Origin: Oscillospiraceae bacterium
GTDB taxonomy: Bacteria; Bacillota; Clostridia; Oscillospirales; Ruminococcaceae
Reading direction: 5' to 3'
NCBI GenBank assembly: GCA_017427265.1
Contig: JAFRTG010000001.1
Location: 1 to 55,725, forward strand
Length of the DNA stretch: 55,725 bases
The notes beneath the pieces are model-generated. The model had not been told where the DNA came from. It did not search any database and was given only the letters and a program-made list of their open reading frames with translations. Shown one piece after another: positions 1-55,725 of the stretch; the first letter of the stretch is position 1; each line of letters starts with the position of its first letter. Both the position numbers and the translations under genes were made by a program.

Positions 1-740
1 ATGTAAGCAAACGGATTGTAGTGCATACTTTTCGCAAAGTCGATCGTGTTGAACACCTTGATCTTGTAAGGCTCATAGACAGGGATATATTTGCCATTTT
101 TGTCTTTGAGATAGTTTCCCTTATCGTCCCTGCGGTACACAACTTTTCCGTCAACTCGTTTCGGGCGGCCCCTTTGGAGCATTCTTCCGCATTCCACAAG
201 CACCGTACCCTTCGGGTCGGTCACCACATAGGAGGAGTGCATCTGCATCAGGTTCGGCTTTACGAAAAATCGTGTCTTACCGGAGCCTGAACCGCCGATC
301 ACAAGAATGTTCTTGTTACGGGCAAATTTCGGTGCAGAGGGCTTGCCCATAGTCAGGGATTCCGTCCTTGTGAGAATGACATTGTTTTCGGGGCAGGATA
401 AGTCCATATACGGCTCAATATCCTTTTCACCGCCCCATACGGCAGAGCCGTATTCCTCACCCTGGCGAAATTTCTTCTTGTTTTTCGACTTGACATAGAG
501 GACTAACCTCATTACACCCGCTAAACCCAAGCCGAAAAGAAGATCAAACGGGTGTAAACTGGGAAAGATTCTTGCAAATGCCGCACCGAGATTGCTCATG
601 AAGGGAAGAATTTTCTCCTGAAAACCGTCACCCTCCGCCGTGCGGTACGCAAAGCCAATCAGGTTGCCCACATAAGAGAAAGCGACATAGGGAACAGCCT
701 TGATGATCAGCTTTTTGAGTTTTCTCGTGTCGATCTGCAA
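1..740 (-). CDS. VirD4/TraG-type conjugative coupling protein, 3' part beyond window
   Basis: Type IV coupling protein: the inner-membrane ATPase that brings the relaxosome to the conjugation channel. About 246 N-terminal residues are visible; the gene continues past position 1. There are two hydrophobic stretches (about residues 10-30 and 50-75), then the Walker A motif GGSGSGKTRFF at about 149-159 and VVTDPKGT, which is typical of the TraG/VirD4 family. I chose a TTG start at 740 because an AGGAAAGG ribosome site lies just upstream and no in-frame ATG precedes the first membrane segment. It follows the DUF3801 gene after a 100-bp gap, the usual order in Firmicute ICEs. The family call is firm; the TTG start is inferred. 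Confidence 0.88.
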   Translation of the reverse strand, partial: MQIDTRKLKKLIIKAVPYVAFSYVGNLIGFAYRTAEGDGFQEKILPFMSNLGAAFARIFPSLHPFDLLFGLGLAGVMRLVLYVKSKNKKKFRQGEEYGSAVWGGEKDIEPYMDLSCPENNVILTRTESLTMGKPSAPKFARNKNILVIGGSGSGKTRFFVKPNLMQMHSSYVVTDPKGTVLVECGRMLQRGRPKRVDGKVVYRRDDKGNYLKDKNGKYIPVYEPYKIKVFNTIDFAKSMHYNPFAY

Positions 741-843
741 TTCGCAGACCTTTCCTTTCTGTTGGTATCGGCAAAAAAGACTGCCGTAAAAATATCATCG
801 CCCCTTGCCCGTGGAACGGGTGCAGGCTGGAAGTGGTTATAGA

Positions 844-1320
844 TCACCGTCTGTTCTCCCTTGTTTTCTCTCTCTGTTTCTGTTTGCGAGGTTTGTTCCT
901 GAGCTTCTGAGCCTGCTGCTGCATCTGCTCACGGGTGAACTCACCACGCTTCTGTGTCTTGCCCTGTCCCTTGCCGACATACTCCGAAAATGCCCTCTTG
1001 AAATCCTCTGTCCTTGCAGCAGAGAAGAAAACATGATAGGTAGGCGGCGAGGTGCTTTTATCTCTTTTCAGAGCAAAATCCACATCGTATTTTCGTGCGG
1101 TTTTCAGGAAATCCCCGATATTCCGGTCTGAAACCTCAATGCTGTCGAGCTTTGACGGGGACTTCTCCTGCAACTGCTTGAAGGTCATTCGTCCTTTTTT
1201 CTCTGCCTTGCCCGACAAAAACTCCTGCAATGCCGATTTCAGCACATCGGCGGTCATTTTTTCCGCCTTGATCGAAATGTCAATGGTTTTCTTTGCACCG
1301 CTTTCGTAGTCGGACGGCAT
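844..1320 (-). CDS. PcfB-like DUF3801 conjugation accessory protein
   Basis: 158 residues. The N-terminal half resembles DUF3801/PcfB proteins, which act with the coupling protein during conjugation (PcfB of pCF10 is the best known). Residues about 45-65 carry the family-like segment GRMTFKQL, and an FKRAF motif lies near residue 108. The last 50 residues are very basic and rich in Q, K and R, suggesting nucleic-acid contact. Its start codon overlaps the stop of the upstream 92-residue gene, so the two are probably translationally coupled. The coupling-protein gene follows. The assignment rests on motif memory and gene order. Confidence 0.75.
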   Translation of the reverse strand: MPSDYESGAKKTIDISIKAEKMTADVLKSALQEFLSGKAEKKGRMTFKQLQEKSPSKLDSIEVSDRNIGDFLKTARKYDVDFALKRDKSTSPPTYHVFFSAARTEDFKRAFSEYVGKGQGKTQKRGEFTREQMQQQAQKLRNKPRKQKQREKTRENRR

Positions 1321-1598
1321 TACGCATCACCGCCAGACTTGACCTCATAAACGGCATACGCTTCAGCAGACAGCCAGTTGTGGAGGTCTGCGAGGGCGGC
1401 TTCTGCTGCTTCGGGTGTCTTGTAGTTGCCCATCGGGATCTGATTGCCGCTGGTGTCAGTGCCGACCATCTCATAATCGGGCGTAACAATGCCGTTCTCG
1501 TCCGGCTCTGCATCTTCCCAATTCGTGACAACACCGATTCTCACAAGATTATCGTAGTTCAGAAACTCGCCATACTGTGTGGTAATTGTCTTAGCCAT
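1320..1598 (-). CDS. ICE-borne hypothetical protein, 92 aa
   Basis: I do not recognise a function. The protein is small, acidic and soluble, without membrane segments: MAKTITTQYGEFLNYDNLVR at the N-terminus, several tryptophans, and a predicted C-terminal helix containing ALADLHNWLSAEAYAVYEV. A good ribosome site (AAAGAGGTG) precedes the ATG. The stop overlaps the next start, and the start overlaps the end of the small gene upstream by 8 bp, so it is part of the compact transfer operon. Probably an ICE accessory protein; no catalytic motif is visible. Confidence 0.7.
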   Translation of the reverse strand: MAKTITTQYGEFLNYDNLVRIGVVTNWEDAEPDENGIVTPDYEMVGTDTSGNQIPMGNYKTPEAAEAALADLHNWLSAEAYAVYEVKSGGDA

Positions 1599-1722
1599 GA
1601 TTTTTCACCTCTTTCCGTAAAAGCTCATAGAGCCTGTTGTGATATTCCTCCTGAAGCTCGTCAAAAGAAGAAAACACGGTATCAAGTGTCTTTTTGTCTA
1701 TCCTGTCACCGAGCATATCCAT
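1591..1722 (-). CDS. Small ICE protein, 43 aa or longer, start uncertain
   Basis: An open frame encoding MDMLGDRIDKKTLDTVFSSF and onward to KEVKNHG, helical and charged, with no known domain. The same frame stays open and protein-like for 18 more codons upstream (KSVNDLFYRFHSEFEAIV) back to the TGA stop of the preceding gene, with which it is in frame. No ATG, GTG or TTG occurs in that extension and the ATG at 1722 lacks a good ribosome site. The true start may be non-standard, or the TGA may interrupt one longer gene. Confidence 0.5.
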   Translation of the reverse strand: MDMLGDRIDKKTLDTVFSSFDELQEEYHNRLYELLRKEVKNHG

Positions 1723-1776
1723 GACGATCGCTTCAAATTCGCTGTGAAAGCGGTAAAATAGGTCGTTTACAGACTT

Positions 1777-2040
1777 TCAAGCAGCTTCGGAGTCTGTGTC
1801 CTGCTTCTCAGGATTCGGATTGAAATATCCGGTCTTGAGATACACAAGCCTGTCAGGGCAGTAATAGCGATGCTGATCGCCTTTACCGCAGGGGATCGCA
1901 TAACCGAAGTCAACAGCTCCGGCAATAAGCCCCTTTTTCAGCGTAGCAATGCCGATACCGCTTGCCTGAGAGATCTCAGACAGCGATACATTCCTGCCTG
2001 TAAATGCAGGAGTTACCGCCACATTCTTCTTTGCAGCCAT
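1777..2040 (-). CDS. Small HTH-like ICE protein, 87 aa
   Basis: The start is set at the ATG at 2040 (MAAKKNVAV), which has a strong GGAGGTGG ribosome site; a longer frame to 2106 overlaps the upstream gene and is unlikely. Residues about 19-45 (NVSLSEISQASGIGIATLKK) look like the start of a helix-turn-helix, as in excisionase or MerR-type DNA-binding folds. The C-terminus GDQHRYYCPDRLVYLKTG is compact and aromatic. Small DNA-binding proteins beside the replication initiator are common in these elements. Function is inferred only from the HTH resemblance and position. Confidence 0.65.
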   Translation of the reverse strand: MAAKKNVAVTPAFTGRNVSLSEISQASGIGIATLKKGLIAGAVDFGYAIPCGKGDQHRYYCPDRLVYLKTGYFNPNPEKQDTDSEAA

Positions 2041-2060
2041 AGAACCACCTCCTTTCCCGG

Positions 2061-3458
2061 TCAGACAGCATAGCCGAAATCTCTTGCCACAGCCTGAACA
2101 GCCCATCGGTTTTCGCAGCCTTCGTTGAAATGATATGTCAGAACCTCATTGTAGAGGGAACTGATGAAATATCTGCGGAAGTCTTTGATATTATCTACTT
2201 GTGCCATTTTCAGGAGAACAGTCTCCACAATGTTGAGGTCAGCTTGCAGCAGCTTTGACTGTATCACAGCTCTGGGGAACGCCTGACCTCTGAGTGTTGT
2301 GTATGGTGCAGTGGAGCATATTTCGTCAACGATAAAGCCGACGATATTGTCTGCTTCCTTGTAGCCGTCATGACCGTCCTCAGTCAACCAGTAACCAAGC
2401 TCCCCGTATTCGATGTTATCCCTTACAACTTCCGTGTAATATTCAACTGCTTCTGCGTTATATCCGTCAGTCACTCTCTCAGCAGATTTTTCAACACTCG
2501 GAATGTTGAAAGTTGGCTTTGCCGCCGAAGGAATGATAGAGGATTTATCACACAGTAATTGATTTTTCTGTTTTGTATTGTTGTTATTATATTGTCCCTG
2601 ATTTTCAGACAGCGGAGTTTCAGCAGGCGGAGTGTCCAGATACGGGTTTTCCACCTTCTGTTTTTCACCCGAAGAAGAAACGGCAGCCTTCGCCTTGCCG
2701 CCCTCACGAATAGTGATAGCCTTCCGTCTGGTCTCAGCTTCAAGTTCGTCTGCTTCTTCCTTGCTGACAGGAACATCGAAAAAGCTGTAAACATATTCAA
2801 AATGATTGTTTACGCTCTCGTTAGACAGGAGCTTAGTGCGAACAAGGTAGCCCTTATCAATGAGCTTGTTCACAGCGTTATGCACGGCAGTCTTGCCCTC
2901 TTTGCAGATAGCTTTCAGTCCTGACATAGAGAAATTCCAGCTATTCGGCAGAGAAAGAACTTTCAGCATAAAGCCGATCAGTTTGTTTCTGATCTTATTG
3001 GTTCTGAGGAGCTTTGCACTGATAATAGTGAAATTGCTGTCCTTCTTCACACGGTTCAGGGTAGCGTTATCTGCTGTAAATGTCTCCATTTCAATGTCAT
3101 ACTTCGGGATAGAATCGTCCAGTTCAGAGTATTCATAGAAGTCATAGAGATAACTGATCCTGCCCGTAGGGGATTCGTTTGGCATCAGCAAGGTCTTTTT
3201 GACATATCCCCACTGTTCCAGTTCAGCAAGCTGGGACTTGATCGCTGTTTCACCGTCCTCACAGATAGCCACAAGTCCGGCAATCGTGAAATTCCATGTA
3301 GGCGGTAGATCATTGATCTTGCCGAGCAGACCTATCGAATCGCAGCCTATATTGGTTGACCGCACGAAGCAATTGCTCAGAACGGCATAACCGCCTGACC
3401 TATGTACACGACAAATCGTATCCGGTATTGTCTTTTTTGCTTTTGTTTTCTTGTCCAT
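2061..3458 (-). CDS. ICE replication initiator-like protein with duplicated winged helix (DUF6017-type C-terminus)
   Basis: 465 residues from the ATG at 3458, chosen because GAGGTG lies correctly upstream; a GTG at 3467 would overlap that ribosome site. Two similar segments are visible: about residues 50-110 (LPPTWNFTIAGLVAICEDGE) and 170-230 (LPNSWNFSMSGLKAICKEGK), each followed by a wing-like GYVKKTLLMPNES or GYLVRTKLLSNES. This is a tandem duplication of a winged-helix domain. A polar linker follows, then a C-terminal region of about 130 residues (VEYYTEVVRDNIEYGELGYW onward) like the DUF6017 domain of ICE and plasmid initiators. It probably binds the element's origin; the direct repeats at 3944-4089 are candidate targets. 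Confidence 0.75.
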   Translation of the reverse strand: MDKKTKAKKTIPDTICRVHRSGGYAVLSNCFVRSTNIGCDSIGLLGKINDLPPTWNFTIAGLVAICEDGETAIKSQLAELEQWGYVKKTLLMPNESPTGRISYLYDFYEYSELDDSIPKYDIEMETFTADNATLNRVKKDSNFTIISAKLLRTNKIRNKLIGFMLKVLSLPNSWNFSMSGLKAICKEGKTAVHNAVNKLIDKGYLVRTKLLSNESVNNHFEYVYSFFDVPVSKEEADELEAETRRKAITIREGGKAKAAVSSSGEKQKVENPYLDTPPAETPLSENQGQYNNNNTKQKNQLLCDKSSIIPSAAKPTFNIPSVEKSAERVTDGYNAEAVEYYTEVVRDNIEYGELGYWLTEDGHDGYKEADNIVGFIVDEICSTAPYTTLRGQAFPRAVIQSKLLQADLNIVETVLLKMAQVDNIKDFRRYFISSLYNEVLTYHFNEGCENRWAVQAVARDFGYAV

Positions 3459-3473
3459 TTCTCTCACCTCTGC

Positions 3474-3758
3474 TTACGCTCCGTACACAAATTCCATATT
3501 GGATATTCGCAGCTTGTTGACCGCATAGACATGACCATACGGCTTCTGTACTACAAGGAGGAAACCTCTCTTGCAAAGTTCATACACAGCGGTACGAAGT
3601 TCATCAAAGGTGAACTGCGAAAGCTCACTGTAACGGCGAAGCTCATCGACCGTAACGTAGTCAAAGTCTGAATGGTTGAGCATAGCCGTCAGCAGTTCAT
3701 TACAGGCTTTGGCTTCAAAGTTGTAATTGAGCAGACTGATTTCAGTAGGGTTCGGCAT
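3474..3758 (-). CDS. ICE operon first gene, 94-aa winged-helix-like protein
   Basis: First gene of the minus-strand ICE operon. The sequence YVTVDELRRYSELSQFTFDELRTAVYELCKRGFLLVVQKPYGHVYAVNK (broken here: helix about 33-50, recognition-like helix about 52-68, wing about 70-85) suggests a small winged helix like that of the initiator downstream, from which it is separated by 15 bp. An AGGAGG-type ribosome site lies about 8 bp before the ATG. It may regulate the operon or assist initiation. No closer family is recognised. Confidence 0.6.
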   Translation of the reverse strand: MPNPTEISLLNYNFEAKACNELLTAMLNHSDFDYVTVDELRRYSELSQFTFDELRTAVYELCKRGFLLVVQKPYGHVYAVNKLRISNMEFVYGA

Positions 3759-3791
3759 AGAAAGACCTCCTTGACATAGTTCATCTGAAAT

Positions 3792-3839
3792 AAAAAAAGC
3801 TCCTCAGCGACCTGTTTTCATACAGGCTCAGTGAGAAGC
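3792..3839 (-). terminator. Attenuator-like terminator in the ICE operon leader
   Basis: Read on the minus strand, GCTTCTCA pairs with TGAGGAGC, and CCTGT pairs with ACAGG inside, followed at once by seven T residues (3798-3792). It lies between the candidate promoter at 3909-3937 and the first gene starting at 3758, so transcription must pass through it. This position suggests attenuation or antitermination control of the conjugation operon. Confidence 0.55.
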
Positions 3840-3869
3840 GATGTGCAATATTCAATTTTTAGGCATAAA

Positions 3870-3911
3870 AATAGCGGACAGCGCTTCTGTTATGAAACAC
3901 CGTCCGCTATT
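3870..3911. repeat. Inverted repeat at the ICE operon transcription start
   Basis: Perfect 10-bp arms AATAGCGGAC (3870-3879) and GTCCGCTATT (3902-3911), 22 bp apart. The right arm overlaps the -10 box of the candidate minus-strand promoter. It could be an operator or a hairpin at the extreme 5' end of the leader RNA. Confidence 0.6.
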
Positions 3912-3937
3912 GTCCATTATTCAGTTTTGCTTGTCAA
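3909..3937 (-). promoter_or_regulatory. Candidate sigma-A promoter of the ICE transfer operon
   Basis: On the minus strand a perfect TTGACA (3937-3932) is followed after 17 bp by GACAAT (3914-3909). A start near 3902 gives a leader of about 145 nt before the first gene, containing the terminator-like hairpin. The first TTTCTACC repeat lies 6 bp upstream of the -35 box. Confidence 0.55.
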
Positions 3938-3943
3938 CAGGCT

Positions 3944-4089
3944 TTCTACCGTTTTAAGGTTGTTTTCGGCTTCTACCAAGTTTCTACCAACTTTTTTATC
4001 GTTGGATTTCTACCAAGTTTCTACCAAAAATCTTCAAAATGCTTGAATTTTCAGAACAGCGCTGTTTCGCTGTTTTTGAGCTTTCTACC
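3944..4089. repeat. Six TTCTACC direct repeats (iterons or integrase arm sites)
   Basis: TTCTACC occurs at 3944, 3971, 3982, 4008, 4019 and 4083, mostly extended to TTTCTACCAA. Two pairs have an internal spacing of exactly 11 bp (3971/3982 and 4008/4019), and the pairs are 37 bp apart. All are in one orientation. Such arrays at the end of an ICE beside its initiator gene are typical of replication iterons or of arm-type sites for a tyrosine integrase; the sequence alone does not decide. Confidence 0.7.
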
Positions 4090-4120
4090 ATTAAAAAGCC
4101 CCATGGAATCGGATTTTTTG

Positions 4121-4160
4121 TGTGACTCAGTGTGACTCGGTGGTACTCAGTGTGAAATTG
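4121..4160. repeat. Four imperfect 10-bp tandem repeats, TGTGACTCAG type
   Basis: Consecutive decamers TGTGACTCAG, TGTGACTCGG, TGGTACTCAG and TGTGAAATTG, degrading toward the right. They lie between the TTCTACC array and the AT-rich region leading into chromosomal sequence, close to where the ICE must end. They may be part of the attachment end or another protein-binding array. Nothing else is seen from 4161 to 4280 apart from AT-rich sequence. Confidence 0.5.
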
Positions 4161-4280
4161 GTTTGCTTATATCATATTGCTGCGTATAAATCAACTGAAA
4201 CGCTCCGCTGAGATGACCGTACCTGTTCTGTATATGTCCGGAACATATATATCATAGCATAAATTGAAACCGGCGTCAAT

Positions 4281-4341
4281 GCAACTTACCCTCTGAAAAA
4301 TGCAGCTTACTGCCCTGAAATAACAGCTTGCTGAAAATATA
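4281..4341 (+). promoter_or_regulatory. Array A: three 21-bp direct repeats, LytTR-like, upstream of ncRNA promoter
   Basis: Repeat units start at 4281 (GCAACTTACCCTCTGAAAAA), 4302 (GCAGCTTACTGCCCTGAAAT) and 4323 (ACAGCTTGCTGAAAATATAT), a period of exactly 21 bp. The core TACYGNNCTGA resembles the LytTR consensus (ACNGTTNNG-type 9-mers spaced 12 bp). The last unit begins 19 bp before the -35 box. Array B at 17436-17517 has the same consensus, period and distance to its promoter. Confidence 0.75.
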
Positions 4342-4371
4342 TTGACAATCTGTACTTGATTGCTATATAAT
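4342..4371 (+). promoter_or_regulatory. Promoter of the structured ncRNA
   Basis: TTGACA (4342-4347) and TATAAT (4366-4371) match consensus but with an 18-bp spacer, one longer than most promoters in this window. A stretched spacer combined with an upstream repeat array touching the -35 box is what one expects of an activator-dependent promoter. Confidence 0.8.
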
Positions 4372-4377
4372 CATACA

Positions 4378-4567
4378 AACGGGAGACGATTCCATAGAAT
4401 CGTGCTGCAGAACGGAATGCTTGAATACGGGCTTGCATTTCGTCAATCCACGCAGCAGAGGGGAGGCGATATCCGGAAGCAGAAACCGGAATTCTTAGCG
4501 CGAAGAACAACACTCAAAACGGAGGACACCAAAAACAGCGCATCCCGGAAGGGATGCGCTGTTTGTT
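4378..4567 (+). ncRNA. Candidate structured noncoding RNA, about 190 nt
   Basis: It lies between a consensus promoter and a strong intrinsic terminator. The only sizeable frame (from the ATG at about 4419) has no stop before the terminator, so no ordinary protein fits. Visible pairings: ACGATTC/GAATCGT near the 5' end; a long stem with TGCTGC/GCAGCA outside and ACGGAATGC/GCATTTCGT inside; TCCGG/CCGGA further down. The motif GGGAGRCGATWYCC appears twice (4381 and 4461), and GGAGGACACC follows at about 4521, all purine-rich and Shine-Dalgarno-like. It matches no RNA family I know; it is clearly not 6S, SRP or a familiar riboswitch. Confidence 0.65.
4533..4567. terminator. Shared bidirectional terminator of ncRNA and cellobiose phosphorylase gene
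   Basis: Perfect 14-bp arms AAACAGCGCATCCC (4533-4546) and GGGATGCGCTGTTT (4551-4564) around a GGAA tetraloop, with T residues on both sides. It ends the plus-strand ncRNA and lies 29 bp past the stop of the converging minus-strand gene. Confidence 0.9.
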
Positions 4568-4592
4568 ATGCGGATGATTCTGAGCCGGCTTT

Positions 4593-6986
4593 TTATGCCA
4601 GTGTGATGACAATTTCGTTGACGGCTTCCAGCTGATCTGCGGGCAGGAAGTTGCCTTCGATCGTCTTGCCGTTGACGGTCATCGCCTTGACGCCGCACTG
4701 CAGATGATTCGGGTTTTTGATTTCGATGTTCAGCTTTTTGCCGCGGAACAGCTTGTGAATCCTGAGTCCGTCCCATGCAGCGGGGATCGAAGGATCAATG
4801 CGCAGGCCTTCGAGCTCTGTGCGCATACCGCAGATACCCTCCACACAGCCGACCATGACGGTTGAGGCGGTGCCGGTCAGCCAGTGTACATGCGAGCGTC
4901 CTGCAAACGGCGAGCGCTTGCTCTCCGTGAACTGTCCGTGGACATACGGCTCCATGACGCGGATCTCGGCTTTATCGTTCATCGCGGCAGGAGAGCTCTC
5001 CATGAAGTATTCAAACGCTCTGTCGCCGTGACCGAGCAGCGATTCCGCAAGAATCAGCCAGCCCTGGGACTGCGAGAAGATACCGCCGTTTTCCTTGGTA
5101 TCCGGATTGAAAATATGCATCAGTGCGCCGCTGAAATAGTGGTCGATATAAGGCGGCTCAAGCAGCTTTGCGCCGTAGGGCGTATTGAGGATGCGGTGGA
5201 CACTTTCCATCGCAGTCTCTGCCTGCTCCGGAGAAGCAAACCGCGAAATGACCGACCAGCTCTGCGGGTTCAGCCACATATTCGCTTCCGGATCCTTCTT
5301 TGCGCCGACGATCGTGCCGTCCTCGCGGATGCCGCGGATGAAGCGGTCGTCGTCCCAGCAATCGCTGAGTGCTTTGGAAAGTGCAGCCTTTGCGTCCTTC
5401 AGATATGCGAGGTATTCGGTATCCTTCTTGTACTCTGCCATTGCTTCCATTTCGCGGAATGCATAGTAGAGCTGGAAGGCTACGAAGGTCGATTCGCCCT
5501 TTGCGCCCAACCGCAGACAGTCATTCCAGTCCGCATGGAGACCTGCCGGCATATGATGTGCGCCGAGCCGTTCCATCGAGAACTGAATGGCACGCTTCAG
5601 ATGGCCGTAGACGGTATCCTCGCCGCCGTTTGCGTAGACGATTACCTCATCGAGGAACGCCTGATTGCCGCTCTCGCCGATATACTTGATGATGGTCGGG
5701 AACAGCCAGAGCGCGTCGTCTGCGCGGTAGGAGGGATGTCCGGTCTCCTTGACATATTCCGCATCGTCCGGCGTATTTTCATGACCTGCATTGTGATTGA
5801 ACTTGACGAGCGGGAGACCGCCGCCGTTGTCAACCTGTGCAGACAGCATGAAGCGGATCTTTTCGAGCGCCATTTCCGGATTCAGGTGAATGATGCCCTG
5901 AATATCCTGCACGGTATCGCGGTAGCCGTAGCCGTTGCGCTCGCCGCAGTAAATAAGCGAGGCTGCGCGGCTCCAGATCGAGGTGATGAAGCACTGATAG
6001 GCGTTCCAGACGTTAATCATGTTGTTGAACTCGTCCGAAGGCGTCTCGACCTCGAAGTGCGAGAGCTGCTCATGCCAGTAGCTGCGAAGATTTTCGATTT
6101 CCTGATCTGCGGTGCCGTCCTTTTCATAGTGCTTGAGAATCTCGGCAGCCTCCGCGGAATTCTTCATGCCGAACACATAGGTCAGCACTCTGGTTTCGCC
6201 GGGCTGCAGCACAATGTCAGACTGCAGTGCGCCGCAGGCATTGCTGTTGTAGTTCATGGTGCCGTCGCAGACGCCCTTTTCAACTGCGATCGGATTGGAA
6301 TAGGTGCGGTACGGTCCGATAAACGACGAAAGATCGCCGTTCGCGGAATTGACCGGTGCGCCGACCAGACCGAAGAAGCGTTCCAGATGGTTGGAACCGG
6401 TTTCATCTCTGCCGCTGTTCTCATTGATATGCTGAATGATACGGTTGCCGCCCTCGAAGCTCGTCCGTGAAATGAACAGTGTATACTGCAGATTGACCTG
6501 ATCCTGCTGATAATTGCTGTCGTTTGTAAACTCGATAAAACCCGTGACTGAAAGTTTGCGCGGCCGGCTGTCCGTATTGGTGATCTTGCACTGCCAGACC
6601 TCATACGCTGCCGGAACAAAGTATGTGGTTTCCGTCCGGATCCCGGAATATTCCGAAGTCAGAACCGTGTAAGCCGTTCCGTGGCGGCATTCCGACTTGT
6701 ACTGATCCAGCGGCTTTCCGACCGGCTGCCACGAGGCGGACCAGAAATCTCCGGATTCCTGATCGGTCAGGTAGATGTAGCGGCCGGGGAGCGCCATCAT
6801 CGAATTGAAGCGGAATCTGCCGATTCTGCCGTTTGCGCCGCTTTTGACAAAGCTGTAGCCTGCGGCGTTGTTCGTAATAATCGCCCCGTATTCCGGATCT
6901 CCGAGATAATTAGACCATGCAGACGGTGTATCCGGTCGTGTGATCACATATTCTTTGTTTTTGAGATCAAAATAGCCGTATTTCAT
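4593..6986 (-). CDS. cbpA: Cellobiose phosphorylase (GH94)
   Basis: 797 residues, full length for the family. It splits intracellular cellobiose with phosphate into glucose 1-phosphate and glucose, saving ATP during growth on cellulose products. The N-terminus KYGYFDLKNKEYVITRPDTP and the block NNAAGYSFVKSGANGRI are hallmarks of ruminococcal cellobiose phosphorylases. The catalytic general acid lies in HADWNDCLRLGAKGES (about residues 480-495), in the GH94 (alpha/alpha)6 barrel, and the C-terminus is the expected beta-sandwich. It is cytosolic with no signal peptide. The start has a strong AGGAGG site. It is a single-gene unit with its own promoter (7037-7065) and terminator. Cellodextrin phosphorylases are longer, so cellobiose is the likely substrate. 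Confidence 0.93.
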   Translation of the reverse strand: MKYGYFDLKNKEYVITRPDTPSAWSNYLGDPEYGAIITNNAAGYSFVKSGANGRIGRFRFNSMMALPGRYIYLTDQESGDFWSASWQPVGKPLDQYKSECRHGTAYTVLTSEYSGIRTETTYFVPAAYEVWQCKITNTDSRPRKLSVTGFIEFTNDSNYQQDQVNLQYTLFISRTSFEGGNRIIQHINENSGRDETGSNHLERFFGLVGAPVNSANGDLSSFIGPYRTYSNPIAVEKGVCDGTMNYNSNACGALQSDIVLQPGETRVLTYVFGMKNSAEAAEILKHYEKDGTADQEIENLRSYWHEQLSHFEVETPSDEFNNMINVWNAYQCFITSIWSRAASLIYCGERNGYGYRDTVQDIQGIIHLNPEMALEKIRFMLSAQVDNGGGLPLVKFNHNAGHENTPDDAEYVKETGHPSYRADDALWLFPTIIKYIGESGNQAFLDEVIVYANGGEDTVYGHLKRAIQFSMERLGAHHMPAGLHADWNDCLRLGAKGESTFVAFQLYYAFREMEAMAEYKKDTEYLAYLKDAKAALSKALSDCWDDDRFIRGIREDGTIVGAKKDPEANMWLNPQSWSVISRFASPEQAETAMESVHRILNTPYGAKLLEPPYIDHYFSGALMHIFNPDTKENGGIFSQSQGWLILAESLLGHGDRAFEYFMESSPAAMNDKAEIRVMEPYVHGQFTESKRSPFAGRSHVHWLTGTASTVMVGCVEGICGMRTELEGLRIDPSIPAAWDGLRIHKLFRGKKLNIEIKNPNHLQCGVKAMTVNGKTIEGNFLPADQLEAVNEIVITLA

Positions 6987-7036
6987 ATTTTCCTCCTATA
7001 AAGTACAGGCATCCGTCTGATTTCCCAGACATTTCC

Positions 7037-7065
7037 ATTTTAACATATATCCGGACAGATTGCAA
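7037..7065 (-). promoter_or_regulatory. Promoter of the cellobiose phosphorylase gene
   Basis: On the minus strand TTGCAA (7065-7060), 17 bp, TAAAAT (7042-7037), about 45 bp before the start codon. The 7066-7201 stretch upstream is AT-rich and carries nothing else I can identify. Confidence 0.7.
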
Positions 7066-7201
7066 GGGGGTCCGCTGTTATTTTTCACTTTGTTCATATT
7101 TAAGCATTTTGCATGTTTATTTCAGTGGCAGTTGTCTGTACAGATCGGATTTTTGCAGCAAAATATGACATTTTGTAGCTTCGGATACAGGGCTGTACGG
7201 C

Positions 7202-7555
7202 TTATTTTTCCTTTGCACGGAACACCGATGCAGCGGCCAGTCCGAACAGCATGGCCGCTGTGATTCCGCCCGCGGCAGAGGAGAGTCCGCCGGTCAGAAC
7301 GCCGAGCAGACCGTGCGCCTCGACGTCCTTCCGGATGCCCTCCGCGAGCAGATTGCCGAAGCCGCTGAGCGGCACCGAAGCACCCGCGCCCGCAAGCCGG
7401 ACCAGATGCGGATAAACGCCGAGCGCGCCGAGGATGACCCCGGCGACCACATAGCCGACGAGAATGCGCGCAGGCGTCAGCTTGGTATTGTCAATCAAAA
7501 GCTGCCCGATCACACAAAGCAGTCCGCCAATCAAAAAAGCCCACAGATACGTCAT
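7202..7555 (-). CDS. spoVAE: Stage V sporulation protein AE (SpoVAE)
   Basis: 117 residues starting at the ATG at 7555 (MTYLWAFLIGGLLCVIGQLL), with an AAGGAG site inside the end of spoVAD; the ATG overlaps the spoVAD stop by 4 bp (ATGA). Three to four membrane segments fill the protein, and the motifs TKLTPARILVGYVVAGVILG and LGVYPHLVRLAGAGASVPL are characteristic of the SpoVAE family. It forms part of the spore inner-membrane machinery that moves dipicolinic acid and Ca2+ during sporulation and germination. No spoVAC is found next to it. Confidence 0.92.
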   Translation of the reverse strand: MTYLWAFLIGGLLCVIGQLLIDNTKLTPARILVGYVVAGVILGALGVYPHLVRLAGAGASVPLSGFGNLLAEGIRKDVEAHGLLGVLTGGLSSAAGGITAAMLFGLAAASVFRAKEK

Positions 7556-8577
7556 AATTGCTGCTCCTTTCCGCACTCAGATGAGAGGTGTACCGCATGG
7601 CAGATGCCGGGGATGCTCTCGCCCTGCTGACAGAGCATCGGGGAGAGCAGCGCGCCGGTTGCGGCATAGAGAATGTTCCGGAATTCGCCGCGCCGGATGC
7701 GCGGCAGAAAGTATCCGCAGATGATTGACGCGGAGCATCCGCAGCCGGAGCCGCCCGCATGGGTATCCTGTGCGGCTCTGTCAAACATCATGACGCCGCA
7801 GTCGCGGTGCACGCTCCGCAGATCGTAGCCGTTCTGCGCGGTCAGCTGCATGAGCAGCTTGCTGCCGACATAACCGAGATCGCCCGTGATGATTGCATCA
7901 TAATCGGAAGGCCGTGTTCTGGTCGCAGAAAGATATCTTGCGATCGTATCGGCAGCGGCAGGCGCCATGGCCGCGCCCATATTGCTTGCGTCCGTGAGGC
8001 CGCAGTCGCGGATGCGTCCCGCACAGACCCCGCGGATATAGGGCGGCTCGCCGGTCGGGACGAGCAGTGCCGCCCCGGCTGCGGTACAGGTCCACTGTGC
8101 ATTCGGTGTGCGCTGTCCGCCGTAGGAGAGCGGAAACCGGAACTGCCGCTCTGCACTGGAAAAGTGCGAGGAGGTCAGCACGGCACAGCGCGGCAGCTCC
8201 ATGCCGCTCTGCATGACCGCAGCGAGCATCAGCCCCTCTGCGAAGGTTGCACAGGCGCCGAATATGCCGAGATACGGAATATCGAGATGCCGGAGCGCAT
8301 AGGTGGAGCTTGTGCACTGATTGATGAGATCCCCCGCAAAAATGCAGCTGATATCAGTTTCTTTGCAGCCGGCTTTTTCCAGCATCAGCTGCAGGGTACG
8401 GTTCTGCAGCTCACTTTCTGCCTGTTCCCATGTCTGTTTCCCGAAATGACCGTCCTGCTCGATCATGTCAAAATACTGACCCATGGGGCCGCTGCCTTCC
8501 TTTTTTCCGGCGATGCTGCTCCATGCGGCGATGCTCGGCGGCCTGCGGAGCCGGATCAGGCTTTCGTATTCTTTCAC
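7552..8577 (-). CDS. spoVAD: Stage V sporulation protein AD (SpoVAD)
   Basis: 341 residues with a thiolase-like fold; binds dipicolinic acid and is needed for its uptake into the forespore. Family blocks are clear: GPMGQYFD near 30, CIFAGDLINQCTSS, FGACATFAEGLML, SSHFSSAERQFRFP, YGGQRTPNAQWT, MGAAMAPAAADTI, ITGDLGYVGS and AGGSGCGCSASI near the C-terminus. I use the GTG at 8577 because AAAGGAG is 8 bp upstream; a GTG at 8586 would overlap that site. It is translationally coupled to spoVAE. Expression is probably forespore-specific (see the promoter-like site at 8605-8633). Confidence 0.95.
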   Translation of the reverse strand: MKEYESLIRLRRPPSIAAWSSIAGKKEGSGPMGQYFDMIEQDGHFGKQTWEQAESELQNRTLQLMLEKAGCKETDISCIFAGDLINQCTSSTYALRHLDIPYLGIFGACATFAEGLMLAAVMQSGMELPRCAVLTSSHFSSAERQFRFPLSYGGQRTPNAQWTCTAAGAALLVPTGEPPYIRGVCAGRIRDCGLTDASNMGAAMAPAAADTIARYLSATRTRPSDYDAIITGDLGYVGSKLLMQLTAQNGYDLRSVHRDCGVMMFDRAAQDTHAGGSGCGCSASIICGYFLPRIRRGEFRNILYAATGALLSPMLCQQGESIPGICHAVHLSSECGKEQQL

Positions 8578-8604
8578 GCCAACCACTCCTTTGCTGTTTG
8601 GGAT

Positions 8605-8633
8605 TATGATGCACCGGAGCGGGAAAAATATAC
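8605..8633 (-). promoter_or_regulatory. Possible sigma-F/sigma-G promoter of spoVAD-spoVAE
   Basis: On the minus strand GTATA (8633-8629) and CATCATA (8611-8605) separated by 17 bp resemble forespore sigma-factor elements (GTATA-type -35, CATNNTA -10). No sigma-A-like pair is seen here. The match is short and could be chance. Confidence 0.35.
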
Positions 8634-8638
8634 GCAGA

Positions 8639-8682
8639 AGCAGCCCGGATACGGCTGAAAAACCGCATTCGGGCTGCTTTTA
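8639..8682. terminator. Hairpin between spoVA genes and the upstream membrane-protein gene
   Basis: AGCAGCCCGGAT and the matching CATTCGGGCTGCT arm, with ATACGG/CCGCAT inside, flank CTGAAAAA; TTTTA follows on the plus strand. On the minus strand it begins at the stop codon of the gene at 8680-9423 and is followed by TTC and a late T tract, so it probably ends that gene's transcript. Confidence 0.6.
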
Positions 8683-9423
8683 TTGCTGCATTTGCTGATG
8701 CTCTGCATCCGCATGCTTCTGTTCTGCCGGGATGAACACGCCATCGGCCTGTTCGGCAGTCAGCTGCTGCGGCAGAATCGGAGCACCTGTTTCGTCTGTT
8801 GTCTGCGGGAGCTGCGGAGGCGGCATCGGAATCTCAGATTCTTTGTGCTCCGGCGGAAGCAGACCGGCCTTGCGGGCAGTCTGCCGCTGCTTCCAGCGTT
8901 CGGTCAGTGCGGTGGTTTCCGCGGCTTTTTCGCGGGCTGTTTTGTCGATGTTCGCACCGAATCCGCGCAGATAGGGAACTGCAGCTGCGGCAAATGCCCC
9001 TGCGTCCCAGATATGCGGGAACTTGTGTACCTGTCTGCCGGTGAGAATATTGAGCTCATCACCGATTGCCGCGATGTAAGTGATCTCACTGAGCGGCAGG
9101 AGCTCCGTGCTGGGCGGCCGGAACATTTTCCTGCGCGTGATTGTGATGCCCTGCGGATTTGCTGCAATGATGATGGCCGGATGCTTATTTTGGAGAAACG
9201 CGGCCAGATGCGAGAGGCCGATGAAAGCCGCGCAGGCGGACTGAAAGTGCACAAGGGGCAGCAACACATCCTTCGGATCCGCTTCGGCAGCCCATGCAAG
9301 CAGAAATATACTGACGCAGAGCAGAACCGTAAATATCGCAAAATACTTCCAGAGCAGCATGAAGCAGCCGGGATCGTCATAACGCGAATGCGCAGTCAGA
9401 TTGTTTTCAGGGATTTTGTTCAT
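8680..9423 (-). CDS. Membrane protein with two TM segments and a PH-like middle, 247 aa
   Basis: Unrecognised. Two hydrophobic helices (about residues 22-46 and 56-76) form a hairpin near the N-terminus. The segment about 80-140 (IIIAANPQGITITRRKMF, LLPLSEITYIAAIGDELNIL) has the alternating pattern of bacterial PH-like (bPH) membrane-associated domains. The rest is a helical, then proline- and glutamine-rich cytoplasmic tail. A GAGGG site precedes the ATG. It follows the PASTA pseudokinase gene but a terminator separates them, so joint transcription is doubtful. Confidence 0.7.
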   Translation of the reverse strand: MNKIPENNLTAHSRYDDPGCFMLLWKYFAIFTVLLCVSIFLLAWAAEADPKDVLLPLVHFQSACAAFIGLSHLAAFLQNKHPAIIIAANPQGITITRRKMFRPPSTELLPLSEITYIAAIGDELNILTGRQVHKFPHIWDAGAFAAAAVPYLRGFGANIDKTAREKAAETTALTERWKQRQTARKAGLLPPEHKESEIPMPPPQLPQTTDETGAPILPQQLTAEQADGVFIPAEQKHADAEHQQMQQ

Positions 9424-9445
9424 ATGGTGTCCCTCATTGAAAGCA

Positions 9446-9475
9446 AAGCCGCAGCATTCAGAATTGCTGCGGCTT
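9446..9475 (-). terminator. Terminator of the PASTA pseudokinase gene
   Basis: AAGCCGCAGC (9446-9455) and GCTGCGGCTT (9466-9475) form a 10-bp stem with a 10-nt loop; on the minus strand it is followed by TTGCTTTC. It lies 40 bp after the stop of the kinase-like gene and 23 bp before the start of the next. Confidence 0.75.
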
Positions 9476-9514
9476 GGCGTGTATCGGTTTGTAATCCGCC
9501 GGGCAGTCGGATGG

Positions 9515-12004
9515 CTATCCGAGCACCGGCTGTTCCCCGCCGCCGTTATCAGACGGATTCGGGTTGACAGGCGGATCCGGGTTCACCGGCGGATCCGGAT
9601 TCTGAACCGGCGGCTGCTGCGATACCGGCGGCTGTTGCTGCTGCGGCGGTTCCGTTGCAACCGGCGGCGCTGCAGTCTGCTGCGGCTGCTGCGGCTGACG
9701 TTCGGTCGAATTTGCCGTATCCGTCTGAACAGTCTTGGTTGTCGTAGTCTTGGTTGTGGTTGTCTTGTTCTTGTTGGGCGTTGTACGGTTCGTCGTGCCT
9801 GTGCTGCCGTTCGAGATCGTATTGTAGACCGGGTTGTAGGCATAGTACACGATGATATCGTAGTTATCGAGTGCGTCAAGCGGCGTACCGACATCCGGTT
9901 CGACCGCGCAGACATAGCCGTTGTTGAAGTTATAGTTCACGATGGCCTTGTAGATGACATTCTGCACCTTGCCGTTTTTCGAGGTCGTTGTGGTGATGGC
10001 ATTGGGCGTCTGGTTCGGCGTTGTGCCGTTGACGGGCTGCTGTCCGGTGGGCGCCATATTGTTGTTGCCGCCGCCGTCGATGGCCTTGGAAAGACCCATT
10101 TCTTCGAGCTTTTTGCAGTAGGACTGCAGACGCATATTCTTGAAGCTCGGAATCGTGATGATGGACGAGCCGAGGCTGACCTTGACCTTCATGGACGTAC
10201 CGCTGACGAAATCAGTGCCTTCCTCGAATTCCTGCCAGAAAATGTAGTCCTTGAGAACACTGTCGTTGAATTCAAATTCCGGTTCGAGCTCCAGCCAGCC
10301 GGCCATCTCGTTCCGCTTGATCTGATAGTTCTTGCCGATGAGATCGGGGACTTCAAAATCGTAGTGGATATTGGAATTTTCATTTTCAACAGAAGGACGG
10401 ACGGCAGACGAGAGCGTGCTTTCTTCCGATTCTTCCAGTGTACTATTCTTCTTTTGCATATTCAGCACCTTGACGAGTGCTGCAATGACAATGGAAATGA
10501 TGGCAATAAAGAGAATCGCAATGATGATCGGTGCGCGCATCCGCTCAAGAACGGTGACCTCTTCGGCAGCGCGTTTGGGCGCCGGACGGCGGTACTGTTC
10601 AGGACGGCGGCGGTTCTGCGGATTCTGCCGCTGCTGTGCCGCACTGCGGTTCGGGCGGCTGCCGTTTGCGGTTCTGTGGTCTGCAGCGGGACGGCGCTGA
10701 CCGTTCGGGCCGGTGCCGGCGGGACGTCTGGTGCCGGGGCGGCTGCTGCCTGAACCGGGACGGTTTCCGTTCGCGCCGGAGCGGGTTCCGCTGCCTGCGG
10801 GACGGCTGCCGTTCGGACGTCTTGCACCGCCGGATGCACCTGCGGCTGCCTTGGCTGCAGCGACGCGGGCTGCGGCATTCGGCTCACGGTGATGCTGTGC
10901 GCCGCTGTGCTGCTGCGAATGCTGCGGATGCTGCGGATGCTGTGTCTGCTGCTGACTGCCTGTGCGTTCGCGGTGCGTCTGAAAGACGGCCGTAGCTTCC
11001 TTGCTGGGGATGCCGGCAGGTGCTTCGGCTTCTTCGGTCTGATCCGGTGCTTCTTCCTCGAACAGCAGCGTAACCAGATCGGTAATCGTGCGGACACGGG
11101 CATTGCTGTCGAGCTTCAGACCCTGCATAATTCCTTCCGAAACATTCTCCGGAATCTGCGGATTCAGCTCAGCCGGCGGAACGAGAATATCATAATCCTG
11201 CCGGGAAATGGCATCGGTTGCCCGGCAGCCTGTCAGGATGCGGTAAAGCACGGCGCAGATGCCGTAAACATCCGTCCAGGTGCCCTGCTGCCGGTCAGCG
11301 TAGTACTGCTCCGGTGCTGCATAGCCGTCAAAGAGCTCGGCGTCGAGCTCGGTATCATTCGTGCGGACCGCCGAGATGCTGAAGCCCAGCAGCTTGAGCT
11401 CGCCCTTGTCGGTGACAAAGATCGTTTCCGGGCTGAGGCCTCTGTGCAGGACACCTGCATTATGGAGCAGGCTCAGGGTCGTGAAGAGCGGCGGGAAAAT
11501 TCTGCGGACAATACTCCAGCTCAGTTCTCCTGCATTTTCCTTGAGGTATTCCAGCAGGGTGCCGCCTTCGAGATATTCGCAGACAGCATAGGTGGTGTTG
11601 TTTTCCGCAAACATATCCAGAGCGGGGTTGAGGTGGCTGAGGTTGCGCAGGCGTGCAAGCGCCTTGTTCAGCTCAGTGTACTCCGCCATCAGTGCTTTAT
11701 ACTGTGCGAGATGATCGTATTTGACATTCACGGCACCGCTGTTCGGAACGCGGCTGCAGAGACGCTCCGGGAAATACTCCCGGATCAGGATTTTGCAGTC
11801 CACGGAGGTGTCATAGCCGATATAGGTGACGCCTTCTCCGTTGGCTTCCAGTACCTTTCCGACCAGAAACCGCTCACGGAGCAGCGTGCCGGGCTTGAGA
11901 TAGTTTGCCAGTGAAGTGGTATTCTGATCATATCCGCAATGCACACAAACGGTTTCACTGCCAAGCGGCTCCATACAGCCGTAGCAGAGGTTGAGATCGC
12001 TCAT
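9515..12004 (-). CDS. Membrane PASTA-domain pseudokinase with N-terminal zinc ribbon
   Basis: 829 residues. Order: zinc ribbon (CYGC at 7-10, CVHC at 20-23); Ser/Thr kinase fold (about 38-318); basic Q/R/G/P-rich linker (about 340-485); one TM helix (491-513); outside the cell one or two PASTA-like domains (about 549-635); a long T/P/Q-rich tail ending in PDPPVNPDPP repeats. The kinase is recognisable from LKPGTLLRERF, the family signature EYFPERL, APEQY and WTDVYGICAVLYRILTG, but the active site is gone: the VAIK lysine is R75 (LIREYFP), HRD is HRG (G189), the following Asn is T194, DFG is GFS (G207), and the glycine loop reads EANGEG. It should sense muropeptides or cell-wall state without phosphotransfer. 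It has its own promoter and leader hairpin. Confidence 0.9.
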   Translation of the reverse strand: MSDLNLCYGCMEPLGSETVCVHCGYDQNTTSLANYLKPGTLLRERFLVGKVLEANGEGVTYIGYDTSVDCKILIREYFPERLCSRVPNSGAVNVKYDHLAQYKALMAEYTELNKALARLRNLSHLNPALDMFAENNTTYAVCEYLEGGTLLEYLKENAGELSWSIVRRIFPPLFTTLSLLHNAGVLHRGLSPETIFVTDKGELKLLGFSISAVRTNDTELDAELFDGYAAPEQYYADRQQGTWTDVYGICAVLYRILTGCRATDAISRQDYDILVPPAELNPQIPENVSEGIMQGLKLDSNARVRTITDLVTLLFEEEAPDQTEEAEAPAGIPSKEATAVFQTHRERTGSQQQTQHPQHPQHSQQHSGAQHHREPNAAARVAAAKAAAGASGGARRPNGSRPAGSGTRSGANGNRPGSGSSRPGTRRPAGTGPNGQRRPAADHRTANGSRPNRSAAQQRQNPQNRRRPEQYRRPAPKRAAEEVTVLERMRAPIIIAILFIAIISIVIAALVKVLNMQKKNSTLEESEESTLSSAVRPSVENENSNIHYDFEVPDLIGKNYQIKRNEMAGWLELEPEFEFNDSVLKDYIFWQEFEEGTDFVSGTSMKVKVSLGSSIITIPSFKNMRLQSYCKKLEEMGLSKAIDGGGNNNMAPTGQQPVNGTTPNQTPNAITTTTSKNGKVQNVIYKAIVNYNFNNGYVCAVEPDVGTPLDALDNYDIIVYYAYNPVYNTISNGSTGTTNRTTPNKNKTTTTKTTTTKTVQTDTANSTERQPQQPQQTAAPPVATEPPQQQQPPVSQQPPVQNPDPPVNPDPPVNPNPSDNGGGEQPVLG

Positions 12005-12022
12005 TGCATGAACTCCTTCCGT

Positions 12023-12066
12023 CCCTGCGCAGCCGTCAGGCGTACCGGTGTACGCTCAGCGCAGGG
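12023..12066 (-). other. Leader hairpin abutting the pseudokinase ribosome site
   Basis: CCCTGCGC pairs with GCGCAGGG as an outer stem, and GCGTAC pairs with GTACGC as an inner stem. The structure ends 2-3 nt before the GGAAGGAG ribosome site of the gene starting at 12004. There is no T tract, so it is not a terminator; it may tune translation or mRNA stability. Confidence 0.55.
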
Positions 12067-12090
12067 GATTTTGCTGAATATCCAAATTAC

Positions 12091-12119
12091 ATTTTATCAG
12101 GAATCCGGCCTTCTGTCAA
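12091..12119 (-). promoter_or_regulatory. Promoter of the PASTA pseudokinase gene
   Basis: On the minus strand TTGACA (12119-12114), 17 bp, TAAAAT (12096-12091). It gives a leader of about 80 nt containing the hairpin at 12023-12066. This shows that the gene is transcribed separately from the membrane protein upstream at 12230-13033. Confidence 0.8.
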
Positions 12120-12229
12120 TGATTTTCTGTGTATTGCACCGAATTGCTGCCAAATTGTAGCTTTTTTGTTAGAAATTTCGTCGATGCTGACGAAAAGAAG
12201 CGCGCTGTGTCTGCATTTATATGCAGGTT

Positions 12230-13033
12230 TCAGGTCTCCGGGCTTGCGAGCAGCGTGCCGATATAATTCTTGCGGCTGTCGGAGATTGTGCTCAGCTGAC
12301 CGGATTCGTCCCAGACTGCGGTGATGACATAGGCAGCAACATCGCCGCTCTCCTTGTCCTCATAGCAGTAGCGGTATTCACGCAGCTCGGTTTTTCCCTG
12401 CAGATACTGGATTTTATAAGGAATCAGGCCGATGGCCTCTTCCACGGCATCCGTTGTCGAATTCGGCTGAATGAGGTTCGGGTCGAGATAGGACTTGCGT
12501 TCGGTGCCGAACACATTTTTCTCAAGCACCTTATAGTTATAGTATGTGACATTGCTGAGATCATCCGCGCTGGTGTTGCAGAAGATTGCCCACTGCGGCA
12601 GCTTGACGCCCTGAATGCGGCAGCTTCTGCTGCTTTCCGTAATGGCCTGATAGGAAGCAAACAGGTGATTCAGTGTCGGATAGGCAGATTCGCTGTTGAG
12701 ATTGACTTTGGCTTCCTTTTCAGCGGCCTGCAGCGAGGAACCGATCTTGCCGGCCAGCTTTTTGGCATAGCGCTGACCGTCGTTGCGGCGCTGACGGATC
12801 AACAGGAAAATGACCAGCGCGAGCACCAGAACGGCAATAATCAGGAGCAGAATCAGGAGCTTTTTCAGCCGGGAGCCGCGCTTTTCACCGGATGAACGGT
12901 TTGCCTTGCGGCGGTGTCTGGTTGTTTCCTGCTCAGTGATTTCAAAGGGGTTGTTCGGCTCTGTCTGATCTGCGAGTCCTTCATTGAAATATTCTTCCAT
13001 AGAGAGTTCGCTTGTGCGATCCTTGTCTGCCAT
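12230..13033 (-). CDS. Single-pass membrane protein, 267 aa, function unknown
   Basis: The start is placed at the ATG at 13033 (MADKDRTSELSMEEYF), since an ATG at 13042 sits on the ribosome site. Residues 1-65 are acidic then basic and cytoplasmic (RHRRKANRSSGEKRGSRLKK), followed by one strong TM helix (about 66-88, LLILLLIIAVLVLALVIFLL) and an extracellular domain of about 175 residues containing two cysteine-bearing segments (SSRSCRIQGVKLPQWAIFC). No family is recognised. It starts 26 bp after the methionine gamma-lyase-like gene and precedes the pseudokinase, so a cell-envelope role with that sensor is possible but is only inferred from position. Confidence 0.75.
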   Translation of the reverse strand: MADKDRTSELSMEEYFNEGLADQTEPNNPFEITEQETTRHRRKANRSSGEKRGSRLKKLLILLLIIAVLVLALVIFLLIRQRRNDGQRYAKKLAGKIGSSLQAAEKEAKVNLNSESAYPTLNHLFASYQAITESSRSCRIQGVKLPQWAIFCNTSADDLSNVTYYNYKVLEKNVFGTERKSYLDPNLIQPNSTTDAVEEAIGLIPYKIQYLQGKTELREYRYCYEDKESGDVAAYVITAVWDESGQLSTISDSRKNYIGTLLASPET

Positions 13034-13059
13034 TTTGAACATCCTTTCCCGTTATGTAA

Positions 13060-14328
13060 TTATGAGAATGCAATCAGCCCGCGGCTGAGCATGTTTTGTG
13101 CTGCTGTCAGGATTCCGAGCTTGCCGCTGCCGTAGGTGATGCCGCCCTGCAGATAGACTGCATAGGGCTCGCGCATCGGGCCGTCGGCAGAAAGCTCGAT
13201 CGAAGCGCCGCCGGTAAAGGTGCCCGCTGCCATAATGACCTTGCTCTCATAGCCGGGCATATCCCATGCTTCCGGCGTGACATAGGAATCAACCGGAGAA
13301 CCGGCCTGAATGCCGGCGCAGAAGGCTTCCATTGCGGCAGGGGAGCGCAGCTGCAGAACGGTGATGATATCACCGGCAGTTTTCCCCGGCTCCGGCAGAC
13401 AGGAAAAGCCGAGTCCGCGGAAGAGCTCTGCGGCAAACGCGCCGGTCTTGCGCGCATTGGCAACGACCTCCGGCGCAAAGAACAGTCCGAGATACATGGA
13501 GCGGCACTGATTGAGCGAACAGCCGACCTCTCTGCCCATGCCGACGCAGGTCAGGCGGTAGGCGCACTGCTCGACGAGCGCGGCCTTTCCGGCGATATAG
13601 CCGCCGGTTTCCGCGATGCCGCCGCCGGGATTCTTGATGAGCGAACCGATCATCAGGTCAGCGCCTGCATCGGAGGGCTCCTCGTAATCGACGAATTCGC
13701 CGTAGCAGTTATCGACCATAACAACGGCGTCCGGATTTGCTTTTCTTGTAATATCAACGATTCTGCGGATATCCGCAACCGTCAGCGCCGGGCGCAGCGA
13801 ATAGCCGCGGGAGCGCTGCAGATACACGACCCTTGCGCCTCTGACAGCGTCCGGGATTGCGTCGTAATCCGGCGTGCCGTCTGCTTTGAGGTCGCACTGA
13901 CCGTAGGTGATGCCATAATCGGCGAGGGAGCCGTTGCCCCTGCCGCGGATGCCGATGACCTCTTCAAGCGTGTCATACGGCGCGCCGGTCACGGAAACCA
14001 TTTTGTCGCCGGTGCGCAGAACGCCGAACAGCGCCGTCGAGAGCGCATGTGTGCCGGATACAAAATGATGTCTGACGAGCGCATCCTCCGTGTGGAACAC
14101 CTCTGCCCAGACCTTGTCCAGCTTGTCTCTGCCGACATCGTCATAGCCGTAGCCGTTTGCACCGGCAAAGCAGGCCGCAGAAACCTGCTGCGACTGAAAT
14201 GCACGCAGCACCTTGGCGCTGCCGTGCTGAGAGATCCGGTCGATCTCCTCGAACTGCGGTCTTGCGGCTTCCTCGGCAGCCTTTGCCGCCGCGAGCAGCC
14301 GGTCATCAAATGAAAATACAGAATTCAT
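13060..14328 (-). CDS. Methionine gamma-lyase family PLP enzyme (aluminium-resistance protein family)
   Basis: 422 residues from the ATG at 14328, which has an AAGGGGA site; a longer upstream frame lacks one. Fold-type I PLP protein of the family often annotated as aluminium resistance protein (PF06838). Visible signatures: ANGYGYDDVGRDKLDKV, HFVSGTHALSTALFG, VMVDNCYGEFVDYEEPSD with the cofactor-binding Asp, and SLIKNPGGGIAETGGYIAG with the PLP lysine in SLIKN. The physiological reaction is uncertain; the family name implies cleavage of methionine or a related sulfur compound to a keto acid, ammonia and a thiol. It lies 72 bp after the GNAT gene. Confidence 0.88.
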   Translation of the reverse strand: MNSVFSFDDRLLAAAKAAEEAARPQFEEIDRISQHGSAKVLRAFQSQQVSAACFAGANGYGYDDVGRDKLDKVWAEVFHTEDALVRHHFVSGTHALSTALFGVLRTGDKMVSVTGAPYDTLEEVIGIRGRGNGSLADYGITYGQCDLKADGTPDYDAIPDAVRGARVVYLQRSRGYSLRPALTVADIRRIVDITRKANPDAVVMVDNCYGEFVDYEEPSDAGADLMIGSLIKNPGGGIAETGGYIAGKAALVEQCAYRLTCVGMGREVGCSLNQCRSMYLGLFFAPEVVANARKTGAFAAELFRGLGFSCLPEPGKTAGDIITVLQLRSPAAMEAFCAGIQAGSPVDSYVTPEAWDMPGYESKVIMAAGTFTGGASIELSADGPMREPYAVYLQGGITYGSGKLGILTAAQNMLSRGLIAFS

Positions 14329-14382
14329 GTTTTCCCCTTGCAATCTCATGCGCGGTTCCGACGCATGTGAAATATCGAGCAA

Positions 14383-14400
14383 AAGCGCGGTTTACGCGCG
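14383..14400 (-). terminator. Weak terminator after the M42-M42-GNAT operon
   Basis: GCGCG/CGCGC stem around TAAAC followed by TTTTGC on the minus strand, starting right after the GNAT stop codon. The short stem suggests partial termination, with some read-through into the gene at 13060-14328. Confidence 0.45.
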
Positions 14401-15198
14401 TTACAGAATACCCTTTCCGCCGTCCGGTTCCGCGGCATGGAGCCGTTCCCAGACAAATTCGGATTCGATCAGCGTAAAGCCGATCTCCTCGTAAAAGCTC
14501 TTGCGGATATCGAGCGCATAGAGAATGCCGTTCTTTCCGCGTGCCTCCAGATCGTTTGCGATCCAGTGCAGAAAGTCTCTGGCATAGCCCTTGCCGCGTG
14601 CCGCGACCTTGGTTGCGACCTGCCCGATCAGCACCTGATCGCCATAATCGTAAATCGCCGTTGCCGCGGTGACATTATAATATGTATAGCACTGCCGCAG
14701 ACCGCGCCGCACCATATGCGAGGTGTCCGTCAGCCAGATATCGTGTGCAATCAGATTCGGGAAGCCCTCCTGCAGAATCTCATAGACATCGTCGAGCTTC
14801 GGGGCGCGGTTGACCTCGTCCGGATTGAACACCGGCGAAATGCCGCCCGGTTCGAGCCGGAACACGGAGCGGTGCAGCTGCTGATAGCCTTTGATCTGCA
14901 GGCCGCTGAGCAGCGACTGCGCACCCTCCACGCGGAACGGCTGATGCATTTCCACAAAGAGCGATAGCTCCGCAGCGGCCTCCGCATCCGCGGAAAAATC
15001 CGCCTGCGAGCTGATGAGCAGCGTACTGTTCTGCAGCATGAGCCATGCGGTTTTGTCGTGCGATTTCAGCCGGAAGAAGCGGCAGAAGCTGTACTTGGTG
15101 CCGTAGGCGACCATGTTGCAGAGAATCTTCCGCCCGTAATGGCAGACCGCGAGCGATTTGCGGTCAATTTCCGTCTGACGGCGCAGCTCCGTAATCAT
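14401..15198 (-). CDS. GNAT-family N-acetyltransferase, 265 aa
   Basis: The start is at the ATG at 15198, whose ATGA overlaps the stop of the M42 gene by 4 bp, with an AGGCGGA site. The C-terminal 130 residues carry the GNAT core: LIGQVATKVAARGKGYARDF is motif A (the acetyl-CoA loop, RGKGYA), followed by LHWIANDLEARG and FYEEIGFTLIESE, typical motif B. The N-terminal 130 residues form a separate region (FVEMHQPFRVEGAQSLLSGL) and may be a degenerate second GNAT domain. The substrate is unknown. Coupling to two aminopeptidases suggests peptide or amino-acid metabolism, as an inference. Confidence 0.82.
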   Translation of the reverse strand: MITELRRQTEIDRKSLAVCHYGRKILCNMVAYGTKYSFCRFFRLKSHDKTAWLMLQNSTLLISSQADFSADAEAAAELSLFVEMHQPFRVEGAQSLLSGLQIKGYQQLHRSVFRLEPGGISPVFNPDEVNRAPKLDDVYEILQEGFPNLIAHDIWLTDTSHMVRRGLRQCYTYYNVTAATAIYDYGDQVLIGQVATKVAARGKGYARDFLHWIANDLEARGKNGILYALDIRKSFYEEIGFTLIESEFVWERLHAAEPDGGKGIL

Positions 15199-16235
15199 AA
15201 TTCCGCCTCCTGAAGCGCAGAAAGAAGTGCTTCCGCGAGTCTGCTGCAAGCCTCCGCATCCGGTTTGCGGATGACAGAGAGCGGCGCGTGCAGATACCGG
15301 CAGGGCACGCTGACAGCGAGCACCCGGACGCCGGATCCGGCGTTCTGGATTGCACCGGCGTCGTTTCCGCCTGCAATTTTCGTTTTGGTCTGCCACGGAA
15401 TGCCGTTTGCATCGCAGATGCGGGCAGCCAGATCATAGAGCGCCTTGTCGTAGATAGTTCTGCCGTCGATAAATGAGATGACCGCACCCTTTCCGAGTTC
15501 GCAGACGCGGTCGGCGCCCTCGGAGCCGGGCAGATCGGCGGCCGTTGTCGCCTCAAAGATCACAGCAATCTCCGGCTGAATGCTCTGCGCCGCGACACCC
15601 GCGCCGCGCAGTCCGACCTCCTCCTGCACGAGAAATGCAAAATCAGTATCATAGGGAAGCTCTTTTTCGAGCAGTTCCAGCAGGATTTCGCAGCCGAAGC
15701 GGTCGTCAATCGCCTTGGACGCGAGCGAGCCGTCTCCGAGATCGTGCGGTTCGCCGCAGAAATAGATGATATCGCCCGGCCGGATATGCTGCATGGTCTC
15801 CTCAGCGGAGTCTGTGCCGATATCGCAGAACAGGCTGCTCATTTCAGCCGGCTTTTTGCGGGCGTCCTTGCTGAGCAGATGGACCGGCTTGCAGCCGATC
15901 ACACCGTTGATCTGACCCGGACCGACAGTGACCTGCCGTCCGATGACCGCAGCGGCACTGATGCCGCCGACCGCATCAAAGCCGAGCGAGCCGTCCGGGT
16001 TGATATAGGTGACCATCAGCGCGACCTCGTCCATGTGCGCCGTAAAGAGCACCTTACGCTGCGGGGCAGCCGCACCTTTTTTGTGTACAAGAATATTGCC
16101 GAGGCGATCTGTGCGGACAGCGCCCTCCGGCAGCTGCAGCTTTGCAAGTTCTTTGGGAATCGCGCTGCGGACTGCATGTTCCCTGCCGGAAGTGCCGCAG
16201 AGACCGCAGAGCTGATAGAGTCTGTTTTCGTTCAT
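15195..16235 (-). CDS. M42-family metallo-aminopeptidase (second of pair)
   Basis: 346 residues. Cytosolic peptidase of the glutamyl aminopeptidase/endoglucanase M type that forms large tetrahedral particles and trims short peptides. Metal ligands and catalytic residues: AHMDEV (His, Asp) at about 67-72, SKAIDDRFG (bridging Asp), VQEEVGLRGAG (catalytic Glu pair), IFEATTAADLPG, and the late His in RYLHAPLSVI. Its start overlaps the upstream paralogue's stop by 4 bp and its end overlaps the GNAT start by 4 bp, so three genes form a tight operon. A tandem paralogue pair with divergent specificity, or a mixed complex, is likely. Confidence 0.93.
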   Translation of the reverse strand: MNENRLYQLCGLCGTSGREHAVRSAIPKELAKLQLPEGAVRTDRLGNILVHKKGAAAPQRKVLFTAHMDEVALMVTYINPDGSLGFDAVGGISAAAVIGRQVTVGPGQINGVIGCKPVHLLSKDARKKPAEMSSLFCDIGTDSAEETMQHIRPGDIIYFCGEPHDLGDGSLASKAIDDRFGCEILLELLEKELPYDTDFAFLVQEEVGLRGAGVAAQSIQPEIAVIFEATTAADLPGSEGADRVCELGKGAVISFIDGRTIYDKALYDLAARICDANGIPWQTKTKIAGGNDAGAIQNAGSGVRVLAVSVPCRYLHAPLSVIRKPDAEACSRLAEALLSALQEAEL

Positions 16236-17257
16236 GCTCTGCCGAACCTCCCTGCAAATGCCGCGAGCAGCGCGGCAGTCTGTTCCACATCGGAAATGTC
16301 AATGACCTCGACCGGCGTATGCATATACCGCAGCGGAACCGAAACGGTCGCAGCGGCACAGCCGCCGGGTGCCAGTGCCAGAGAATCGGCATCGGTGCCG
16401 GTCGTGCCGGGCATGATTTCCAGCTGATACGGAATATTCTGATCCTTTGCAGTCGATTCCAGTTCTGCGGAGATTGCCGGTGACAGTACAGATGAAATGC
16501 CGATTGCCGGGCCTTTTCCGAGCTCGCAGCATTCATGCGGATCCTCGCCGTGCGCCATGCCGAAGGTGACGTCCACTGCGATGGCGCAGTCCGGATGCTC
16601 CCGGAAGGCTGCCTGCTTTGCCCCGCGTCCGCTGCGCTCCTCCTGACCGCTGAGGACAACGGTCACATTGCAGGGGAGGTTTTCTGTTTTGCTGATCTGT
16701 TCGGCGGCCATGATGACGGCAGCGACGCAGCAGCGGTCGTCCAGCGCAGAGCCGGTCATTTTGTTGTTGAGCAGCGGCTTGCAGGATGTACCGTAATATA
16801 CGGCATCGCCGCGCGAAATTTTATCCTTGAGTGCTTCTGCCGAGGAAACGCCGAGATCGACGCAGAGCTGTGCGTCATCAGGCACAGCCTGCTCACCCTG
16901 CAGCAGATGCGGCGGCAGAATCGAGATCACGCCTGCCATACGCACGCTGCCCTCGGCAATTACCGGCTGACCGAGCAGCAGACGCCGGTCGATGCCGCCG
17001 ACAGCGCCGATGCGCAGAAAGCCGTCCTCCGTGATATCCGTGACCAGAAACCCGACCTGATCGAGATGTGCGCAGAGCAGCAGTGTCGGCTTGCCGGCAT
17101 CCTGCCCGATATGTGCGGTGACGGAGCCATCGCGGTATTCTGCATCCGGTGCAAACGGGCGCAGAAAATCAGCAGCAGCCTGTCCGACCGCAGATTCCCT
17201 GCCGGAAACACCGCGCAAATCAGCAAGCGCTGCGATCATATTGTATGAAGAATCCAA
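16232..17257 (-). CDS. M42-family metallo-aminopeptidase (first of pair)
   Basis: 341 residues, first gene of the operon. Same family as its neighbour: CAHLDQVGFLV (metal His and Asp) at about 62, LNNKMTGSALDDRCCVA (bridging Asp in ALDDR), VVLSGQEERSGRGAKQA (catalytic Glu pair in GQEE), VDVTFGMAHGEDP, GTTGTDADSLALA, and RYMHTPVEVIDI with the last metal His. All ligands look intact. Overall identity to the second copy is moderate, so the duplication is old. It is transcribed from the promoter at 17310-17338. Confidence 0.93.
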   Translation of the reverse strand: MDSSYNMIAALADLRGVSGRESAVGQAAADFLRPFAPDAEYRDGSVTAHIGQDAGKPTLLLCAHLDQVGFLVTDITEDGFLRIGAVGGIDRRLLLGQPVIAEGSVRMAGVISILPPHLLQGEQAVPDDAQLCVDLGVSSAEALKDKISRGDAVYYGTSCKPLLNNKMTGSALDDRCCVAAVIMAAEQISKTENLPCNVTVVLSGQEERSGRGAKQAAFREHPDCAIAVDVTFGMAHGEDPHECCELGKGPAIGISSVLSPAISAELESTAKDQNIPYQLEIMPGTTGTDADSLALAPGGCAAATVSVPLRYMHTPVEVIDISDVEQTAALLAAFAGRFGRA

Positions 17258-17309
17258 GGCGGAATCCTCCTTTTTGGTATGTTGGAATTGAAAGACTTAT
17301 ACAGATTAT

Positions 17310-17338
17310 ATTATACCAGAATCACACGGAAAATGCAA
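17310..17338 (-). promoter_or_regulatory. Promoter of the M42-M42-GNAT operon
   Basis: On the minus strand TTGCAT (17338-17333), 17 bp, TATAAT (17315-17310), about 50 bp before the first start codon. No operator-like repeat is seen beside it. Confidence 0.8.
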
Positions 17339-17435
17339 GATACCCGTCCGGTTTTGTCGATTGCGACAAATCGCAGCAAGGGAAAATCCGCCCGCTTGAC
17401 ATTTCAGACAGAAACCGTAAAAACGGTGAAACCAT

Positions 17436-17517
17436 GCACTTTACCCGCTGAAAAATACAGCTTACTGTCCTGATTGCGCAACTTACCGTTCTGAAAATAC
17501 ATCTTACCGAAATCCTG
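17436..17517 (+). promoter_or_regulatory. Array B: four 21-bp direct repeats, LytTR-like, upstream of the LRR-peptidase gene
   Basis: Units start at 17436 (GCACTTTACCCGCTGAAAAA), 17457 (ACAGCTTACTGTCCTGATTG), 17478 (GCAACTTACCGTTCTGAAAA) and 17499 (ACATCTTACCGAAATCCTGT), a strict 21-bp period. The third unit contains TACCGTTCTG, a very good fit to the LytTR consensus. The last unit starts 19 bp before the -35 box, identical to array A at 4281-4341. The rest of 17258-17435 holds only the divergent promoter. Confidence 0.8.
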
Positions 17518-17547
17518 TTGACTTTCGCCGCAAGATCATTGTATAAT
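17518..17547 (+). promoter_or_regulatory. Promoter of the LRR-peptidase gene
   Basis: TTGACT (17518-17523) and TATAAT (17542-17547) with an 18-bp spacer, the same non-optimal spacing as the ncRNA promoter at 4342-4371. It leaves a leader of about 75 nt before the ATG at 17628, where AAGGAAAG is the ribosome site. Confidence 0.8.
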
Positions 17548-17627
17548 GATGCTCGTAATCAGTTGATTTGTAGATGTGCACACTATTGAATTGCTGAAAT
17601 AAATATCATAATAAGGAAAGAAATACT

Positions 17628-19517
17628 ATGAACAACAGATTAAAACGCAGTCTTGCAATCGTATTTGCTGTCACCGCACTCTGTACGCCGGTCAGCACAA
17701 GCCCTGTTCTGAAAGAATTCCGCGCCGAACCGATTGTTGCTTCGGCAGCCGATTTTCTTTCCGGACTCGGATTCCGTGAATTCTCCTATGAGAGCAGCGA
17801 TCATTCGTATACACTCTATTTTGCGATTAAGGATCGCGCCGCGAAAACTGCGACTCTGACAGCATGCTGTACGCATCAGTCCGGTATCAATCTGACGATT
17901 CCTGAAACAGTGTGGTGCCGGGGCGTCAGCTATCAGGTTGTCAGCATTGGACTCAATGCGTTCAACCAACAGAATAACATCAATACGGTCAAGGTTCCGA
18001 AAACCGTGACAGAGCTTTCAACCTACGCATTTTCCAACTGCAGAAATCTGACAAGTATTGACTTTGCCCAAGTAAGACCGGGATACGGTGACTATGCCTT
18101 GAGAATCATCGGCGGCTCTGCATTTATGAACTGTGAAAAGCTGCAGTCAACGGAATTTTTGAACAATGTGACAGAAATTGCAGGCATGGCTTTCAAGAAC
18201 TGCAAAAATATCAATTTTGTATATGCGCCGAAGCTGACATATCTGGGTGCCAATGCCTTTTCCGGCTGCAGCAAGCTGAACTTTATCGATCTGACCGGAT
18301 CGACGATCACGGAAATTCCCAATTCCGCTTTCGCAAATTGCTGCTCTGCGATAAGTTCCGATTACGAGTGGACATTCAGAATGCCTTCCACCGTGACAAA
18401 AATCGGCAATTACGCTTTTCAGAATGTCCAAAACATAAGAAAGATCAATCTTTCCAATGTCACAAGCATCGGTGAGGGTGCATTCATGGACTGCTCGAAG
18501 CTGAACACTGTTCTGACATGTGACAATCTGTCTTCTGTTGGTGAACGTGCCTTCTACGGCTGCAATGCCATGGATTATTTTGTCTGCAAGAATGACAATG
18601 TTTCGTTGGGCTCGCAGGCGGTCGGCTACATGCATTCGAGTCTTTATACCGGGAAAATGCCGTCCTTCAACTTATGGGGCAAAACGAACAACAGCACTAT
18701 GGCATCGCTTGCCCGCGATAATCACTGGACGTACCGCAAGACAAGTGACGCGCCTGCACTGGCTTCTGAACGATACAAGGACTATGAATGGCAGAAAGCG
18801 AACACTTCTTATGAATGGGGTAAGAACAAAAACTATTACTTCAACAATAGCCACCGCCCGTATGCAAACGGCTATTACGGTCAGACGTTTAACGGTATCT
18901 GCAGCGGTATGGCAATCGTCAGTGCACTGACATCATCCGGATATCTTTCTGTATCAGATTATGCGCCGGGCTTCAACAAGATCAGTGATGTTCTGCAATA
19001 CGGTTATATCCCGAACAATACTATATCTTATGTTACGACAGTCTGGGCAAATTCCCAGAACAATTCCTCTTATGATTACTCGGTCAATGCCACATTCGAC
19101 AAGGAAACGCTGCTCTATACTGAGTATATTACTTACGGCGCAGATGCAGCTGTTATGGACATCAGACCGCAGGGTGTTGCGCCGGGTACACCGGGTCATG
19201 CAGTGGTGTGCTTCGGTATGGAGTATAAGAACGATGCAGCTGACAAAAATAATGCATGCTGGAACGGATGGGATGCAAGACTGATGATCTATGATGTCAA
19301 TAATTATAAGATGTACGGTCCGAAGCAGGATGCAGCACATAAGACAACGGATTATGTGTATGTCAGATTTTCTGACGGCCGCTGGACCTCTCAGCTTGCG
19401 AACACCTACGGAAACGGCTTGAACAATACGTCGCTGAAATTCACACATTCTTATAAAAAGATGATGAAGCTCTATAGTATGACAGCAGACGAATTCTTTG
19501 CGGCAATCCGCAACTGA
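17628..19517 (+). CDS. Secreted BspA-type LRR protein with C-terminal papain-like cysteine peptidase domain
   Basis: 629 residues, the only large plus-strand gene in the first 23 kb. It has a signal peptide (RLKRSLAIVFAVTALCTPVS) with likely cleavage near ASA-AD at about 40. Residues about 90-335 form eight or so BspA/TpLRR repeats of the form IGxxAFxxCxxLxxI. After a linker (WTYRKTS, YEWGKNKNYYFNN) the C-terminal domain begins: FNGICSGMAIVSAL puts a nucleophile at C425, TPGHAVVCFGM gives H524, and LMIYDVNNY gives D556 or N558, a C-H-D/N order as in papain-like enzymes. Such proteins probably act at the cell surface on host, prey or plant-associated protein. It is preceded by repeat array B and followed by a strong terminator, a single-gene unit. 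Activity is inferred. Confidence 0.82.
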   Translation: MNNRLKRSLAIVFAVTALCTPVSTSPVLKEFRAEPIVASAADFLSGLGFREFSYESSDHSYTLYFAIKDRAAKTATLTACCTHQSGINLTIPETVWCRGVSYQVVSIGLNAFNQQNNINTVKVPKTVTELSTYAFSNCRNLTSIDFAQVRPGYGDYALRIIGGSAFMNCEKLQSTEFLNNVTEIAGMAFKNCKNINFVYAPKLTYLGANAFSGCSKLNFIDLTGSTITEIPNSAFANCCSAISSDYEWTFRMPSTVTKIGNYAFQNVQNIRKINLSNVTSIGEGAFMDCSKLNTVLTCDNLSSVGERAFYGCNAMDYFVCKNDNVSLGSQAVGYMHSSLYTGKMPSFNLWGKTNNSTMASLARDNHWTYRKTSDAPALASERYKDYEWQKANTSYEWGKNKNYYFNNSHRPYANGYYGQTFNGICSGMAIVSALTSSGYLSVSDYAPGFNKISDVLQYGYIPNNTISYVTTVWANSQNNSSYDYSVNATFDKETLLYTEYITYGADAAVMDIRPQGVAPGTPGHAVVCFGMEYKNDAADKNNACWNGWDARLMIYDVNNYKMYGPKQDAAHKTTDYVYVRFSDGRWTSQLANTYGNGLNNTSLKFTHSYKKMMKLYSMTADEFFAAIRN

Positions 19518-19546
19518 TTCTGCTGATCTCCATGGCATTCTCCTGA

Positions 19547-19591
19547 AAAAGCAAGAGACTCACCGTTTTGCGCGGTGAGTCTTTTGCTTTT
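19547..19591. terminator. Bidirectional terminator between LRR-peptidase and ABC permease genes
   Basis: AAAGCAAGAGACTCACC pairs with GGTGAGTCTTTTGCTTT (one mismatch) around GTTTTGCGC, with A and T tracts on the two sides. The genes converge here. Confidence 0.9.
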
Positions 19592-19599
19592 GTTCGTTT

Positions 19600-20340
19600 T
19601 CAGTTCCAGAACATCATTTGCATGACGGCTATCGCATCCTCATCGGAATCTTTGCCGGTACGCGGATTCTGCGGCGCGGCCGGAAATCTGCATCCGTAGA
19701 TTCTGCAGGTGAGCCGCCATGAGAGCAGATAGATCACCAGCGAGACCGGCACCGCGATGTACGGCATGTACATGAGCAGCTGCGGGGGCGCTTTTATGCT
19801 GCTTTGTGCAGAAGCCGTGCAGAACGCGACAAGCAGACTACACTGCGGCAGAAAGTACACAATGCCGAGCAGCGCAGCAATCAGATGATACAGGAATCCG
19901 CTGCCGCGGCGGATCCGCCGGAAGATCAGCGGATACAGAAATGCAGAAGTGTTCAGCACGGTGACCAGCGTAATCGAAGCACCGGTCGTGACCCGGTATG
20001 CAGAGCAGTGCAGCAGCAGCATAGGCAGGAATGTGAGGACAGAACCGGTCAGAGCGGCAAGCAGTGAAAATACATATTTTGCGTTTACTTTGTCTGCGCG
20101 GGAGTAGGGGAGTGCTTTGGCGTAGGTGCGCCAGCGGGACTGTGCTTCCAGACGGTCTGTAATGTCCGGCAGCAGCCCGAGCGGAAATCCGATGACAATG
20201 GATATGATCGGGCAGAAGATTTCTGCTTCACAATGGATGAATTTCATCCAGAGAAGCAGTGCGAAGGGCGCGATGAACATCGTCAGCAGATATTTGTATC
20301 CGCCGAGCAGATAAAACTCTTTGCGCAGCAGTGCTTTCAT
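19600..20340 (-). CDS. ABC-2 type permease, third of a paralogous set
   Basis: 246 residues, about six TM helices. The N-terminus MKALLRKEFYLLGGYKYLL is nearly the same as that of the next permease gene and similar to the third, so these are tandem duplicates of the small ABC-2 permease type (RKEF start) that work with a GntR-linked ATPase. A conserved loop WRTYAKALPYSRADKVNAKY, here split across helices 2 and 3, is typical. It is the last gene of a five-gene operon starting with gntR at 22921. The substrate is unknown; relatives are implicated in export of lipid-active antibiotics or in envelope stress. Confidence 0.82.
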   Translation of the reverse strand: MKALLRKEFYLLGGYKYLLTMFIAPFALLLWMKFIHCEAEIFCPIISIVIGFPLGLLPDITDRLEAQSRWRTYAKALPYSRADKVNAKYVFSLLAALTGSVLTFLPMLLLHCSAYRVTTGASITLVTVLNTSAFLYPLIFRRIRRGSGFLYHLIAALLGIVYFLPQCSLLVAFCTASAQSSIKAPPQLLMYMPYIAVPVSLVIYLLSWRLTCRIYGCRFPAAPQNPRTGKDSDEDAIAVMQMMFWN

Positions 20341-20344
20341 AGCA

Positions 20345-20992
20345 TCACCTTCTTTTCTGAGATTTGTATGCGCAGATGCAGCGGGTTATCAGCCATGAAA
20401 CCGTACTGATTGCAGCGGTCAGGAGCAGCCAGACGTACAGCGCGGAGAAACGGTGCGCCGGGTCAGGCATGTCGTCTATCAGGAAAATCAGTAACCGTGG
20501 GACGACAACCATAAACACAACGGTGAGTATGACCGAACCGATGATTGCAGGAATTCGGTTGTTCAGACGTTCCGAAATACATGAGAACGGCAGCGCAAGT
20601 GCAGCATAGCTGCAGATGCCGGCGCCGAATATCAGGATCGCAGGCCGGAAGCGGGCAGCGAATTCCGGTTCATACAGCAGCCCGTTCAGCAGACTCAGCA
20701 GCAGTATTATGAGCATTCCGCCAAGAATCAGGAAATATACAGTCAGATATCTTGCATCAATGAGCTGCGCACGGGTCAGGGGAAGCGTGTCTGCATACTG
20801 ATTCCAGCGGCAGGCAAATGATTTGTTGTGCAGAATCGACGGAATCGTCAGCAGCAGTATCACGAGAAGAAAGCTGTATCCCATAAAGACATAGAGCGGC
20901 AGCAGTGCAAAAACGGCTGTGATGAGCAATAGAATGACAATCGGCTTTCTGCCGCCGAGCAGATAAAATTCTTTGCGAAGCAGTGCTTTCAT
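20345..20992 (-). CDS. ABC-2 type permease, second of a paralogous set
   Basis: 215 residues, six predicted TM helices. It begins MKALLRKEFYLLGGRKPIVI, matching its downstream neighbour for the first 14 residues. The cytoplasmic loop NQYADTLPLTRAQLIDARYL corresponds to the PYSRADKVNAKY loop of the paralogue. The gap of 4 bp to the next gene and the AAAGGAGGG ribosome site support operon structure. It probably pairs with one of the other permeases and with the ATPase at 21678-22514. Confidence 0.82.
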   Translation of the reverse strand: MKALLRKEFYLLGGRKPIVILLLITAVFALLPLYVFMGYSFLLVILLLTIPSILHNKSFACRWNQYADTLPLTRAQLIDARYLTVYFLILGGMLIILLLSLLNGLLYEPEFAARFRPAILIFGAGICSYAALALPFSCISERLNNRIPAIIGSVILTVVFMVVVPRLLIFLIDDMPDPAHRFSALYVWLLLTAAISTVSWLITRCICAYKSQKRR

Positions 20993-21024
20993 GCGAATCC
21001 CTCCTTTTCCCCGGATTCAGATGC

Positions 21025-21675
21025 TCAGAACTGCTTGCGGCGATAGATGCAGACAGAGAGTGCCCACGATACGGCAGTCAGAATCAGAGCGCCTGCGAGC
21101 AGCAGCAGCGCGAGCAGCGGTGTGCTGATATTCCATGCAGCGATCTTTTCAAACAGATTGAAGCCGGGATTGCTTTCCGTATTCGAGGAATGCGTGATTG
21201 CGGCCGAAGAAATGCAGGTGATGACGGCGAGCAGAACACCGAGCGCAATCCGTGCCTTTGCAGTGCCGAACTGCAGGTTCAGCGGAAGCAGCACGGAAGC
21301 GAGCAGCATACTTCCTGCCGAGACGGCCGCAGCAATCAGGAGCAGCTGTTCCGGGGTGATGCTCTTCATCAGAAACAGGATGGTGACTGTTGTCAGGACG
21401 CAGCCGCAGGCGATGAGCAGCAGGCTCATCAGATATTTCGCAGAAACGATGCTTTTGCGGTTGTAGGGCATACCGAGCGCGAAGCGGTCCCAGCGGCTGT
21501 TTTCGTCCGTTGTCAGCAGCGTGACCGGCAGAATACCGGCGTATACCGGCAGATACAGCAGTGTGACGAAGGTTTTGGCAGCGATGCTCATGGTGATGAA
21601 AAGCAGCACCGGAACCAGCAGCGTCATCGGCTTATGTGTCAGCACAAGCCATTCTTTTTTCAGCAGACCTTTCAT
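21025..21675 (-). CDS. ABC-2 type permease, first of a paralogous set
   Basis: 216 residues with about six TM helices. It begins MKGLLKKEWLVLTHKPMTLL; the loop SRWDRFALGMPYNRKSIVSAKY is the same landmark seen in the two following permeases. Its ATG is 2 bp after the ATPase stop, and the AGGAGG that ends the ATPase gene serves as its ribosome site, so translation is coupled and this is probably the ATPase's main partner. Confidence 0.83.
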   Translation of the reverse strand: MKGLLKKEWLVLTHKPMTLLVPVLLFITMSIAAKTFVTLLYLPVYAGILPVTLLTTDENSRWDRFALGMPYNRKSIVSAKYLMSLLLIACGCVLTTVTILFLMKSITPEQLLLIAAAVSAGSMLLASVLLPLNLQFGTAKARIALGVLLAVITCISSAAITHSSNTESNPGFNLFEKIAAWNISTPLLALLLLAGALILTAVSWALSVCIYRRKQF

Positions 21676-21677
21676 AA

Positions 21678-22514
21678 TTATGCCTCCTTTGCCATGATGA
21701 CAAACAATTCTTCAATGGTGACCGGCTGTGTATCGAAGGATGCCGGTACTCTGTCGCGGCGGACGATGGCCTCCGCGCCGTATTCGCTGATGCGCTTGCC
21801 GATGACGGCGTCCTCTGCAAGACCTTCGAGCACGTCTTTTGTCGTGTGCAGAATGCCGTACTGTTCAAGCAGACGGTCCTTTTCCTCGCAGAGCATCAGT
21901 CTGCCCTTGTGCAGGAATGCAATGTAGTCGCAGATCTTTTCGAGGTCGCTGACGATGTGCGAGGAGATCAGAATCGAGTGGTTTTCGTCGCGGGTGAAGT
22001 CATTGAGGATGCCGACGATCTCGTCGCGCACGAGCGGGTCAAGACCGCTGGTCGGCTCATCGAGAATCAGCAGCTTTGCGTGATGGGAGAGCGCAATCGC
22101 AATGCCGAGCTTCATTTTCATGCCCTTGGAGAAGGTCTTGAACGCCTTCTTTTCCGGCAGATCGAACCGTTTGATATAGTCGGCGAACTGGGCGCTGTCC
22201 CAGTTGGTGAAGGTATCCTTCATGATCTTTTCGACCTGCTTCACGTTCAGCATTTCCGGCAGGCCGATTTCATCCGGCACGACGCCGATATCCTGCTTGA
22301 CGGATGCGGCCTCGGAACGGATGTCCTTTCCGAGCAGCCGGATGCTGCCCTCCGAGGAAATCATGCCGAGCATCGCCTTGATGGAGGTGCTCTTGCCGGC
22401 GCCGTTTTCACCGATCAGTCCCATGATGCAGCCCTGCGGCAGCGTCAGATCGACGGGGCCGAGCGAGTAGCTGTCATAAACCTTTTTCAGTCCTTTTATT
22501 TCAATCGCATTCAT
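21678..22514 (-). CDS. ABC transporter ATP-binding protein (YtrB/BcrA-like)
   Basis: 278 residues from the ATG at 22514, which has AAAGGAG upstream. Walker A is GENGAGKST at about 38-46, the signature motif is KTFSKGMKMKLGIA, Walker B is LLILDEPTSGLD, and the H-loop is LISSHIVSDLEK; all are intact. The C-terminal part (TTKDVLEGLAEDAV onward) matches ATPases of the GntR-linked Ytr/Bcr group rather than large exporters. With three permeases and a YtrA-type repressor this is a typical envelope-stress or antimicrobial-response transporter operon. Confidence 0.9.
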   Translation of the reverse strand: MNAIEIKGLKKVYDSYSLGPVDLTLPQGCIMGLIGENGAGKSTSIKAMLGMISSEGSIRLLGKDIRSEAASVKQDIGVVPDEIGLPEMLNVKQVEKIMKDTFTNWDSAQFADYIKRFDLPEKKAFKTFSKGMKMKLGIAIALSHHAKLLILDEPTSGLDPLVRDEIVGILNDFTRDENHSILISSHIVSDLEKICDYIAFLHKGRLMLCEEKDRLLEQYGILHTTKDVLEGLAEDAVIGKRISEYGAEAIVRRDRVPASFDTQPVTIEELFVIMAKEA

Positions 22515-22549
22515 AATGATACTCCTTTCAGGAGCCGCAGTGCAGCGGC

Positions 22550-22921
22550 TCATTCGCTGTCAAGCAAATCAAACATCTGGATGATTTCATCCCGGCTGAG
22601 CCCGCAGGATGCTGCAAGCTGCCGGATCTCCGCAAGATGCGCCTCAATCTGTTTGAGGTGTTCTTCGCGGAGCAGTTCGGTGTTTTTCGGCGCGACGAAG
22701 CAGCCCTTCGCCGGCACGGTGTAGACAAAGCCTTCATGTTCCAGTTCGTCATAGGCACGCTTGGTCGTCACCACGCTGATGCGCAGATCCTTTGCCAGAT
22801 TCCGGATTGAAGGCAGAGGATCGTTTTCCTGCAGCGCCCCGCTGATGATCTGGCCTTTGATCTGTGTATAGATCTGATCGTAGATCGGGACGCCGCTTTT
22901 ATTGTCGATGAAGATTGTCAT
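22550..22921 (-). CDS. GntR-family regulator, YtrA subfamily
   Basis: 123 residues: an N-terminal winged helix (PIYDQIYTQIKGQIISGAL, then LPSIRNLAKDLRISVVTTKR as the recognition region, then a wing to about residue 75) and a short helical C-terminus of about 45 residues instead of a large effector domain, which defines the YtrA subgroup. It is the first gene of the operon, 35 bp before the ATPase, and has AAGGAGG at its start. It most likely represses its own operon through the palindrome at 22940-22965, with release by cell-wall-active compounds as in relatives. Confidence 0.92.
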   Translation of the reverse strand: MTIFIDNKSGVPIYDQIYTQIKGQIISGALQENDPLPSIRNLAKDLRISVVTTKRAYDELEHEGFVYTVPAKGCFVAPKNTELLREEHLKQIEAHLAEIRQLAASCGLSRDEIIQMFDLLDSE

Positions 22922-22939
22922 GGCTGCACCTCCTTGTCA

Positions 22940-22981
22940 ACTGTTTATACACAGTATACACAGTTAGCACAGATTTGTCAA
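22940..22981 (-). promoter_or_regulatory. Promoter and palindromic operator of the gntR-ABC operon
   Basis: On the minus strand TTGACA (22981-22976), 17 bp, TATACT (22958-22953). An imperfect palindrome with ACTGTGTATA and TATAAACAGT arms (22940-22965) covers the -10 box, a good repressor site for the YtrA-type GntR protein encoded directly downstream. Confidence 0.75.
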
Positions 22982-22991
22982 GCCCTTTTGC

Positions 22992-23072
22992 GAAAAAATT
23001 TTTTGAAGCGGCAGCCGGATTTTCCGAAAATTACGCAGATCCATAGAAAATCATGTCAAAAAATTTTTTGAC
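22992..23072. repeat. AT-rich palindrome pair in the gntR/SPFH intergenic region
   Basis: GTCAAAAAATTTTTTGAC (23055-23072) is a perfect 18-bp palindrome, and GAAAAAATTTTTTGA (22992-23006) is a shorter near-copy 63 bp away. They are candidate binding sites or bent A-tract DNA. The rest of 23073-23290 is AT-rich with no gene seen. Confidence 0.5.
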
Positions 23073-23293
23073 GCTGTGCGCAGAATGCATCTCAGACGCA
23101 TCTTGCATAAAACGAACGTAAAAGCGTGATTTTCAGACGAATTTTCATAAAAAATCCGTTTCGTGACCTGCCGTGAAAAAGTGAGAAAAAAAGAGATATC
23201 CGGAGAAAATGCCGGAAATTTTTAAAATTGATTCTGAACGGCATTTTCTCGCGGTTTGCGAATTTGAAACTGTTATGGTATGATAATGCCATC

Positions 23294-23324
23294 GGGTGAG
23301 GAACACCGCAGAGCGGTGCCTCCC
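23294..23324 (+). other. Leader hairpin before the SPFH gene
   Basis: CACCGC/GCGGTG stem with an AGA loop, extended by GGGTGAGG/CCTCCC outside, ending a few bases before the AAGGAG ribosome site of the gene starting at 23345. A weak promoter-like TTGCGA and TATGAT lie upstream at about 23254-23283. Confidence 0.45.
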
Positions 23325-23344
23325 GGTAAGGAGATGTATGATTT

Positions 23345-24268
23345 ATGAACAACAATATCACAGAAACCTACACAGCCAAAAAGAAGGGGCGCGTCGGCAA
23401 GATTGTCGGTGCATCCGTTGCAGCGCTTGCTGTAATCATCACCTTTTCGACGGCAGCGGCCACGGTTCCTGCCGGTCATACCGGTGTTGTGGTAACGCTC
23501 GGCAAGGTCAGCATGAATACGCTCAGCGAGGGCTTCCACCTCAAGGCGCCGTTTGTGCAGAATGTTGTCAATATCAGCAATCAGATCCAGGTGTACGAGG
23601 GCGATGCGCCGGCAGTCTCCAAGGATTTGCAGACCGTCAGCAGTGTGATCGCGGTCAACTACCGCATCCGTTCGGCGGATTCCGCAAGCATTTATCAGAA
23701 TATCGGCCGCGATTATGAAGCGGTTGTCCTGACGCCGGCCGTACAGGAGAGCGTCAAGGCCGTGACCGCGAAATATACCGCGGAGCAGCTGATTACGGAG
23801 CGTACCGCCGTCGGTGAGCAGATGAAAGACATGCTCGGCACCAAGGTCGGTGAGTACGGTATCCAGATCGAAAAATTCAACATTGTCAACTTTGATTTCT
23901 CGTCAGAATTCAACGCCGCGATCGAGCAGAAGCAGGTCGCAGAGCAGAATCTGCTGAAAACCAAAACGGAAAAGGAGCAGGCCATTGTTGTGGCAGAAGC
24001 AGAAGCCCGCAAGAAGGTCATTGCAGCAGAAGCAGACGCGGAAGCGATCCTTGCAAAAGCAAAGGCGCAGGCCGATGCAAACCAGCTGATTAACGATTCT
24101 CTGACCGGTCTTGTGCTCCAGAACAAAATGCTCGAAAAATGGGACGGCGCCGTGCCGAAGGTCAGCGGTAGCGATTCTTCGCTCCTGCTTGACATTACAG
24201 AGGCGGCCGGTACACAGACCAACCAAGCGCCCGCTGCGCAGGCAGCAGACGTTCCTGCGGCAGACTGA
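23345..24268 (+). CDS. SPFH/Band 7 (prohibitin-like) membrane protein
   Basis: 307 residues. One N-terminal TM helix (about 19-40), then the SPFH domain (VPAGHTGVVVTLGKVSMNTL at about 41-60, FHLKAPFVQNVVNISNQIQV, VNYRIRSADSASIYQNIGRD). A coiled coil rich in A, E and K follows (about 195-255: EAEARKKVIAAEADAEAILA), then a low-complexity tail. The order is that of prohibitins and HflK/C: an oligomeric ring on the membrane that organises lipids or guards proteases. No nfeD-type partner lies beside it, so it is nearer prohibitin than flotillin. A single-gene unit. Confidence 0.9.
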   Translation: MNNNITETYTAKKKGRVGKIVGASVAALAVIITFSTAAATVPAGHTGVVVTLGKVSMNTLSEGFHLKAPFVQNVVNISNQIQVYEGDAPAVSKDLQTVSSVIAVNYRIRSADSASIYQNIGRDYEAVVLTPAVQESVKAVTAKYTAEQLITERTAVGEQMKDMLGTKVGEYGIQIEKFNIVNFDFSSEFNAAIEQKQVAEQNLLKTKTEKEQAIVVAEAEARKKVIAAEADAEAILAKAKAQADANQLINDSLTGLVLQNKMLEKWDGAVPKVSGSDSSLLLDITEAAGTQTNQAPAAQAADVPAAD

Positions 24269-24533
24269 GCAGCAGCGGTATGATTATACCGTAGTATTAT
24301 GGATGCATCATATCGGGGTAGGGAATCCGTCCAGGAAAGAAAATACGATTGCCGCTGTTATATAGCCGCTGCTGCCGTGCGTGGCTGCGGGCTGATGCCG
24401 GGCAGGAGAACCGGGGCTGACATGATCTCCTGCCTATATGACAAAAAACGGCACAGCCTGCGCCCGTGCCCGATATGAAAATCCACCCCCTCCGCCTATT
24501 TCATTTTACATATAACTTCCTCCATTCCTTCAT
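24269..24533 (+). other. Structured gene-free stretch, possible regulatory leader
   Basis: No protein-like frame fits. Visible pairings: CGGTAT/ATACCG right after the SPFH stop; a perfect 9-bp stem GGCAGGAGA (24401-24409) with TCTCCTGCC (24426-24434); and GGCAC/GTGCC near 24460. GGGAATCCG (about 24319), GCCGCTGT (about 24352) and GGCAGGAGA come in an order that faintly recalls cobalamin riboswitches, but several conserved blocks are absent. A terminator follows at 24534 before the carboxypeptidase gene. Treat as unassigned. Confidence 0.3.
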
Positions 24534-24572
24534 GCAAAAGCCCTGCACAACCTGACTGTGCAGGGTTTTTGC
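24534..24572 (+). terminator. Intrinsic terminator upstream of the D-Ala-D-Ala carboxypeptidase gene
   Basis: GCAAAAGCCCTGCACA pairs with TGTGCAGGGTTTTTGC around ACCTGAC, giving a long GC stem and a T5 tract. It ends transcription from the SPFH gene or acts as the switch of the structured leader at 24269-24533. Confidence 0.88.
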
Positions 24573-24631
24573 TGTTCTGAAACAGCTGCTTTCTGCATAA
24601 GATCAGACAGAACACGATGGGGGGAATGCAG

Positions 24632-25801
24632 ATGAAGCGATTGCTGCGGCTGGCTGCCGGACTGGCGGCAGCAGTATCGGCCGCCGGGATGCTGCCGCGC
24701 CTGACGGTCTTTGCAGCGCTGCCGGAAACGTCGGCAGGCGCCTATGTGCTGACGGATGCGCAGTCCGGGCAGATCATATGCGGGATGCACGCCGACGAAA
24801 AGCGTCCGATGGCAAGTACCACCAAGATCATGACAACGCTGCTGACGCTCGAAAGCGGCGATCTGGATACGCCGTTCAGGGTTGACAGCGATGCGATCCG
24901 CGTGGAGGGCTCCTCGATGGGGCTGCAGGAAGGTGACACCGTGACCAAGCGTGTACTCTGTGCCGGAATGCTGCTGCCCTCCGGCAATGACGCCGCCAAC
25001 GCGGCAGCGGTCGCGGTGTCGGGGAGTATTCCGGATTTTCTTGATCTGATGAACCGCAGGGCAGAGGCAATCGGCATGACGCACAGCTGTTTCGCCTCGC
25101 CCTCCGGACTGGATGCCGACGGACACGGCGCCTCTGCATCCGATATGGCGCTGCTTGCGAGGGAAGCGCTGCAGAACGACGATTTTGCGGCGATCTGTAA
25201 GCAGCAGCGCATGACGGTCTGCTTCGGGAATCCGCCCTATGCGCGGACGCTGACGAATACCAACAAGCTGCTGGCAATGGACGAGACGGTCATCGGCGTC
25301 AAGACCGGCTTCACCGATGCGGCGGGGCGCTGTCTGGTCAGTGCCTGCAGACGGGACGGCCGGACGCTGATCTGCGTGACGCTCTCTGACCGCAATGACT
25401 GGAACGATCACCGTGCGCTGTATGACTATGCCTTTCCGCTTGCAGAGCCGTATGCGGTTCCGGTGCCGCGGCTGCCGGAGCTGCCGGTCGAGGGCGGAAC
25501 CGTACAGGCGGTGCAGGTCTATCTGCCGGAGCCGCTGCAGCTGACTGCGTGGCGCGGCGTTCCGCCGGAATGCGACATGACCGTGCTGCTGCCGCCGTTC
25601 CTGACTGCGCCGATAGAGAAGGGGGCACAGGTCGGAACGCTGCTCTGCAGCAGGGGAAAAACAGAGATCGCAAGGCTGCCGCTCTGCGCGTCTGTGAAGG
25701 TTGAACAACAGGGTCAAAAAAAGCCCGCTGAAAATATGATTCTGCGTATAAAAAAGGCCTTGTTTAAGCATTTTTTCAATTACTCGCAGTATAGTCTCTA
25801 G
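24632..25801 (+). CDS. dacF: D-alanyl-D-alanine carboxypeptidase (S11, DacF-like PBP)
   Basis: 389 residues from the third of three close ATGs (24632), which is best spaced from GGGGGGA. A signal peptide (KRLLRLAAGLAAAVSAAGML) directs it to the cell surface. Active-site motifs are complete: ASTTKIMT (nucleophile Ser, SxxK), SGNDAAN (SxN) and VKTGFT (KTG). It trims the terminal D-Ala of peptidoglycan stem peptides, controlling cross-linking. A beta-rich C-terminal domain follows, and the C-terminus ILRIKKALFKHFFNYSQ is a basic amphipathic helix for membrane anchoring. DacF-type enzymes can be sporulation-specific; no evidence for that here. Confidence 0.9.
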   Translation: MKRLLRLAAGLAAAVSAAGMLPRLTVFAALPETSAGAYVLTDAQSGQIICGMHADEKRPMASTTKIMTTLLTLESGDLDTPFRVDSDAIRVEGSSMGLQEGDTVTKRVLCAGMLLPSGNDAANAAAVAVSGSIPDFLDLMNRRAEAIGMTHSCFASPSGLDADGHGASASDMALLAREALQNDDFAAICKQQRMTVCFGNPPYARTLTNTNKLLAMDETVIGVKTGFTDAAGRCLVSACRRDGRTLICVTLSDRNDWNDHRALYDYAFPLAEPYAVPVPRLPELPVEGGTVQAVQVYLPEPLQLTAWRGVPPECDMTVLLPPFLTAPIEKGAQVGTLLCSRGKTEIARLPLCASVKVEQQGQKKPAENMILRIKKALFKHFFNYSQYSL

Positions 25802-25871
25802 CATTTTATACAATGAAAATCAGCATTTCTTAGACACATTGCCGATTTTTAACGAAATGCACTTTTCCCTC

Positions 25872-25900
25872 TTGACGGATTTATACAAATCTGCTATAAT
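25872..25900 (+). promoter_or_regulatory. Promoter of candidate sRNA
   Basis: TTGACG (25872-25877), 17 bp, TATAAT (25895-25900). No coding frame follows before the terminator at 26009, so it appears to drive a noncoding transcript. Confidence 0.8.
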
Positions 25901-25906
25901 ATAACC

Positions 25907-26052
25907 AAGGCGAGCAAAAGCTACGGCATCCATCCTTTCCTCCATAAATTGATTTATCCCCCGCCCGCCCTTACACGATAAATCAATCGCCCTCTCGAAT
26001 TTACCCGTAAACAAAGAAGCCTTCTCACCGTGATGAGAAGGCTTCTTTGTTT
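25907..26052 (+). ncRNA. Candidate C-rich-loop small RNA, about 145 nt
   Basis: It lies between a consensus promoter and a 19-bp perfect terminator and has no usable open frame. Its central hairpin has perfect 11-bp arms ATTGATTTATC (25948-25958) and GATAAATCAAT (25977-25987) exposing the loop CCCCGCCCGCCCTTACAC. Just before it is a single-stranded CATCCTTTCCTCC. Both C-rich segments are complementary to Shine-Dalgarno sequences such as GGAGGAAAGG. Unpaired C-rich motifs are the working parts of Firmicute sRNAs such as RsaE/RoxS and LhrC, so a trans-acting repressor of translation is plausible. It precedes mntP, but mntP has its own promoter. Confidence 0.65.
26009..26052 (+). terminator. Terminator of the candidate sRNA
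   Basis: Perfect 19-bp arms AAACAAAGAAGCCTTCTCA (26009-26027) and its complement (26034-26052) around CCGTGA, with T-rich 3' side. The mntP -35 box begins only 4 bp later. Confidence 0.92.
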
Positions 26053-26055
26053 CTA

Positions 26056-26084
26056 TTGACTTTTGATGCCGGAAATGCTATAAT
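26056..26084 (+). promoter_or_regulatory. Promoter of mntP
   Basis: TTGACT (26056-26061), 17 bp, TATAAT (26079-26084), leaving a leader of about 33 nt. The leader is too short for a yybP-ykoY manganese riboswitch, which often precedes this gene in other bacteria. Confidence 0.8.
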
Positions 26085-26123
26085 AGCGGAGTATCTGAAA
26101 TCATTTATCGGAAGGCTTTTTAT

Positions 26124-26708
26124 ATGACACTTGTTTTTATTTTGAACAATCTTCTGCTCGGTGTCGGGCTGGCGATGGACGCTTTTACGGTTTCGCTGGC
26201 GAACGGTCTGCACGAGCCGCAGATGAAGCACTCGCGGGCAGCGGGGATTGCCGGCGTATTTGCTGCATTTCAGGGCGCCATGCCGATGATCGGCTGGGTG
26301 TGCATCCATACGATTGCCAAGCATTTTATCGCATTTGAAAAGCTGATCCCATGGATTGCCCTGATCCTGCTGGCAGGCATCGGCGGCAAGATGGTCATTG
26401 AAGGCATCCGCAAGAAGCCTGAGGACGATGCGGCGGAGGAAAGCAGCGTCGGGTTCGGCGGGCTGATTCTGCAGGGCATTGCAACCTCGATCGACGCGCT
26501 GTCTGTCGGCTTCACGATTGCGGACTATTCAATCGGGCTGGCGGCTGCGGCTGCGCTGATGATCGCAGCGGTGACATTTGTGATCTGTATGGTCGGTGTT
26601 CAGCTCGGCAAAAAAGCCGGCATGAAGCTGGCCGGCAAGGCGACGGTGCTCGGCGGGATTCTGCTGATCGGCATCGGACTGGAAATCTTTATCTCGCATA
26701 TGGTCTGA
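26124..26708 (+). CDS. mntP: Putative manganese efflux pump MntP
   Basis: 194 residues, six TM helices, full family length. The two family repeats each carry the key acidic motif: GLAMDAFTVSLANGL (about 15-29) and ATSIDALSVGFTI (about 119-131). Both aspartates thought to bind Mn2+ in the membrane are present. It exports excess manganese from the cytoplasm. GGAAGG serves as the ribosome site. A single-gene unit with its own promoter and terminator. Confidence 0.93.
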   Translation: MTLVFILNNLLLGVGLAMDAFTVSLANGLHEPQMKHSRAAGIAGVFAAFQGAMPMIGWVCIHTIAKHFIAFEKLIPWIALILLAGIGGKMVIEGIRKKPEDDAAEESSVGFGGLILQGIATSIDALSVGFTIADYSIGLAAAAALMIAAVTFVICMVGVQLGKKAGMKLAGKATVLGGILLIGIGLEIFISHMV

Positions 26709-26712
26709 ACTG

Positions 26713-26750
26713 ACAGGCGGCTGTTTCTGTGCGGAACGGCCGTCTGTTTT
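26713..26750 (+). terminator. Terminator of mntP
   Basis: ACAGGCGGC and GCCGTCTGT arms followed by TTTTGC, 4 bp after the mntP stop codon. Confidence 0.75.
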
Positions 26751-26818
26751 GCTTGTGGCAGTGGCTTGTTCGCGGTGTTTTCGAGCGCTTCCGGCGCGCA
26801 AAAATGCATTTTTTGGCC

Positions 26819-26964
26819 GAGCTTTTTTCAAAAAGCTCGCAGGTCAAGGGCAGCACCCTTGTCGCTCTCCGCAGAAAGCGGCATTCTCCTGCGTTCAGGA
26901 GCTCGGCGGGCTTGAGGACCTGCGATAGAGGTCCCCATTTCTGAATAGCATCCGCGCAGCGGAT
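26819..26964. repeat. Hairpin-rich gene-free element between mntP and pheS
   Basis: No credible gene fits. Successive inverted repeats: GAGCTTTTTTC with AAAAAGCTC, CAAGGGCAGCACCCTTG, GGACCT with AGGTCC (26917-26935), and ATCCGCGCAGCGGAT (26950-26964). The last resembles ATCGCGCAGCGAT in the element at 30701-30836, and AAGGGCAGCACCCTT resembles its second hairpin, so this may be a divergent member of the same intergenic repeat family. Confidence 0.5.
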
Positions 26965-27014
26965 ACCTCTTTTATTAAAATCCCCGATGTGCCACTCCCT
27001 TGCTTGTGAAAGAC

Positions 27015-27043
27015 TTGACAATCCTGCTGATTTGCGGTATACT
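27015..27043 (+). promoter_or_regulatory. Promoter of pheST
   Basis: TTGACA (27015-27020), 17 bp, TATACT (27038-27043), with a leader of about 40 nt. No T-box is present, which is unusual for Firmicute pheST; expression may be constitutive. Confidence 0.8.
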
Positions 27044-27090
27044 ATAATGTGGAGTTTTCCGAAAAAATCAAGGAGAGGAAGGTATCGTCA

Positions 27091-28116
27091 ATGGAGAAGC
27101 AAATCAAAGCGATGCGGGAAGAAATCGAATCCGCCGCCGCTGCCATTACCGATTCCAAAGAGATGTATCAGCTCCGGAAACAGTATCTGGATAATAAATC
27201 CGGAAAGATTTCTGCGCTGATGAAGAATATGCGCGATCTTTCGCCGGAGGAGCGTCCCGCATTCGGCAAGATCGTCAACGAGCTGAAAACATGGGCGCTT
27301 GATTTCTTTACGGCGCAGGATTCCCGCCTCAAGGCGGCTGAACTCGCTGAGAAAAATGCTGCCGAGCAGATTGATGTGACGATGCCGGCACCGGCTGTCC
27401 GCAGCGGCGCGCTGCATCCGAACACGCTGATCGCAAACGAGCTCATCGAAATCTTTGCCGGCATGGGCTTTACGATTTTTGAGGGCCCGGAAATCGAGAA
27501 CGATTACTATAACTTTACCGCGCTGAATACCCCGAAGGATCATCCGGCGCGCGATATGCAGGATACATTCTATGTTTCGCCGGAGCTGCTGCTGCGCACG
27601 CAGACCTCCGCAGGACAGATCCGCGTCATGGAGAATACCAAGCCGCCGATCAAGATTCTTTCGCCGGGCAAAGTGTTCCGTTCCGACGACGATGCAACGC
27701 ATTCCCCGATGTTCTCCCAGATGGAGGGACTGGTCGTGGACAAGGGCATCACGCTCTGCGACCTGCAGGGTATGCTCGATGAGTTCGCACGCAATGTATT
27801 CGGCGAAGGCGTCAGAACAAGACTGCGCCCGTCCTACTTCCCGTTCACGGAGCCGTCCGTCGAGGTCGATGTCAGCTGCTTTGAGTGCGGCGGCAAGGGC
27901 TGCCGTCTGTGCAAGGACACCGGCTGGATCGAGGTGCTCGGTGCCGGCATGGTCAACTGGAAGGTGCTCGAAAACTGCGGCGTGGATCCGGATGTGTATA
28001 CCGGATTTGCATTCGGCATGGGCATCGAGCGTATCGCCATGCTGAAATACGGCATTCCGAACATCAAGATGCTGTTTGAGTCGGATGTCCGTGTGCTCTC
28101 TCAGTTCCGCGAGTGA
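27091..28116 (+). CDS. pheS: Phenylalanine-tRNA ligase alpha subunit
   Basis: 341 residues from the ATG at 27091, whose GGAAGG is well placed; the longer frame from 27049 overlaps the promoter region. An N-terminal coiled coil (about 1-85) binds tRNA. The class II core follows: motif 2 region [22 protein letters not shown] and motif 3 [17 protein letters not shown]. The segment [20 protein letters not shown] is a normal insertion of this family. Together with PheT it charges tRNA-Phe as an alpha2beta2 enzyme. It is co-transcribed with pheT after a 75-bp gap. Confidence 0.97.
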
Positions 28117-28191
28117 GTGAGATTCCGTCCTGCGCAGGACGGCTGCAATCTGGCATCTGCATTTCATATTAAATGAAAGGAACTAATAACG

Positions 28192-30627
28192 ATGATCGTT
28201 CCATTAAGTTGGTTAAAGGAATATGTTGATATTGACGTCACGCCGCAGGAGCTGGAAACGAAGCTCTTTGACTGCGGATTTGAGGTCGAGACCCTGACCG
28301 AGCTCGGCGCGGAGGTTTCCGGCGTTGTGGTCGGCCTTGTCGAGCAGTGCGAGCCGATTCCGGATACGCATCTGCATGTCTGTCAGGTGGACTGCGGCGA
28401 ACACGGTAAATTCCAGATCTGCTGCGGCGCCGATAATGTGAAGGCGGGCGGCAAATATCCGGCTGCACTGGTCGGTGCACAGGTCTATGCAACTGCAAAG
28501 GATCATGTGACGATCGAAGGCACCATGAGGATCAAGAAGGGCAAGCTCAAGGGCTTTGAATCGCAGGGTATGCTCTGCTCCGGTATCGAGATCGGTCTGA
28601 ACGACGACCTGTATCCGGGTGCGGAATACTGCGGTCTGCTCGTGCTGCCGGAGGATGCTCCGGTCGGTGCAGACATTAAGCCGCTTGTCGGACTCGATGA
28701 CTGGATGTATGATATTTCGATCACGGCAAACCGCCCGGACTGCATGAGCGTGCTCGGCATTGCAAGAGAGGTCGCTGCCGCACTGGGCAAGCCGCTGAAA
28801 ATGCCCGCTCTGGACTATAAAACCGACGGCACGAAGCTGGACGGCTTCAAGGTCACGGTTGAGGACACCGATCTTTGCCCGCGCTATCAGGCACACTATG
28901 TCCGCAATGTGAAGATCGCGCAGTCTCCGGCATGGATGCGCCGCCGTCTGGCACTGGTCGGCATCCGCTCCATCTCGAACATTGTCGATATCACAAACTA
29001 TGTGCTGAAGGAAATCGGTCAGCCGATGCACGCATTTGACCTGCGTCAGCTGGAGGAAAAGCAGATTGTTGTCCGCAGAGCAAAGCAGGATGAGACAATC
29101 GTGACGCTCGATGAAAAGGAATTCAAGCTGAATCCGAACAATCTCGTCATCTGTGACGGCAAAAAGCCGGTCGCGCTGGCGGGTATCATGGGCGGCCTCA
29201 ATTCCGAGATCAAGGACGACACTGCAGATGTGGTCTTTGAATCGGCCAAGTTCATGCGCGACAATGTCCGCAAGACCTCCCGTGCGCTCGGACAGCATTC
29301 CGACAGCTCCCAGCGCTTTGAAAAGGGCGTGGATGAATATGCGACGCAGCTCGGTCTGAAGCGTGCGCTGCACCTGATTGACGAGCTCGGCTGCGGTTCC
29401 GTGACGGAATCCGGCTTTGCCGAGTCGGTATCCGCCGATCCGACGGCAACCCGTCCGCTGACGGTCTCGATCGCAAAGATCAATGCGCTGCTCGGCATCA
29501 CGGTGCCGGATGACGAGATCATCCGCATCCTCACGAATCTCGATTTCGCACCGCAGATCAGCGGCGATGCGCTCAGCGTGCAGGTTCCGCCCTACCGCGA
29601 GGACATCGAAAATGCGCCGGATATCGCGGAGGAGCTGATCCGCATGTACGGCTATCAGCATATCACGCCGACCTTCCTTGCAGCTGCTTCCGTGACGAAC
29701 GGCGGCAGAAATGCTGCGCAGAACAGTCTGCTCAAGCTGAAGCGGACGCTCGCTGCACAGGGACTCTGCGAGGCGATTCACTATTCGTTCTATTCGCCGA
29801 AGGATCTCGACCTGCTGCGTATCCCGCAGGATGCACCGCTGCGGCAGGCCATCCGCATTCTGAACCCGATTTCTGAGGATCTGTCGATCATGCGCACAAT
29901 GCTGGCACCGTCTATGCTGAACGCCGTGATCCGCAATGTCCGCCGCGGCAATGACGAGGGCGGCCTGTTCGAGATCGCAAAGACCTATCATTCCGCAGAG
30001 GAGCACCCGTCCGAGGAGCCGGAGGAGCGCGAGGCGCTTTCCATCGGCTTGTTCGACGGCGGCAAGCTGAGCTTCTTTGACGGCAAGGCCGTTCTGGAGG
30101 CACTTGCAGCGGCATTCCGTCTGAGCTTCACCTACAAAAAGCCGGAAAATCCGGAGAAGTATCCGTTCCTGCATCCGGGCATGAGCGCGGTTGTCTCGCT
30201 GGACGGTCAGGAGATCGGCTGGATCGGTATGCTTGCACATGACCTGACAGACGCTGAGGTGCCGGAGCACGCTGTGCTGCTGGCAGAGCTCGATCTGACA
30301 GCTCTGCGTCCGTATCTCTGCAAGCCGGTCACCTTTGAGATGCTGCCGAAGTTCCCGGTTGTGCAGCGTGACATTGCGCTGCTGGTCAGCGAAAAGGTCA
30401 TCTGCGCCGATCTGGAAGCCTGCATGAAGCGCTCCTGCAAGTCGCTGAATCAGGTGCGTCTGTTCGATGTCTATAAGGGCAAGCAGATTGAAGCAGGCAA
30501 GCAGTCGCTTGCATTCTCGCTGTGGTTCCGTTCGGACGACCATGCGCTGACCGATCAGGAGGTCGATCAGTTCGTCGCCAAGATTCTGAAGAATCTCGGC
30601 AAGGAATTTGAGGCTACCCAGAGATAA
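28192..30627 (+). CDS. pheT: Phenylalanine-tRNA ligase beta subunit
   Basis: 811 residues, normal length. Domains in order: EMAP-like tRNA-binding OB fold (about 40-150, including KKGKLKGFESQGMLCSGIEI, split across strands), B3/4 editing domain (about 210-390: CPRYQAHYVRNVKIAQSPAW, TNYVLKEIGQPMHAFD), B5 domain (about 400-470), catalytic-like core (RMYGYQHITPT, then LKLKRTLAAQGLCEAIHYSF) and C-terminal anticodon-binding FDX-ACB (KFPVVQRDIALLVSEKV to the end). Second gene of the pheST operon. Confidence 0.97.
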   Translation: MIVPLSWLKEYVDIDVTPQELETKLFDCGFEVETLTELGAEVSGVVVGLVEQCEPIPDTHLHVCQVDCGEHGKFQICCGADNVKAGGKYPAALVGAQVYATAKDHVTIEGTMRIKKGKLKGFESQGMLCSGIEIGLNDDLYPGAEYCGLLVLPEDAPVGADIKPLVGLDDWMYDISITANRPDCMSVLGIAREVAAALGKPLKMPALDYKTDGTKLDGFKVTVEDTDLCPRYQAHYVRNVKIAQSPAWMRRRLALVGIRSISNIVDITNYVLKEIGQPMHAFDLRQLEEKQIVVRRAKQDETIVTLDEKEFKLNPNNLVICDGKKPVALAGIMGGLNSEIKDDTADVVFESAKFMRDNVRKTSRALGQHSDSSQRFEKGVDEYATQLGLKRALHLIDELGCGSVTESGFAESVSADPTATRPLTVSIAKINALLGITVPDDEIIRILTNLDFAPQISGDALSVQVPPYREDIENAPDIAEELIRMYGYQHITPTFLAAASVTNGGRNAAQNSLLKLKRTLAAQGLCEAIHYSFYSPKDLDLLRIPQDAPLRQAIRILNPISEDLSIMRTMLAPSMLNAVIRNVRRGNDEGGLFEIAKTYHSAEEHPSEEPEEREALSIGLFDGGKLSFFDGKAVLEALAAAFRLSFTYKKPENPEKYPFLHPGMSAVVSLDGQEIGWIGMLAHDLTDAEVPEHAVLLAELDLTALRPYLCKPVTFEMLPKFPVVQRDIALLVSEKVICADLEACMKRSCKSLNQVRLFDVYKGKQIEAGKQSLAFSLWFRSDDHALTDQEVDQFVAKILKNLGKEFEATQR

Positions 30628-30700
30628 TGCGGGAATTGTTCCGCGAGGATTTGTAATGCGGCTCCGCCTCAAATATTTGCAGGGAATTGCACATCCAGTT

Positions 30701-30836
30701 CCCGTTATTCAATGAAAAATAGGCGCTGACAAATCAGTCGGCGCCTATTTTTCATTGAATAACGGGATTCCAAAGGGACACTGTCCCTTTGGTCAGGTTT
30801 GGGCTGAAAGCCCATTATAAATCATCGCGCAGCGAT
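30701..30836. repeat. Intergenic hairpin element E1 with 30-bp stem
   Basis: First hairpin: arms 30701-30730 and 30737-30766 pair over 30 bp (26 perfect, then a T-G wobble and GAC/GTC) around AAATCA; it contains GGCGCTGA and A/T tracts, so it ends transcription both ways. Then CCAAAGGGACACTGTCCCTTTGG (a 23-bp odd palindrome, 30770-30792), GGGCTGAAAGCCC (30801-30813) and ATCGCGCAGCGAT (30824-30836). It separates convergent pheT and the gene ending at 30846. Element E2 at 34085-34213 shares its order and several segments. Confidence 0.8.
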
Positions 30837-30845
30837 ACCGCTGAC

Positions 30846-31133
30846 TCAGCTTAAATCGAGCGAGGTAAAGCCAAGATTGTTCAGCTGCATTTGCAGCCGG
30901 GTGAACTGCTGGAGCGCAGCCAGCGCGGTAAAGACGATATGTGTCGGCTTCCCTGAGGTAAAAAAGCTGAAATAGGGCGGATTTGCAGTAATATCCCGTT
31001 CCGCAACGCAGGTCGGACTGCTGTACTGATTGTTGATGCATTCCTCAAACCGGATACAGAATCCGTCAGCGAAAGAGATGCCGGTCTGGTCGATGGACAG
31101 GATGTCAGAATAGTTTCTTTCGAGGTACTTCAT
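30846..31133 (-). CDS. Hypothetical protein, 95 aa, in the barnase-barstar unit
   Basis: Unrecognised. Soluble, mixed alpha/beta, with no signal peptide: MKYLERNYSDILSIDQTGIS, FCIRFEECINNQYSSPTC, then a hydrophobic helix around HIVFTALAALQQFTRLQMQL. AAAGGAG precedes the ATG. It is 45 bp after barstar and ends at element E1, so it is the third gene of the ribonuclease-inhibitor unit. Possibly an additional immunity or accessory protein; that is only positional inference. Confidence 0.65.
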   Translation of the reverse strand: MKYLERNYSDILSIDQTGISFADGFCIRFEECINNQYSSPTCVAERDITANPPYFSFFTSGKPTHIVFTALAALQQFTRLQMQLNNLGFTSLDLS

Positions 31134-31178
31134 GTGAAACTCCTTTCTGTTACAGGCGGCATTCAGGCTGCAAAGGCA

Positions 31179-31448
31179 TCAGAGCATGTTGACCTTCAGC
31201 CGTTCCGGGTTTTCGCGCTCCGCATGGGCGATTGCATTGATGGCTGCTCTGCCGTAAGGACCGAGGTTGTCGATCAGGCTTTGCATATGCAGAAGATTGA
31301 TGACAGTTTTCTGCGGCAGCGAGGTCAGGCAGTCATGCAGCGCATCCAGATTTTTGCCGTAAAAGCCGGGCAAATGCAGCTGAGATGAGAACACACGGTG
31401 AAAATCGTTTTCTTCCGTGATTGCCGAACAGTCGATGTTTACAGTCAT
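31179..31448 (-). CDS. Barstar-family ribonuclease inhibitor
   Basis: 89 residues, the standard barstar size. Signature: HRVFSSQLHLPGFYGKNLDA (about 17-36), containing the helix and the FYGKNLDAL turn that plugs the barnase active site, followed by LHDCLTSLP and the C-terminal strand-helix to the end. The acidic residue that blocks barnase (Asp39 in the classic protein) corresponds to D35 or D39 here. It starts 3 bp after the ribonuclease gene and would protect the cytoplasm from it. Confidence 0.92.
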   Translation of the reverse strand: MTVNIDCSAITEENDFHRVFSSQLHLPGFYGKNLDALHDCLTSLPQKTVINLLHMQSLIDNLGPYGRAAINAIAHAERENPERLKVNML

Positions 31449-31451
31449 GCC

Positions 31452-32177
31452 TTATTCCTCCCCATATAATAATTCAAAGGTTTTGTAATGGTCGCCGGTA
31501 TAGTAGATCAGACCGTCATTGGAAAACACGATGCGCTTTGCGCCGCGGGAATCCTTTCCGAGTGTGTCGATATCGCATTCAGTATATTCACGGCCTTTTT
31601 TCTCCGGAAGCGAGCCTTCATAGTTTCCGAAATACGATCCGCCGATGCAGCAGCCGGGCGCATACGGCTCAAGGGAGCCGCCTTCCCAGCCGAGCTTTTG
31701 CGCTTCCTTTTTGGTGATGAAATTCCGGGGCAGCTCGCCGTATGTATAGATATAGAGTGCAACGTCGTCCTTTGTCGTATAGACGCCGTCCCGGTCGATT
31801 GTTGCTTCAACGGTGACGGTCTCGGTGCTTGTTGTGAGGTCTGTACCGCTGAGATAATCCGCAGTGGTGACGGTGTTCTTTTTCTTTTTATTCTTCTTGG
31901 ATTTCGCGGTGCCGGAGGTTGCCGCAGTCCTGTTTTCTTCTGTCTGCGATGCAGCGGAGTCAGATGTCAGAACGGTTGCTGCAGCGGTGGTCTGCGTTGT
32001 TTCGGCCGGAATGGAAGCGACTGCCCACGTTGCGGGTTTGCCGGTCGCCTCAACAATTTCGAGGCTGTATTCCGGTTCGGCGTACTGTGCAGGGGAATCC
32101 GCCGGCTTTTTGTTCCGGCATCCGCCGAGCGTGAGGAGAACGCCGGACGCAAGCAGAACCGAAATCGTTTTTTTCAT
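31452..32177 (-). CDS. Lipoprotein barnase-like ribonuclease
   Basis: 241 residues. It starts with a lipoprotein signal peptide (VLLTLGGC, lipid-anchored C20), then a 100-residue disordered T/A/S/K-rich linker with a KSKKNKKKK patch, then a guanyl-specific ribonuclease domain from about 134. Barnase catalytic residues are all present: E200 (YTECDI), R211 and R215 (DSRGAKRIVF), H230 (TGDHYKTF), and the surrounding LIYYTGDHYKTFELLY matches barnase closely. It would act outside the cell while tethered to the membrane, for nutrient RNA or competition. The inhibitor gene follows directly. Confidence 0.92.
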   Translation of the reverse strand: MKKTISVLLASGVLLTLGGCRNKKPADSPAQYAEPEYSLEIVEATGKPATWAVASIPAETTQTTAAATVLTSDSAASQTEENRTAATSGTAKSKKNKKKKNTVTTADYLSGTDLTTSTETVTVEATIDRDGVYTTKDDVALYIYTYGELPRNFITKKEAQKLGWEGGSLEPYAPGCCIGGSYFGNYEGSLPEKKGREYTECDIDTLGKDSRGAKRIVFSNDGLIYYTGDHYKTFELLYGEE

Positions 32178-32202
32178 ACGGAAATCCTCCTTTATTGCTT
32201 AT

Positions 32203-32231
32203 ATTATAACATATTACGCAAAAAAATGCAA
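32203..32231 (-). promoter_or_regulatory. Promoter of the barnase-barstar unit
   Basis: On the minus strand TTGCAT (32231-32226), 17 bp, TATAAT (32208-32203), about 25 bp before the start codon; AAAGGAGG is the ribosome site. 32232-32423 is AT-rich with nothing else recognisable. Confidence 0.8.
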
Positions 32232-32423
32232 TAGATAATAAAATTTTAGCAATAATTTGCTGCCGTTGAACGGATATTTGATGTCCGCCGGTCAGATGCG
32301 GAACGGTCAAATGCAGCAAATCACAATATTTGCGCAGAAATCACGCTGTTTCCGTCAGCATTGCGTCAGCGACGGATAAAAGGGCACTGGCGGTTCGCCG
32401 GCGTACTGCCTGCGGGTTCCGAA

Positions 32424-33512
32424 TCAATGCGTATGCGGTTCTTTGTTTTCGTTGATCGGTTTGCTTTTTTCCCAGAGGTATTCAAATTCAATCCGGAACA
32501 GCTCGTATTCCGGCGAGTCCGTCTCCGGAAAAATCGAATAATACTGTCCGAAGTAGAAATTGCCGTAGGTATAAAACACAACGCGCATTCCGGAAGCATC
32601 CGGCGTCCTGCCGGTAAAACGTGTGTAATTACGCAGAATCGGCACCGGAGAAAGCCGCACCTCGACCGCGCCGCCGTGTCTGCGCTCAAACTCCTGCCAG
32701 TATTGCAGATTCAGGCTGAACGGCAATGAAAAGCGGTTCTTGTTGTTGATATGCGTGGAGAGCGTCCATGCCATATCCTCATCGTCGATCAGAATCCGCA
32801 TGACGGTTCCGCTTTCCAGCATATTGATCATCATGTTCATGCGCTCGCCGTCCGAAAGCCATGAGGTGCCCATGTGAAAGGCCATGTCCAGCTGCTGAAT
32901 CTGTTCCGGATGCGCGGTCATGCTGCGGAAATAGTCGATTTCCGTCCAGCCCTCCATCATGACGCTGCCGCGGAATAAGAATTCATCGGGTTTGCCGGAT
33001 TTTGCTTCCGCCTGCGTATAGATCCCGGCAACCGTTGTGATGCGCTCTCCGAAAACCGCCCAGAGAATCATGAGCAGCAGCTTCCGGTACGGGTCAGATG
33101 TTTGCTGCAGCTCTGCAGCAAACTGCTTCGGATAGCGCGATGCATCCTCCGGAATCAGCGCTTCGAGTGCTTCTGCATGGAAGAACGGGAACTGCGTCTG
33201 CAGAAACTGCGTCCAGTCGCCGGCAGTCTCCGGGCTGCGCAGATAGCTTCCGATCAGATTCAGCTCGTTCTGATGCGCCCGGCTGCAGGTTTGCTTGGCC
33301 GGATACCGGACAACATTGCCGTTGAGAAATGAGGTGCGTGCATTGCGGAGCGCGGTGTCCTGTTCGTATATAAAATCAAGCAGATGCGTGCTGTCCGTTT
33401 CGCGCAGTGCGGGCGGGAACAGCGTCGGCAGATATTCCGCCTTTTTGAGCGCAGGGTTAAGGAGTTCCTGCAGCGTGTTCAGCGTGATTGTGTTTGCCTG
33501 CTCCATCTTCAT
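32424..33512 (-). CDS. Hypothetical cytosolic protein, 362 aa
   Basis: Unrecognised. No signal peptide or membrane segments. The N-terminal 150 residues are mainly helical (NTLQELLNPALKKAEYLPTL, TALRNARTSFLNGN). Residues about 170-360 look alpha/beta, with FRGSVMMEGWTEIDYFRSM, MGTSWLSDGERMNMMINM and a repeated strand pattern (VMRILIDDEDMAW, MRVVFYTYGNFYFGQYYSIF). The arrangement could be a degenerate phospholipase-D-like fold, but no HKD motif is present. AAGGAGG lies 10 bp before the ATG. It sits alone between the ribonuclease unit and a divergent small secreted protein. Confidence 0.7.
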   Translation of the reverse strand: MKMEQANTITLNTLQELLNPALKKAEYLPTLFPPALRETDSTHLLDFIYEQDTALRNARTSFLNGNVVRYPAKQTCSRAHQNELNLIGSYLRSPETAGDWTQFLQTQFPFFHAEALEALIPEDASRYPKQFAAELQQTSDPYRKLLLMILWAVFGERITTVAGIYTQAEAKSGKPDEFLFRGSVMMEGWTEIDYFRSMTAHPEQIQQLDMAFHMGTSWLSDGERMNMMINMLESGTVMRILIDDEDMAWTLSTHINNKNRFSLPFSLNLQYWQEFERRHGGAVEVRLSPVPILRNYTRFTGRTPDASGMRVVFYTYGNFYFGQYYSIFPETDSPEYELFRIEFEYLWEKSKPINENKEPHTH

Positions 33513-33704
33513 GTCATTGCGCCTCCTTCGAGCAGATTTTCAGCATGATTGTGCGCGGTTTCAGCATATTGCTGCATACTGCAGCAGAATCAGATAAAAT
33601 TGTGAACGGTTTGAACGGATATTTTCTCGCTTTCAGCATATGATTTATGGTATAACATAGACAGAGGCGAAAGCCCGATCAAAACAGAAAGCGAGGAATG
33701 CATC

Positions 33705-33977
33705 ATGAAAAAACTGTTTGTTTTGTTATGTGCCGTGGCCGGATGCTGCGCGTTCGGCAGTTTGCAGAACGGTGAACCTCAAACGGTGTCTGCGCCGCAG
33801 GAAGTGGCGTCCAATTATAAGTTCAATGTTCCTTCCCCCGGTGAAGCCGGCAGCAGGCTTGCAAGGATAGCAGACGATCTGCGGGAATTCTTCGCGCTGT
33901 TCTCGGTGGAAAAGCTGCCGGACTCCGGAATGGATTCGCAGGGCGAAATGTGGATTGTCGTCACGGTACAAGATTAA
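33705..33977 (+). CDS. Small secreted protein, 90 aa
   Basis: Signal peptide MKKLFVLLCAVAGCCAFGSL with possible cleavage after about residue 19, or a lipobox-like AGCC. The mature part is short, with an amphipathic helix (GSRLARIADDLREFFALF) and a C-terminal strand (GEMWIVVTVQD). Unrecognised. GAGGAA precedes the ATG and a TATAAC -10-like box lies at 33651-33656, but no convincing -35 is visible. It is transcribed toward element E2. Confidence 0.6.
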   Translation: MKKLFVLLCAVAGCCAFGSLQNGEPQTVSAPQEVASNYKFNVPSPGEAGSRLARIADDLREFFALFSVEKLPDSGMDSQGEMWIVVTVQD

Positions 33978-34084
33978 ATCATTTCTATTATAGCACGGAT
34001 TGTGCAGGAATGCAAGAGGGTCGGCAGCAGGAGCGTGTCGGATTGGGGATTTTCCGGGAAGCAGTCATAATCGCATGAAATAAC

Positions 34085-34213
34085 AAAAAGGCGCCGATTT
34101 CAGCAATCAGCGCCTTTTTCATATACATTGCGGGATTTCAAAGAATCACGTTCCCTTTGAGAAAGTCTGCGGCGGAGCGTCATGCTCCGTCATCGAGCAG
34201 CAATACCGGAGCC
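34085..34213. repeat. Intergenic hairpin element E2 (terminator, relative of E1)
   Basis: AAAAAGGCGCCGATT pairs with AATCAGCGCCTTTTT, then TCAAAG/CTTTGA with CGGGATT before it, then GGAGCGTCATGCTCC and TCATCGAGCAGCAATACCG. The same order of segments (GGCGC hairpin, CGGGATT, AAAG...CTTTG hairpin, TCATCG-GCAGCRATACCG) is seen in E1. It terminates the converging genes at 33977 and 34214. Confidence 0.7.
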
Positions 34214-34558
34214 TTAGCCCTCCTCGGCAATCCACTGCTTCCAGACAGCAGAGGCCTCGCCGACGGTTGCCTTCTGGCCGTTCCGGACGATCGGGGTGCG
34301 GAGCAGCGCGGGTTCTTCGAGCAGCTTTTCAAACTGTGCATCCGGCAGCAGATACTTGACAAGCGCGGCGTCCGGGTGCTTTTCGTCGATGAGGTTTTCA
34401 ATGCCGCCGACACCGCGGATCACGCTTTCAAGCTCGCGCTTGCTCATGCCCTTTGCAGGCAGATCGACGGACTGAAATTTGATGTGCCGTTCCTTGAAGA
34501 AGCGCTCTGCCTTTTTGGTATCAAAGCACTTGCTTTTCCCGAAAATCTGAATATTCAT
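34214..34558 (-). CDS. ArsC/Spx-family thioredoxin-fold protein
   Basis: 114 residues from the ATG at 34558, which overlaps the PBP2 stop as ATGA. It begins MNIQIFGKSKCFDTKKAERF: one redox cysteine (C11) in the ArsC position, followed by the family-like FFKERHIKFQSVDLPAKGMS and a late LLRTPIVRNGQKATVG with the cis-proline. That is the arsenate reductase-like (YffB/Spx) fold, but the second partner cysteine is absent, and no arsenic genes are near. It is probably a redox-linked regulator or reductase rather than a true arsenate reductase. Confidence 0.85.
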   Translation of the reverse strand: MNIQIFGKSKCFDTKKAERFFKERHIKFQSVDLPAKGMSKRELESVIRGVGGIENLIDEKHPDAALVKYLLPDAQFEKLLEEPALLRTPIVRNGQKATVGEASAVWKQWIAEEG

Positions 34559-36603
34559 GGCTGTACCTGTACATTGGCTCTGCCGCGCATAGCCCGGCCG
34601 ATCCGCGATTCCGGATAGCATTGCGCGTAGTCCTCCAGAATCCCTTTCACAAGATATTTTGCATATTTTCCGCCCTCGATCATGGCACAGAACGCGATCT
34701 CCGGCTCTGCGGCAGGCGCATAACCGATGACGAAGGTATCCGTGCCGCGCGGAGACTGCGGCGTACCGGTTTTGAGCGCAACATCAAAACCGAGATTGTT
34801 CAGATCGTATTCCGGCAGCATCGGCGTCTGTGCGGCGCCGATCATGCCTTTTTCGATATAGGAGTAAACATCCTTTGCGTTGTTCTGTGCGACTGTCGCA
34901 GCGATTTCCGGCTCCTTAACAGAAAGCTGTTCGGTCATGGTGTTGTTCCAGTAGGAGCTGATGAGGTGCGGACGATAGCGCACACCTTCATTTGCAATGG
35001 TCGAGGCGACGGTCGCCATCTGCAGCGGCGTGACCTGTACCTCAGACTGACCGATCGCGGCCTGTGTCAGCTCGCCGATATACCACTGCAGGCCGAGCTT
35101 TTCAAAGGTTTCCGGGCAGGCGAGATAGCCGCCGCTGTCGCCGGATTCCAGTCCGAGCGGTGCGCCGAGGCCGTACATCCGCTCGTAATCGAGCAGCGTA
35201 TCAAGACCGAGTCTTGCGCTCAGCTCATAGAAAAAGATGTTGCAGGAGACTGTCAGCGCGTTGGAAACGGCAATGTCCTGATGATTGCCCGTGCAGTGGA
35301 ACGTATGCCCGTAGAACAGGAAATCGTGCGAGCAGTGGAAGGTCGTGCTGCCGTTGATCTTGCCGGAATCGAGGCCGGCCGTCGCGGTAATGGTCTTGAA
35401 GGTCGAGCCGGGACGGTAAAGGCCGTCCGTGGCGCGGTTGATGAGCGGGAAATTGTCCTGTTCCGCAACATTTTTATAGCTTTCGAGAAGATCACCGAGA
35501 TCGTAGGTCGGCAGGGTCGCCATGCCGAGCACGCCGTTGTCCTTTGTATCCAGCACAACCGCGGCACCGCAGTAGGCATTTTTGCATTCCGCATCCGTAT
35601 CCCGGAGCATTTTGCAGTGCTCGTCGAGCCGTTTTTGCAGGCTCTGCTGCAATTTGGCATTGACAGTCAGCTGAATGGTCTCGCCGCCGACGGGTTCCTG
35701 CGAAATCACAACAGAGGAGACATCACCGTTTGTGACGGTGATCTCCTTTTTTCCGTTGATGCCGCGCAGCTCCGCTTCGCAGGCGAGCTCCAGACCTGTC
35801 TTGCCGACCGCATCGGAGAGTGCATAATCCTCGTGGCCGTTTTCTTTGAGTGCATTGAACTCATCCTGCGAATAGATCGGGCCGACATAGCCGATCTCAT
35901 GCGGGATGACGGTACCGTTTTCGACCGTGCGGATTGCTTCCTCAACAATGTTGACGCCGCTCAGCGTGACACGCAGCTCCTTGATGCGCGTGACGGTTTT
36001 GAGGTCGATATCGTTTGCGAAATAGAACACATTGGACATGGAGAAGCTGCGCAGCAGCATCTCATAGCGGATGCCCGCGATGATGCGGCGATCCTTTTCG
36101 GAATACTCCGCGCCGATTTCGTAGTCGTCATAGAGCTTGTCGATGCAGTTCGGCGCAGTCGCATATTTGTTGAGCCGCAGATTCTTTTTCATTTCCTCAA
36201 TATCGCGGTCACGGTCAACGGAGAAGAAATACGGTTCCGTTTTGGTGACCGGCATCGTATCGTTCCACTCGTAGCCGGCTTCCTTCAGAAGCTGCACCGT
36301 CCGGTAGATGACGGCATTTCCCTCTTTGTTGTCGGCGGGGAAATAGGCCTTTTCGATGATGAGGTTATAGCCGATCTTGTTGGAGACGATCGGCTCGCCG
36401 GTGCAGTCCACGATCTCACCGCGCGTGGCCGGAATGACCTGCGTATAGACCGACTGCACGATATGCTGCTGATTTTCCTCTTCTGCCGCGACGATCTGCA
36501 GCTTGACAAGCCGGTAAATACCGAGCGCCGCCGAGGCGAGCACCAGCAGAATCAGAAAGCTGCTGCGCAGAAATTCGGAAATCTGGCGCATGATCTCTTT
36601 CAT
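34555..36603 (-). CDS. Penicillin-binding protein 2-type transpeptidase
   Basis: 682 residues. Short cytoplasmic tail, one TM helix (about 14-33), dimerisation/pedestal domain (TRGEIVDCTGEPIVSNKIGY at about 60), then the transpeptidase domain with YRPGSTFKT (catalytic Ser, SxxK), VSCN (SxN) and ALKTGTP (KTG). It cross-links peptidoglycan in elongation; the class B PBP2/SpoVD family has this length and layout, and the minD/mgsA neighbourhood favours the elongation (MrdA-like) form. No C-terminal PASTA domain is visible. It is 47 bp after hisS and coupled to the arsC-like gene. Confidence 0.92.
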   Translation of the reverse strand: MKEIMRQISEFLRSSFLILLVLASAALGIYRLVKLQIVAAEEENQQHIVQSVYTQVIPATRGEIVDCTGEPIVSNKIGYNLIIEKAYFPADNKEGNAVIYRTVQLLKEAGYEWNDTMPVTKTEPYFFSVDRDRDIEEMKKNLRLNKYATAPNCIDKLYDDYEIGAEYSEKDRRIIAGIRYEMLLRSFSMSNVFYFANDIDLKTVTRIKELRVTLSGVNIVEEAIRTVENGTVIPHEIGYVGPIYSQDEFNALKENGHEDYALSDAVGKTGLELACEAELRGINGKKEITVTNGDVSSVVISQEPVGGETIQLTVNAKLQQSLQKRLDEHCKMLRDTDAECKNAYCGAAVVLDTKDNGVLGMATLPTYDLGDLLESYKNVAEQDNFPLINRATDGLYRPGSTFKTITATAGLDSGKINGSTTFHCSHDFLFYGHTFHCTGNHQDIAVSNALTVSCNIFFYELSARLGLDTLLDYERMYGLGAPLGLESGDSGGYLACPETFEKLGLQWYIGELTQAAIGQSEVQVTPLQMATVASTIANEGVRYRPHLISSYWNNTMTEQLSVKEPEIAATVAQNNAKDVYSYIEKGMIGAAQTPMLPEYDLNNLGFDVALKTGTPQSPRGTDTFVIGYAPAAEPEIAFCAMIEGGKYAKYLVKGILEDYAQCYPESRIGRAMRGRANVQVQP

Positions 36604-36650
36604 TTTGTTCTCTCCTGCGCATCAGATGCGCTGTCTGACGGGGATTGTAT

Positions 36651-37952
36651 TTATTTTGCTTCCGGATCAAACATTTCCGCAAGGGAAATGCCGGAATAAT
36701 CCTCCGTGAAATGTGCTGCGGAATCCAGACGGATCGGGAACTGCTTTCCGGTTTCCATATTCTTGATCTGACCGTTGCCCTGTTCGAGCTCATTGGAGCC
36801 GAGCACGACGAGATATTTTGTGCCGAGCTTGTTGGCATATTTCATCTGCGCCTTGAAGGAGCGGTCGAGCAGGTCGAATTCCGCACGGACGCCCATGTCG
36901 CGCAGTGCATTTGCGTACTGCAGGGCGACCGGTCTTGCGGCATCGTCCATCGGCGCAAGATAAACATCGCAGGAGCGAGCCTCCATGAAGCTGCATCCCT
37001 GCTGCTCCATTGTCAGAATCAGTCGTTCCAGACCCATGCCGAAGCCGAGTGCCGGGATGCTCTGGCCGCCGAGCTGTTCGATCAGGCCGTCATAGCGGCC
37101 GCCGGCACAGACCGTACCCTGCGCGCCGATATCGGTTGTGATGAACTCAAAAACCGTTTTGGTATAGTAATCCAGACCGCGGACGATCTTCGGATTGATG
37201 ACATATTCAACACCCATTGAAGTGAGTGCCGACTTGACCGCATCGAAGTGTGCGCGGCAGTCGTCGCAGAGGTAATCGAGAATGACAGGCGCATCCTTTG
37301 CAATGGCCTGATCCTCCGGCGATTTGCAGTCAAGCAGACGCATCGGATTGCGGACAAGGCGCTCCTGACAGGTTTCGCAGAGCTCCTCGCGGTGCGGCTC
37401 GAAGTAGGCCTTCAGCGCCTTCTGATATGCCGCGCGGCAGGTCGGGCAGCCGATGCTGTTGAGGTTCAGCACGATATTTTTCAGCTGCAGGCGTTCGAGT
37501 GCAGTCTTTGCAAGCAGAATGACCTCTGCATCCGCATAGGGCGAAGCAGCGCCGGCCATTTCAACGCCGAACTGGTGGAATTCGCGGAGTCTGCCGGCCT
37601 GCGGGCGCTCGTGGCGGAAGCAGGAGAGCTGATAAAACACCTTCTGCGGAAGCGCCTCTGCGAGCATACCGTTCTGCAGCATGGCACGGATGGTACCTGC
37701 GGTGCCCTCCGGACGGAGCGTGAACTGGGTCTCGCGTGCAATGACGGAATACATTTCCTTCTGCACGACGTCGGTGGTTTCGCCGACGGAGCGCTGGAAC
37801 AGCTCCGTCTGTTCAAAGGTCGGGATCCGGATCTCAGAGAAGCCGAAGCTCTCCGCGACCTCTCTGGTCACGCGCTCAACGGTGTGCCACTTGTGGATCC
37901 GTTCCGGGGTGACGTCTTCGGTTCCGTTCGGTCGTTTCAGATAGTTTGCCAT
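36651..37952 (-). CDS. hisS: Histidine-tRNA ligase
   Basis: 433 residues, class II synthetase. Motif 1 region FGFSEIRIPTFEQTELFQRS, motif 2 YQLSCFRHERPQAGRLREFH, the histidine-binding loop IVRGLDYYTKTVFEF, and motif 3 ALGFGMGLERLIL are all present, followed by the anticodon-binding domain (CDVYLAPMDDAARPVALQYA to the end). No T-box precedes it; it is reached by transcription from the genes upstream (12 bp from the small zinc protein). Confidence 0.97.
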   Translation of the reverse strand: MANYLKRPNGTEDVTPERIHKWHTVERVTREVAESFGFSEIRIPTFEQTELFQRSVGETTDVVQKEMYSVIARETQFTLRPEGTAGTIRAMLQNGMLAEALPQKVFYQLSCFRHERPQAGRLREFHQFGVEMAGAASPYADAEVILLAKTALERLQLKNIVLNLNSIGCPTCRAAYQKALKAYFEPHREELCETCQERLVRNPMRLLDCKSPEDQAIAKDAPVILDYLCDDCRAHFDAVKSALTSMGVEYVINPKIVRGLDYYTKTVFEFITTDIGAQGTVCAGGRYDGLIEQLGGQSIPALGFGMGLERLILTMEQQGCSFMEARSCDVYLAPMDDAARPVALQYANALRDMGVRAEFDLLDRSFKAQMKYANKLGTKYLVVLGSNELEQGNGQIKNMETGKQFPIRLDSAAHFTEDYSGISLAEMFDPEAK

Positions 37953-37964
37953 GATATCTTCCTT

Positions 37965-38159
37965 TCAGGGAATGGGTTCCTGCTCCGCGTCCCGGAGGGA
38001 GGCGCGGATTTTTTCGAGTTCCTTTTGTGTACGGTAGGTGCGGCTTTTCAGGCAGTATTCACATCCGCCGTGATTGCAGCACATCGGATCGACGGCCTTG
38101 CTCCCGCGATAGGGTCTGCGGTGTTCCTTGCCGGAACGGATCGCTTTTTCGAGGCTCAT
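37965..38159 (-). CDS. Small zinc-binding protein, 64 aa
   Basis: The start is the ATG at 38159 with GGAGGTG upstream. The protein begins MSLEKAIRSGKEHRRPYRGS and has the cluster CCNHGGCEYC (about 26-35), which could bind one zinc ion, ending in a basic helix (RTYRTQKELEKIRASL). Very similar short proteins are common in Clostridia, usually called hypothetical. It lies between mgsA and hisS. An RNA- or ribosome-linked role is possible but unproven. Confidence 0.75.
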   Translation of the reverse strand: MSLEKAIRSGKEHRRPYRGSKAVDPMCCNHGGCEYCLKSRTYRTQKELEKIRASLRDAEQEPIP

Positions 38160-38194
38160 ATCACACCTCCGTTTGCCGGTAACAGCACATAGGA

Positions 38195-38223
38195 ATTGCC
38201 CCTTTCGGTGAGGAAGGGGCAAT
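38195..38223 (-). other. Intercistronic hairpin between mgsA and the small zinc protein
   Basis: ATTGCCCCTT and AAGGGGCAAT arms with a short loop, right after the mgsA stop codon and without a T tract. It may protect or partly terminate the mgsA message. Confidence 0.5.
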
Positions 38224-38229
38224 CAGTCA

Positions 38230-38646
38230 TTACATGACGGGGTTACCGATCTCGCGCCAGTCGAGGTCGCCGCGCTCCAGAGCCAGAATCAGTGCTTCTG
38301 CGGTTGCAATGTTGGTGGCGACCGGTACGTTATGCACATCGCACAGGCGGAGCAGATTCATGTCGTTGGGCTCACTGGCCTTCGGGTTGATCGGATCCCG
38401 GAAGAAGAGAAGCACGTCAATTTCGTCACACGAGATGCGAGCGGAAATTTCCTGTCCGCCGCCCTGTGCGCCGCTGAGGAAGCGCTTAATCGGGAGCCCG
38501 GTTGCTTCTGCAACCTGTTTTCCGGTTGTGCCTGTCGCACACAGTACATGGCGGCTCAGCACAGCGTAGTAAGCTGTGCAGAACTGGATCATCAATTCCT
38601 TTTTCGCATCGTGGGCAATCAGAGCAATTGTCATTGTATGGTTCAT
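38230..38646 (-). CDS. mgsA: Methylglyoxal synthase
   Basis: 138 residues. Converts dihydroxyacetone phosphate to methylglyoxal and phosphate, a bypass when sugar phosphates pile up. Family blocks: [16 protein letters not shown] (phosphate-binding HD and K), [25 protein letters not shown], and [18 protein letters not shown] with the catalytic Asp. It follows the minD-like gene by 88 bp; the minD-rodA-mgsA linkage is known from other Clostridia, so this may be a remnant of that cluster. Confidence 0.96.
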
Positions 38647-38734
38647 CCTTTCTGTGAAGAAAATATCCTTGGGTCATTTCTCGCGTAATTGTCTCGCGGT
38701 GCGCCCTGAAACATCAGGGTTTCGTGTCGGCTGT

Positions 38735-39475
38735 TTAACCGATTTTGACAGTCAGCGGAGCATTTTCGCCGCGCAGACGCTTGGAGATTGCGTCGAAGGC
38801 GGCAAGGCTCGGTGCCGTGGAAGGGATCGGTTCGCCCTTGCCTGTGGCAATCACCAGCTGGTAATCCTCGGGAATGACGCCGATCAGCTGCACGCCGATG
38901 CTGTCGATGATTTCATCAAGGTCACGGACGAGCTCTGCGCCGATGGCCTTTTTGCTCACCTTGTTGATGATGAGGCGCTGACGGCGGTTGCCGCGGGCAT
39001 AGAATTCATCGGACATCATCTGCGCATCACGCACGCAGATCGGATCCGGGGTGGTGACAACGAGGATCAGGTTTGCCTGCTCGACGATGTCAAAAACATG
39101 GTTATTGATGCCGGCGCCGGTATCAATAATAATGTAATCGTAGTATTTGCGGACGGACTGGCAGATATCGACGATCTGCTGAACCGTAACCTGCAGGAAG
39201 GGGTTCTTCGGGGCACAGAGCACAAACAGATTGCTTGCCATCGGCACGCGCGCGACGGCATCGAGTGCAGAGACCTTTCCGGAGATGACATCGCTGACGT
39301 CATGCTTGATCTGGCCGGTCATGCCGAAGATGATATCAATGCAGCGGAGGCCGAAGTCCAGCTCGATAATCAGTGTCCGGCTGCCCTGCTTTGCGAGGGT
39401 ATAGCCGATGCCTGCACAGATGGATGACTTTCCTGTTCCGCCCTTTCCGGACGTGACTGCTATTGTTTTAGACAT
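38735..39475 (-). CDS. MinD-like P-loop ATPase
   Basis: 246 residues. Deviant Walker A TSGKGGTGKSSICAGIG with both signature lysines, switch region LDFGLRCIDIIFG, Walker A' area YDYIIIDTGAGINNHV (DTGAG), and VVTTPDPICVRDA as in MinD. The usual C-terminal amphipathic membrane helix is not evident: it ends AISKRLRGENAPLTVKIG. No minC or minE is adjacent. It could place the division site or, as in FlhG-like proteins, another polar structure. It is transcribed from 39594-39622 through a structured leader, and AAAGGGG is the ribosome site. Confidence 0.85.
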   Translation of the reverse strand: MSKTIAVTSGKGGTGKSSICAGIGYTLAKQGSRTLIIELDFGLRCIDIIFGMTGQIKHDVSDVISGKVSALDAVARVPMASNLFVLCAPKNPFLQVTVQQIVDICQSVRKYYDYIIIDTGAGINNHVFDIVEQANLILVVTTPDPICVRDAQMMSDEFYARGNRRQRLIINKVSKKAIGAELVRDLDEIIDSIGVQLIGVIPEDYQLVIATGKGEPIPSTAPSLAAFDAISKRLRGENAPLTVKIG

Positions 39476-39549
39476 ATATTAGGACCCCTTTCCGAGACTG
39501 TCGGGATGCCTGTGCATTCAGGCAGCTGCGATGCTATCTTTTTTTGTGA

Positions 39550-39592
39550 AATCGGGTATCCGTTTGCTGAAAGGGCACACGGATACCTCTTA
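39550..39592 (-). other. Leader hairpin of the minD-mgsA operon
   Basis: On the minus strand GGTATCCGT and ACGGATACC form a perfect 9-bp stem with a loop of about 15 nt at the very 5' end of the transcript. A second stem (CTGCCTG/CAGGCA, about 39509-39527) lies nearer the start codon. Confidence 0.5.
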
Positions 39593-39593
39593 T

Positions 39594-39622
39594 ATTATAA
39601 CCACAAATTGCAGATTTGTCAA
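39594..39622 (-). promoter_or_regulatory. Promoter of the minD-mgsA-hisS-PBP2 block
   Basis: On the minus strand TTGACA (39622-39617), 17 bp, TATAAT (39599-39594), a full consensus pair. No other clear promoter is found down to 34214, so the block may be one long operon. Confidence 0.85.
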
Positions 39623-39742
39623 ATCCCTTTTGCACTAAAATTGAAAAATTGTCAGGTTCGTATGTTTTGACATTGTACATTTGTGCAATTTGACAGTATG
39701 TAATGCAGGAGCATCTGTTCGGGGCTGTCCGGCAGATGCGGA

Positions 39743-40411
39743 TTATGCCGCAGGTGCAGTCTGCGTGCCGGACTGAACAGGCTCGGAAGGCTGTGTCTGA
39801 TCTGCAAAGGGATCGGTCTTTTCGCGTTCGAGAATCTCAATGCTTTCGAGCATTTTGCGGAAGTGGTTGCTGTAGATTGAGAACGTATCCGCATGACTCT
39901 TGCAGGTGAAGAGATAGGCGTAATTATCCTTGGTGACGACTGCGGTCAGGCAGCGGAGCTCCTGCTCCTTGTCCGGCGCAATGATTGCATAGGAAAATTC
40001 CAGCAGACGCGCAGACTGCGAGGAAATTTTGATTTTTTCGTCGGAAAGAAGCATGAACCGGTCAGCCGTTTTCCGGTACTGTGCGAGCACATTGTCCGTA
40101 TAGACATTGACATCGTCCTGCCCGTAGAGCAGTTCCTCGCCGGTGATGATGATAGATGCGTCATCCTTGATGTAGTATTTGTCGTAGTGCTCGGAAGAAG
40201 TTTCCGTGAAGCCTGCGGGTACGCTGATCGAGATATTGGCCGGCATGGAGGACGGCACAATGATCTCCGAAAAAGCGGGGAGCGAGGACTCTGAGGATTC
40301 GGCTGTATCGGTCAGGCTTCCGTTTCTGTGCGTGATTGCAGCCAGCACAATAATCGCCAGTATGACGGAAAACATCATAACCAGCGGGACGATCGGATTC
40401 TTTTTCATCAT
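39743..40411 (-). CDS. Membrane-anchored PsbP-like protein, 222 aa
   Basis: The start is at the ATG pair at 40411 (MMKKNPIVPLVMMFSVILAI) with AAAGGA upstream; the longer frame runs into rnpB and is not real. One TM or signal-anchor helix (about 8-28) is followed by an extracellular domain (about 55-195: ISVPAGFTETSSEHYDKYYI, then IIITGEELLYGQDDVNVYTD) resembling the PsbP-like domain found in Firmicute lipoproteins. A P/Q/T tail ends it. The function is unknown. It lies just downstream of rnpB, separated by a terminator. Confidence 0.7.
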   Translation of the reverse strand: MMKKNPIVPLVMMFSVILAIIVLAAITHRNGSLTDTAESSESSLPAFSEIIVPSSMPANISISVPAGFTETSSEHYDKYYIKDDASIIITGEELLYGQDDVNVYTDNVLAQYRKTADRFMLLSDEKIKISSQSARLLEFSYAIIAPDKEQELRCLTAVVTKDNYAYLFTCKSHADTFSIYSNHFRKMLESIEILEREKTDPFADQTQPSEPVQSGTQTAPAA

Positions 40412-40439
40412 CGGATGCGGTCCTTTCAGAATCGAATTG

Positions 40440-40468
40440 AAAAACCGATGCGTTTGCGCGCATCGGCA
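40440..40468 (-). terminator. Terminator of rnpB
   Basis: CCGATGCG and CGCATCGG arms with a 6-nt loop followed by five T residues on the minus strand, 9 bp past the 3' end of RNase P RNA. Confidence 0.9.
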
Positions 40469-40476
40469 TTCCGGAT

Positions 40477-40847
40477 GTGACCAGACCTGTAAGCCGGGTT
40501 CTGTCCAGTTTATTTTCGACAGAAAATAAACGTGTGCAGCCATTTATCTACACCTTCCGTCGCCGGAAGGCTGAAGCCGCCTTTGCGGGATGATCCGCCG
40601 AGCAGACGTTACGATCATCCGCACCAATCAGCGTTGCATCGGGTAGGGTTTACACAGCAGGATACTCTCGTATCCTCTGGTGGGCTCTTACCCCGCCTTT
40701 CCACCATCGCCCGCGAACGGGCAGTCTCATTTCTGTTGCACTGGCCCTAGGGTCACCCCCGGCTGCCGTTAGCAGTTACCCTGCTCTGTGATGCCCGGAC
40801 TTTCCTCGTCAACTGAAAGCGTTGCCGCGGCTGCACAGTCTGCTCAC
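40477..40847 (-). ncRNA. rnpB: RNase P RNA, bacterial class A
   Basis: The catalytic RNA that matures tRNA 5' ends. On the minus strand the hallmarks appear in order: GAGGAAAGTCCGGGC, TAACTGCTAACGGC, GGGTGACCC, CAGTGCAACAGAAA, GGTGGAAAGGCGGGGTAAGA, CCCTACCCGATGCAA, and near the end GACAGAACCCGGCTTACAGG. The ends are set by the P1 helix, GTGA and CAGAC at the 5' end pairing with GTCTG and TCAC at the 3' end. Length is about 371 nt. Its promoter is at 40854-40882. Confidence 0.96.
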
Positions 40848-40853
40848 CGTATT

Positions 40854-40882
40854 ATTGTATCACAACAGCACCGGTTTGTCAA
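40854..40882 (-). promoter_or_regulatory. Promoter of rnpB
   Basis: On the minus strand TTGACA (40882-40877), 17 bp, TACAAT (40859-40854), 6 bp before the predicted RNA 5' end. Confidence 0.88.
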
Positions 40883-40917
40883 GAGTCATGCGGAAAAATA
40901 CGCGGCAGCTGCCTCTT

Positions 40918-41544
40918 TCAGCGCGGAATCTGAAACTTGTGCGAAACCGCATACTGATCGACTGCAGAACAGTAACACTGATAGGCCTGATACAGCCGGA
41001 CATCCGCATCCGGATTGACGGAGGGATCGACCATTGCGCGTTTCCGTTTTTGAGCATATCCGGTTGCCGCATCGCTCAGGGTGATGCACTTGCCGGAGGT
41101 CAGCCAGATGTCAAGGATTGCGCGGCAAACCTGATAGTGCCGCCGTTTGTTGTAGAAATAATGTGCATATTTTCCGCCGAGCGAATGATGGTGCTGCGAG
41201 CTGTGATAGGGGAGGGATTCGGTTGTTTCCGTGTGCGAATACCGGACTTCCTCGATATCATAGAAGTGGATTTTTCTGCGGCGCAGCGGCATCCGGATGT
41301 CGAGGTGATCGCTTTCAACAATGATTTTGGCACCGCAGATGAGGTTTATAATATACAGAATGACCGTCAGCAGTTCGGCAGCTGCGCAGAACAGGATGAC
41401 GCCGATCATGATGATTGCTGCGGTATCGTTCTGCACTGTGATCCCGAAGAACAGATAAAAACCGAGTACGATCAGGAACACGATCCAAGGGAGTACAAAA
41501 GCAACTGAGAAATAAGCTGAGATATGTTTGATTTTGAATTCCAT
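40918..41544 (-). CDS. Membrane protein with two TM segments and a PH-like middle, 208 aa
   Basis: Unrecognised. Two TM helices (about 11-34 and 41-68: FVLPWIVFLIVLGFYLFFGI; IMIGVILFCAAAELLTVILY) are followed by a cytoplasmic part with CGAKIIVESDHLDIRMPLRR and KIHFYDIEEVRYS, a pattern typical of bacterial PH-like domains. A His-rich stretch (HSSQHHHSLGGKYAHYF) is odd and might bind metal. The layout resembles the protein at 8680-9423. GGAGGTG is the ribosome site. Confidence 0.65.
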   Translation of the reverse strand: MEFKIKHISAYFSVAFVLPWIVFLIVLGFYLFFGITVQNDTAAIIMIGVILFCAAAELLTVILYIINLICGAKIIVESDHLDIRMPLRRRKIHFYDIEEVRYSHTETTESLPYHSSQHHHSLGGKYAHYFYNKRRHYQVCRAILDIWLTSGKCITLSDAATGYAQKRKRAMVDPSVNPDADVRLYQAYQCYCSAVDQYAVSHKFQIPR

Positions 41545-41637
41545 TCAGCACCTCCGGCGTTTTTTTGTGTGGTTTGCTTATACATGATTATAGCATACCT
41601 TCCGCGGAAATGCAAGCAGAATGCATGCTGCTTGCAA

Positions 41638-41667
41638 AAAAGGCGCTGATGTTGCATCAGCGCCTTT
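41638..41667. terminator. GGCGCTGA-type terminator
   Basis: AAAGGCGCTGAT and ATCAGCGCCTTT arms around GTTGC. Same core hairpin as in E1, E2 and at 44300-44329. It ends the gene at 41712-43916 on the minus strand. Confidence 0.85.
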
Positions 41668-41711
41668 CTCATCAATATCGGGATTGTATTCAGCCGGAGA
41701 TAAAATACGGA

Positions 41712-43916
41712 TCAGCTTTTCGGGGCATAGACATCCGGCTTGGCCACAGGGTAATTCGGATTCTGGTAGATCAGGACACGTTCCTCGTAGCGATCCCAGA
41801 CCTTCCAGCCGGCTTCCTCCAGAATATCAGAACCGAGCTGGCCGACATCGTAGTTCGGACGAATGATGATGAAGTCGTAGCGGTATGCCTCGATGAACGC
41901 ATTGTTTTCCTTGTCGATGTCCTCACCGTCGAACAGATAGACATAGTCGCGGTTTGCGCAGTGCGGAATCAGGAAGGAGTCTGCGCAGATCACGGCATCC
42001 TCCGGAATCTTCTGCAGCAGGTCGTGTTCAGCATCGAAGATTTCCCGTGCATTGTGATAGCTTTCTCTCATGCCGACCTGGTTGGAGATCATGCCGAAGA
42101 AGAACATGATCGAAGCAGAACCGGTCATGATGGCGAGCTTCTGCTTCTTCTCGTCGCCGAGGTCGTCCATGTTGAGGATGGTCATATAGAGCAGCAGGGC
42201 GCCGGGTCCGAAGATATAGTGGAAATCAATGTTTGCCGCATAGCCGTAGCCCGCGCCGATCGCCATGTTCATGATTGCAAACGGAATCATGAGCAGGAAG
42301 CGGTGGATTTTCTTTGTCATAAACGGCAGGAAGAGCAGCGGAATCATGACCTCCAGGAAGAAGATCAGCGTATCCTCGTGCATCAGCTTGCTGAAGAAGA
42401 AGGCCGGGTCAAGCAGCACGTTCTTGATGACCTCTGTCAGACCCGCTTCCTGATTGATCATCATCGGGCCGAAGCGGACCGAGGTCATCATCTGGCCGTC
42501 GCCGTTTCTGGTGAGCCAGTTCGTGATAAACAGCATGTAGCCGCCGCTGAGCACGGTCAGCAGCAGACCGTCGATGCGGCTGGATGCGCTCTTGCCCTTG
42601 CGGTCAAAGAACAGGAACATGCCGATGCAGACGATATAGAGCGGGGCATCCTCCTTGACAATGCAGACCATGAGCGCCATGAGCCATGTCATGAAGCGCT
42701 TGTCGGTGTCGATCGCCCAGAACAGCCACATCAGCAGCGTGGGCAGGAATGCGTTTTCATGGAAGTCGTAGAAGCAGGGGCCGACAAAGCAGACCGAGAA
42801 TATATAGGTCAGCGTGATGAACAGCAGGGAGAGCCCCTTGAAGTTCCGGCGCTTGCAGATCAGGAAGGTCGGGATTGCGCCGCCCATTGCAAAGATGCCC
42901 TGCGCGGTCAGCAGTGTTTCCGGCTTCGGGATCAGCTTGTAGAACGGCATGAGCACATAGTAGAAATACGATGCGTGAATCTTGAAGTGCGAGATCGGGA
43001 TCGAGCGCTCGCAGGTTGTCATCGCCGAGAGCCGGTTTGCCAGATTGTAGTACATCTGTACGAACAGGCCGAAGTCATGGCAGGCAGTTCCGAAGATCTT
43101 GTGCCGGATGATCGTCAGGTATGCGATGAAGAAGGTCATGCAGCAGGTCAGGAGCAGCGCGATGATACCGCTCGTTTTCCACGATACCCGTTTATAGGAA
43201 TCCATCGCCGGCAGCTTGCCGAGCTCGTAGAGGATGAAAACCAGTGAGACGATCGAGACGGCAGCCGTCAGATGGAAGTTGTGCATCTTATAGAGCACGG
43301 TAATATCAAAGAACAGGATTGCGCCGATTGCGGCAGTCTGATCGCTGATTTTCGCCCGCTTCGGCATGATGTAGTAAACGGAGGACATGATCGTGAACAG
43401 TGCCAAAACCAGAATCGCTGCGCAGATCAGGAAGCCCTTGCCGGAGACATGTCCGATAAAGTTCTGCCAGTCGCTGACCGGATTCGCATAGAACTTTTTC
43501 TTGATATAGATGACAAAGATGCCGCCCAGCAGGAAGTAAATCGCAATCAGGCGGGAGAGCAGCATGTTCGGCAGGTCATAGCGCTGGAGCCATTTGCCGA
43601 TATCGCTGACCATTGTTCCGAGCGTGAACTTTTTTTCCTCCGCGGCAGCCGTACCGGATTCGCCGGCCTCGGCTGCAGTGCCGTCTGCCGTTTCAGTATC
43701 CGATGCAGGTTCTGCGGATGCTTCCGCCGGTGCGGTGTCCTTGTTTTCTGCTGTATCTTCTGCCGGTGTATCCGCAGCAGATTCCGTCGGAGAATCTGTC
43801 TGCACAGACTCTGCTGCCGGTTCCGGCAGGGACTCACTCAGGTCTGTATCAGCCTGAGGCGTCAGTTCGTTCGGATTCAACTCCGCATCGGAGTCGTACC
43901 GTTTGTTACTATCCAT
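41712..43916 (-). CDS. DUF2079-type multi-pass membrane protein, 734 aa
   Basis: The start is the ATG at 43916 with CAGGAGG; the longer frame has no ribosome site. The first 110 residues are acidic, low-complexity and cytoplasmic (runs of A, E, T, S, D). Then follow about 11-13 TM helices with the DUF2079 landmarks: FGLFVQMYYNLANRLSAMTT, SHFKIHASYFYYVLMPFYKL, FYDFHENAFLPTLLMWLFWA and VKEDAPLYIVCIGMFLFFDR (Asp/Glu in VKED). This resembles GT-C-type lipid-linked sugar transferases, so a cell-envelope glycosyltransferase is possible, but the family has no proven reaction. Confidence 0.85.
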   Translation of the reverse strand: MDSNKRYDSDAELNPNELTPQADTDLSESLPEPAAESVQTDSPTESAADTPAEDTAENKDTAPAEASAEPASDTETADGTAAEAGESGTAAAEEKKFTLGTMVSDIGKWLQRYDLPNMLLSRLIAIYFLLGGIFVIYIKKKFYANPVSDWQNFIGHVSGKGFLICAAILVLALFTIMSSVYYIMPKRAKISDQTAAIGAILFFDITVLYKMHNFHLTAAVSIVSLVFILYELGKLPAMDSYKRVSWKTSGIIALLLTCCMTFFIAYLTIIRHKIFGTACHDFGLFVQMYYNLANRLSAMTTCERSIPISHFKIHASYFYYVLMPFYKLIPKPETLLTAQGIFAMGGAIPTFLICKRRNFKGLSLLFITLTYIFSVCFVGPCFYDFHENAFLPTLLMWLFWAIDTDKRFMTWLMALMVCIVKEDAPLYIVCIGMFLFFDRKGKSASSRIDGLLLTVLSGGYMLFITNWLTRNGDGQMMTSVRFGPMMINQEAGLTEVIKNVLLDPAFFFSKLMHEDTLIFFLEVMIPLLFLPFMTKKIHRFLLMIPFAIMNMAIGAGYGYAANIDFHYIFGPGALLLYMTILNMDDLGDEKKQKLAIMTGSASIMFFFGMISNQVGMRESYHNAREIFDAEHDLLQKIPEDAVICADSFLIPHCANRDYVYLFDGEDIDKENNAFIEAYRYDFIIIRPNYDVGQLGSDILEEAGWKVWDRYEERVLIYQNPNYPVAKPDVYAPKS

Positions 43917-43994
43917 AAGTGCCTCCTGAAATGATAGTGGGCGGAAAGCCGCCCCGGTTCCGGCAGATCGCCCGCTGGAACACAACTATTTTCT

Positions 43995-44023
43995 ATTATA
44001 ACACAGAACAGCCCAAAAAGCAA
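43995..44023 (-). promoter_or_regulatory. Promoter of the DUF2079 gene
   Basis: On the minus strand TTGCTT (44023-44018), 17 bp, TATAAT (44000-43995), with a leader of about 70 nt. Confidence 0.75.
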
Positions 44024-44161
44024 GACCTGCAGGGCGATTCTATATATAAGAACCATTTTTGGGGCAGCAGGTTACAGCCTGTCTGCAATTTTTTTCCGGT
44101 TCCGGCATATTTCACCGTAAATTGGGCATACTGAAGCTGAAAACGGAAGGGGGGACGCATC

Positions 44162-44257
44162 ATGCTCGGATTTGTGATTGGCTGTGCAGTCGGCGGGACT
44201 GCGGGCATTCTGACCATGTGCTTCTGCACTGCGGCCGGCCGCTCGGAGCAGGAGTAG
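44162..44257 (+). CDS. DUF3789-like micro-membrane protein, 31 aa
   Basis: Starts MLGFVIGCAVGGTAGILTMC, a single glycine-rich TM helix followed by FCTAAGRSEQE. This pattern (GxxxGG helix, MCxCxAAGR tail) matches the tiny DUF3789 proteins of Firmicutes and their mobile elements. A strong GAAGGGGGG ribosome site precedes the ATG and a terminator lies 43 bp downstream, so it is very probably translated. The function is unknown. It is easily missed because of its size. Confidence 0.75.
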   Translation: MLGFVIGCAVGGTAGILTMCFCTAAGRSEQE

Positions 44258-44299
44258 CGGACAGGGGAAGATCCGATCTGCTGGATGACGTAAAAAGCA

Positions 44300-44329
44300 G
44301 GGGCGCTGATTTCAAGCATCAGCGCCCCT
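44300..44329. terminator. GGCGCTGA-type terminator
   Basis: AGGGGCGCTGAT and ATCAGCGCCCCT arms around TTCAAG, T-rich on the plus side and A-rich before. It ends the plus-strand DUF3789 transcript and the minus-strand YbjN-like gene. Confidence 0.88.
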
Positions 44330-44335
44330 TTTTCG

Positions 44336-44806
44336 TTATACTTCAATATCATGGAACACGATGTGTCCGAAATCGGGTTCATCGTGGGTTTCCTTCCAGA
44401 TCGCACGCATGAATTCCGGATAGCTTTCCTCAGCGACCATCAGGATACGGCGGAAGATCTCCACGGCACACTCACCGATATTCGACTCCTGCTCCGGGAA
44501 GTCATATTCGATGGTGACGGCCTCCGACTGTCTGTTGACGGAAAACTTGAAGAAGCGGTATTTGTTGTTCATTGCATTGGCCACATGCAGAACGGAGCGC
44601 ATCTCTTTCTCCTTGAAGCGGACGAAATGCGGTACGCGGACGGAAACGTCGCTTTCATCGTCGGCCGAAATAAAATGAACGGAAAAAGAAGCATAATCGA
44701 CAATCGCATCTGCGCAGATGCGGCTGCTTTCTTCCGATTCCAGAACGCGGAAGACGATTTCTTCCTCCGTAAAGCGATCGGCAATTTCCTGTGTGGAAGC
44801 AAACAT
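44336..44806 (-). CDS. YbjN-like (type III chaperone-fold) protein, second of pair
   Basis: 156 residues, soluble. Pattern of the YbjN domain: an N-terminal helix (STQEIADRFTEEEIVFRVLE), a central sheet with SVHFISADDESDVSVRVPHF, then MRSVLHVANAMNNKYRFFKF, the conserved LxxxNxxNxxxRFxKF-like core, and a long C-terminal helix (IGECAVEIFRRILMVAEESY). It is paralogous to the gene just upstream (20-bp gap). Such proteins are small chaperone-like regulators; the partner here is unknown. Confidence 0.75.
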   Translation of the reverse strand: MFASTQEIADRFTEEEIVFRVLESEESSRICADAIVDYASFSVHFISADDESDVSVRVPHFVRFKEKEMRSVLHVANAMNNKYRFFKFSVNRQSEAVTIEYDFPEQESNIGECAVEIFRRILMVAEESYPEFMRAIWKETHDEPDFGHIVFHDIEV

Positions 44807-44826
44807 CTGAAGCTCCTCCTTTCGTG

Positions 44827-45246
44827 TCAGCCGGAAATCTCGTGCATGAGAACCGGGTAGCAGTTGTCAATGATCGAGGCGCTGCGCATCAGCAGCTCAT
44901 AGGCGGTTTCCCCGATATTGCCGGAGTGACCCGTGAAATCGTAACACGCATCGACAGCGTTATTTTTTGTATCGACAACGAACCGCAGGAAACGGTACTT
45001 GAAGTTGCACTCGTTGACAGCAAGCAGCATACTTTCCGTGCGTTCCGGCGGGAACTTCAGCAGATTAAAGATGCGCAGTGCGACATCGTTTTCATCTGAA
45101 CGGGAGATGAAGCGTGCTTCAAAGGATGTACTCTCAGTGTTGATGCCGATGTGCACAGCACTGAACTCGTCGCGTGCTTCCATGCCGCATTCAAGATTGT
45201 GTTCTTTCATCGCGTCATAAATGACCTGAGTCGCCTGATAGACCAT
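44827..45246 (-). CDS. YbjN-like protein, first of pair
   Basis: 139 residues, same layout as its neighbour: FEARFISRSDENDVALRIFN, then MLLAVNECNFKYRFLRFVVD (core NxxNxKYRFLRF) and NIGETAYELLMRSASIIDNC. The two share the motif NIGE(C/T)A and KYRF(F/L)(K/R)F, so they arose by duplication and may form a heterodimer. First gene of the pair, driven by 45273-45301, with AAGGAGG at the start. Confidence 0.75.
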   Translation of the reverse strand: MVYQATQVIYDAMKEHNLECGMEARDEFSAVHIGINTESTSFEARFISRSDENDVALRIFNLLKFPPERTESMLLAVNECNFKYRFLRFVVDTKNNAVDACYDFTGHSGNIGETAYELLMRSASIIDNCYPVLMHEISG

Positions 45247-45272
45247 ACGATCCCTCCTTTTCTTTGTCCTTT

Positions 45273-45301
45273 ATTATAGACGATATCGGGGAAAAAGTCA
45301 A
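45273..45301 (-). promoter_or_regulatory. Promoter of the YbjN-like pair
   Basis: On the minus strand TTGACT (45301-45296), 17 bp, TATAAT (45278-45273), leader about 26 nt. Confidence 0.82.
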
Positions 45302-45384
45302 GTAGATTATGCCCGAAAAAAGAGAACAGACTGCAAAAGCGGAACGGGGGGTGACAGCCAAAGGGGACAGGGGATAGCGCCCGG

Positions 45385-45429
45385 CCAAACAAAAACATCG
45401 CCCCGAAGCGTATCAAACCGCTCCGGGGC
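45385..45429 (-). terminator. Terminator of the marR-ABC-gtrA operon
   Basis: GCCCCGAAGCG and CGCTCCGGGGC arms (one mismatch) around an 8-nt loop; on the minus strand ATGTTTTTGTTTG follows. It lies 45 bp after the gtrA stop. Confidence 0.85.
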
Positions 45430-45472
45430 AAAATTTCTGTATGGGCATCCGGCATATGAGCCGTGCTCTTTT

Positions 45473-45994
45473 TTATTCCGTTGTTTGTTCGGTCTGCGCC
45501 TGCGGGTCCTTCTTTTTGCGGAATACGAGCAGTCTACTGAATATATAATTCAGCGCGAAAATAATGAACTGCGACAGAAGCACCATGAGATTGTAATTCC
45601 AGCCGAAGATCGTCGGCATCAGCATGAGACCCCATTCCAGAAAGAATGTAAAGCCGCGTGCACTGAAAAAGGTTGCAGCCTCACGCAGTACATCGGATTT
45701 CTCTGTGGATTCGCTGTAAAACACATATTTTTTGTTGACCACAAAGGCAAATGTCGCACAGATGGTCCACGAAACTGCCGTGTTGATCGAATTCGGCAGC
45801 TTTTGCGTATCGACGGACAATCCGGCGAGTAAAAACAGCCATTTTCCGACGAATTTGGTAATCATCGAAAGAACCGTCGTCAGCCCGCCGTAGTAGATGT
45901 AGCGGATGGCGTGTTCGTGGTTTTTCCAGAGGTTTTTCAGCGGCTTCGGCAGCAGCTTCATATTCATCACAAACAGCAGCAGTTTTTCCAGCAT
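45473..45994 (-). CDS. GtrA-family membrane protein
   Basis: 173 residues from the ATG at 45994, which has GGAGGAC; the longer frame overlaps the ABC gene. Four TM helices with family landmarks AIRYIYYGGLTTVLSMITKF, WTICATFAFVVNKKYVF (the FxxNKxxVF motif), FFSARGFTFFLEWGLM and a last helix before RLLVFRKK. GtrA proteins flip or help transfer polyprenyl-linked sugars. It is 13 bp after the second ABC half-transporter, so it belongs to that operon, an unusual companion. Confidence 0.9.
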   Translation of the reverse strand: MLEKLLLFVMNMKLLPKPLKNLWKNHEHAIRYIYYGGLTTVLSMITKFVGKWLFLLAGLSVDTQKLPNSINTAVSWTICATFAFVVNKKYVFYSESTEKSDVLREAATFFSARGFTFFLEWGLMLMPTIFGWNYNLMVLLSQFIIFALNYIFSRLLVFRKKKDPQAQTEQTTE

Positions 45995-46007
45995 ATTCTG
46001 TCCTCCG

Positions 46008-47933
46008 TTAATCCAGCTCAAACGCACCGGTATAGAGCTGATAATAGGTGCCCTTCTTTTCGAGCAGTGCCTCGTGGCTGCCGCGCTCGATGATCTTTCC
46101 GTGATCGAGCACCATGATGACATCGGAATTGCGCACCGTTGAAAGTCTGTGCGCGATGACAAAGACCGTCCGTCCCTTCATGAGGGCGTCCATGCCGCGC
46201 TGCACGATGGCCTCTGTGCGCGTGTCGATCGAGGAAGTCGCTTCATCGAGAATCATGACAGGCGGGTCTGCGACGGCTGCGCGTGCGATTGCAAGCAGCT
46301 GACGCTGTCCCTGCGAGAGATTGGCGCCGTTTCCGCTGAGCATGGTTGCATAGCCTTCCGGCAGCCGCGTGATGAAATCATCCGCACCTGCGAGCTTTGC
46401 AGCGGCGATGCAGTCCTCATCGGAAGCATCCAGTCTGCCGTAGCGGATATTGTCCATGACCGTGCCGGTGAAGAGATTGGTCTCCTGCAGCACAATGCCG
46501 AGCGAACGGCGGAGATCGGACTTCTTGATCTTGTTGATGTTGATGCCGTCGTAACGGATCTTGCCGTCTGCGATGTCGTAGAAGCGGTTGATGAGGTTTG
46601 TGATCGTGGTCTTGCCTGCACCGGTCGCGCCGACAAATGCGACCTTCTGGCCGGGCTTTGCAAAGACGGTCACGTCCTGCAGAACGGGCTTGCCCTCCTC
46701 ATAGGCGAAATCGACGCTGTCGAGCGTGACATCACCCTGCAGCGGCGTATAGGTGATGGAGCCGTCTGCGGAATGCGGATGCTTCCATGCCCATTTGTGC
46801 GTAATCTCGCTGCTTTCCGAGATGCTGCCGTCCGGATTCTCACGGACATTGACCATTGTGACATAGCCGTTGTCAGCTTCCGGCTCCTCGTCCATCAGGG
46901 CAAAGACGCGCTCTGCGCCTGCAACAGCCATGACAATCGCATTGAGCTGCTGTGTGACCTGATTGAGATTGCCGGTGAACTGCTTGGCCATATTGAGGAA
47001 CGGCACCAGAATGGAGACCTGGAACGGCTTGCCGGAAAAGGAAATATTCTTTGCGCCGGCAAGATACAGCGCACCGCCGACGATGGCAAGCAGAACATAG
47101 AGCAGATTGCCGAGGTTGAGAATGATCGGCGCCAGCGCATTTGCATAGGCATGTGCGCGGTAGCTGTCCTCATAGAGCTGCTCGTTGATTGCGTCGAAGT
47201 CCTCCTGGTTCTGTGCTTCATGGCAGAACACCTGCACGACCTTCTGACCGGTCATCATTTCCTGCACATAGCCCTCGGTCTTGCCGACGGCTGCCTGCTG
47301 GCGGATGAAGTATTTTGCAGAGCCGCCGCCGAGCGTCTTGGAGATGAAGGTCATCAGTGCGATGCCGGCAACGACAACGAGCGTCAGCCAGAAGCTGTAA
47401 TACAGCATGATGCAGAATACGAATACGACGATCGAGCCGGCCTGTACCAGTGCGGGCAGTGCCTGCGAGATCATCTGCCGGATGGTGTCGATATCGTTCG
47501 TATAGTGGCTCATGATATCGCCGTGCTGGTGGGTATCGAAATAGCGGATCGGCAGATTCTGCATTTTGTCGAACAGTGCACAGCGCATCTTGTGCAGATA
47601 GCTGTGTGTCATGACAGCGACAATTTGCTGCCATGTGGTCATGGAAATCAGTGCGATGACATAAAGTGCGATCAGAACGCCGACCTTTGGGAAGATGACT
47701 GCCTTTGCGGCTTCCCAGTTCCCCGTGGGGGCATAGGTTTCGATATCTGCGATGACCTTCTGCATGAACACCGCCGGAATTGACGATGCTGCGGAAGAAA
47801 ACAGAATGCAGACCAGTGTGAGCGGCAGCAGCTTCGGGAACGATTCACGGAGCATCTTTACGATGCGTGACAGGGATTTGAACGCCTCGCCGGGCTTTCT
47901 CGGAGCGCCGTAGCCTTTTGTATTACGCGGCAT
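46008..47933 (-). CDS. ABC exporter half, canonical ATPase (BmrD/TM288-like)
   Basis: 641 residues from the ATG at 47933 with GGAGGTG, overlapping the partner gene's end by 11 bp. Six TM helices (about 35-340), then an ATPase domain with Walker A VGATGAGKTT, signature NLSQGQRQLLAIAR, Walker B MILDEATSSID with the catalytic Glu, and H-loop VIAHRLS, all canonical. An insertion of about 40 residues (PDGSISESSEITHKWAWKHP and after) sits between the membrane and ATPase domains. It forms the consensus half of a heterodimeric type IV multidrug exporter. Confidence 0.93.
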   Translation of the reverse strand: MPRNTKGYGAPRKPGEAFKSLSRIVKMLRESFPKLLPLTLVCILFSSAASSIPAVFMQKVIADIETYAPTGNWEAAKAVIFPKVGVLIALYVIALISMTTWQQIVAVMTHSYLHKMRCALFDKMQNLPIRYFDTHQHGDIMSHYTNDIDTIRQMISQALPALVQAGSIVVFVFCIMLYYSFWLTLVVVAGIALMTFISKTLGGGSAKYFIRQQAAVGKTEGYVQEMMTGQKVVQVFCHEAQNQEDFDAINEQLYEDSYRAHAYANALAPIILNLGNLLYVLLAIVGGALYLAGAKNISFSGKPFQVSILVPFLNMAKQFTGNLNQVTQQLNAIVMAVAGAERVFALMDEEPEADNGYVTMVNVRENPDGSISESSEITHKWAWKHPHSADGSITYTPLQGDVTLDSVDFAYEEGKPVLQDVTVFAKPGQKVAFVGATGAGKTTITNLINRFYDIADGKIRYDGININKIKKSDLRRSLGIVLQETNLFTGTVMDNIRYGRLDASDEDCIAAAKLAGADDFITRLPEGYATMLSGNGANLSQGQRQLLAIARAAVADPPVMILDEATSSIDTRTEAIVQRGMDALMKGRTVFVIAHRLSTVRNSDVIMVLDHGKIIERGSHEALLEKKGTYYQLYTGAFELD

Positions 47934-49671
47934 CGCTGTCACCTCCGTTCGTCTGCTGCTCATATACCTCGCGGTAAATATCGCTTGTGCGGAGCAGCTC
48001 ATCATGCGTACCGGCTGCGGCAATCTGACCGTTGTCCATGACAAGGATGATGTCCGCGTCCTGCACGGAAGCGATTCGCTGTGCAATGATGATCTTGGTG
48101 GTGTCCGGAATGAATTCCCGGAAGCCCTTGCGGATCAGCGCATCGGTTTTGGTATCGACGGCGCTGGTGGAGTCGTCAAGAATCAGGATTTTCGGCTTTT
48201 TCAGCAGGGCTCTGGCGATGCAGAGGCGCTGCTTCTGGCCGCCGGAGACATTGGAACCGCCCTGCTCGATCATAGTATCATAACCGTCCGGGAAGGCGCT
48301 GACGAAATCGTGTGCCTGCGCGAGCTTGCAGGCTTCGATCAGCTCTGCGTCGGATGCCTCCGCATCGCCCCAGCGCAGGTTTTCCTTGATCGTGCCGGAG
48401 AACAGGACATTCTTCTGCAGCACCATGGCAACGCTGTCGCGCAGGGTGCGCAGATCGTATTCGCGGACGTCGATGCCGCCGACCATGACCTTGCCCTCCG
48501 TGACATCATAGAGCCGCGGAATCAGCTGCACCAGTGTCGATTTGCTGGAGCCGGTACCGCCGATGATGCCGACGGTTGCGCCGGACGGAATGGTGAGGCT
48601 GATGTCGGAGAGCGCACTGCGTCTGGTCTTCTGCGAATACTTGAAGCTGACATTCTCAAAGACGATGCTGCCGTCGCGGACTTCCGTGCAGGCGCAGTCC
48701 GGATTGTGAATATCCGGCACCTCCGAGAGCACCTCGGAGATACGCTTGACGGATTCTGCGGACATCGTCAGCATGACGTAGATCACGGAAAGCATCATCA
48801 GCTGCATCAGAATCTGGAAGCCGTAGGTGAGCATACTGGACATCTCACCGACATTGATGCCGTTTCCGGTTCCGGTGATAATCAGCTTGGAGCCGAACAG
48901 CAGGATGAACGCCATATTGAAGTAGAGGCAAAGCTGCATAATCGGGGCATTGAGCACGACGATGCGTTCTGCCTTGGTGAAGTCGGCGCGGATATCGTCA
49001 GCAGCCGTGTGGAATTTCTTCTTCTCATATTCCTCACGGGAGAAGCCCTTGACCACGCGCATACCGCGGACGTTTTCCTCGATGGATTCGTTCAGGCGGT
49101 CATACTTTTTGAACACTCTGCGGAAGGCCGGCATGGCATATTTGCCGATCATCAGCAGCCCGAACAGCATGACCGGGATGACGACAACAAAATTCAGCGC
49201 GAGCTTTCCGCCCATGATAAACGCCATTGTGATGGAGAAAATGAGCATCAGCGGTGCGCGGACAAGAATCCGGATGACCATCATATAGGCCATCTGCAGA
49301 TTGTTGATATCGGTGGTCAGGCGGGTGACGAGCGACGGCGTCGAGAACTTGTCAATGTTGCTGAATGCAAAGGTCTGAATCCGCGCAAAAATATCATGGC
49401 GGACATTTTTCGCAAGACCCGATGCAGCCTTTGCGCTGGTGAAGCCCGCCGAGCCGCCGAAGAACAGCGAAACCAGCGTTAGAATGAGCAGAATCAGTCC
49501 GTCCCGCAGCAGGGAGGACATATCAACGGCATCGTTTTCGATTCGCGTGACGAGCCGGGCTGTAATGAACGGGATGATTGCTTCGATGACTGCTTCACCG
49601 GCCATGAACAGAATGGTGATGATTGTCGGCCATTTGTATTCCCGCAGACAGCGTTTGATCGTTAGAAACAT
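47923..49671 (-). CDS. ABC exporter half, degenerate ATPase (BmrC/TM287-like)
   Basis: 582 residues. Six TM helices, then Walker A IGGTGSSKSTL, signature NVSGGQKQRLCIAR, and a Walker B that reads LILDDSTSAVD (catalytic Glu replaced by Asp). The H-loop histidine is replaced by Gln (IIIAQRIAS). These two changes are the known mark of the degenerate site in TM287/288-type heterodimers, so it must work with the next gene's product. It starts 24 bp after marR and its stop overlaps its partner's start. Confidence 0.94.
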   Translation of the reverse strand: MFLTIKRCLREYKWPTIITILFMAGEAVIEAIIPFITARLVTRIENDAVDMSSLLRDGLILLILTLVSLFFGGSAGFTSAKAASGLAKNVRHDIFARIQTFAFSNIDKFSTPSLVTRLTTDINNLQMAYMMVIRILVRAPLMLIFSITMAFIMGGKLALNFVVVIPVMLFGLLMIGKYAMPAFRRVFKKYDRLNESIEENVRGMRVVKGFSREEYEKKKFHTAADDIRADFTKAERIVVLNAPIMQLCLYFNMAFILLFGSKLIITGTGNGINVGEMSSMLTYGFQILMQLMMLSVIYVMLTMSAESVKRISEVLSEVPDIHNPDCACTEVRDGSIVFENVSFKYSQKTRRSALSDISLTIPSGATVGIIGGTGSSKSTLVQLIPRLYDVTEGKVMVGGIDVREYDLRTLRDSVAMVLQKNVLFSGTIKENLRWGDAEASDAELIEACKLAQAHDFVSAFPDGYDTMIEQGGSNVSGGQKQRLCIARALLKKPKILILDDSTSAVDTKTDALIRKGFREFIPDTTKIIIAQRIASVQDADIILVMDNGQIAAAGTHDELLRTSDIYREVYEQQTNGGDSDAA

Positions 49672-49695
49672 GCGGAATGATGACTCCTTTCGGTA

Positions 49696-50124
49696 TTATG
49701 TAAGATTCCGGCGCATTCGCTCCAGAAAGCCGTGCAGCATTTCGAGCTCCTCGTCCGAGAAGCCGCTGATGAGCTGCTGTTCCATCTCGCGGTTGTCCTC
49801 GCGGATCCGCTCGGTGTACTGCTGACCGCGTTCTGTGAGGATAAGCCGCTTGAGCCGGTCGTCTCCTGCGACGCGCCCGCGTTCGATCAGGCCTTGTTTT
49901 TCCAGTGCGACTACCGTTTTGGAAACCGCAGAACGGCAGATGCAGAGGTCTTTTTCGAGATCGCGCTGACAGACGTCCTCACCCTCATGGGAGGAGAGAT
50001 AGCCGAGCACCCAGCTGTTCGGGCCGGTCAGATGGTCGAGCTCCTGCTTGATCTGTGAGGTGTCGATCCGTCTGCGGATCTGAACATTCAGCATCCGGAG
50101 CGCCAGCATGGTTTTGCAATCCAA
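49696..50124 (-). CDS. MarR-family regulator of the ABC exporter operon
   Basis: 142 residues from a TTG at 50124 with AAAGGAG upstream. The longest frame begins on the -35 box (TTGACA read as TTG ACA) and is impossible. The winged helix is clear: LTGPNSWVLGYLSSHEGEDV, CQRDLEKDLCICRSAVSKTV (recognition helix), ALEKQGLIERGRVAGDDRLK and RLILTERGQQY, the MarR wing and dimer helices. As first gene of the operon it probably represses its own promoter and is released by a substrate of the exporter. Confidence 0.92.
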   Translation of the reverse strand: MDCKTMLALRMLNVQIRRRIDTSQIKQELDHLTGPNSWVLGYLSSHEGEDVCQRDLEKDLCICRSAVSKTVVALEKQGLIERGRVAGDDRLKRLILTERGQQYTERIREDNREMEQQLISGFSDEELEMLHGFLERMRRNLT

Positions 50125-50188
50125 GGCAAATTTCAGCTCCTTTTCTGTGGTGTATGATTGTTTTGCTTTGAACTGTTCACAATGAAAC

Positions 50189-50217
50189 ATTATACAGCAT
50201 TTCCGCCAAATTGTCAA
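50189..50217 (-). promoter_or_regulatory. Promoter of the marR-ABC-gtrA operon
   Basis: On the minus strand TTGACA (50217-50212), 17 bp, TATAAT (50194-50189). GAAACATTATACAGCATTTC around the -10 is an imperfect palindrome that could be the MarR operator. Confidence 0.82.
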
Positions 50218-50321
50218 GAGCTTTTTTGGCGAAAATGCGATTGTTTTTTTGCGGATTTCTCAGAAACAAAACGAATGCCCCTGCGCGTGCAGAGGCATTT
50301 GTCTGTATGGTGTCAACAAAA

Positions 50322-51908
50322 TCAGTCGAGAGATTTCATCGTCGGGAAGAGCAGAACGTCACGGATGGACTGGCTGTTCGTCATCAGCATGACCAGACGG
50401 TCAATGCCGAAGCCGATGCCGCCTGTCGGGGGCATACCGATTTCCAGTGCGTTCATGAAGTCCTCGTCGATGCGGTTTGCTTCCTCGTCGCCCTGTGCGA
50501 TCAGAGCTTCCTGCGCCTCGAATCGCTTGCGCTGGTCGATCGGGTCATTCAGCTCGGAGTAAGCATTGCACATTTCGCGCGCGGTGATGTAGAGCTCGAA
50601 GCGCTCCACGTAATCCGGCTTATCCGGCTTGCGCTTGGTCAGCGGGGAAATCTCGACCGGGTGATCCATGATGAAGGTCGGCTGAATCAGCTTTTCCTCG
50701 ACAAACTCATCGAAGAACAGGTTCAGGATATCGCCCTTTTCGTGGCGGTTCTCGTAGTGCACGCCCTTTTCATCTGCAATTTTCTTTGCAGCGGCGGTAT
50801 CGGGAATCTGATCGAAGTCCACGCCGGTGTATTCCTTGACCGCGTCGATCATGGTCAGGCGGCGGAACGGCTTGCCGAGGTCGATCATGATATCCTCGCC
50901 GTTCTCATCGGTGCCGAACGGGATGCAGGTCGTGCCGCAGACGGTCTGTGCGATGTGACGGAACATGTTCTCGGTCAGATCCATCATGCCGTAGTAATCG
51001 GTGTAGGCCTGATAGAGCTCCATGAGCGTGAATTCCGGGTTGTGCTTGGTATCGACGCCCTCATTGCGGAACACTCTGCCGATTTCGTAGACCTTTTCAA
51101 GGCCGCCGACGATCAGGCGCTTGAGGTACAGCTCGAGGGAAATACGCAGCTTGACATCCTCATTGAGCGCATTATAGTGCGTCTCGAACGGTCTTGCAGC
51201 GGCGCCGCCCGCGTTGGAAACGAGCATCGGGGTCTCGACCTCAAGGAAGCCCTGTGCATCGAGCCATGTGCGGATTGCTGCAATGATCTTGCTGCGCTTG
51301 ATAAAGGTATCGCGGACGTCCTCATTCATGATGAGATCGACGTAGCGCTGACGGTATCTTGCATCGCGGTCGGTCAGACCGTGGAACTTTTCGGGCAGCG
51401 GCTTCAGGGACTTGGAGAGCAGCGTCACCTGCGTTGCGTGGACAGAGAGCTCGCCGGTTCTGGTGCGGAACAGCGTACCGGTTACGCCCATCAGGTCGCC
51501 GATGTCCCACTTGCGGAAGGCAGCGAAGGCCTCCTCGCCGATGTCGTTCATACGGACATAGACCTGCAGTCTGCCGGTTCTGTCGCGCAGATCGAGGAAG
51601 TTGGCCTTGCCCATTTTGCGCCAGCTCATAATACGGCCGGCGATGGTGACGGTGAACTGTGCATTCAGCTCCTCATAGGCGGCCTTTTTTGCCTCCTCAT
51701 CGAGATCGGCCGGCAGCTTTGCCTCTGCCTCTGCATACATGGCGCGGCAGTCTGCGGTGCTTGCGGTGACATCAAACTTGGTGATGACAAACGGGTCGCA
51801 GCCGTTTTCCTGCATTTCAGTCAGCTTATCCAGACGGACCTGACGCAGCGCGTCAATGTCCTCCGGGGTCTGCTGCACATTCTGTTCGCTGAGATTCTGT
51901 TCGCTCAT
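50322..51908 (-). CDS. lysS: Lysine-tRNA ligase, class II
   Basis: 528 residues, about 30 longer than usual; the excess is a charged stretch before the OB fold (EAKLPADLDEEAKKAAYEEL). Anticodon-binding OB domain (TIAGRIMSWRKMGKANFLDL to about 165), then the class II core: motif 1 around FLEVETPMLVSNAGGAAARP, motif 2 FRNEGVDTKHNPEFTLMELY, motif 3 GIGFGIDRLVMLMTNSQSIR. It charges tRNA-Lys. It starts 2 bp after greA stops, a common pairing in Firmicutes. Confidence 0.97.
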   Translation of the reverse strand: MSEQNLSEQNVQQTPEDIDALRQVRLDKLTEMQENGCDPFVITKFDVTASTADCRAMYAEAEAKLPADLDEEAKKAAYEELNAQFTVTIAGRIMSWRKMGKANFLDLRDRTGRLQVYVRMNDIGEEAFAAFRKWDIGDLMGVTGTLFRTRTGELSVHATQVTLLSKSLKPLPEKFHGLTDRDARYRQRYVDLIMNEDVRDTFIKRSKIIAAIRTWLDAQGFLEVETPMLVSNAGGAAARPFETHYNALNEDVKLRISLELYLKRLIVGGLEKVYEIGRVFRNEGVDTKHNPEFTLMELYQAYTDYYGMMDLTENMFRHIAQTVCGTTCIPFGTDENGEDIMIDLGKPFRRLTMIDAVKEYTGVDFDQIPDTAAAKKIADEKGVHYENRHEKGDILNLFFDEFVEEKLIQPTFIMDHPVEISPLTKRKPDKPDYVERFELYITAREMCNAYSELNDPIDQRKRFEAQEALIAQGDEEANRIDEDFMNALEIGMPPTGGIGFGIDRLVMLMTNSQSIRDVLLFPTMKSLD

Positions 51909-51910
51909 AA

Positions 51911-52426
51911 TCAGCCCTCCGGATGGTTCGCGAATACACCTGTGCTGGAGATTTCCAGAACGGTAAAGGTCATGATGCCGACCGGCGCTTCCACGATGAA
52001 GGTATCGCCGACATGCTTGCCGAGCACGGCCTTGCCGATCGGGGAGTCATCGGAGATCTTGTGCTGCTCGTAGTCTGCCTCGGAGCGGCCGACGATCTGG
52101 AGCGTTTCGATCTTCTGGGGCTGGCCGTTGAATTCGGCTCTGCTCAGAATGACGCCGCATCCGGTGCTGACGGTATCGGAAGAAACCGTCGAGATGATCT
52201 CCGCATGTTCCAGTGTATATTCGAGTTTTTTGATCTCGTCTTCCAGACGGGCCTGTTCGTTTCTTGCCTCGTCGTATTCAGCGTTTTCGGAAAGGTCACC
52301 GTGGCTTCTTGCTTCTGCAAGGGCATCTGCGACCTCGGTACGGCGGGTACCTTTCAGATAAGAGAGTCTCTGTTGTTCAGCATCGTAATGCTGTTGTGAC
52401 ATTTTTTCTCTGTATTCCTGTTCCAT
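51911..52426 (-). CDS. greA: Transcription elongation factor GreA
   Basis: 171 residues from the ATG at 52426 with GAGGAGG. The N-terminal coiled coil carries the family signature ALAEARSHGDLSENAEYDEA (about 42-61), with the acidic tip residues D and E that reach into RNA polymerase to rescue backtracked complexes. The C-terminal FKBP-like domain (VSTGCGVILSRAEFNGQPQK, DDSPIGKAVLGKHVGDTFIV) follows. The tail (SSTGVFANHPEG) is slightly longer than usual. Coupled with lysS downstream. No clear promoter is seen in the 105 bp to carB. Confidence 0.96.
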   Translation of the reverse strand: MEQEYREKMSQQHYDAEQQRLSYLKGTRRTEVADALAEARSHGDLSENAEYDEARNEQARLEDEIKKLEYTLEHAEIISTVSSDTVSTGCGVILSRAEFNGQPQKIETLQIVGRSEADYEQHKISDDSPIGKAVLGKHVGDTFIVEAPVGIMTFTVLEISSTGVFANHPEG

Positions 52427-52462
52427 ATGATCCTCCTCGTACATCGGTATAAAATCCAGAGA

Positions 52463-52490
52463 GGGAGCAGTGTATGAATGCGCTGCTCCC
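52463..52490. terminator. Hairpin between carB and greA
   Basis: GGGAGCAG and CTGCTCCC arms with a 12-nt loop and only a weak T tract. It probably lowers read-through from carB into greA-lysS rather than stopping it fully. Confidence 0.5.
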
Positions 52491-52531
52491 TTGCTGTTTC
52501 AGATTTGCCTGCGGCAGAGACTTCTGCCGGA

Positions 52532-55500
52532 TTATTCGATGATCTCGCTGTGGAATTCCTGCAGCGACTTCACGCTCAGCGCACCGCCCTGCGATTTGAT
52601 TGCGGCAATGCCCTCTGCCGTTGCGGATGCAGCGGCCATTGTGGTGATATAGGGGATGCGGTATTTGATCGCAGCCTTGCGGATGTAGCTGTCATCGTGG
52701 AGGCTGTCCGCACCGGCCGGCGTGTTGATAATCAGGTCAATCTTGCCGTTGGTCATCGCATCGGTGATGTTCGGTCTGCCCTCATAGAGCTTCTTGATCT
52801 TTTCAGCCGGGATACCTGCCTCTGCGATCATATCGTAGGTCTTTCCGGTTGCAAGGATTGTGAATCCGAGATCGTTGAACTTCTTTGCAATCGGGAGCAG
52901 CTCTGGCTTATCCATATCGCAGACGGAGAGCAGAACGGTGCCCTCGGTCGGCAGCTTAGTCTGGGTTGCCTCCTGTGCCTTGAAGTAGGCCTCGCCGAAG
53001 TTCGGGGAAATGCCGAGCACTTCACCGGTGGAACGCATTTCCGGTCCGAGGACGGGGTCAACCTCCTGGAACATGTTGAACGGGAAGACAGCTTCCTTGA
53101 CGCCGTGATGCGGGATTTTCTTGTCACGCAGCGACGGAACCGGAGAAGGCTTGCCGGTCAGCTCCGAGGTCATGATCTGGGTTGCGATGCGCACCATGTT
53201 GATGGCGCAGACCTTGGAAACCAGCGGAACCGTTCTCGATGCACGCGGGTTTGCTTCCAGAACATAAACGGTATCGTCCTCGATCGCATACTGCATGTTC
53301 ATCAGGCCGGAAACGCCCATTTCCACAGCGATTTTCTTTGTATATTCCTTGATGGTCGCAACATGCTTTTCGCTGAGGTTGAGCGACGGGAGCACGCAGG
53401 CGGAGTCGCCGGAGTGAATACCCGCAAGCTCGATGTGCTCCATGACAGCCGGAACGAAGCATTCCTTGCCGTCGGAGATGGCATCTGCCTCACATTCGGT
53501 TGCATGGTGCAGGAAGCGGTCAATCAGGATCGGTCTGTCCGGTGTGACGCCGACAGCAGCTTCCATGTAGACGCGCATCATCTTGTCATCGTGAACAACT
53601 TCCATGCCGCGGCCGCCGAGCACGTAGGACGGACGAACCATGACCGGATAACCGATGCGGTTTGCAATTTCAAGCGCATCGTCCACGGTGACGGCCATGC
53701 CGGATTCCGGCATCGGGATGCCGAGCTTTTCCATCATGGCGCGGAAATGATCTCTGTCCTCTGCGAGGTCGATCGTTTCCGGAGAGGTGCCGAGGATTCT
53801 GACGCCGTTCTTTTTCAGGTCGGCAGCGAGGTTCAGCGGGGTCTGGCCGCCGAACTGTGCGATGACGCCGACCGGCTTTTCCTTCTCGTAGATCTGGAGA
53901 ACATCCTCAAGCGTCAGCGGCTCGAAGTAGAGCTTATCGGAGGTGTCGTAGTCCGTGGAAACGGTCTCCGGGTTGCAGTTGACGATGATGGTCTCGAAGC
54001 CGAGATCCTTCAGGGCGAGTGCTGCATGGACACAGCAGTAGTCGAACTCGATGCCCTGACCGATTCTGTTCGGGCCGCCGCCGAGAATCATGATCTTCGG
54101 ACGGTCGTCGTTGCAGGGGCTCTCATCCTTTTCAATATGATAGGAGGAGTAAAAATATGCGTTGTCAGCGGTGCCGGAGACATGGACGCCTTCCCAGCCC
54201 TCGCGGATGCCGGCCTCATAGCGGGCATTGCGGATATCCGTTTCGGAGACCGCAAGAATCTTGCTGAGGTAGCGGTCAGAGAAGCCGTCGAGCTTTGCCT
54301 GACGCAGCACGCCCGGAGCCGGAACCTTGCCCTTGTTTGCAATGAGGGTATTTTCTTCCTCGACGAGTTCGAGCATCTGCTCGATGAACCACTTCTTGAT
54401 CTTGGTCAGATTATAAAGCTCATCGACCGTTGCACCCTTGCGCAGTGCCTCATACATGATGAACTGGCGGTTGCTGGTCGGGTAAATGAGCATGGAGAGC
54501 AGCTCGTCCTTGGATTTCTCATTGAAATCATTTGCAAATCCGAGGCCGTATCTGCCGGTTTCCAGAGAACGGATTGCCTTCTGGAAGGCTTCCTTATAGG
54601 TCTTGCCGATGCTCATGACCTCACCGACGGCACGCATCTGTGTACCGAGCTTGTCCTCGGCGCCCTTGAATTTTTCAAAGGCCCAGCGTGCGAACTTGAT
54701 GACGACATAATCGCCGGACGGGACATATTTGTCCAGTGTACCGTACTTGCCGCACTCCATCTCGTCCAACGTCATGCCGGTTGCGAGCATTGCGGAGACC
54801 AGTGCGATCGGGAAGCCGGTCGCCTTGGAGGCCAGTGCGGAGGAACGGGAGGTGCGCGGGTTAATCTCAATGACGATGATTCTGTCAGAAACCGGGTCGT
54901 GCGCGAACTGGCAGTTGCAGCCGCCGATAACCTGCACCTTGTCCACGATGCGGTATGCCTGCTCCTGCAGACGCTTCTGAACGTCCTCGGAGATGGTCAG
55001 CATCGGGGCGGAGCAGAAGGAATCACCTGTGTGCACGCCCATGGGGTCGATGTTCTCAATAAAGCAGACGGTAATCATGTTGCCCTTGGCATCACGGACG
55101 ACTTCGAGCTCCAGCTCTTCCCAGCCGGTGACGCACTCCTCAACGAGCACCTGACCGACGAGAGAAGCCTGCAGGCCTCTTGCGCAGACGACCTTCAGTT
55201 CTTCGACGTTGTAGACCATGCCGCCGCCGGCGCCGCCCATGGTATATGCCGGACGGAGAACGACCGGATAACCGAGCTGATCCGCAATCTTCACTGCCTC
55301 GTCCACGGAATATGCAACCTCACTGCGTGCCATTTCGACGCCGATGGATTCCATGGTTTCCTTGAACTCGATTCTGTCCTCGCCGCGCTCGATGGCATCG
55401 ACCTGAACACCGATGACCTTGACGCCGTACTCTTTCAGCACGCCGGCCTTATCGAGCTCAGAACAGAGGTTCAGACCGGACTGACCGCCGAGGTTCGGCA

Positions 55501-55725
55501 GCAATGCATCCGGGCGCTCCTTCTTGATGATCTCGGTCAGACGCGCACAGTTCAGCGGCTCGATGTAGGTAACATCGGCAACATCCGGATCTGTCATGAT
55601 CGTCGCGGGGTTGGAGTTGACGAGAACGACGGTGTAGCCCTCCTCTTTCAGCGCGAGGCAGGCCTGTGTCCCGGCATAGTCGAATTCGGCCGCCTGTCCG
55701 ATGACGATGGGGCCGGAGCCGATCA
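52532..55725 (-). CDS. carB: Carbamoyl-phosphate synthase large subunit, 5' end beyond window
   Basis: 1064 residues visible; roughly the first dozen lie past the right edge (the visible part begins IGSGPIVIGQAAEFDYAGTQ). Makes carbamoyl phosphate from glutamine-derived ammonia, bicarbonate and 2 ATP for pyrimidine and arginine synthesis. The internal duplication is clear: the first ATP-grasp unit, and a second beginning LGGGPNRIGQGIEFDYCCVH at about residue 555. Between them is the oligomerisation domain; at the C-terminus is the MGS-like allosteric domain (TGKTYDMIAEAGIPAEKIKK, then GKIDLIINTPAG). All family blocks look intact. The small subunit carA should lie just outside the window. Confidence 0.97.
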   Translation of the reverse strand, partial: IGSGPIVIGQAAEFDYAGTQACLALKEEGYTVVLVNSNPATIMTDPDVADVTYIEPLNCARLTEIIKKERPDALLPNLGGQSGLNLCSELDKAGVLKEYGVKVIGVQVDAIERGEDRIEFKETMESIGVEMARSEVAYSVDEAVKIADQLGYPVVLRPAYTMGGAGGGMVYNVEELKVVCARGLQASLVGQVLVEECVTGWEELELEVVRDAKGNMITVCFIENIDPMGVHTGDSFCSAPMLTISEDVQKRLQEQAYRIVDKVQVIGGCNCQFAHDPVSDRIIVIEINPRTSRSSALASKATGFPIALVSAMLATGMTLDEMECGKYGTLDKYVPSGDYVVIKFARWAFEKFKGAEDKLGTQMRAVGEVMSIGKTYKEAFQKAIRSLETGRYGLGFANDFNEKSKDELLSMLIYPTSNRQFIMYEALRKGATVDELYNLTKIKKWFIEQMLELVEEENTLIANKGKVPAPGVLRQAKLDGFSDRYLSKILAVSETDIRNARYEAGIREGWEGVHVSGTADNAYFYSSYHIEKDESPCNDDRPKIMILGGGPNRIGQGIEFDYCCVHAALALKDLGFETIIVNCNPETVSTDYDTSDKLYFEPLTLEDVLQIYEKEKPVGVIAQFGGQTPLNLAADLKKNGVRILGTSPETIDLAEDRDHFRAMMEKLGIPMPESGMAVTVDDALEIANRIGYPVMVRPSYVLGGRGMEVVHDDKMMRVYMEAAVGVTPDRPILIDRFLHHATECEADAISDGKECFVPAVMEHIELAGIHSGDSACVLPSLNLSEKHVATIKEYTKKIAVEMGVSGLMNMQYAIEDDTVYVLEANPRASRTVPLVSKVCAINMVRIATQIMTSELTGKPSPVPSLRDKKIPHHGVKEAVFPFNMFQEVDPVLGPEMRSTGEVLGISPNFGEAYFKAQEATQTKLPTEGTVLLSVCDMDKPELLPIAKKFNDLGFTILATGKTYDMIAEAGIPAEKIKKLYEGRPNITDAMTNGKIDLIINTPAGADSLHDDSYIRKAAIKYRIPYITTMAAASATAEGIAAIKSQGGALSVKSLQEFHSEIIE

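Follow-up and report, generated by a model that had tools for sequence, protein, structure and literature searches.

Two arrays of 21-bp repeats in a stretch of 55,725 nucleotides (the whole of the DNA analysed, hereafter the window) were characterized. We propose with high confidence that they are operators of a LytTR Regulatory System (LRS), comprising a LytTR protein that has no receiver domain, a DUF3021 protein as presumed inhibitor and an MBL-fold hydrolase. The window's own genome, apparently of the Ruminococcus group, contains 11 such arrays, which appear to act as switches for genes of mostly exported proteins and are very probably read by a membrane-controlled LytTR regulator.

Two arrays with an exact 21-bp period

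The arrays and their promoters lie as follows:

4281..4343, + strand: array A, three 21-bp units (starts 4281, 4302, 4323), each a 9-bp LytTR-type repeat RCANCTTAC plus 12 bp
17436..17519, + strand: array B, four 21-bp units (starts 17436, 17457, 17478, 17499)
4342..4371, + strand: F-type promoter of array A, TTGACA 4342-4347, 18 bp, TATAAT 4366-4371
4251..4279, - strand: R-type promoter of array A, TTGACG 4279-4274, 17 bp, TATGAT 4256-4251, TG before the -10
17518..17547, + strand: F-type promoter of array B, TTGACT 17518-17523, 18 bp, TATAAT 17542-17547

The 21-bp period reported in the preliminary description was found at all seven unit starts, and both forward promoters have the reported 19 bp from the last unit start to the -35 and an 18-bp spacer. 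The last repeat of array A, CAGCTTGC, carries one mismatch and ends 10 bp before the -35; the gap at array B is also 10 bp. The forward promoter of array A was thus correctly described, but the minus-strand promoter, TTGACG-17-TATGAT, had been missed; it now points into a mobile element.

Across 76 internal units RCANCTTACC is conserved; the middle that follows it is poorly so, and the tail is rich in A. It follows that TACCGTTCTG, previously picked out in unit B3 as a near-consensus LytTR site, is out of register; the element should be read as GCAACTTAC-12 bp-GCAACTTAC. The exact two-unit pattern occurred three times in the window, always within A and B as had been claimed, and in none of 200 Markov resamples. 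A loose 17-mer with three mismatches exceeded chance only slightly in the window (five found, 2.09 expected; 5 of 100 shuffles gave five or more) and was rejected as evidence. The signal resides in the tandem 21-bp arrangement, not in the loose 17-mer alone.

One array, two promoter grammars

Promoters adjoining the arrays follow two grammars. In F promoters the order is repeat-10 bp-TTGAC-18-TATAAT, with a spacer of mostly 18 bp; in R promoters the repeat is reversed and lies 1 bp from TTGACA, followed by 17 or 18 bp and TGnTAT[CG]AT. Among the matches listed, the F gap to the -35 is 10 bp in 26 of 29 promoters and 11 bp in the other three, the R gap is 5 (counted from GTAAG) in 20 of 21, and TGn precedes the -10 in 0/29 F and 21/21 R promoters, with no overlap in the set; these counts include orthologous promoters and are therefore not independent events. 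They leave out L084, which ends before the -10, and the displaced R side of L257. R promoters depart from consensus in the -10 hexamer. Their -35 is consensus, however, and together with TGn it might make them strong even when no activator is bound.

The two kinds of promoter also differ in their targets. F targets are mostly BspA-type LRR genes; R targets are the regulator's own operon and several dockerin and other exported proteins. LRR_5 was found in 17 of 25 F genes as against 0 of 9 R genes, where the fragment at L212 is counted as non-LRR (Fisher values were recomputed with 25 F genes in place of 24) and the F genes of L179, L216, L253 and L084 and the empty F side of array A are left out.

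The whole-genome motif scan proposed earlier as a check gave 17 occurrences of the exact two-unit pattern, as compared with none for a reversed-pattern control. In a separate search beyond this genome, the matches listed comprised at least 115 stretches at at least 80 loci; of the 80, 13 were taken as group arrays and the other 67 as control. Eleven of the 13 are labelled R. flavefaciens, Ruminococcus sp. or Oscillospiraceae and had their promoters read; the remaining two are L084 (incomplete) and L127, which bears no label beyond Bacillota and was accepted once its promoters and operon had been seen. Of the distinct arrays with two exact units read in the group, 43 of 43 adjoined an F or R promoter element, as compared with 0 of 243 three-unit matches at the 67 control loci. 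A pattern that requires a -35 only on the F side was found at 42 of the 43; the last (C25:191392) was counted as R.

A LytTR protein without a receiver domain

The preliminary description had attributed the arrays to a LytTR-type regulator resembling VirR. A LytTR protein is encoded elsewhere in the genome:

G000, contig C16, 9508-9957: LytTR regulator, 149 aa, with LytTR (5e-29) as its sole Pfam match and no receiver domain

Profile comparison with solved structures gave 3d6w (7e-10) and AgrA (0.003). The absence of a receiver domain led us to reject a VirR-type response regulator in favour of the LRS class, in which the membrane partner here is DUF3021. The operon is led by the MBL-fold hydrolase gene, and the DUF3021 gene (1.6e-9) lies directly downstream of LytTR, its start overlapping the LytTR stop. 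Gene order was identical in 8/8 relatives, in which DUF3021 was above the cut-off.

In all eight relatives with the orthologue, an array lies upstream of the regulator operon, with the R promoter recognisable in place in seven; in G017 it is displaced by an insertion. The same upstream position was seen at L078 and L127. At L094 and in G006 (L185) the array precedes the hydrolase gene, and the stretches end before LytTR would appear. Two cases count against this arrangement: in 007c (L090) the array seen lies behind the operon, and in the window's own genome the operon is now without an adjoining array. Outside the genus, nine loci with LytTR proteins 40-47% identical were read. Upstream of the LytTR gene, six of them, all of genus g48, carry GCAACTTA[CT]-12-GCAACTTAC with a gap of 11 bp to TTGACG; at L313 the repeats lie behind the operon, and at L314 and L318 convincing repeats before the operon were not found. 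AraC-family proteins likewise have sites that adjoin the -35 and are directly repeated at intervals of about 21 bp, and an AraC/XylS-type activator might be imagined as the reader of the arrays. We consider this very unlikely, as the arrays occur together with the LytTR operon and beside it, and distant homologues of that operon bear the same 9-mer.

Among 30 genus genomes, exact arrays were present in 10 and a LytTR protein at least 80% identical in nine; eight had both and 19 neither (Fisher p 6e-5). In the 13 genomes with a completeness of 90% or more and a contamination of 5% or less, both were present in five and neither in eight (p 8e-4). We use the plain 8/2/1/19 table, since the alternative, 10/1/0/19, came from a reassignment of G006 and G011 that followed sight of the data. 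One genome counts against the LytTR reading: G016 (76% complete) has an array, and the orthologue was not found in it. Other LytTR genes, which in the window's own genome include C18 (Peripla_BP-LytTR) and C10, were rejected as the regulator: in 10 of the 30 genomes such proteins occur without the orthologue, and eight of these 10 have no array.

It could also be argued that the arrays are phased A-tracts or chance repeats that need no dedicated protein, or a mobile repeat. The unit tails are A-rich, and three of the genome's own promoters (C25:327, C30 and C34) have a longer duplicated cassette in common. This explanation is nevertheless extremely unlikely. The 9-mer is nearly invariant across arrays and it is the tail that varies, with T-runs and mixed tails; the reversed control gave nothing; and in genus genomes without the LytTR orthologue arrays are absent except in two incomplete genomes. 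The presence of a LytTR-type regulator, and a regulon shared by both arrays, are both supported.

Predicted transcription units behind arrays A and B

17628..19517, + strand: BspA-type LRR_5 protein, 629 aa (LRR_5 2.7e-42), behind the F promoter of array B
4372..4592, + strand: predicted short transcript of the array A F promoter

The array B product had been described as a secreted, peptidase-like protein. Export is supported by a signal-peptide-like N-terminus (simple hydrophobicity rule). The protein is, from its sequence, a BspA-type LRR protein and a putative regulon member, and a peptidase was not borne out: the C-terminal domain has a Cys/His pattern, a profile search of the PDB gave no match to it, and its AlphaFold model had a mean pLDDT of 36, too low for use. 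Of four aligned proteins, three contain GICSGMA; the fourth lacks both GICSGMA and the Gly-His motif that follows it.

The predicted transcript behind array A had been taken for a noncoding RNA. A conserved noncoding RNA at 4372-4592 was rejected: no Rfam family reached gathering score, only short patches were matched in 60 relatives (up to eight candidates scored per genome), and the fold z was -1.4 once the terminal hairpin had been removed. An Atu_C9 match below gathering score corresponds to that hairpin and its flank on the opposite strand. The hairpin lies where a convergent GH94 gene ends and has a five-T run on the minus strand; a terminator scan flagged it on neither strand.

A mobile element next to array A

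1..4178, - strand: end of a mobile element with VirD4/T4SS, DUF3801 and DUF6017 genes; matches elsewhere stop at 4168-4178
4166..4194, - strand: left half of P2, the second promoter of the regulator operon (TTGATT, 17 bp, now TATAAG), its -10 cut by the element

The element is probably integrative and conjugative; comparison with other genomes covered 3850-4178. Contigs C8 and C16 are presumably linked by it, and its end on C16 carries TAGACA-17-TATAAT (C16:8608). The junction has a 10-bp core, TATGATATAA, at 4176-4167, and the empty site of the element was examined and counted in favour of an insertion. We conclude that array A is the predicted operator of the regulator operon itself, and would have served it until the element inserted in the downstream promoter P2 and cut it off.

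Discussion

The closest known system is the LRS of Streptococcus mutans (HdrRM, BrsRM, SMU_1070c/1069c) and Listeria (lmo0984/lmo0985), as presented in PMC6193735. There as here, a small membrane protein, in some cases DUF3021, comes after a receiver-less LytTR protein, 9-bp direct repeats lie mostly 12 bp apart, and the 9-mers GCATCTTAG and GCAACTTAG are nearly the same as GCAACTTAC; lmo0984 has GCATCTTAG-12-GCATGTTAC-10 bp (PMC6193735, Table 3). LRS repeats are separated by 11-13 bp and end 4-11 bp, mostly 10, before the -35; the GCAACTTAC-12 bp arrangement and the F promoters agree with both. The own promoter of an LRS has forward geometry. In this genus the operon's repeats instead point the other way, only 1 bp separates them from the -35, and TGn precedes the -10, which makes the system an LRS variant rather than a standard member; forward geometry, with 11 bp, occurs in the six g48 loci. 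More sites per array than the usual two were noted at the outset, and this is upheld: arrays here mostly have three or four repeats, unlike the pairs of Tables 2 and 3 of PMC6193735. The number of sites and the two grammars off one array are new. The regulon-wide use, the bidirectional arrays, such as L256:4316-4399, and the MBL-fold gene leading the operon also set this system apart from the LRS.

Similarities to the agr system of Staphylococcus aureus, as far as PMC4227749 describes it, include the LytTR DNA-binding domain (FFRCHNS in AgrA, FVRCSKS here), divergent promoters and the 18-bp spacer of P2; AgrA activates P2 and P3, which have 18- and 20-bp spacers. Unlike the present protein, AgrA acts as response regulator to the kinase AgrC, and P2 and P3 carry separate repeats (PMC4227749), whereas here one array serves both directions. 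The likeness to VirR of Clostridium perfringens is confined to the LytTR domain, as the system described here has no receiver and no supported regulatory RNA. VirR belongs to a two-component system, as its response regulator.

The sequences themselves show the repeats, their geometry, co-occurrence, synteny and the insertion; LytTR binding, inhibition by DUF3021 and the direction of regulation are inferred. The DUF3021 membrane protein would be the inhibitor of the LytTR regulator. With one 9-bp repeat GCAACTTAC plus 12 bp per unit, two to four LytTR molecules could share one DNA face at two-turn intervals. Since F geometry matches published LRS-activated promoters, freed LytTR would most likely activate F promoters, including that of the BspA-LRR gene at 17628. 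LRS positive feedback cannot be carried over to the regulator operon, which lies on the R side in eight relatives, unlike published LRS autoregulation. At R promoters the gap is fixed even at unrelated genes, so contact-dependent control is favoured, probably activation.

Alternatively, orientation could decide the sign, the same LytTR protein activating F and repressing R promoters, so that release of the regulator would switch surface LRR genes on, and the dockerin genes and the regulator operon off. The near-consensus -35 and invariant TGn of R promoters, with a reversed repeat 1 bp from the -35, a position from which a bound protein might obstruct sigma, are consistent with this, as are the different kinds of target. 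AgrA, moreover, is able to repress bsaA through a site immediately behind the promoter (PMC4227749). The fixed gap in 20 of 21 R promoters, unrelated genes included, suggests polymerase contact over simple occlusion. LytTR proteins are mostly activators. We therefore think repression at R promoters possible but rather unlikely; the same doubtful standing attaches to its corollary, that LRS positive feedback turned negative in the Ruminococcus group and that the element then severed the loop here. Contact-dependent control at R promoters, probably activation, is the reading we favour.

PMC6193735, from 2018, lists over 4600 putative LRS operons and states that only those of S. mutans were characterized. 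The arrays are undescribed in the titles and abstract openings of the papers listed on LytTR, Ruminococcus and R. flavefaciens regulation, a coverage outside which most subscription papers fall. The length and rigidity of the operators allow targets to be read directly off the genome. For the Ruminococcus group, noted fibre degraders, the regulon that emerges can be tested and consists of LRR proteins and dockerin proteins, with a GH9 cellulase in R. flavefaciens Y1, and two non-overlapping promoter grammars on one operator offer a clean test of how LytTR orientation decides the outcome.

Tandem 21-bp arrays and their promoters

Array A (units at 4281, 4302 and 4323) and array B (17436, 17457, 17478 and 17499) were re-examined, and the unit positions, period and promoter spacings of the preliminary description proved exact. 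The tandem pattern was also, as claimed there, unique to these arrays in the window: the exact two-unit pattern matched three times, always within A and B, as compared with none in 200 resamples. Genome-wide (G000; 3.82 Mb, 49 contigs, the window being contig C8), 17 exact two-unit matches were found, as compared with none for the reversed-pattern control. It is the tandem arrangement of units that carries the significance. The genome-wide motif scan proposed earlier revealed 11 arrays.

Repeat arrays in G000 (contig:position)
C7:140470
C8:4282 (array A)
C8:17437 (array B)
C25:23260
C25:191392
C25:200376
C25:327810
C30:178918
C31:100632
C34:4200
C48:68094 (one exact unit and two mismatched)

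In a sequence logo built on 76 internal units of G000 and related genomes, the unit consensus was RCANCTTACC, followed by a weakly conserved middle and a tail rich in A. Two target genes look decayed: at L212:7168-7860 (C25) the leader is fused to a mid-gene fragment, and at L216:8095-8490 (C48) the frame stops after 55 codons.

The arrays serve two promoter classes, whose counts take in orthologous promoters, so that events are not independent. In F promoters (n = 29) the forward repeat lies 10 bp (26) or 11 bp (3) before the -35; TATAAT is present in 28. In R promoters (n = 21) the array is reversed and lies 1 bp from the -35, which is TTGACA in 19; the spacer is 17 or 18 bp and the -10 is TATCAT or TATGAT in 18. 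A TG before the -10, which was not a selection criterion, occurs in 21/21 R as against 0/29 F promoters. The two classes are not distinguished by spacer length (18 bp in 22/29 F versus 13/21 R; p 0.36). Six arrays serve both sides.

The F promoters share the geometry of the LytTR Regulatory System (LRS), which Zou et al. (2018, PMC6193735) defined by a receiver-less LytTR protein with a membrane inhibitor, and by repeats of 9 bp, in most cases with 12 bp between them and 10 bp from the last to the -35. The promoters P2 and P3 activated by AgrA are also long-spacered, at 18 and 20 bp (PMC4227749). The arrays mostly have more than the usual two sites: with one mismatch per unit allowed, 30 of 44 have three units, 7 have four and 7 have two, as compared with the repeat pairs listed in Tables 2 and 3 of PMC6193735 (e.g. 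lmo0984, GCATCTTAG-12-GCATGTTAC-10 bp). The R promoters differ from the LRS in their reversed array, 1-bp gap and TG.

Distribution of the arrays and their putative regulator

Among 61 genomes (G000 and 60 relatives; 30 of the genus, 31 others), exact pairs occurred in 10/30 genomes of the genus as compared with 2/31 others, with one pair each. The latter look like chance, because neither has an adjoining F or R promoter. The preliminary description would have counted motifs without promoters against a regulon, yet all 43 two-exact-unit arrays of the Ruminococcus group adjoin one. The promoter pattern was matched beside 42 (the L084 locus covers only the -35), and the forty-third, C25:191392, adjoins TTGACA-17-TACAAT. 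Among the matches listed in named genomes, arrays were found in R. flavefaciens 007c, Y1 and UBA3730 and in several Ruminococcus/Oscillospiraceae MAGs. At the 67 listed loci not taken as arrays of this group, none of 243 three-unit control matches adjoined a promoter of either class, and 38 sat within long frames.

A LytTR-domain gene, which the preliminary description proposed to look for, was found in G000 in an operon encoding an MBL-fold hydrolase, LytTR and DUF3021 (C16:8674-10403). Its orthologue (at least 80% identical) is present in 9/30 genus genomes and co-occurs with the array (both in 8, array only in 2, orthologue only in 1, neither in 19; p 6e-5). The array-only genomes, G006 and G016, are 81% and 76% complete, and the G006 array lies upstream of a hydrolase gene itself cut by the contig or locus end; the orthologue-only genome, G011, carries a degenerate array. 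The array is upstream of the regulator operon in 8/8 relatives with the orthologue, about 1.5 kb from the hydrolase gene in G001 and G025, and DUF3021 scored above cut-off in all 8. LytTR proteins other than this orthologue, in its absence, are present in ten genus genomes, of which 8 have no array. These arrays and this operon are shared by R. flavefaciens genomes, on which basis G000 is placed in Ruminococcus. In R. flavefaciens UBA3730 (L078) and in L127, an array precedes genes for the hydrolase, a LytTR protein of 149 aa and a DUF3021-like protein; in R. flavefaciens 007c (L090) it lies directly behind them. In L094 it is followed by two lipoprotein-like genes and then the hydrolase gene at the locus end.

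Another G000 locus (L218:6955-15837; C18:38954-47836) encodes a 574-aa protein in which LytTR is fused to a Peripla_BP_3 sugar-binding domain, and then five small proteins that resemble one another and have signal-peptide-like N-termini; the locus contains no CANCTTAC unit.

Outside the genus, in a sample of 294 other genomes of the order, the nearest homologues were at most 47% identical (26 at E 1e-20), and nine of these loci were read. Six, all from another genus (g48) and 40–42% identical, carry GCAACTTA[CT]-12-GCAACTTAC upstream of the LytTR gene, at a distance of 11 bp from a TTGACG; behind that gene comes a frame similar in size to the DUF3021 gene. This LytTR branch has therefore retained the 9-mer across a large distance at least once. 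In L313 (47% identical) an array of three units follows the operon, and nothing convincing was seen at L314 and L318. The L313 array (2412-2470; ACAGCTTAT, ACAGCTTAC, GCAGCTTGC; 21-bp period) has a LytTR gene pair on one side and an ABC transporter-like gene on the other.

Array A and a mobile element

Window 3850-4178 has 91–99% matches in G029, G002, G024 and G022 and a 78% match in G014, all genus genomes; the matches end at 4168-4178, and genes to the left encode VirD4/T4SS, DUF3801 and DUF6017 proteins. On C16, an integrase gene (7034-8431) lies just upstream of the regulator operon; against G023, G024 and G029, conservation of the element end ceases at about 8635-8642. Both element junctions have the core TATGATATAA in common. 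When the flanks were joined in silico, the resulting leader aligned throughout with the leaders of G009, G022, G028 and G011, and the operon's second promoter, P2, was restored as TTGATT-17-TATAAT, as in L256; P2 was not seen in the G003 leader in the same alignment. The insertion has left TTGATT-17-TATAAG on the array side and TAGACA-17-TATAAT on the operon side; in the latter, the element's integrase end supplies the -35 and rebuilds a promoter toward the operon. Array A therefore represents the operator of the regulator operon, severed by a mobile element, and C8 and C16 were neighbours before insertion. The two ends (window 3850-4178 and C16:7034-8642) probably belong to one conjugative element, which the contigs leave unclosed. 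The junction core overlaps the -10 box of P2. Iteron-like repeats (TTGGTAGAAA, minus strand; GTGTGACTCA, plus strand) are present inside the element end at window 3971-4155, near a DUF6017/HTH_36 gene.

The noncoding RNA first ascribed to array A, the predicted transcript of its F promoter (window 4372-4592), was not supported. The promoter has full spacing and a mismatched last repeat, and no gene was seen between it and the convergent GH94 gene. There was no match at Rfam thresholds, and recurrence in 60 relatives (at most eight candidates per genome scored) was limited to short patches and the terminal hairpin. The fold z of -4.2 stems largely from that hairpin, because the body alone folds no more stably than shuffles (z -1.4; 16/200 as good). 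A short transcript may arise here; nothing found marks a functional RNA. The strong hairpin at window 4530-4569 has five consecutive T on the minus strand and is a possible GH94 terminator; similar hairpins occur in both orientations in several genus genomes, perhaps as a repeated element.

Genes behind the promoters

LRR_5 was found in 17/25 F genes scanned (4/5 in G000, where the fifth is a decayed fragment, and 13/20 in relatives), as compared with 0/9 R genes apart from the hydrolase (p 9e-4). A dockerin protein, a GH9 cellulase and a heparinase-like protein are among the other F products, as are small membrane proteins. Of the nine R genes, four encode dockerin proteins, of which one carries an M4 peptidase domain and another a galactose-binding-like domain; the rest encode a GDSL esterase, a dCache protein and three proteins without family, two of them from the lipoprotein-like genes upstream of the hydrolase in G001 and L094. 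Export or anchoring was predicted for 25/26 F products, 9/9 R products apart from the hydrolase and 0/8 hydrolases; the prediction used a simple hydrophobicity rule, in which signal peptides and membrane anchors are not distinguished.

The gene behind array B (17628-19517), initially described as encoding a secreted peptidase-like protein, encodes a BspA-type LRR protein. Within its C-terminal 260 residues, GICSGMA is shared with two of three aligned relatives; the third has lost the Cys as well as the Gly-His motif further on, a pattern that fits an enzyme and a dead copy. Prediction yielded no fold for this domain. Transglut_core is present in several other F-side proteins. At L214:6765-10716 (C31), two LRR_5 paralogues of the 17628 protein are adjacent; an array precedes one only, and that one is missing the Cys and Gly-His motif of the C-terminal domain.

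Proposed mechanism

Most likely, DUF3021 would keep the LytTR protein inactive until a signal releases it; the freed protein would then fill the arrays, one molecule per 21 bp, and activate the F promoters. At R promoters the main alternative is repression, which appears less likely. Because the 1-bp gap there is fixed at unrelated genes as well, we favour activation at the R promoters too, so that LytTR would switch on both classes.
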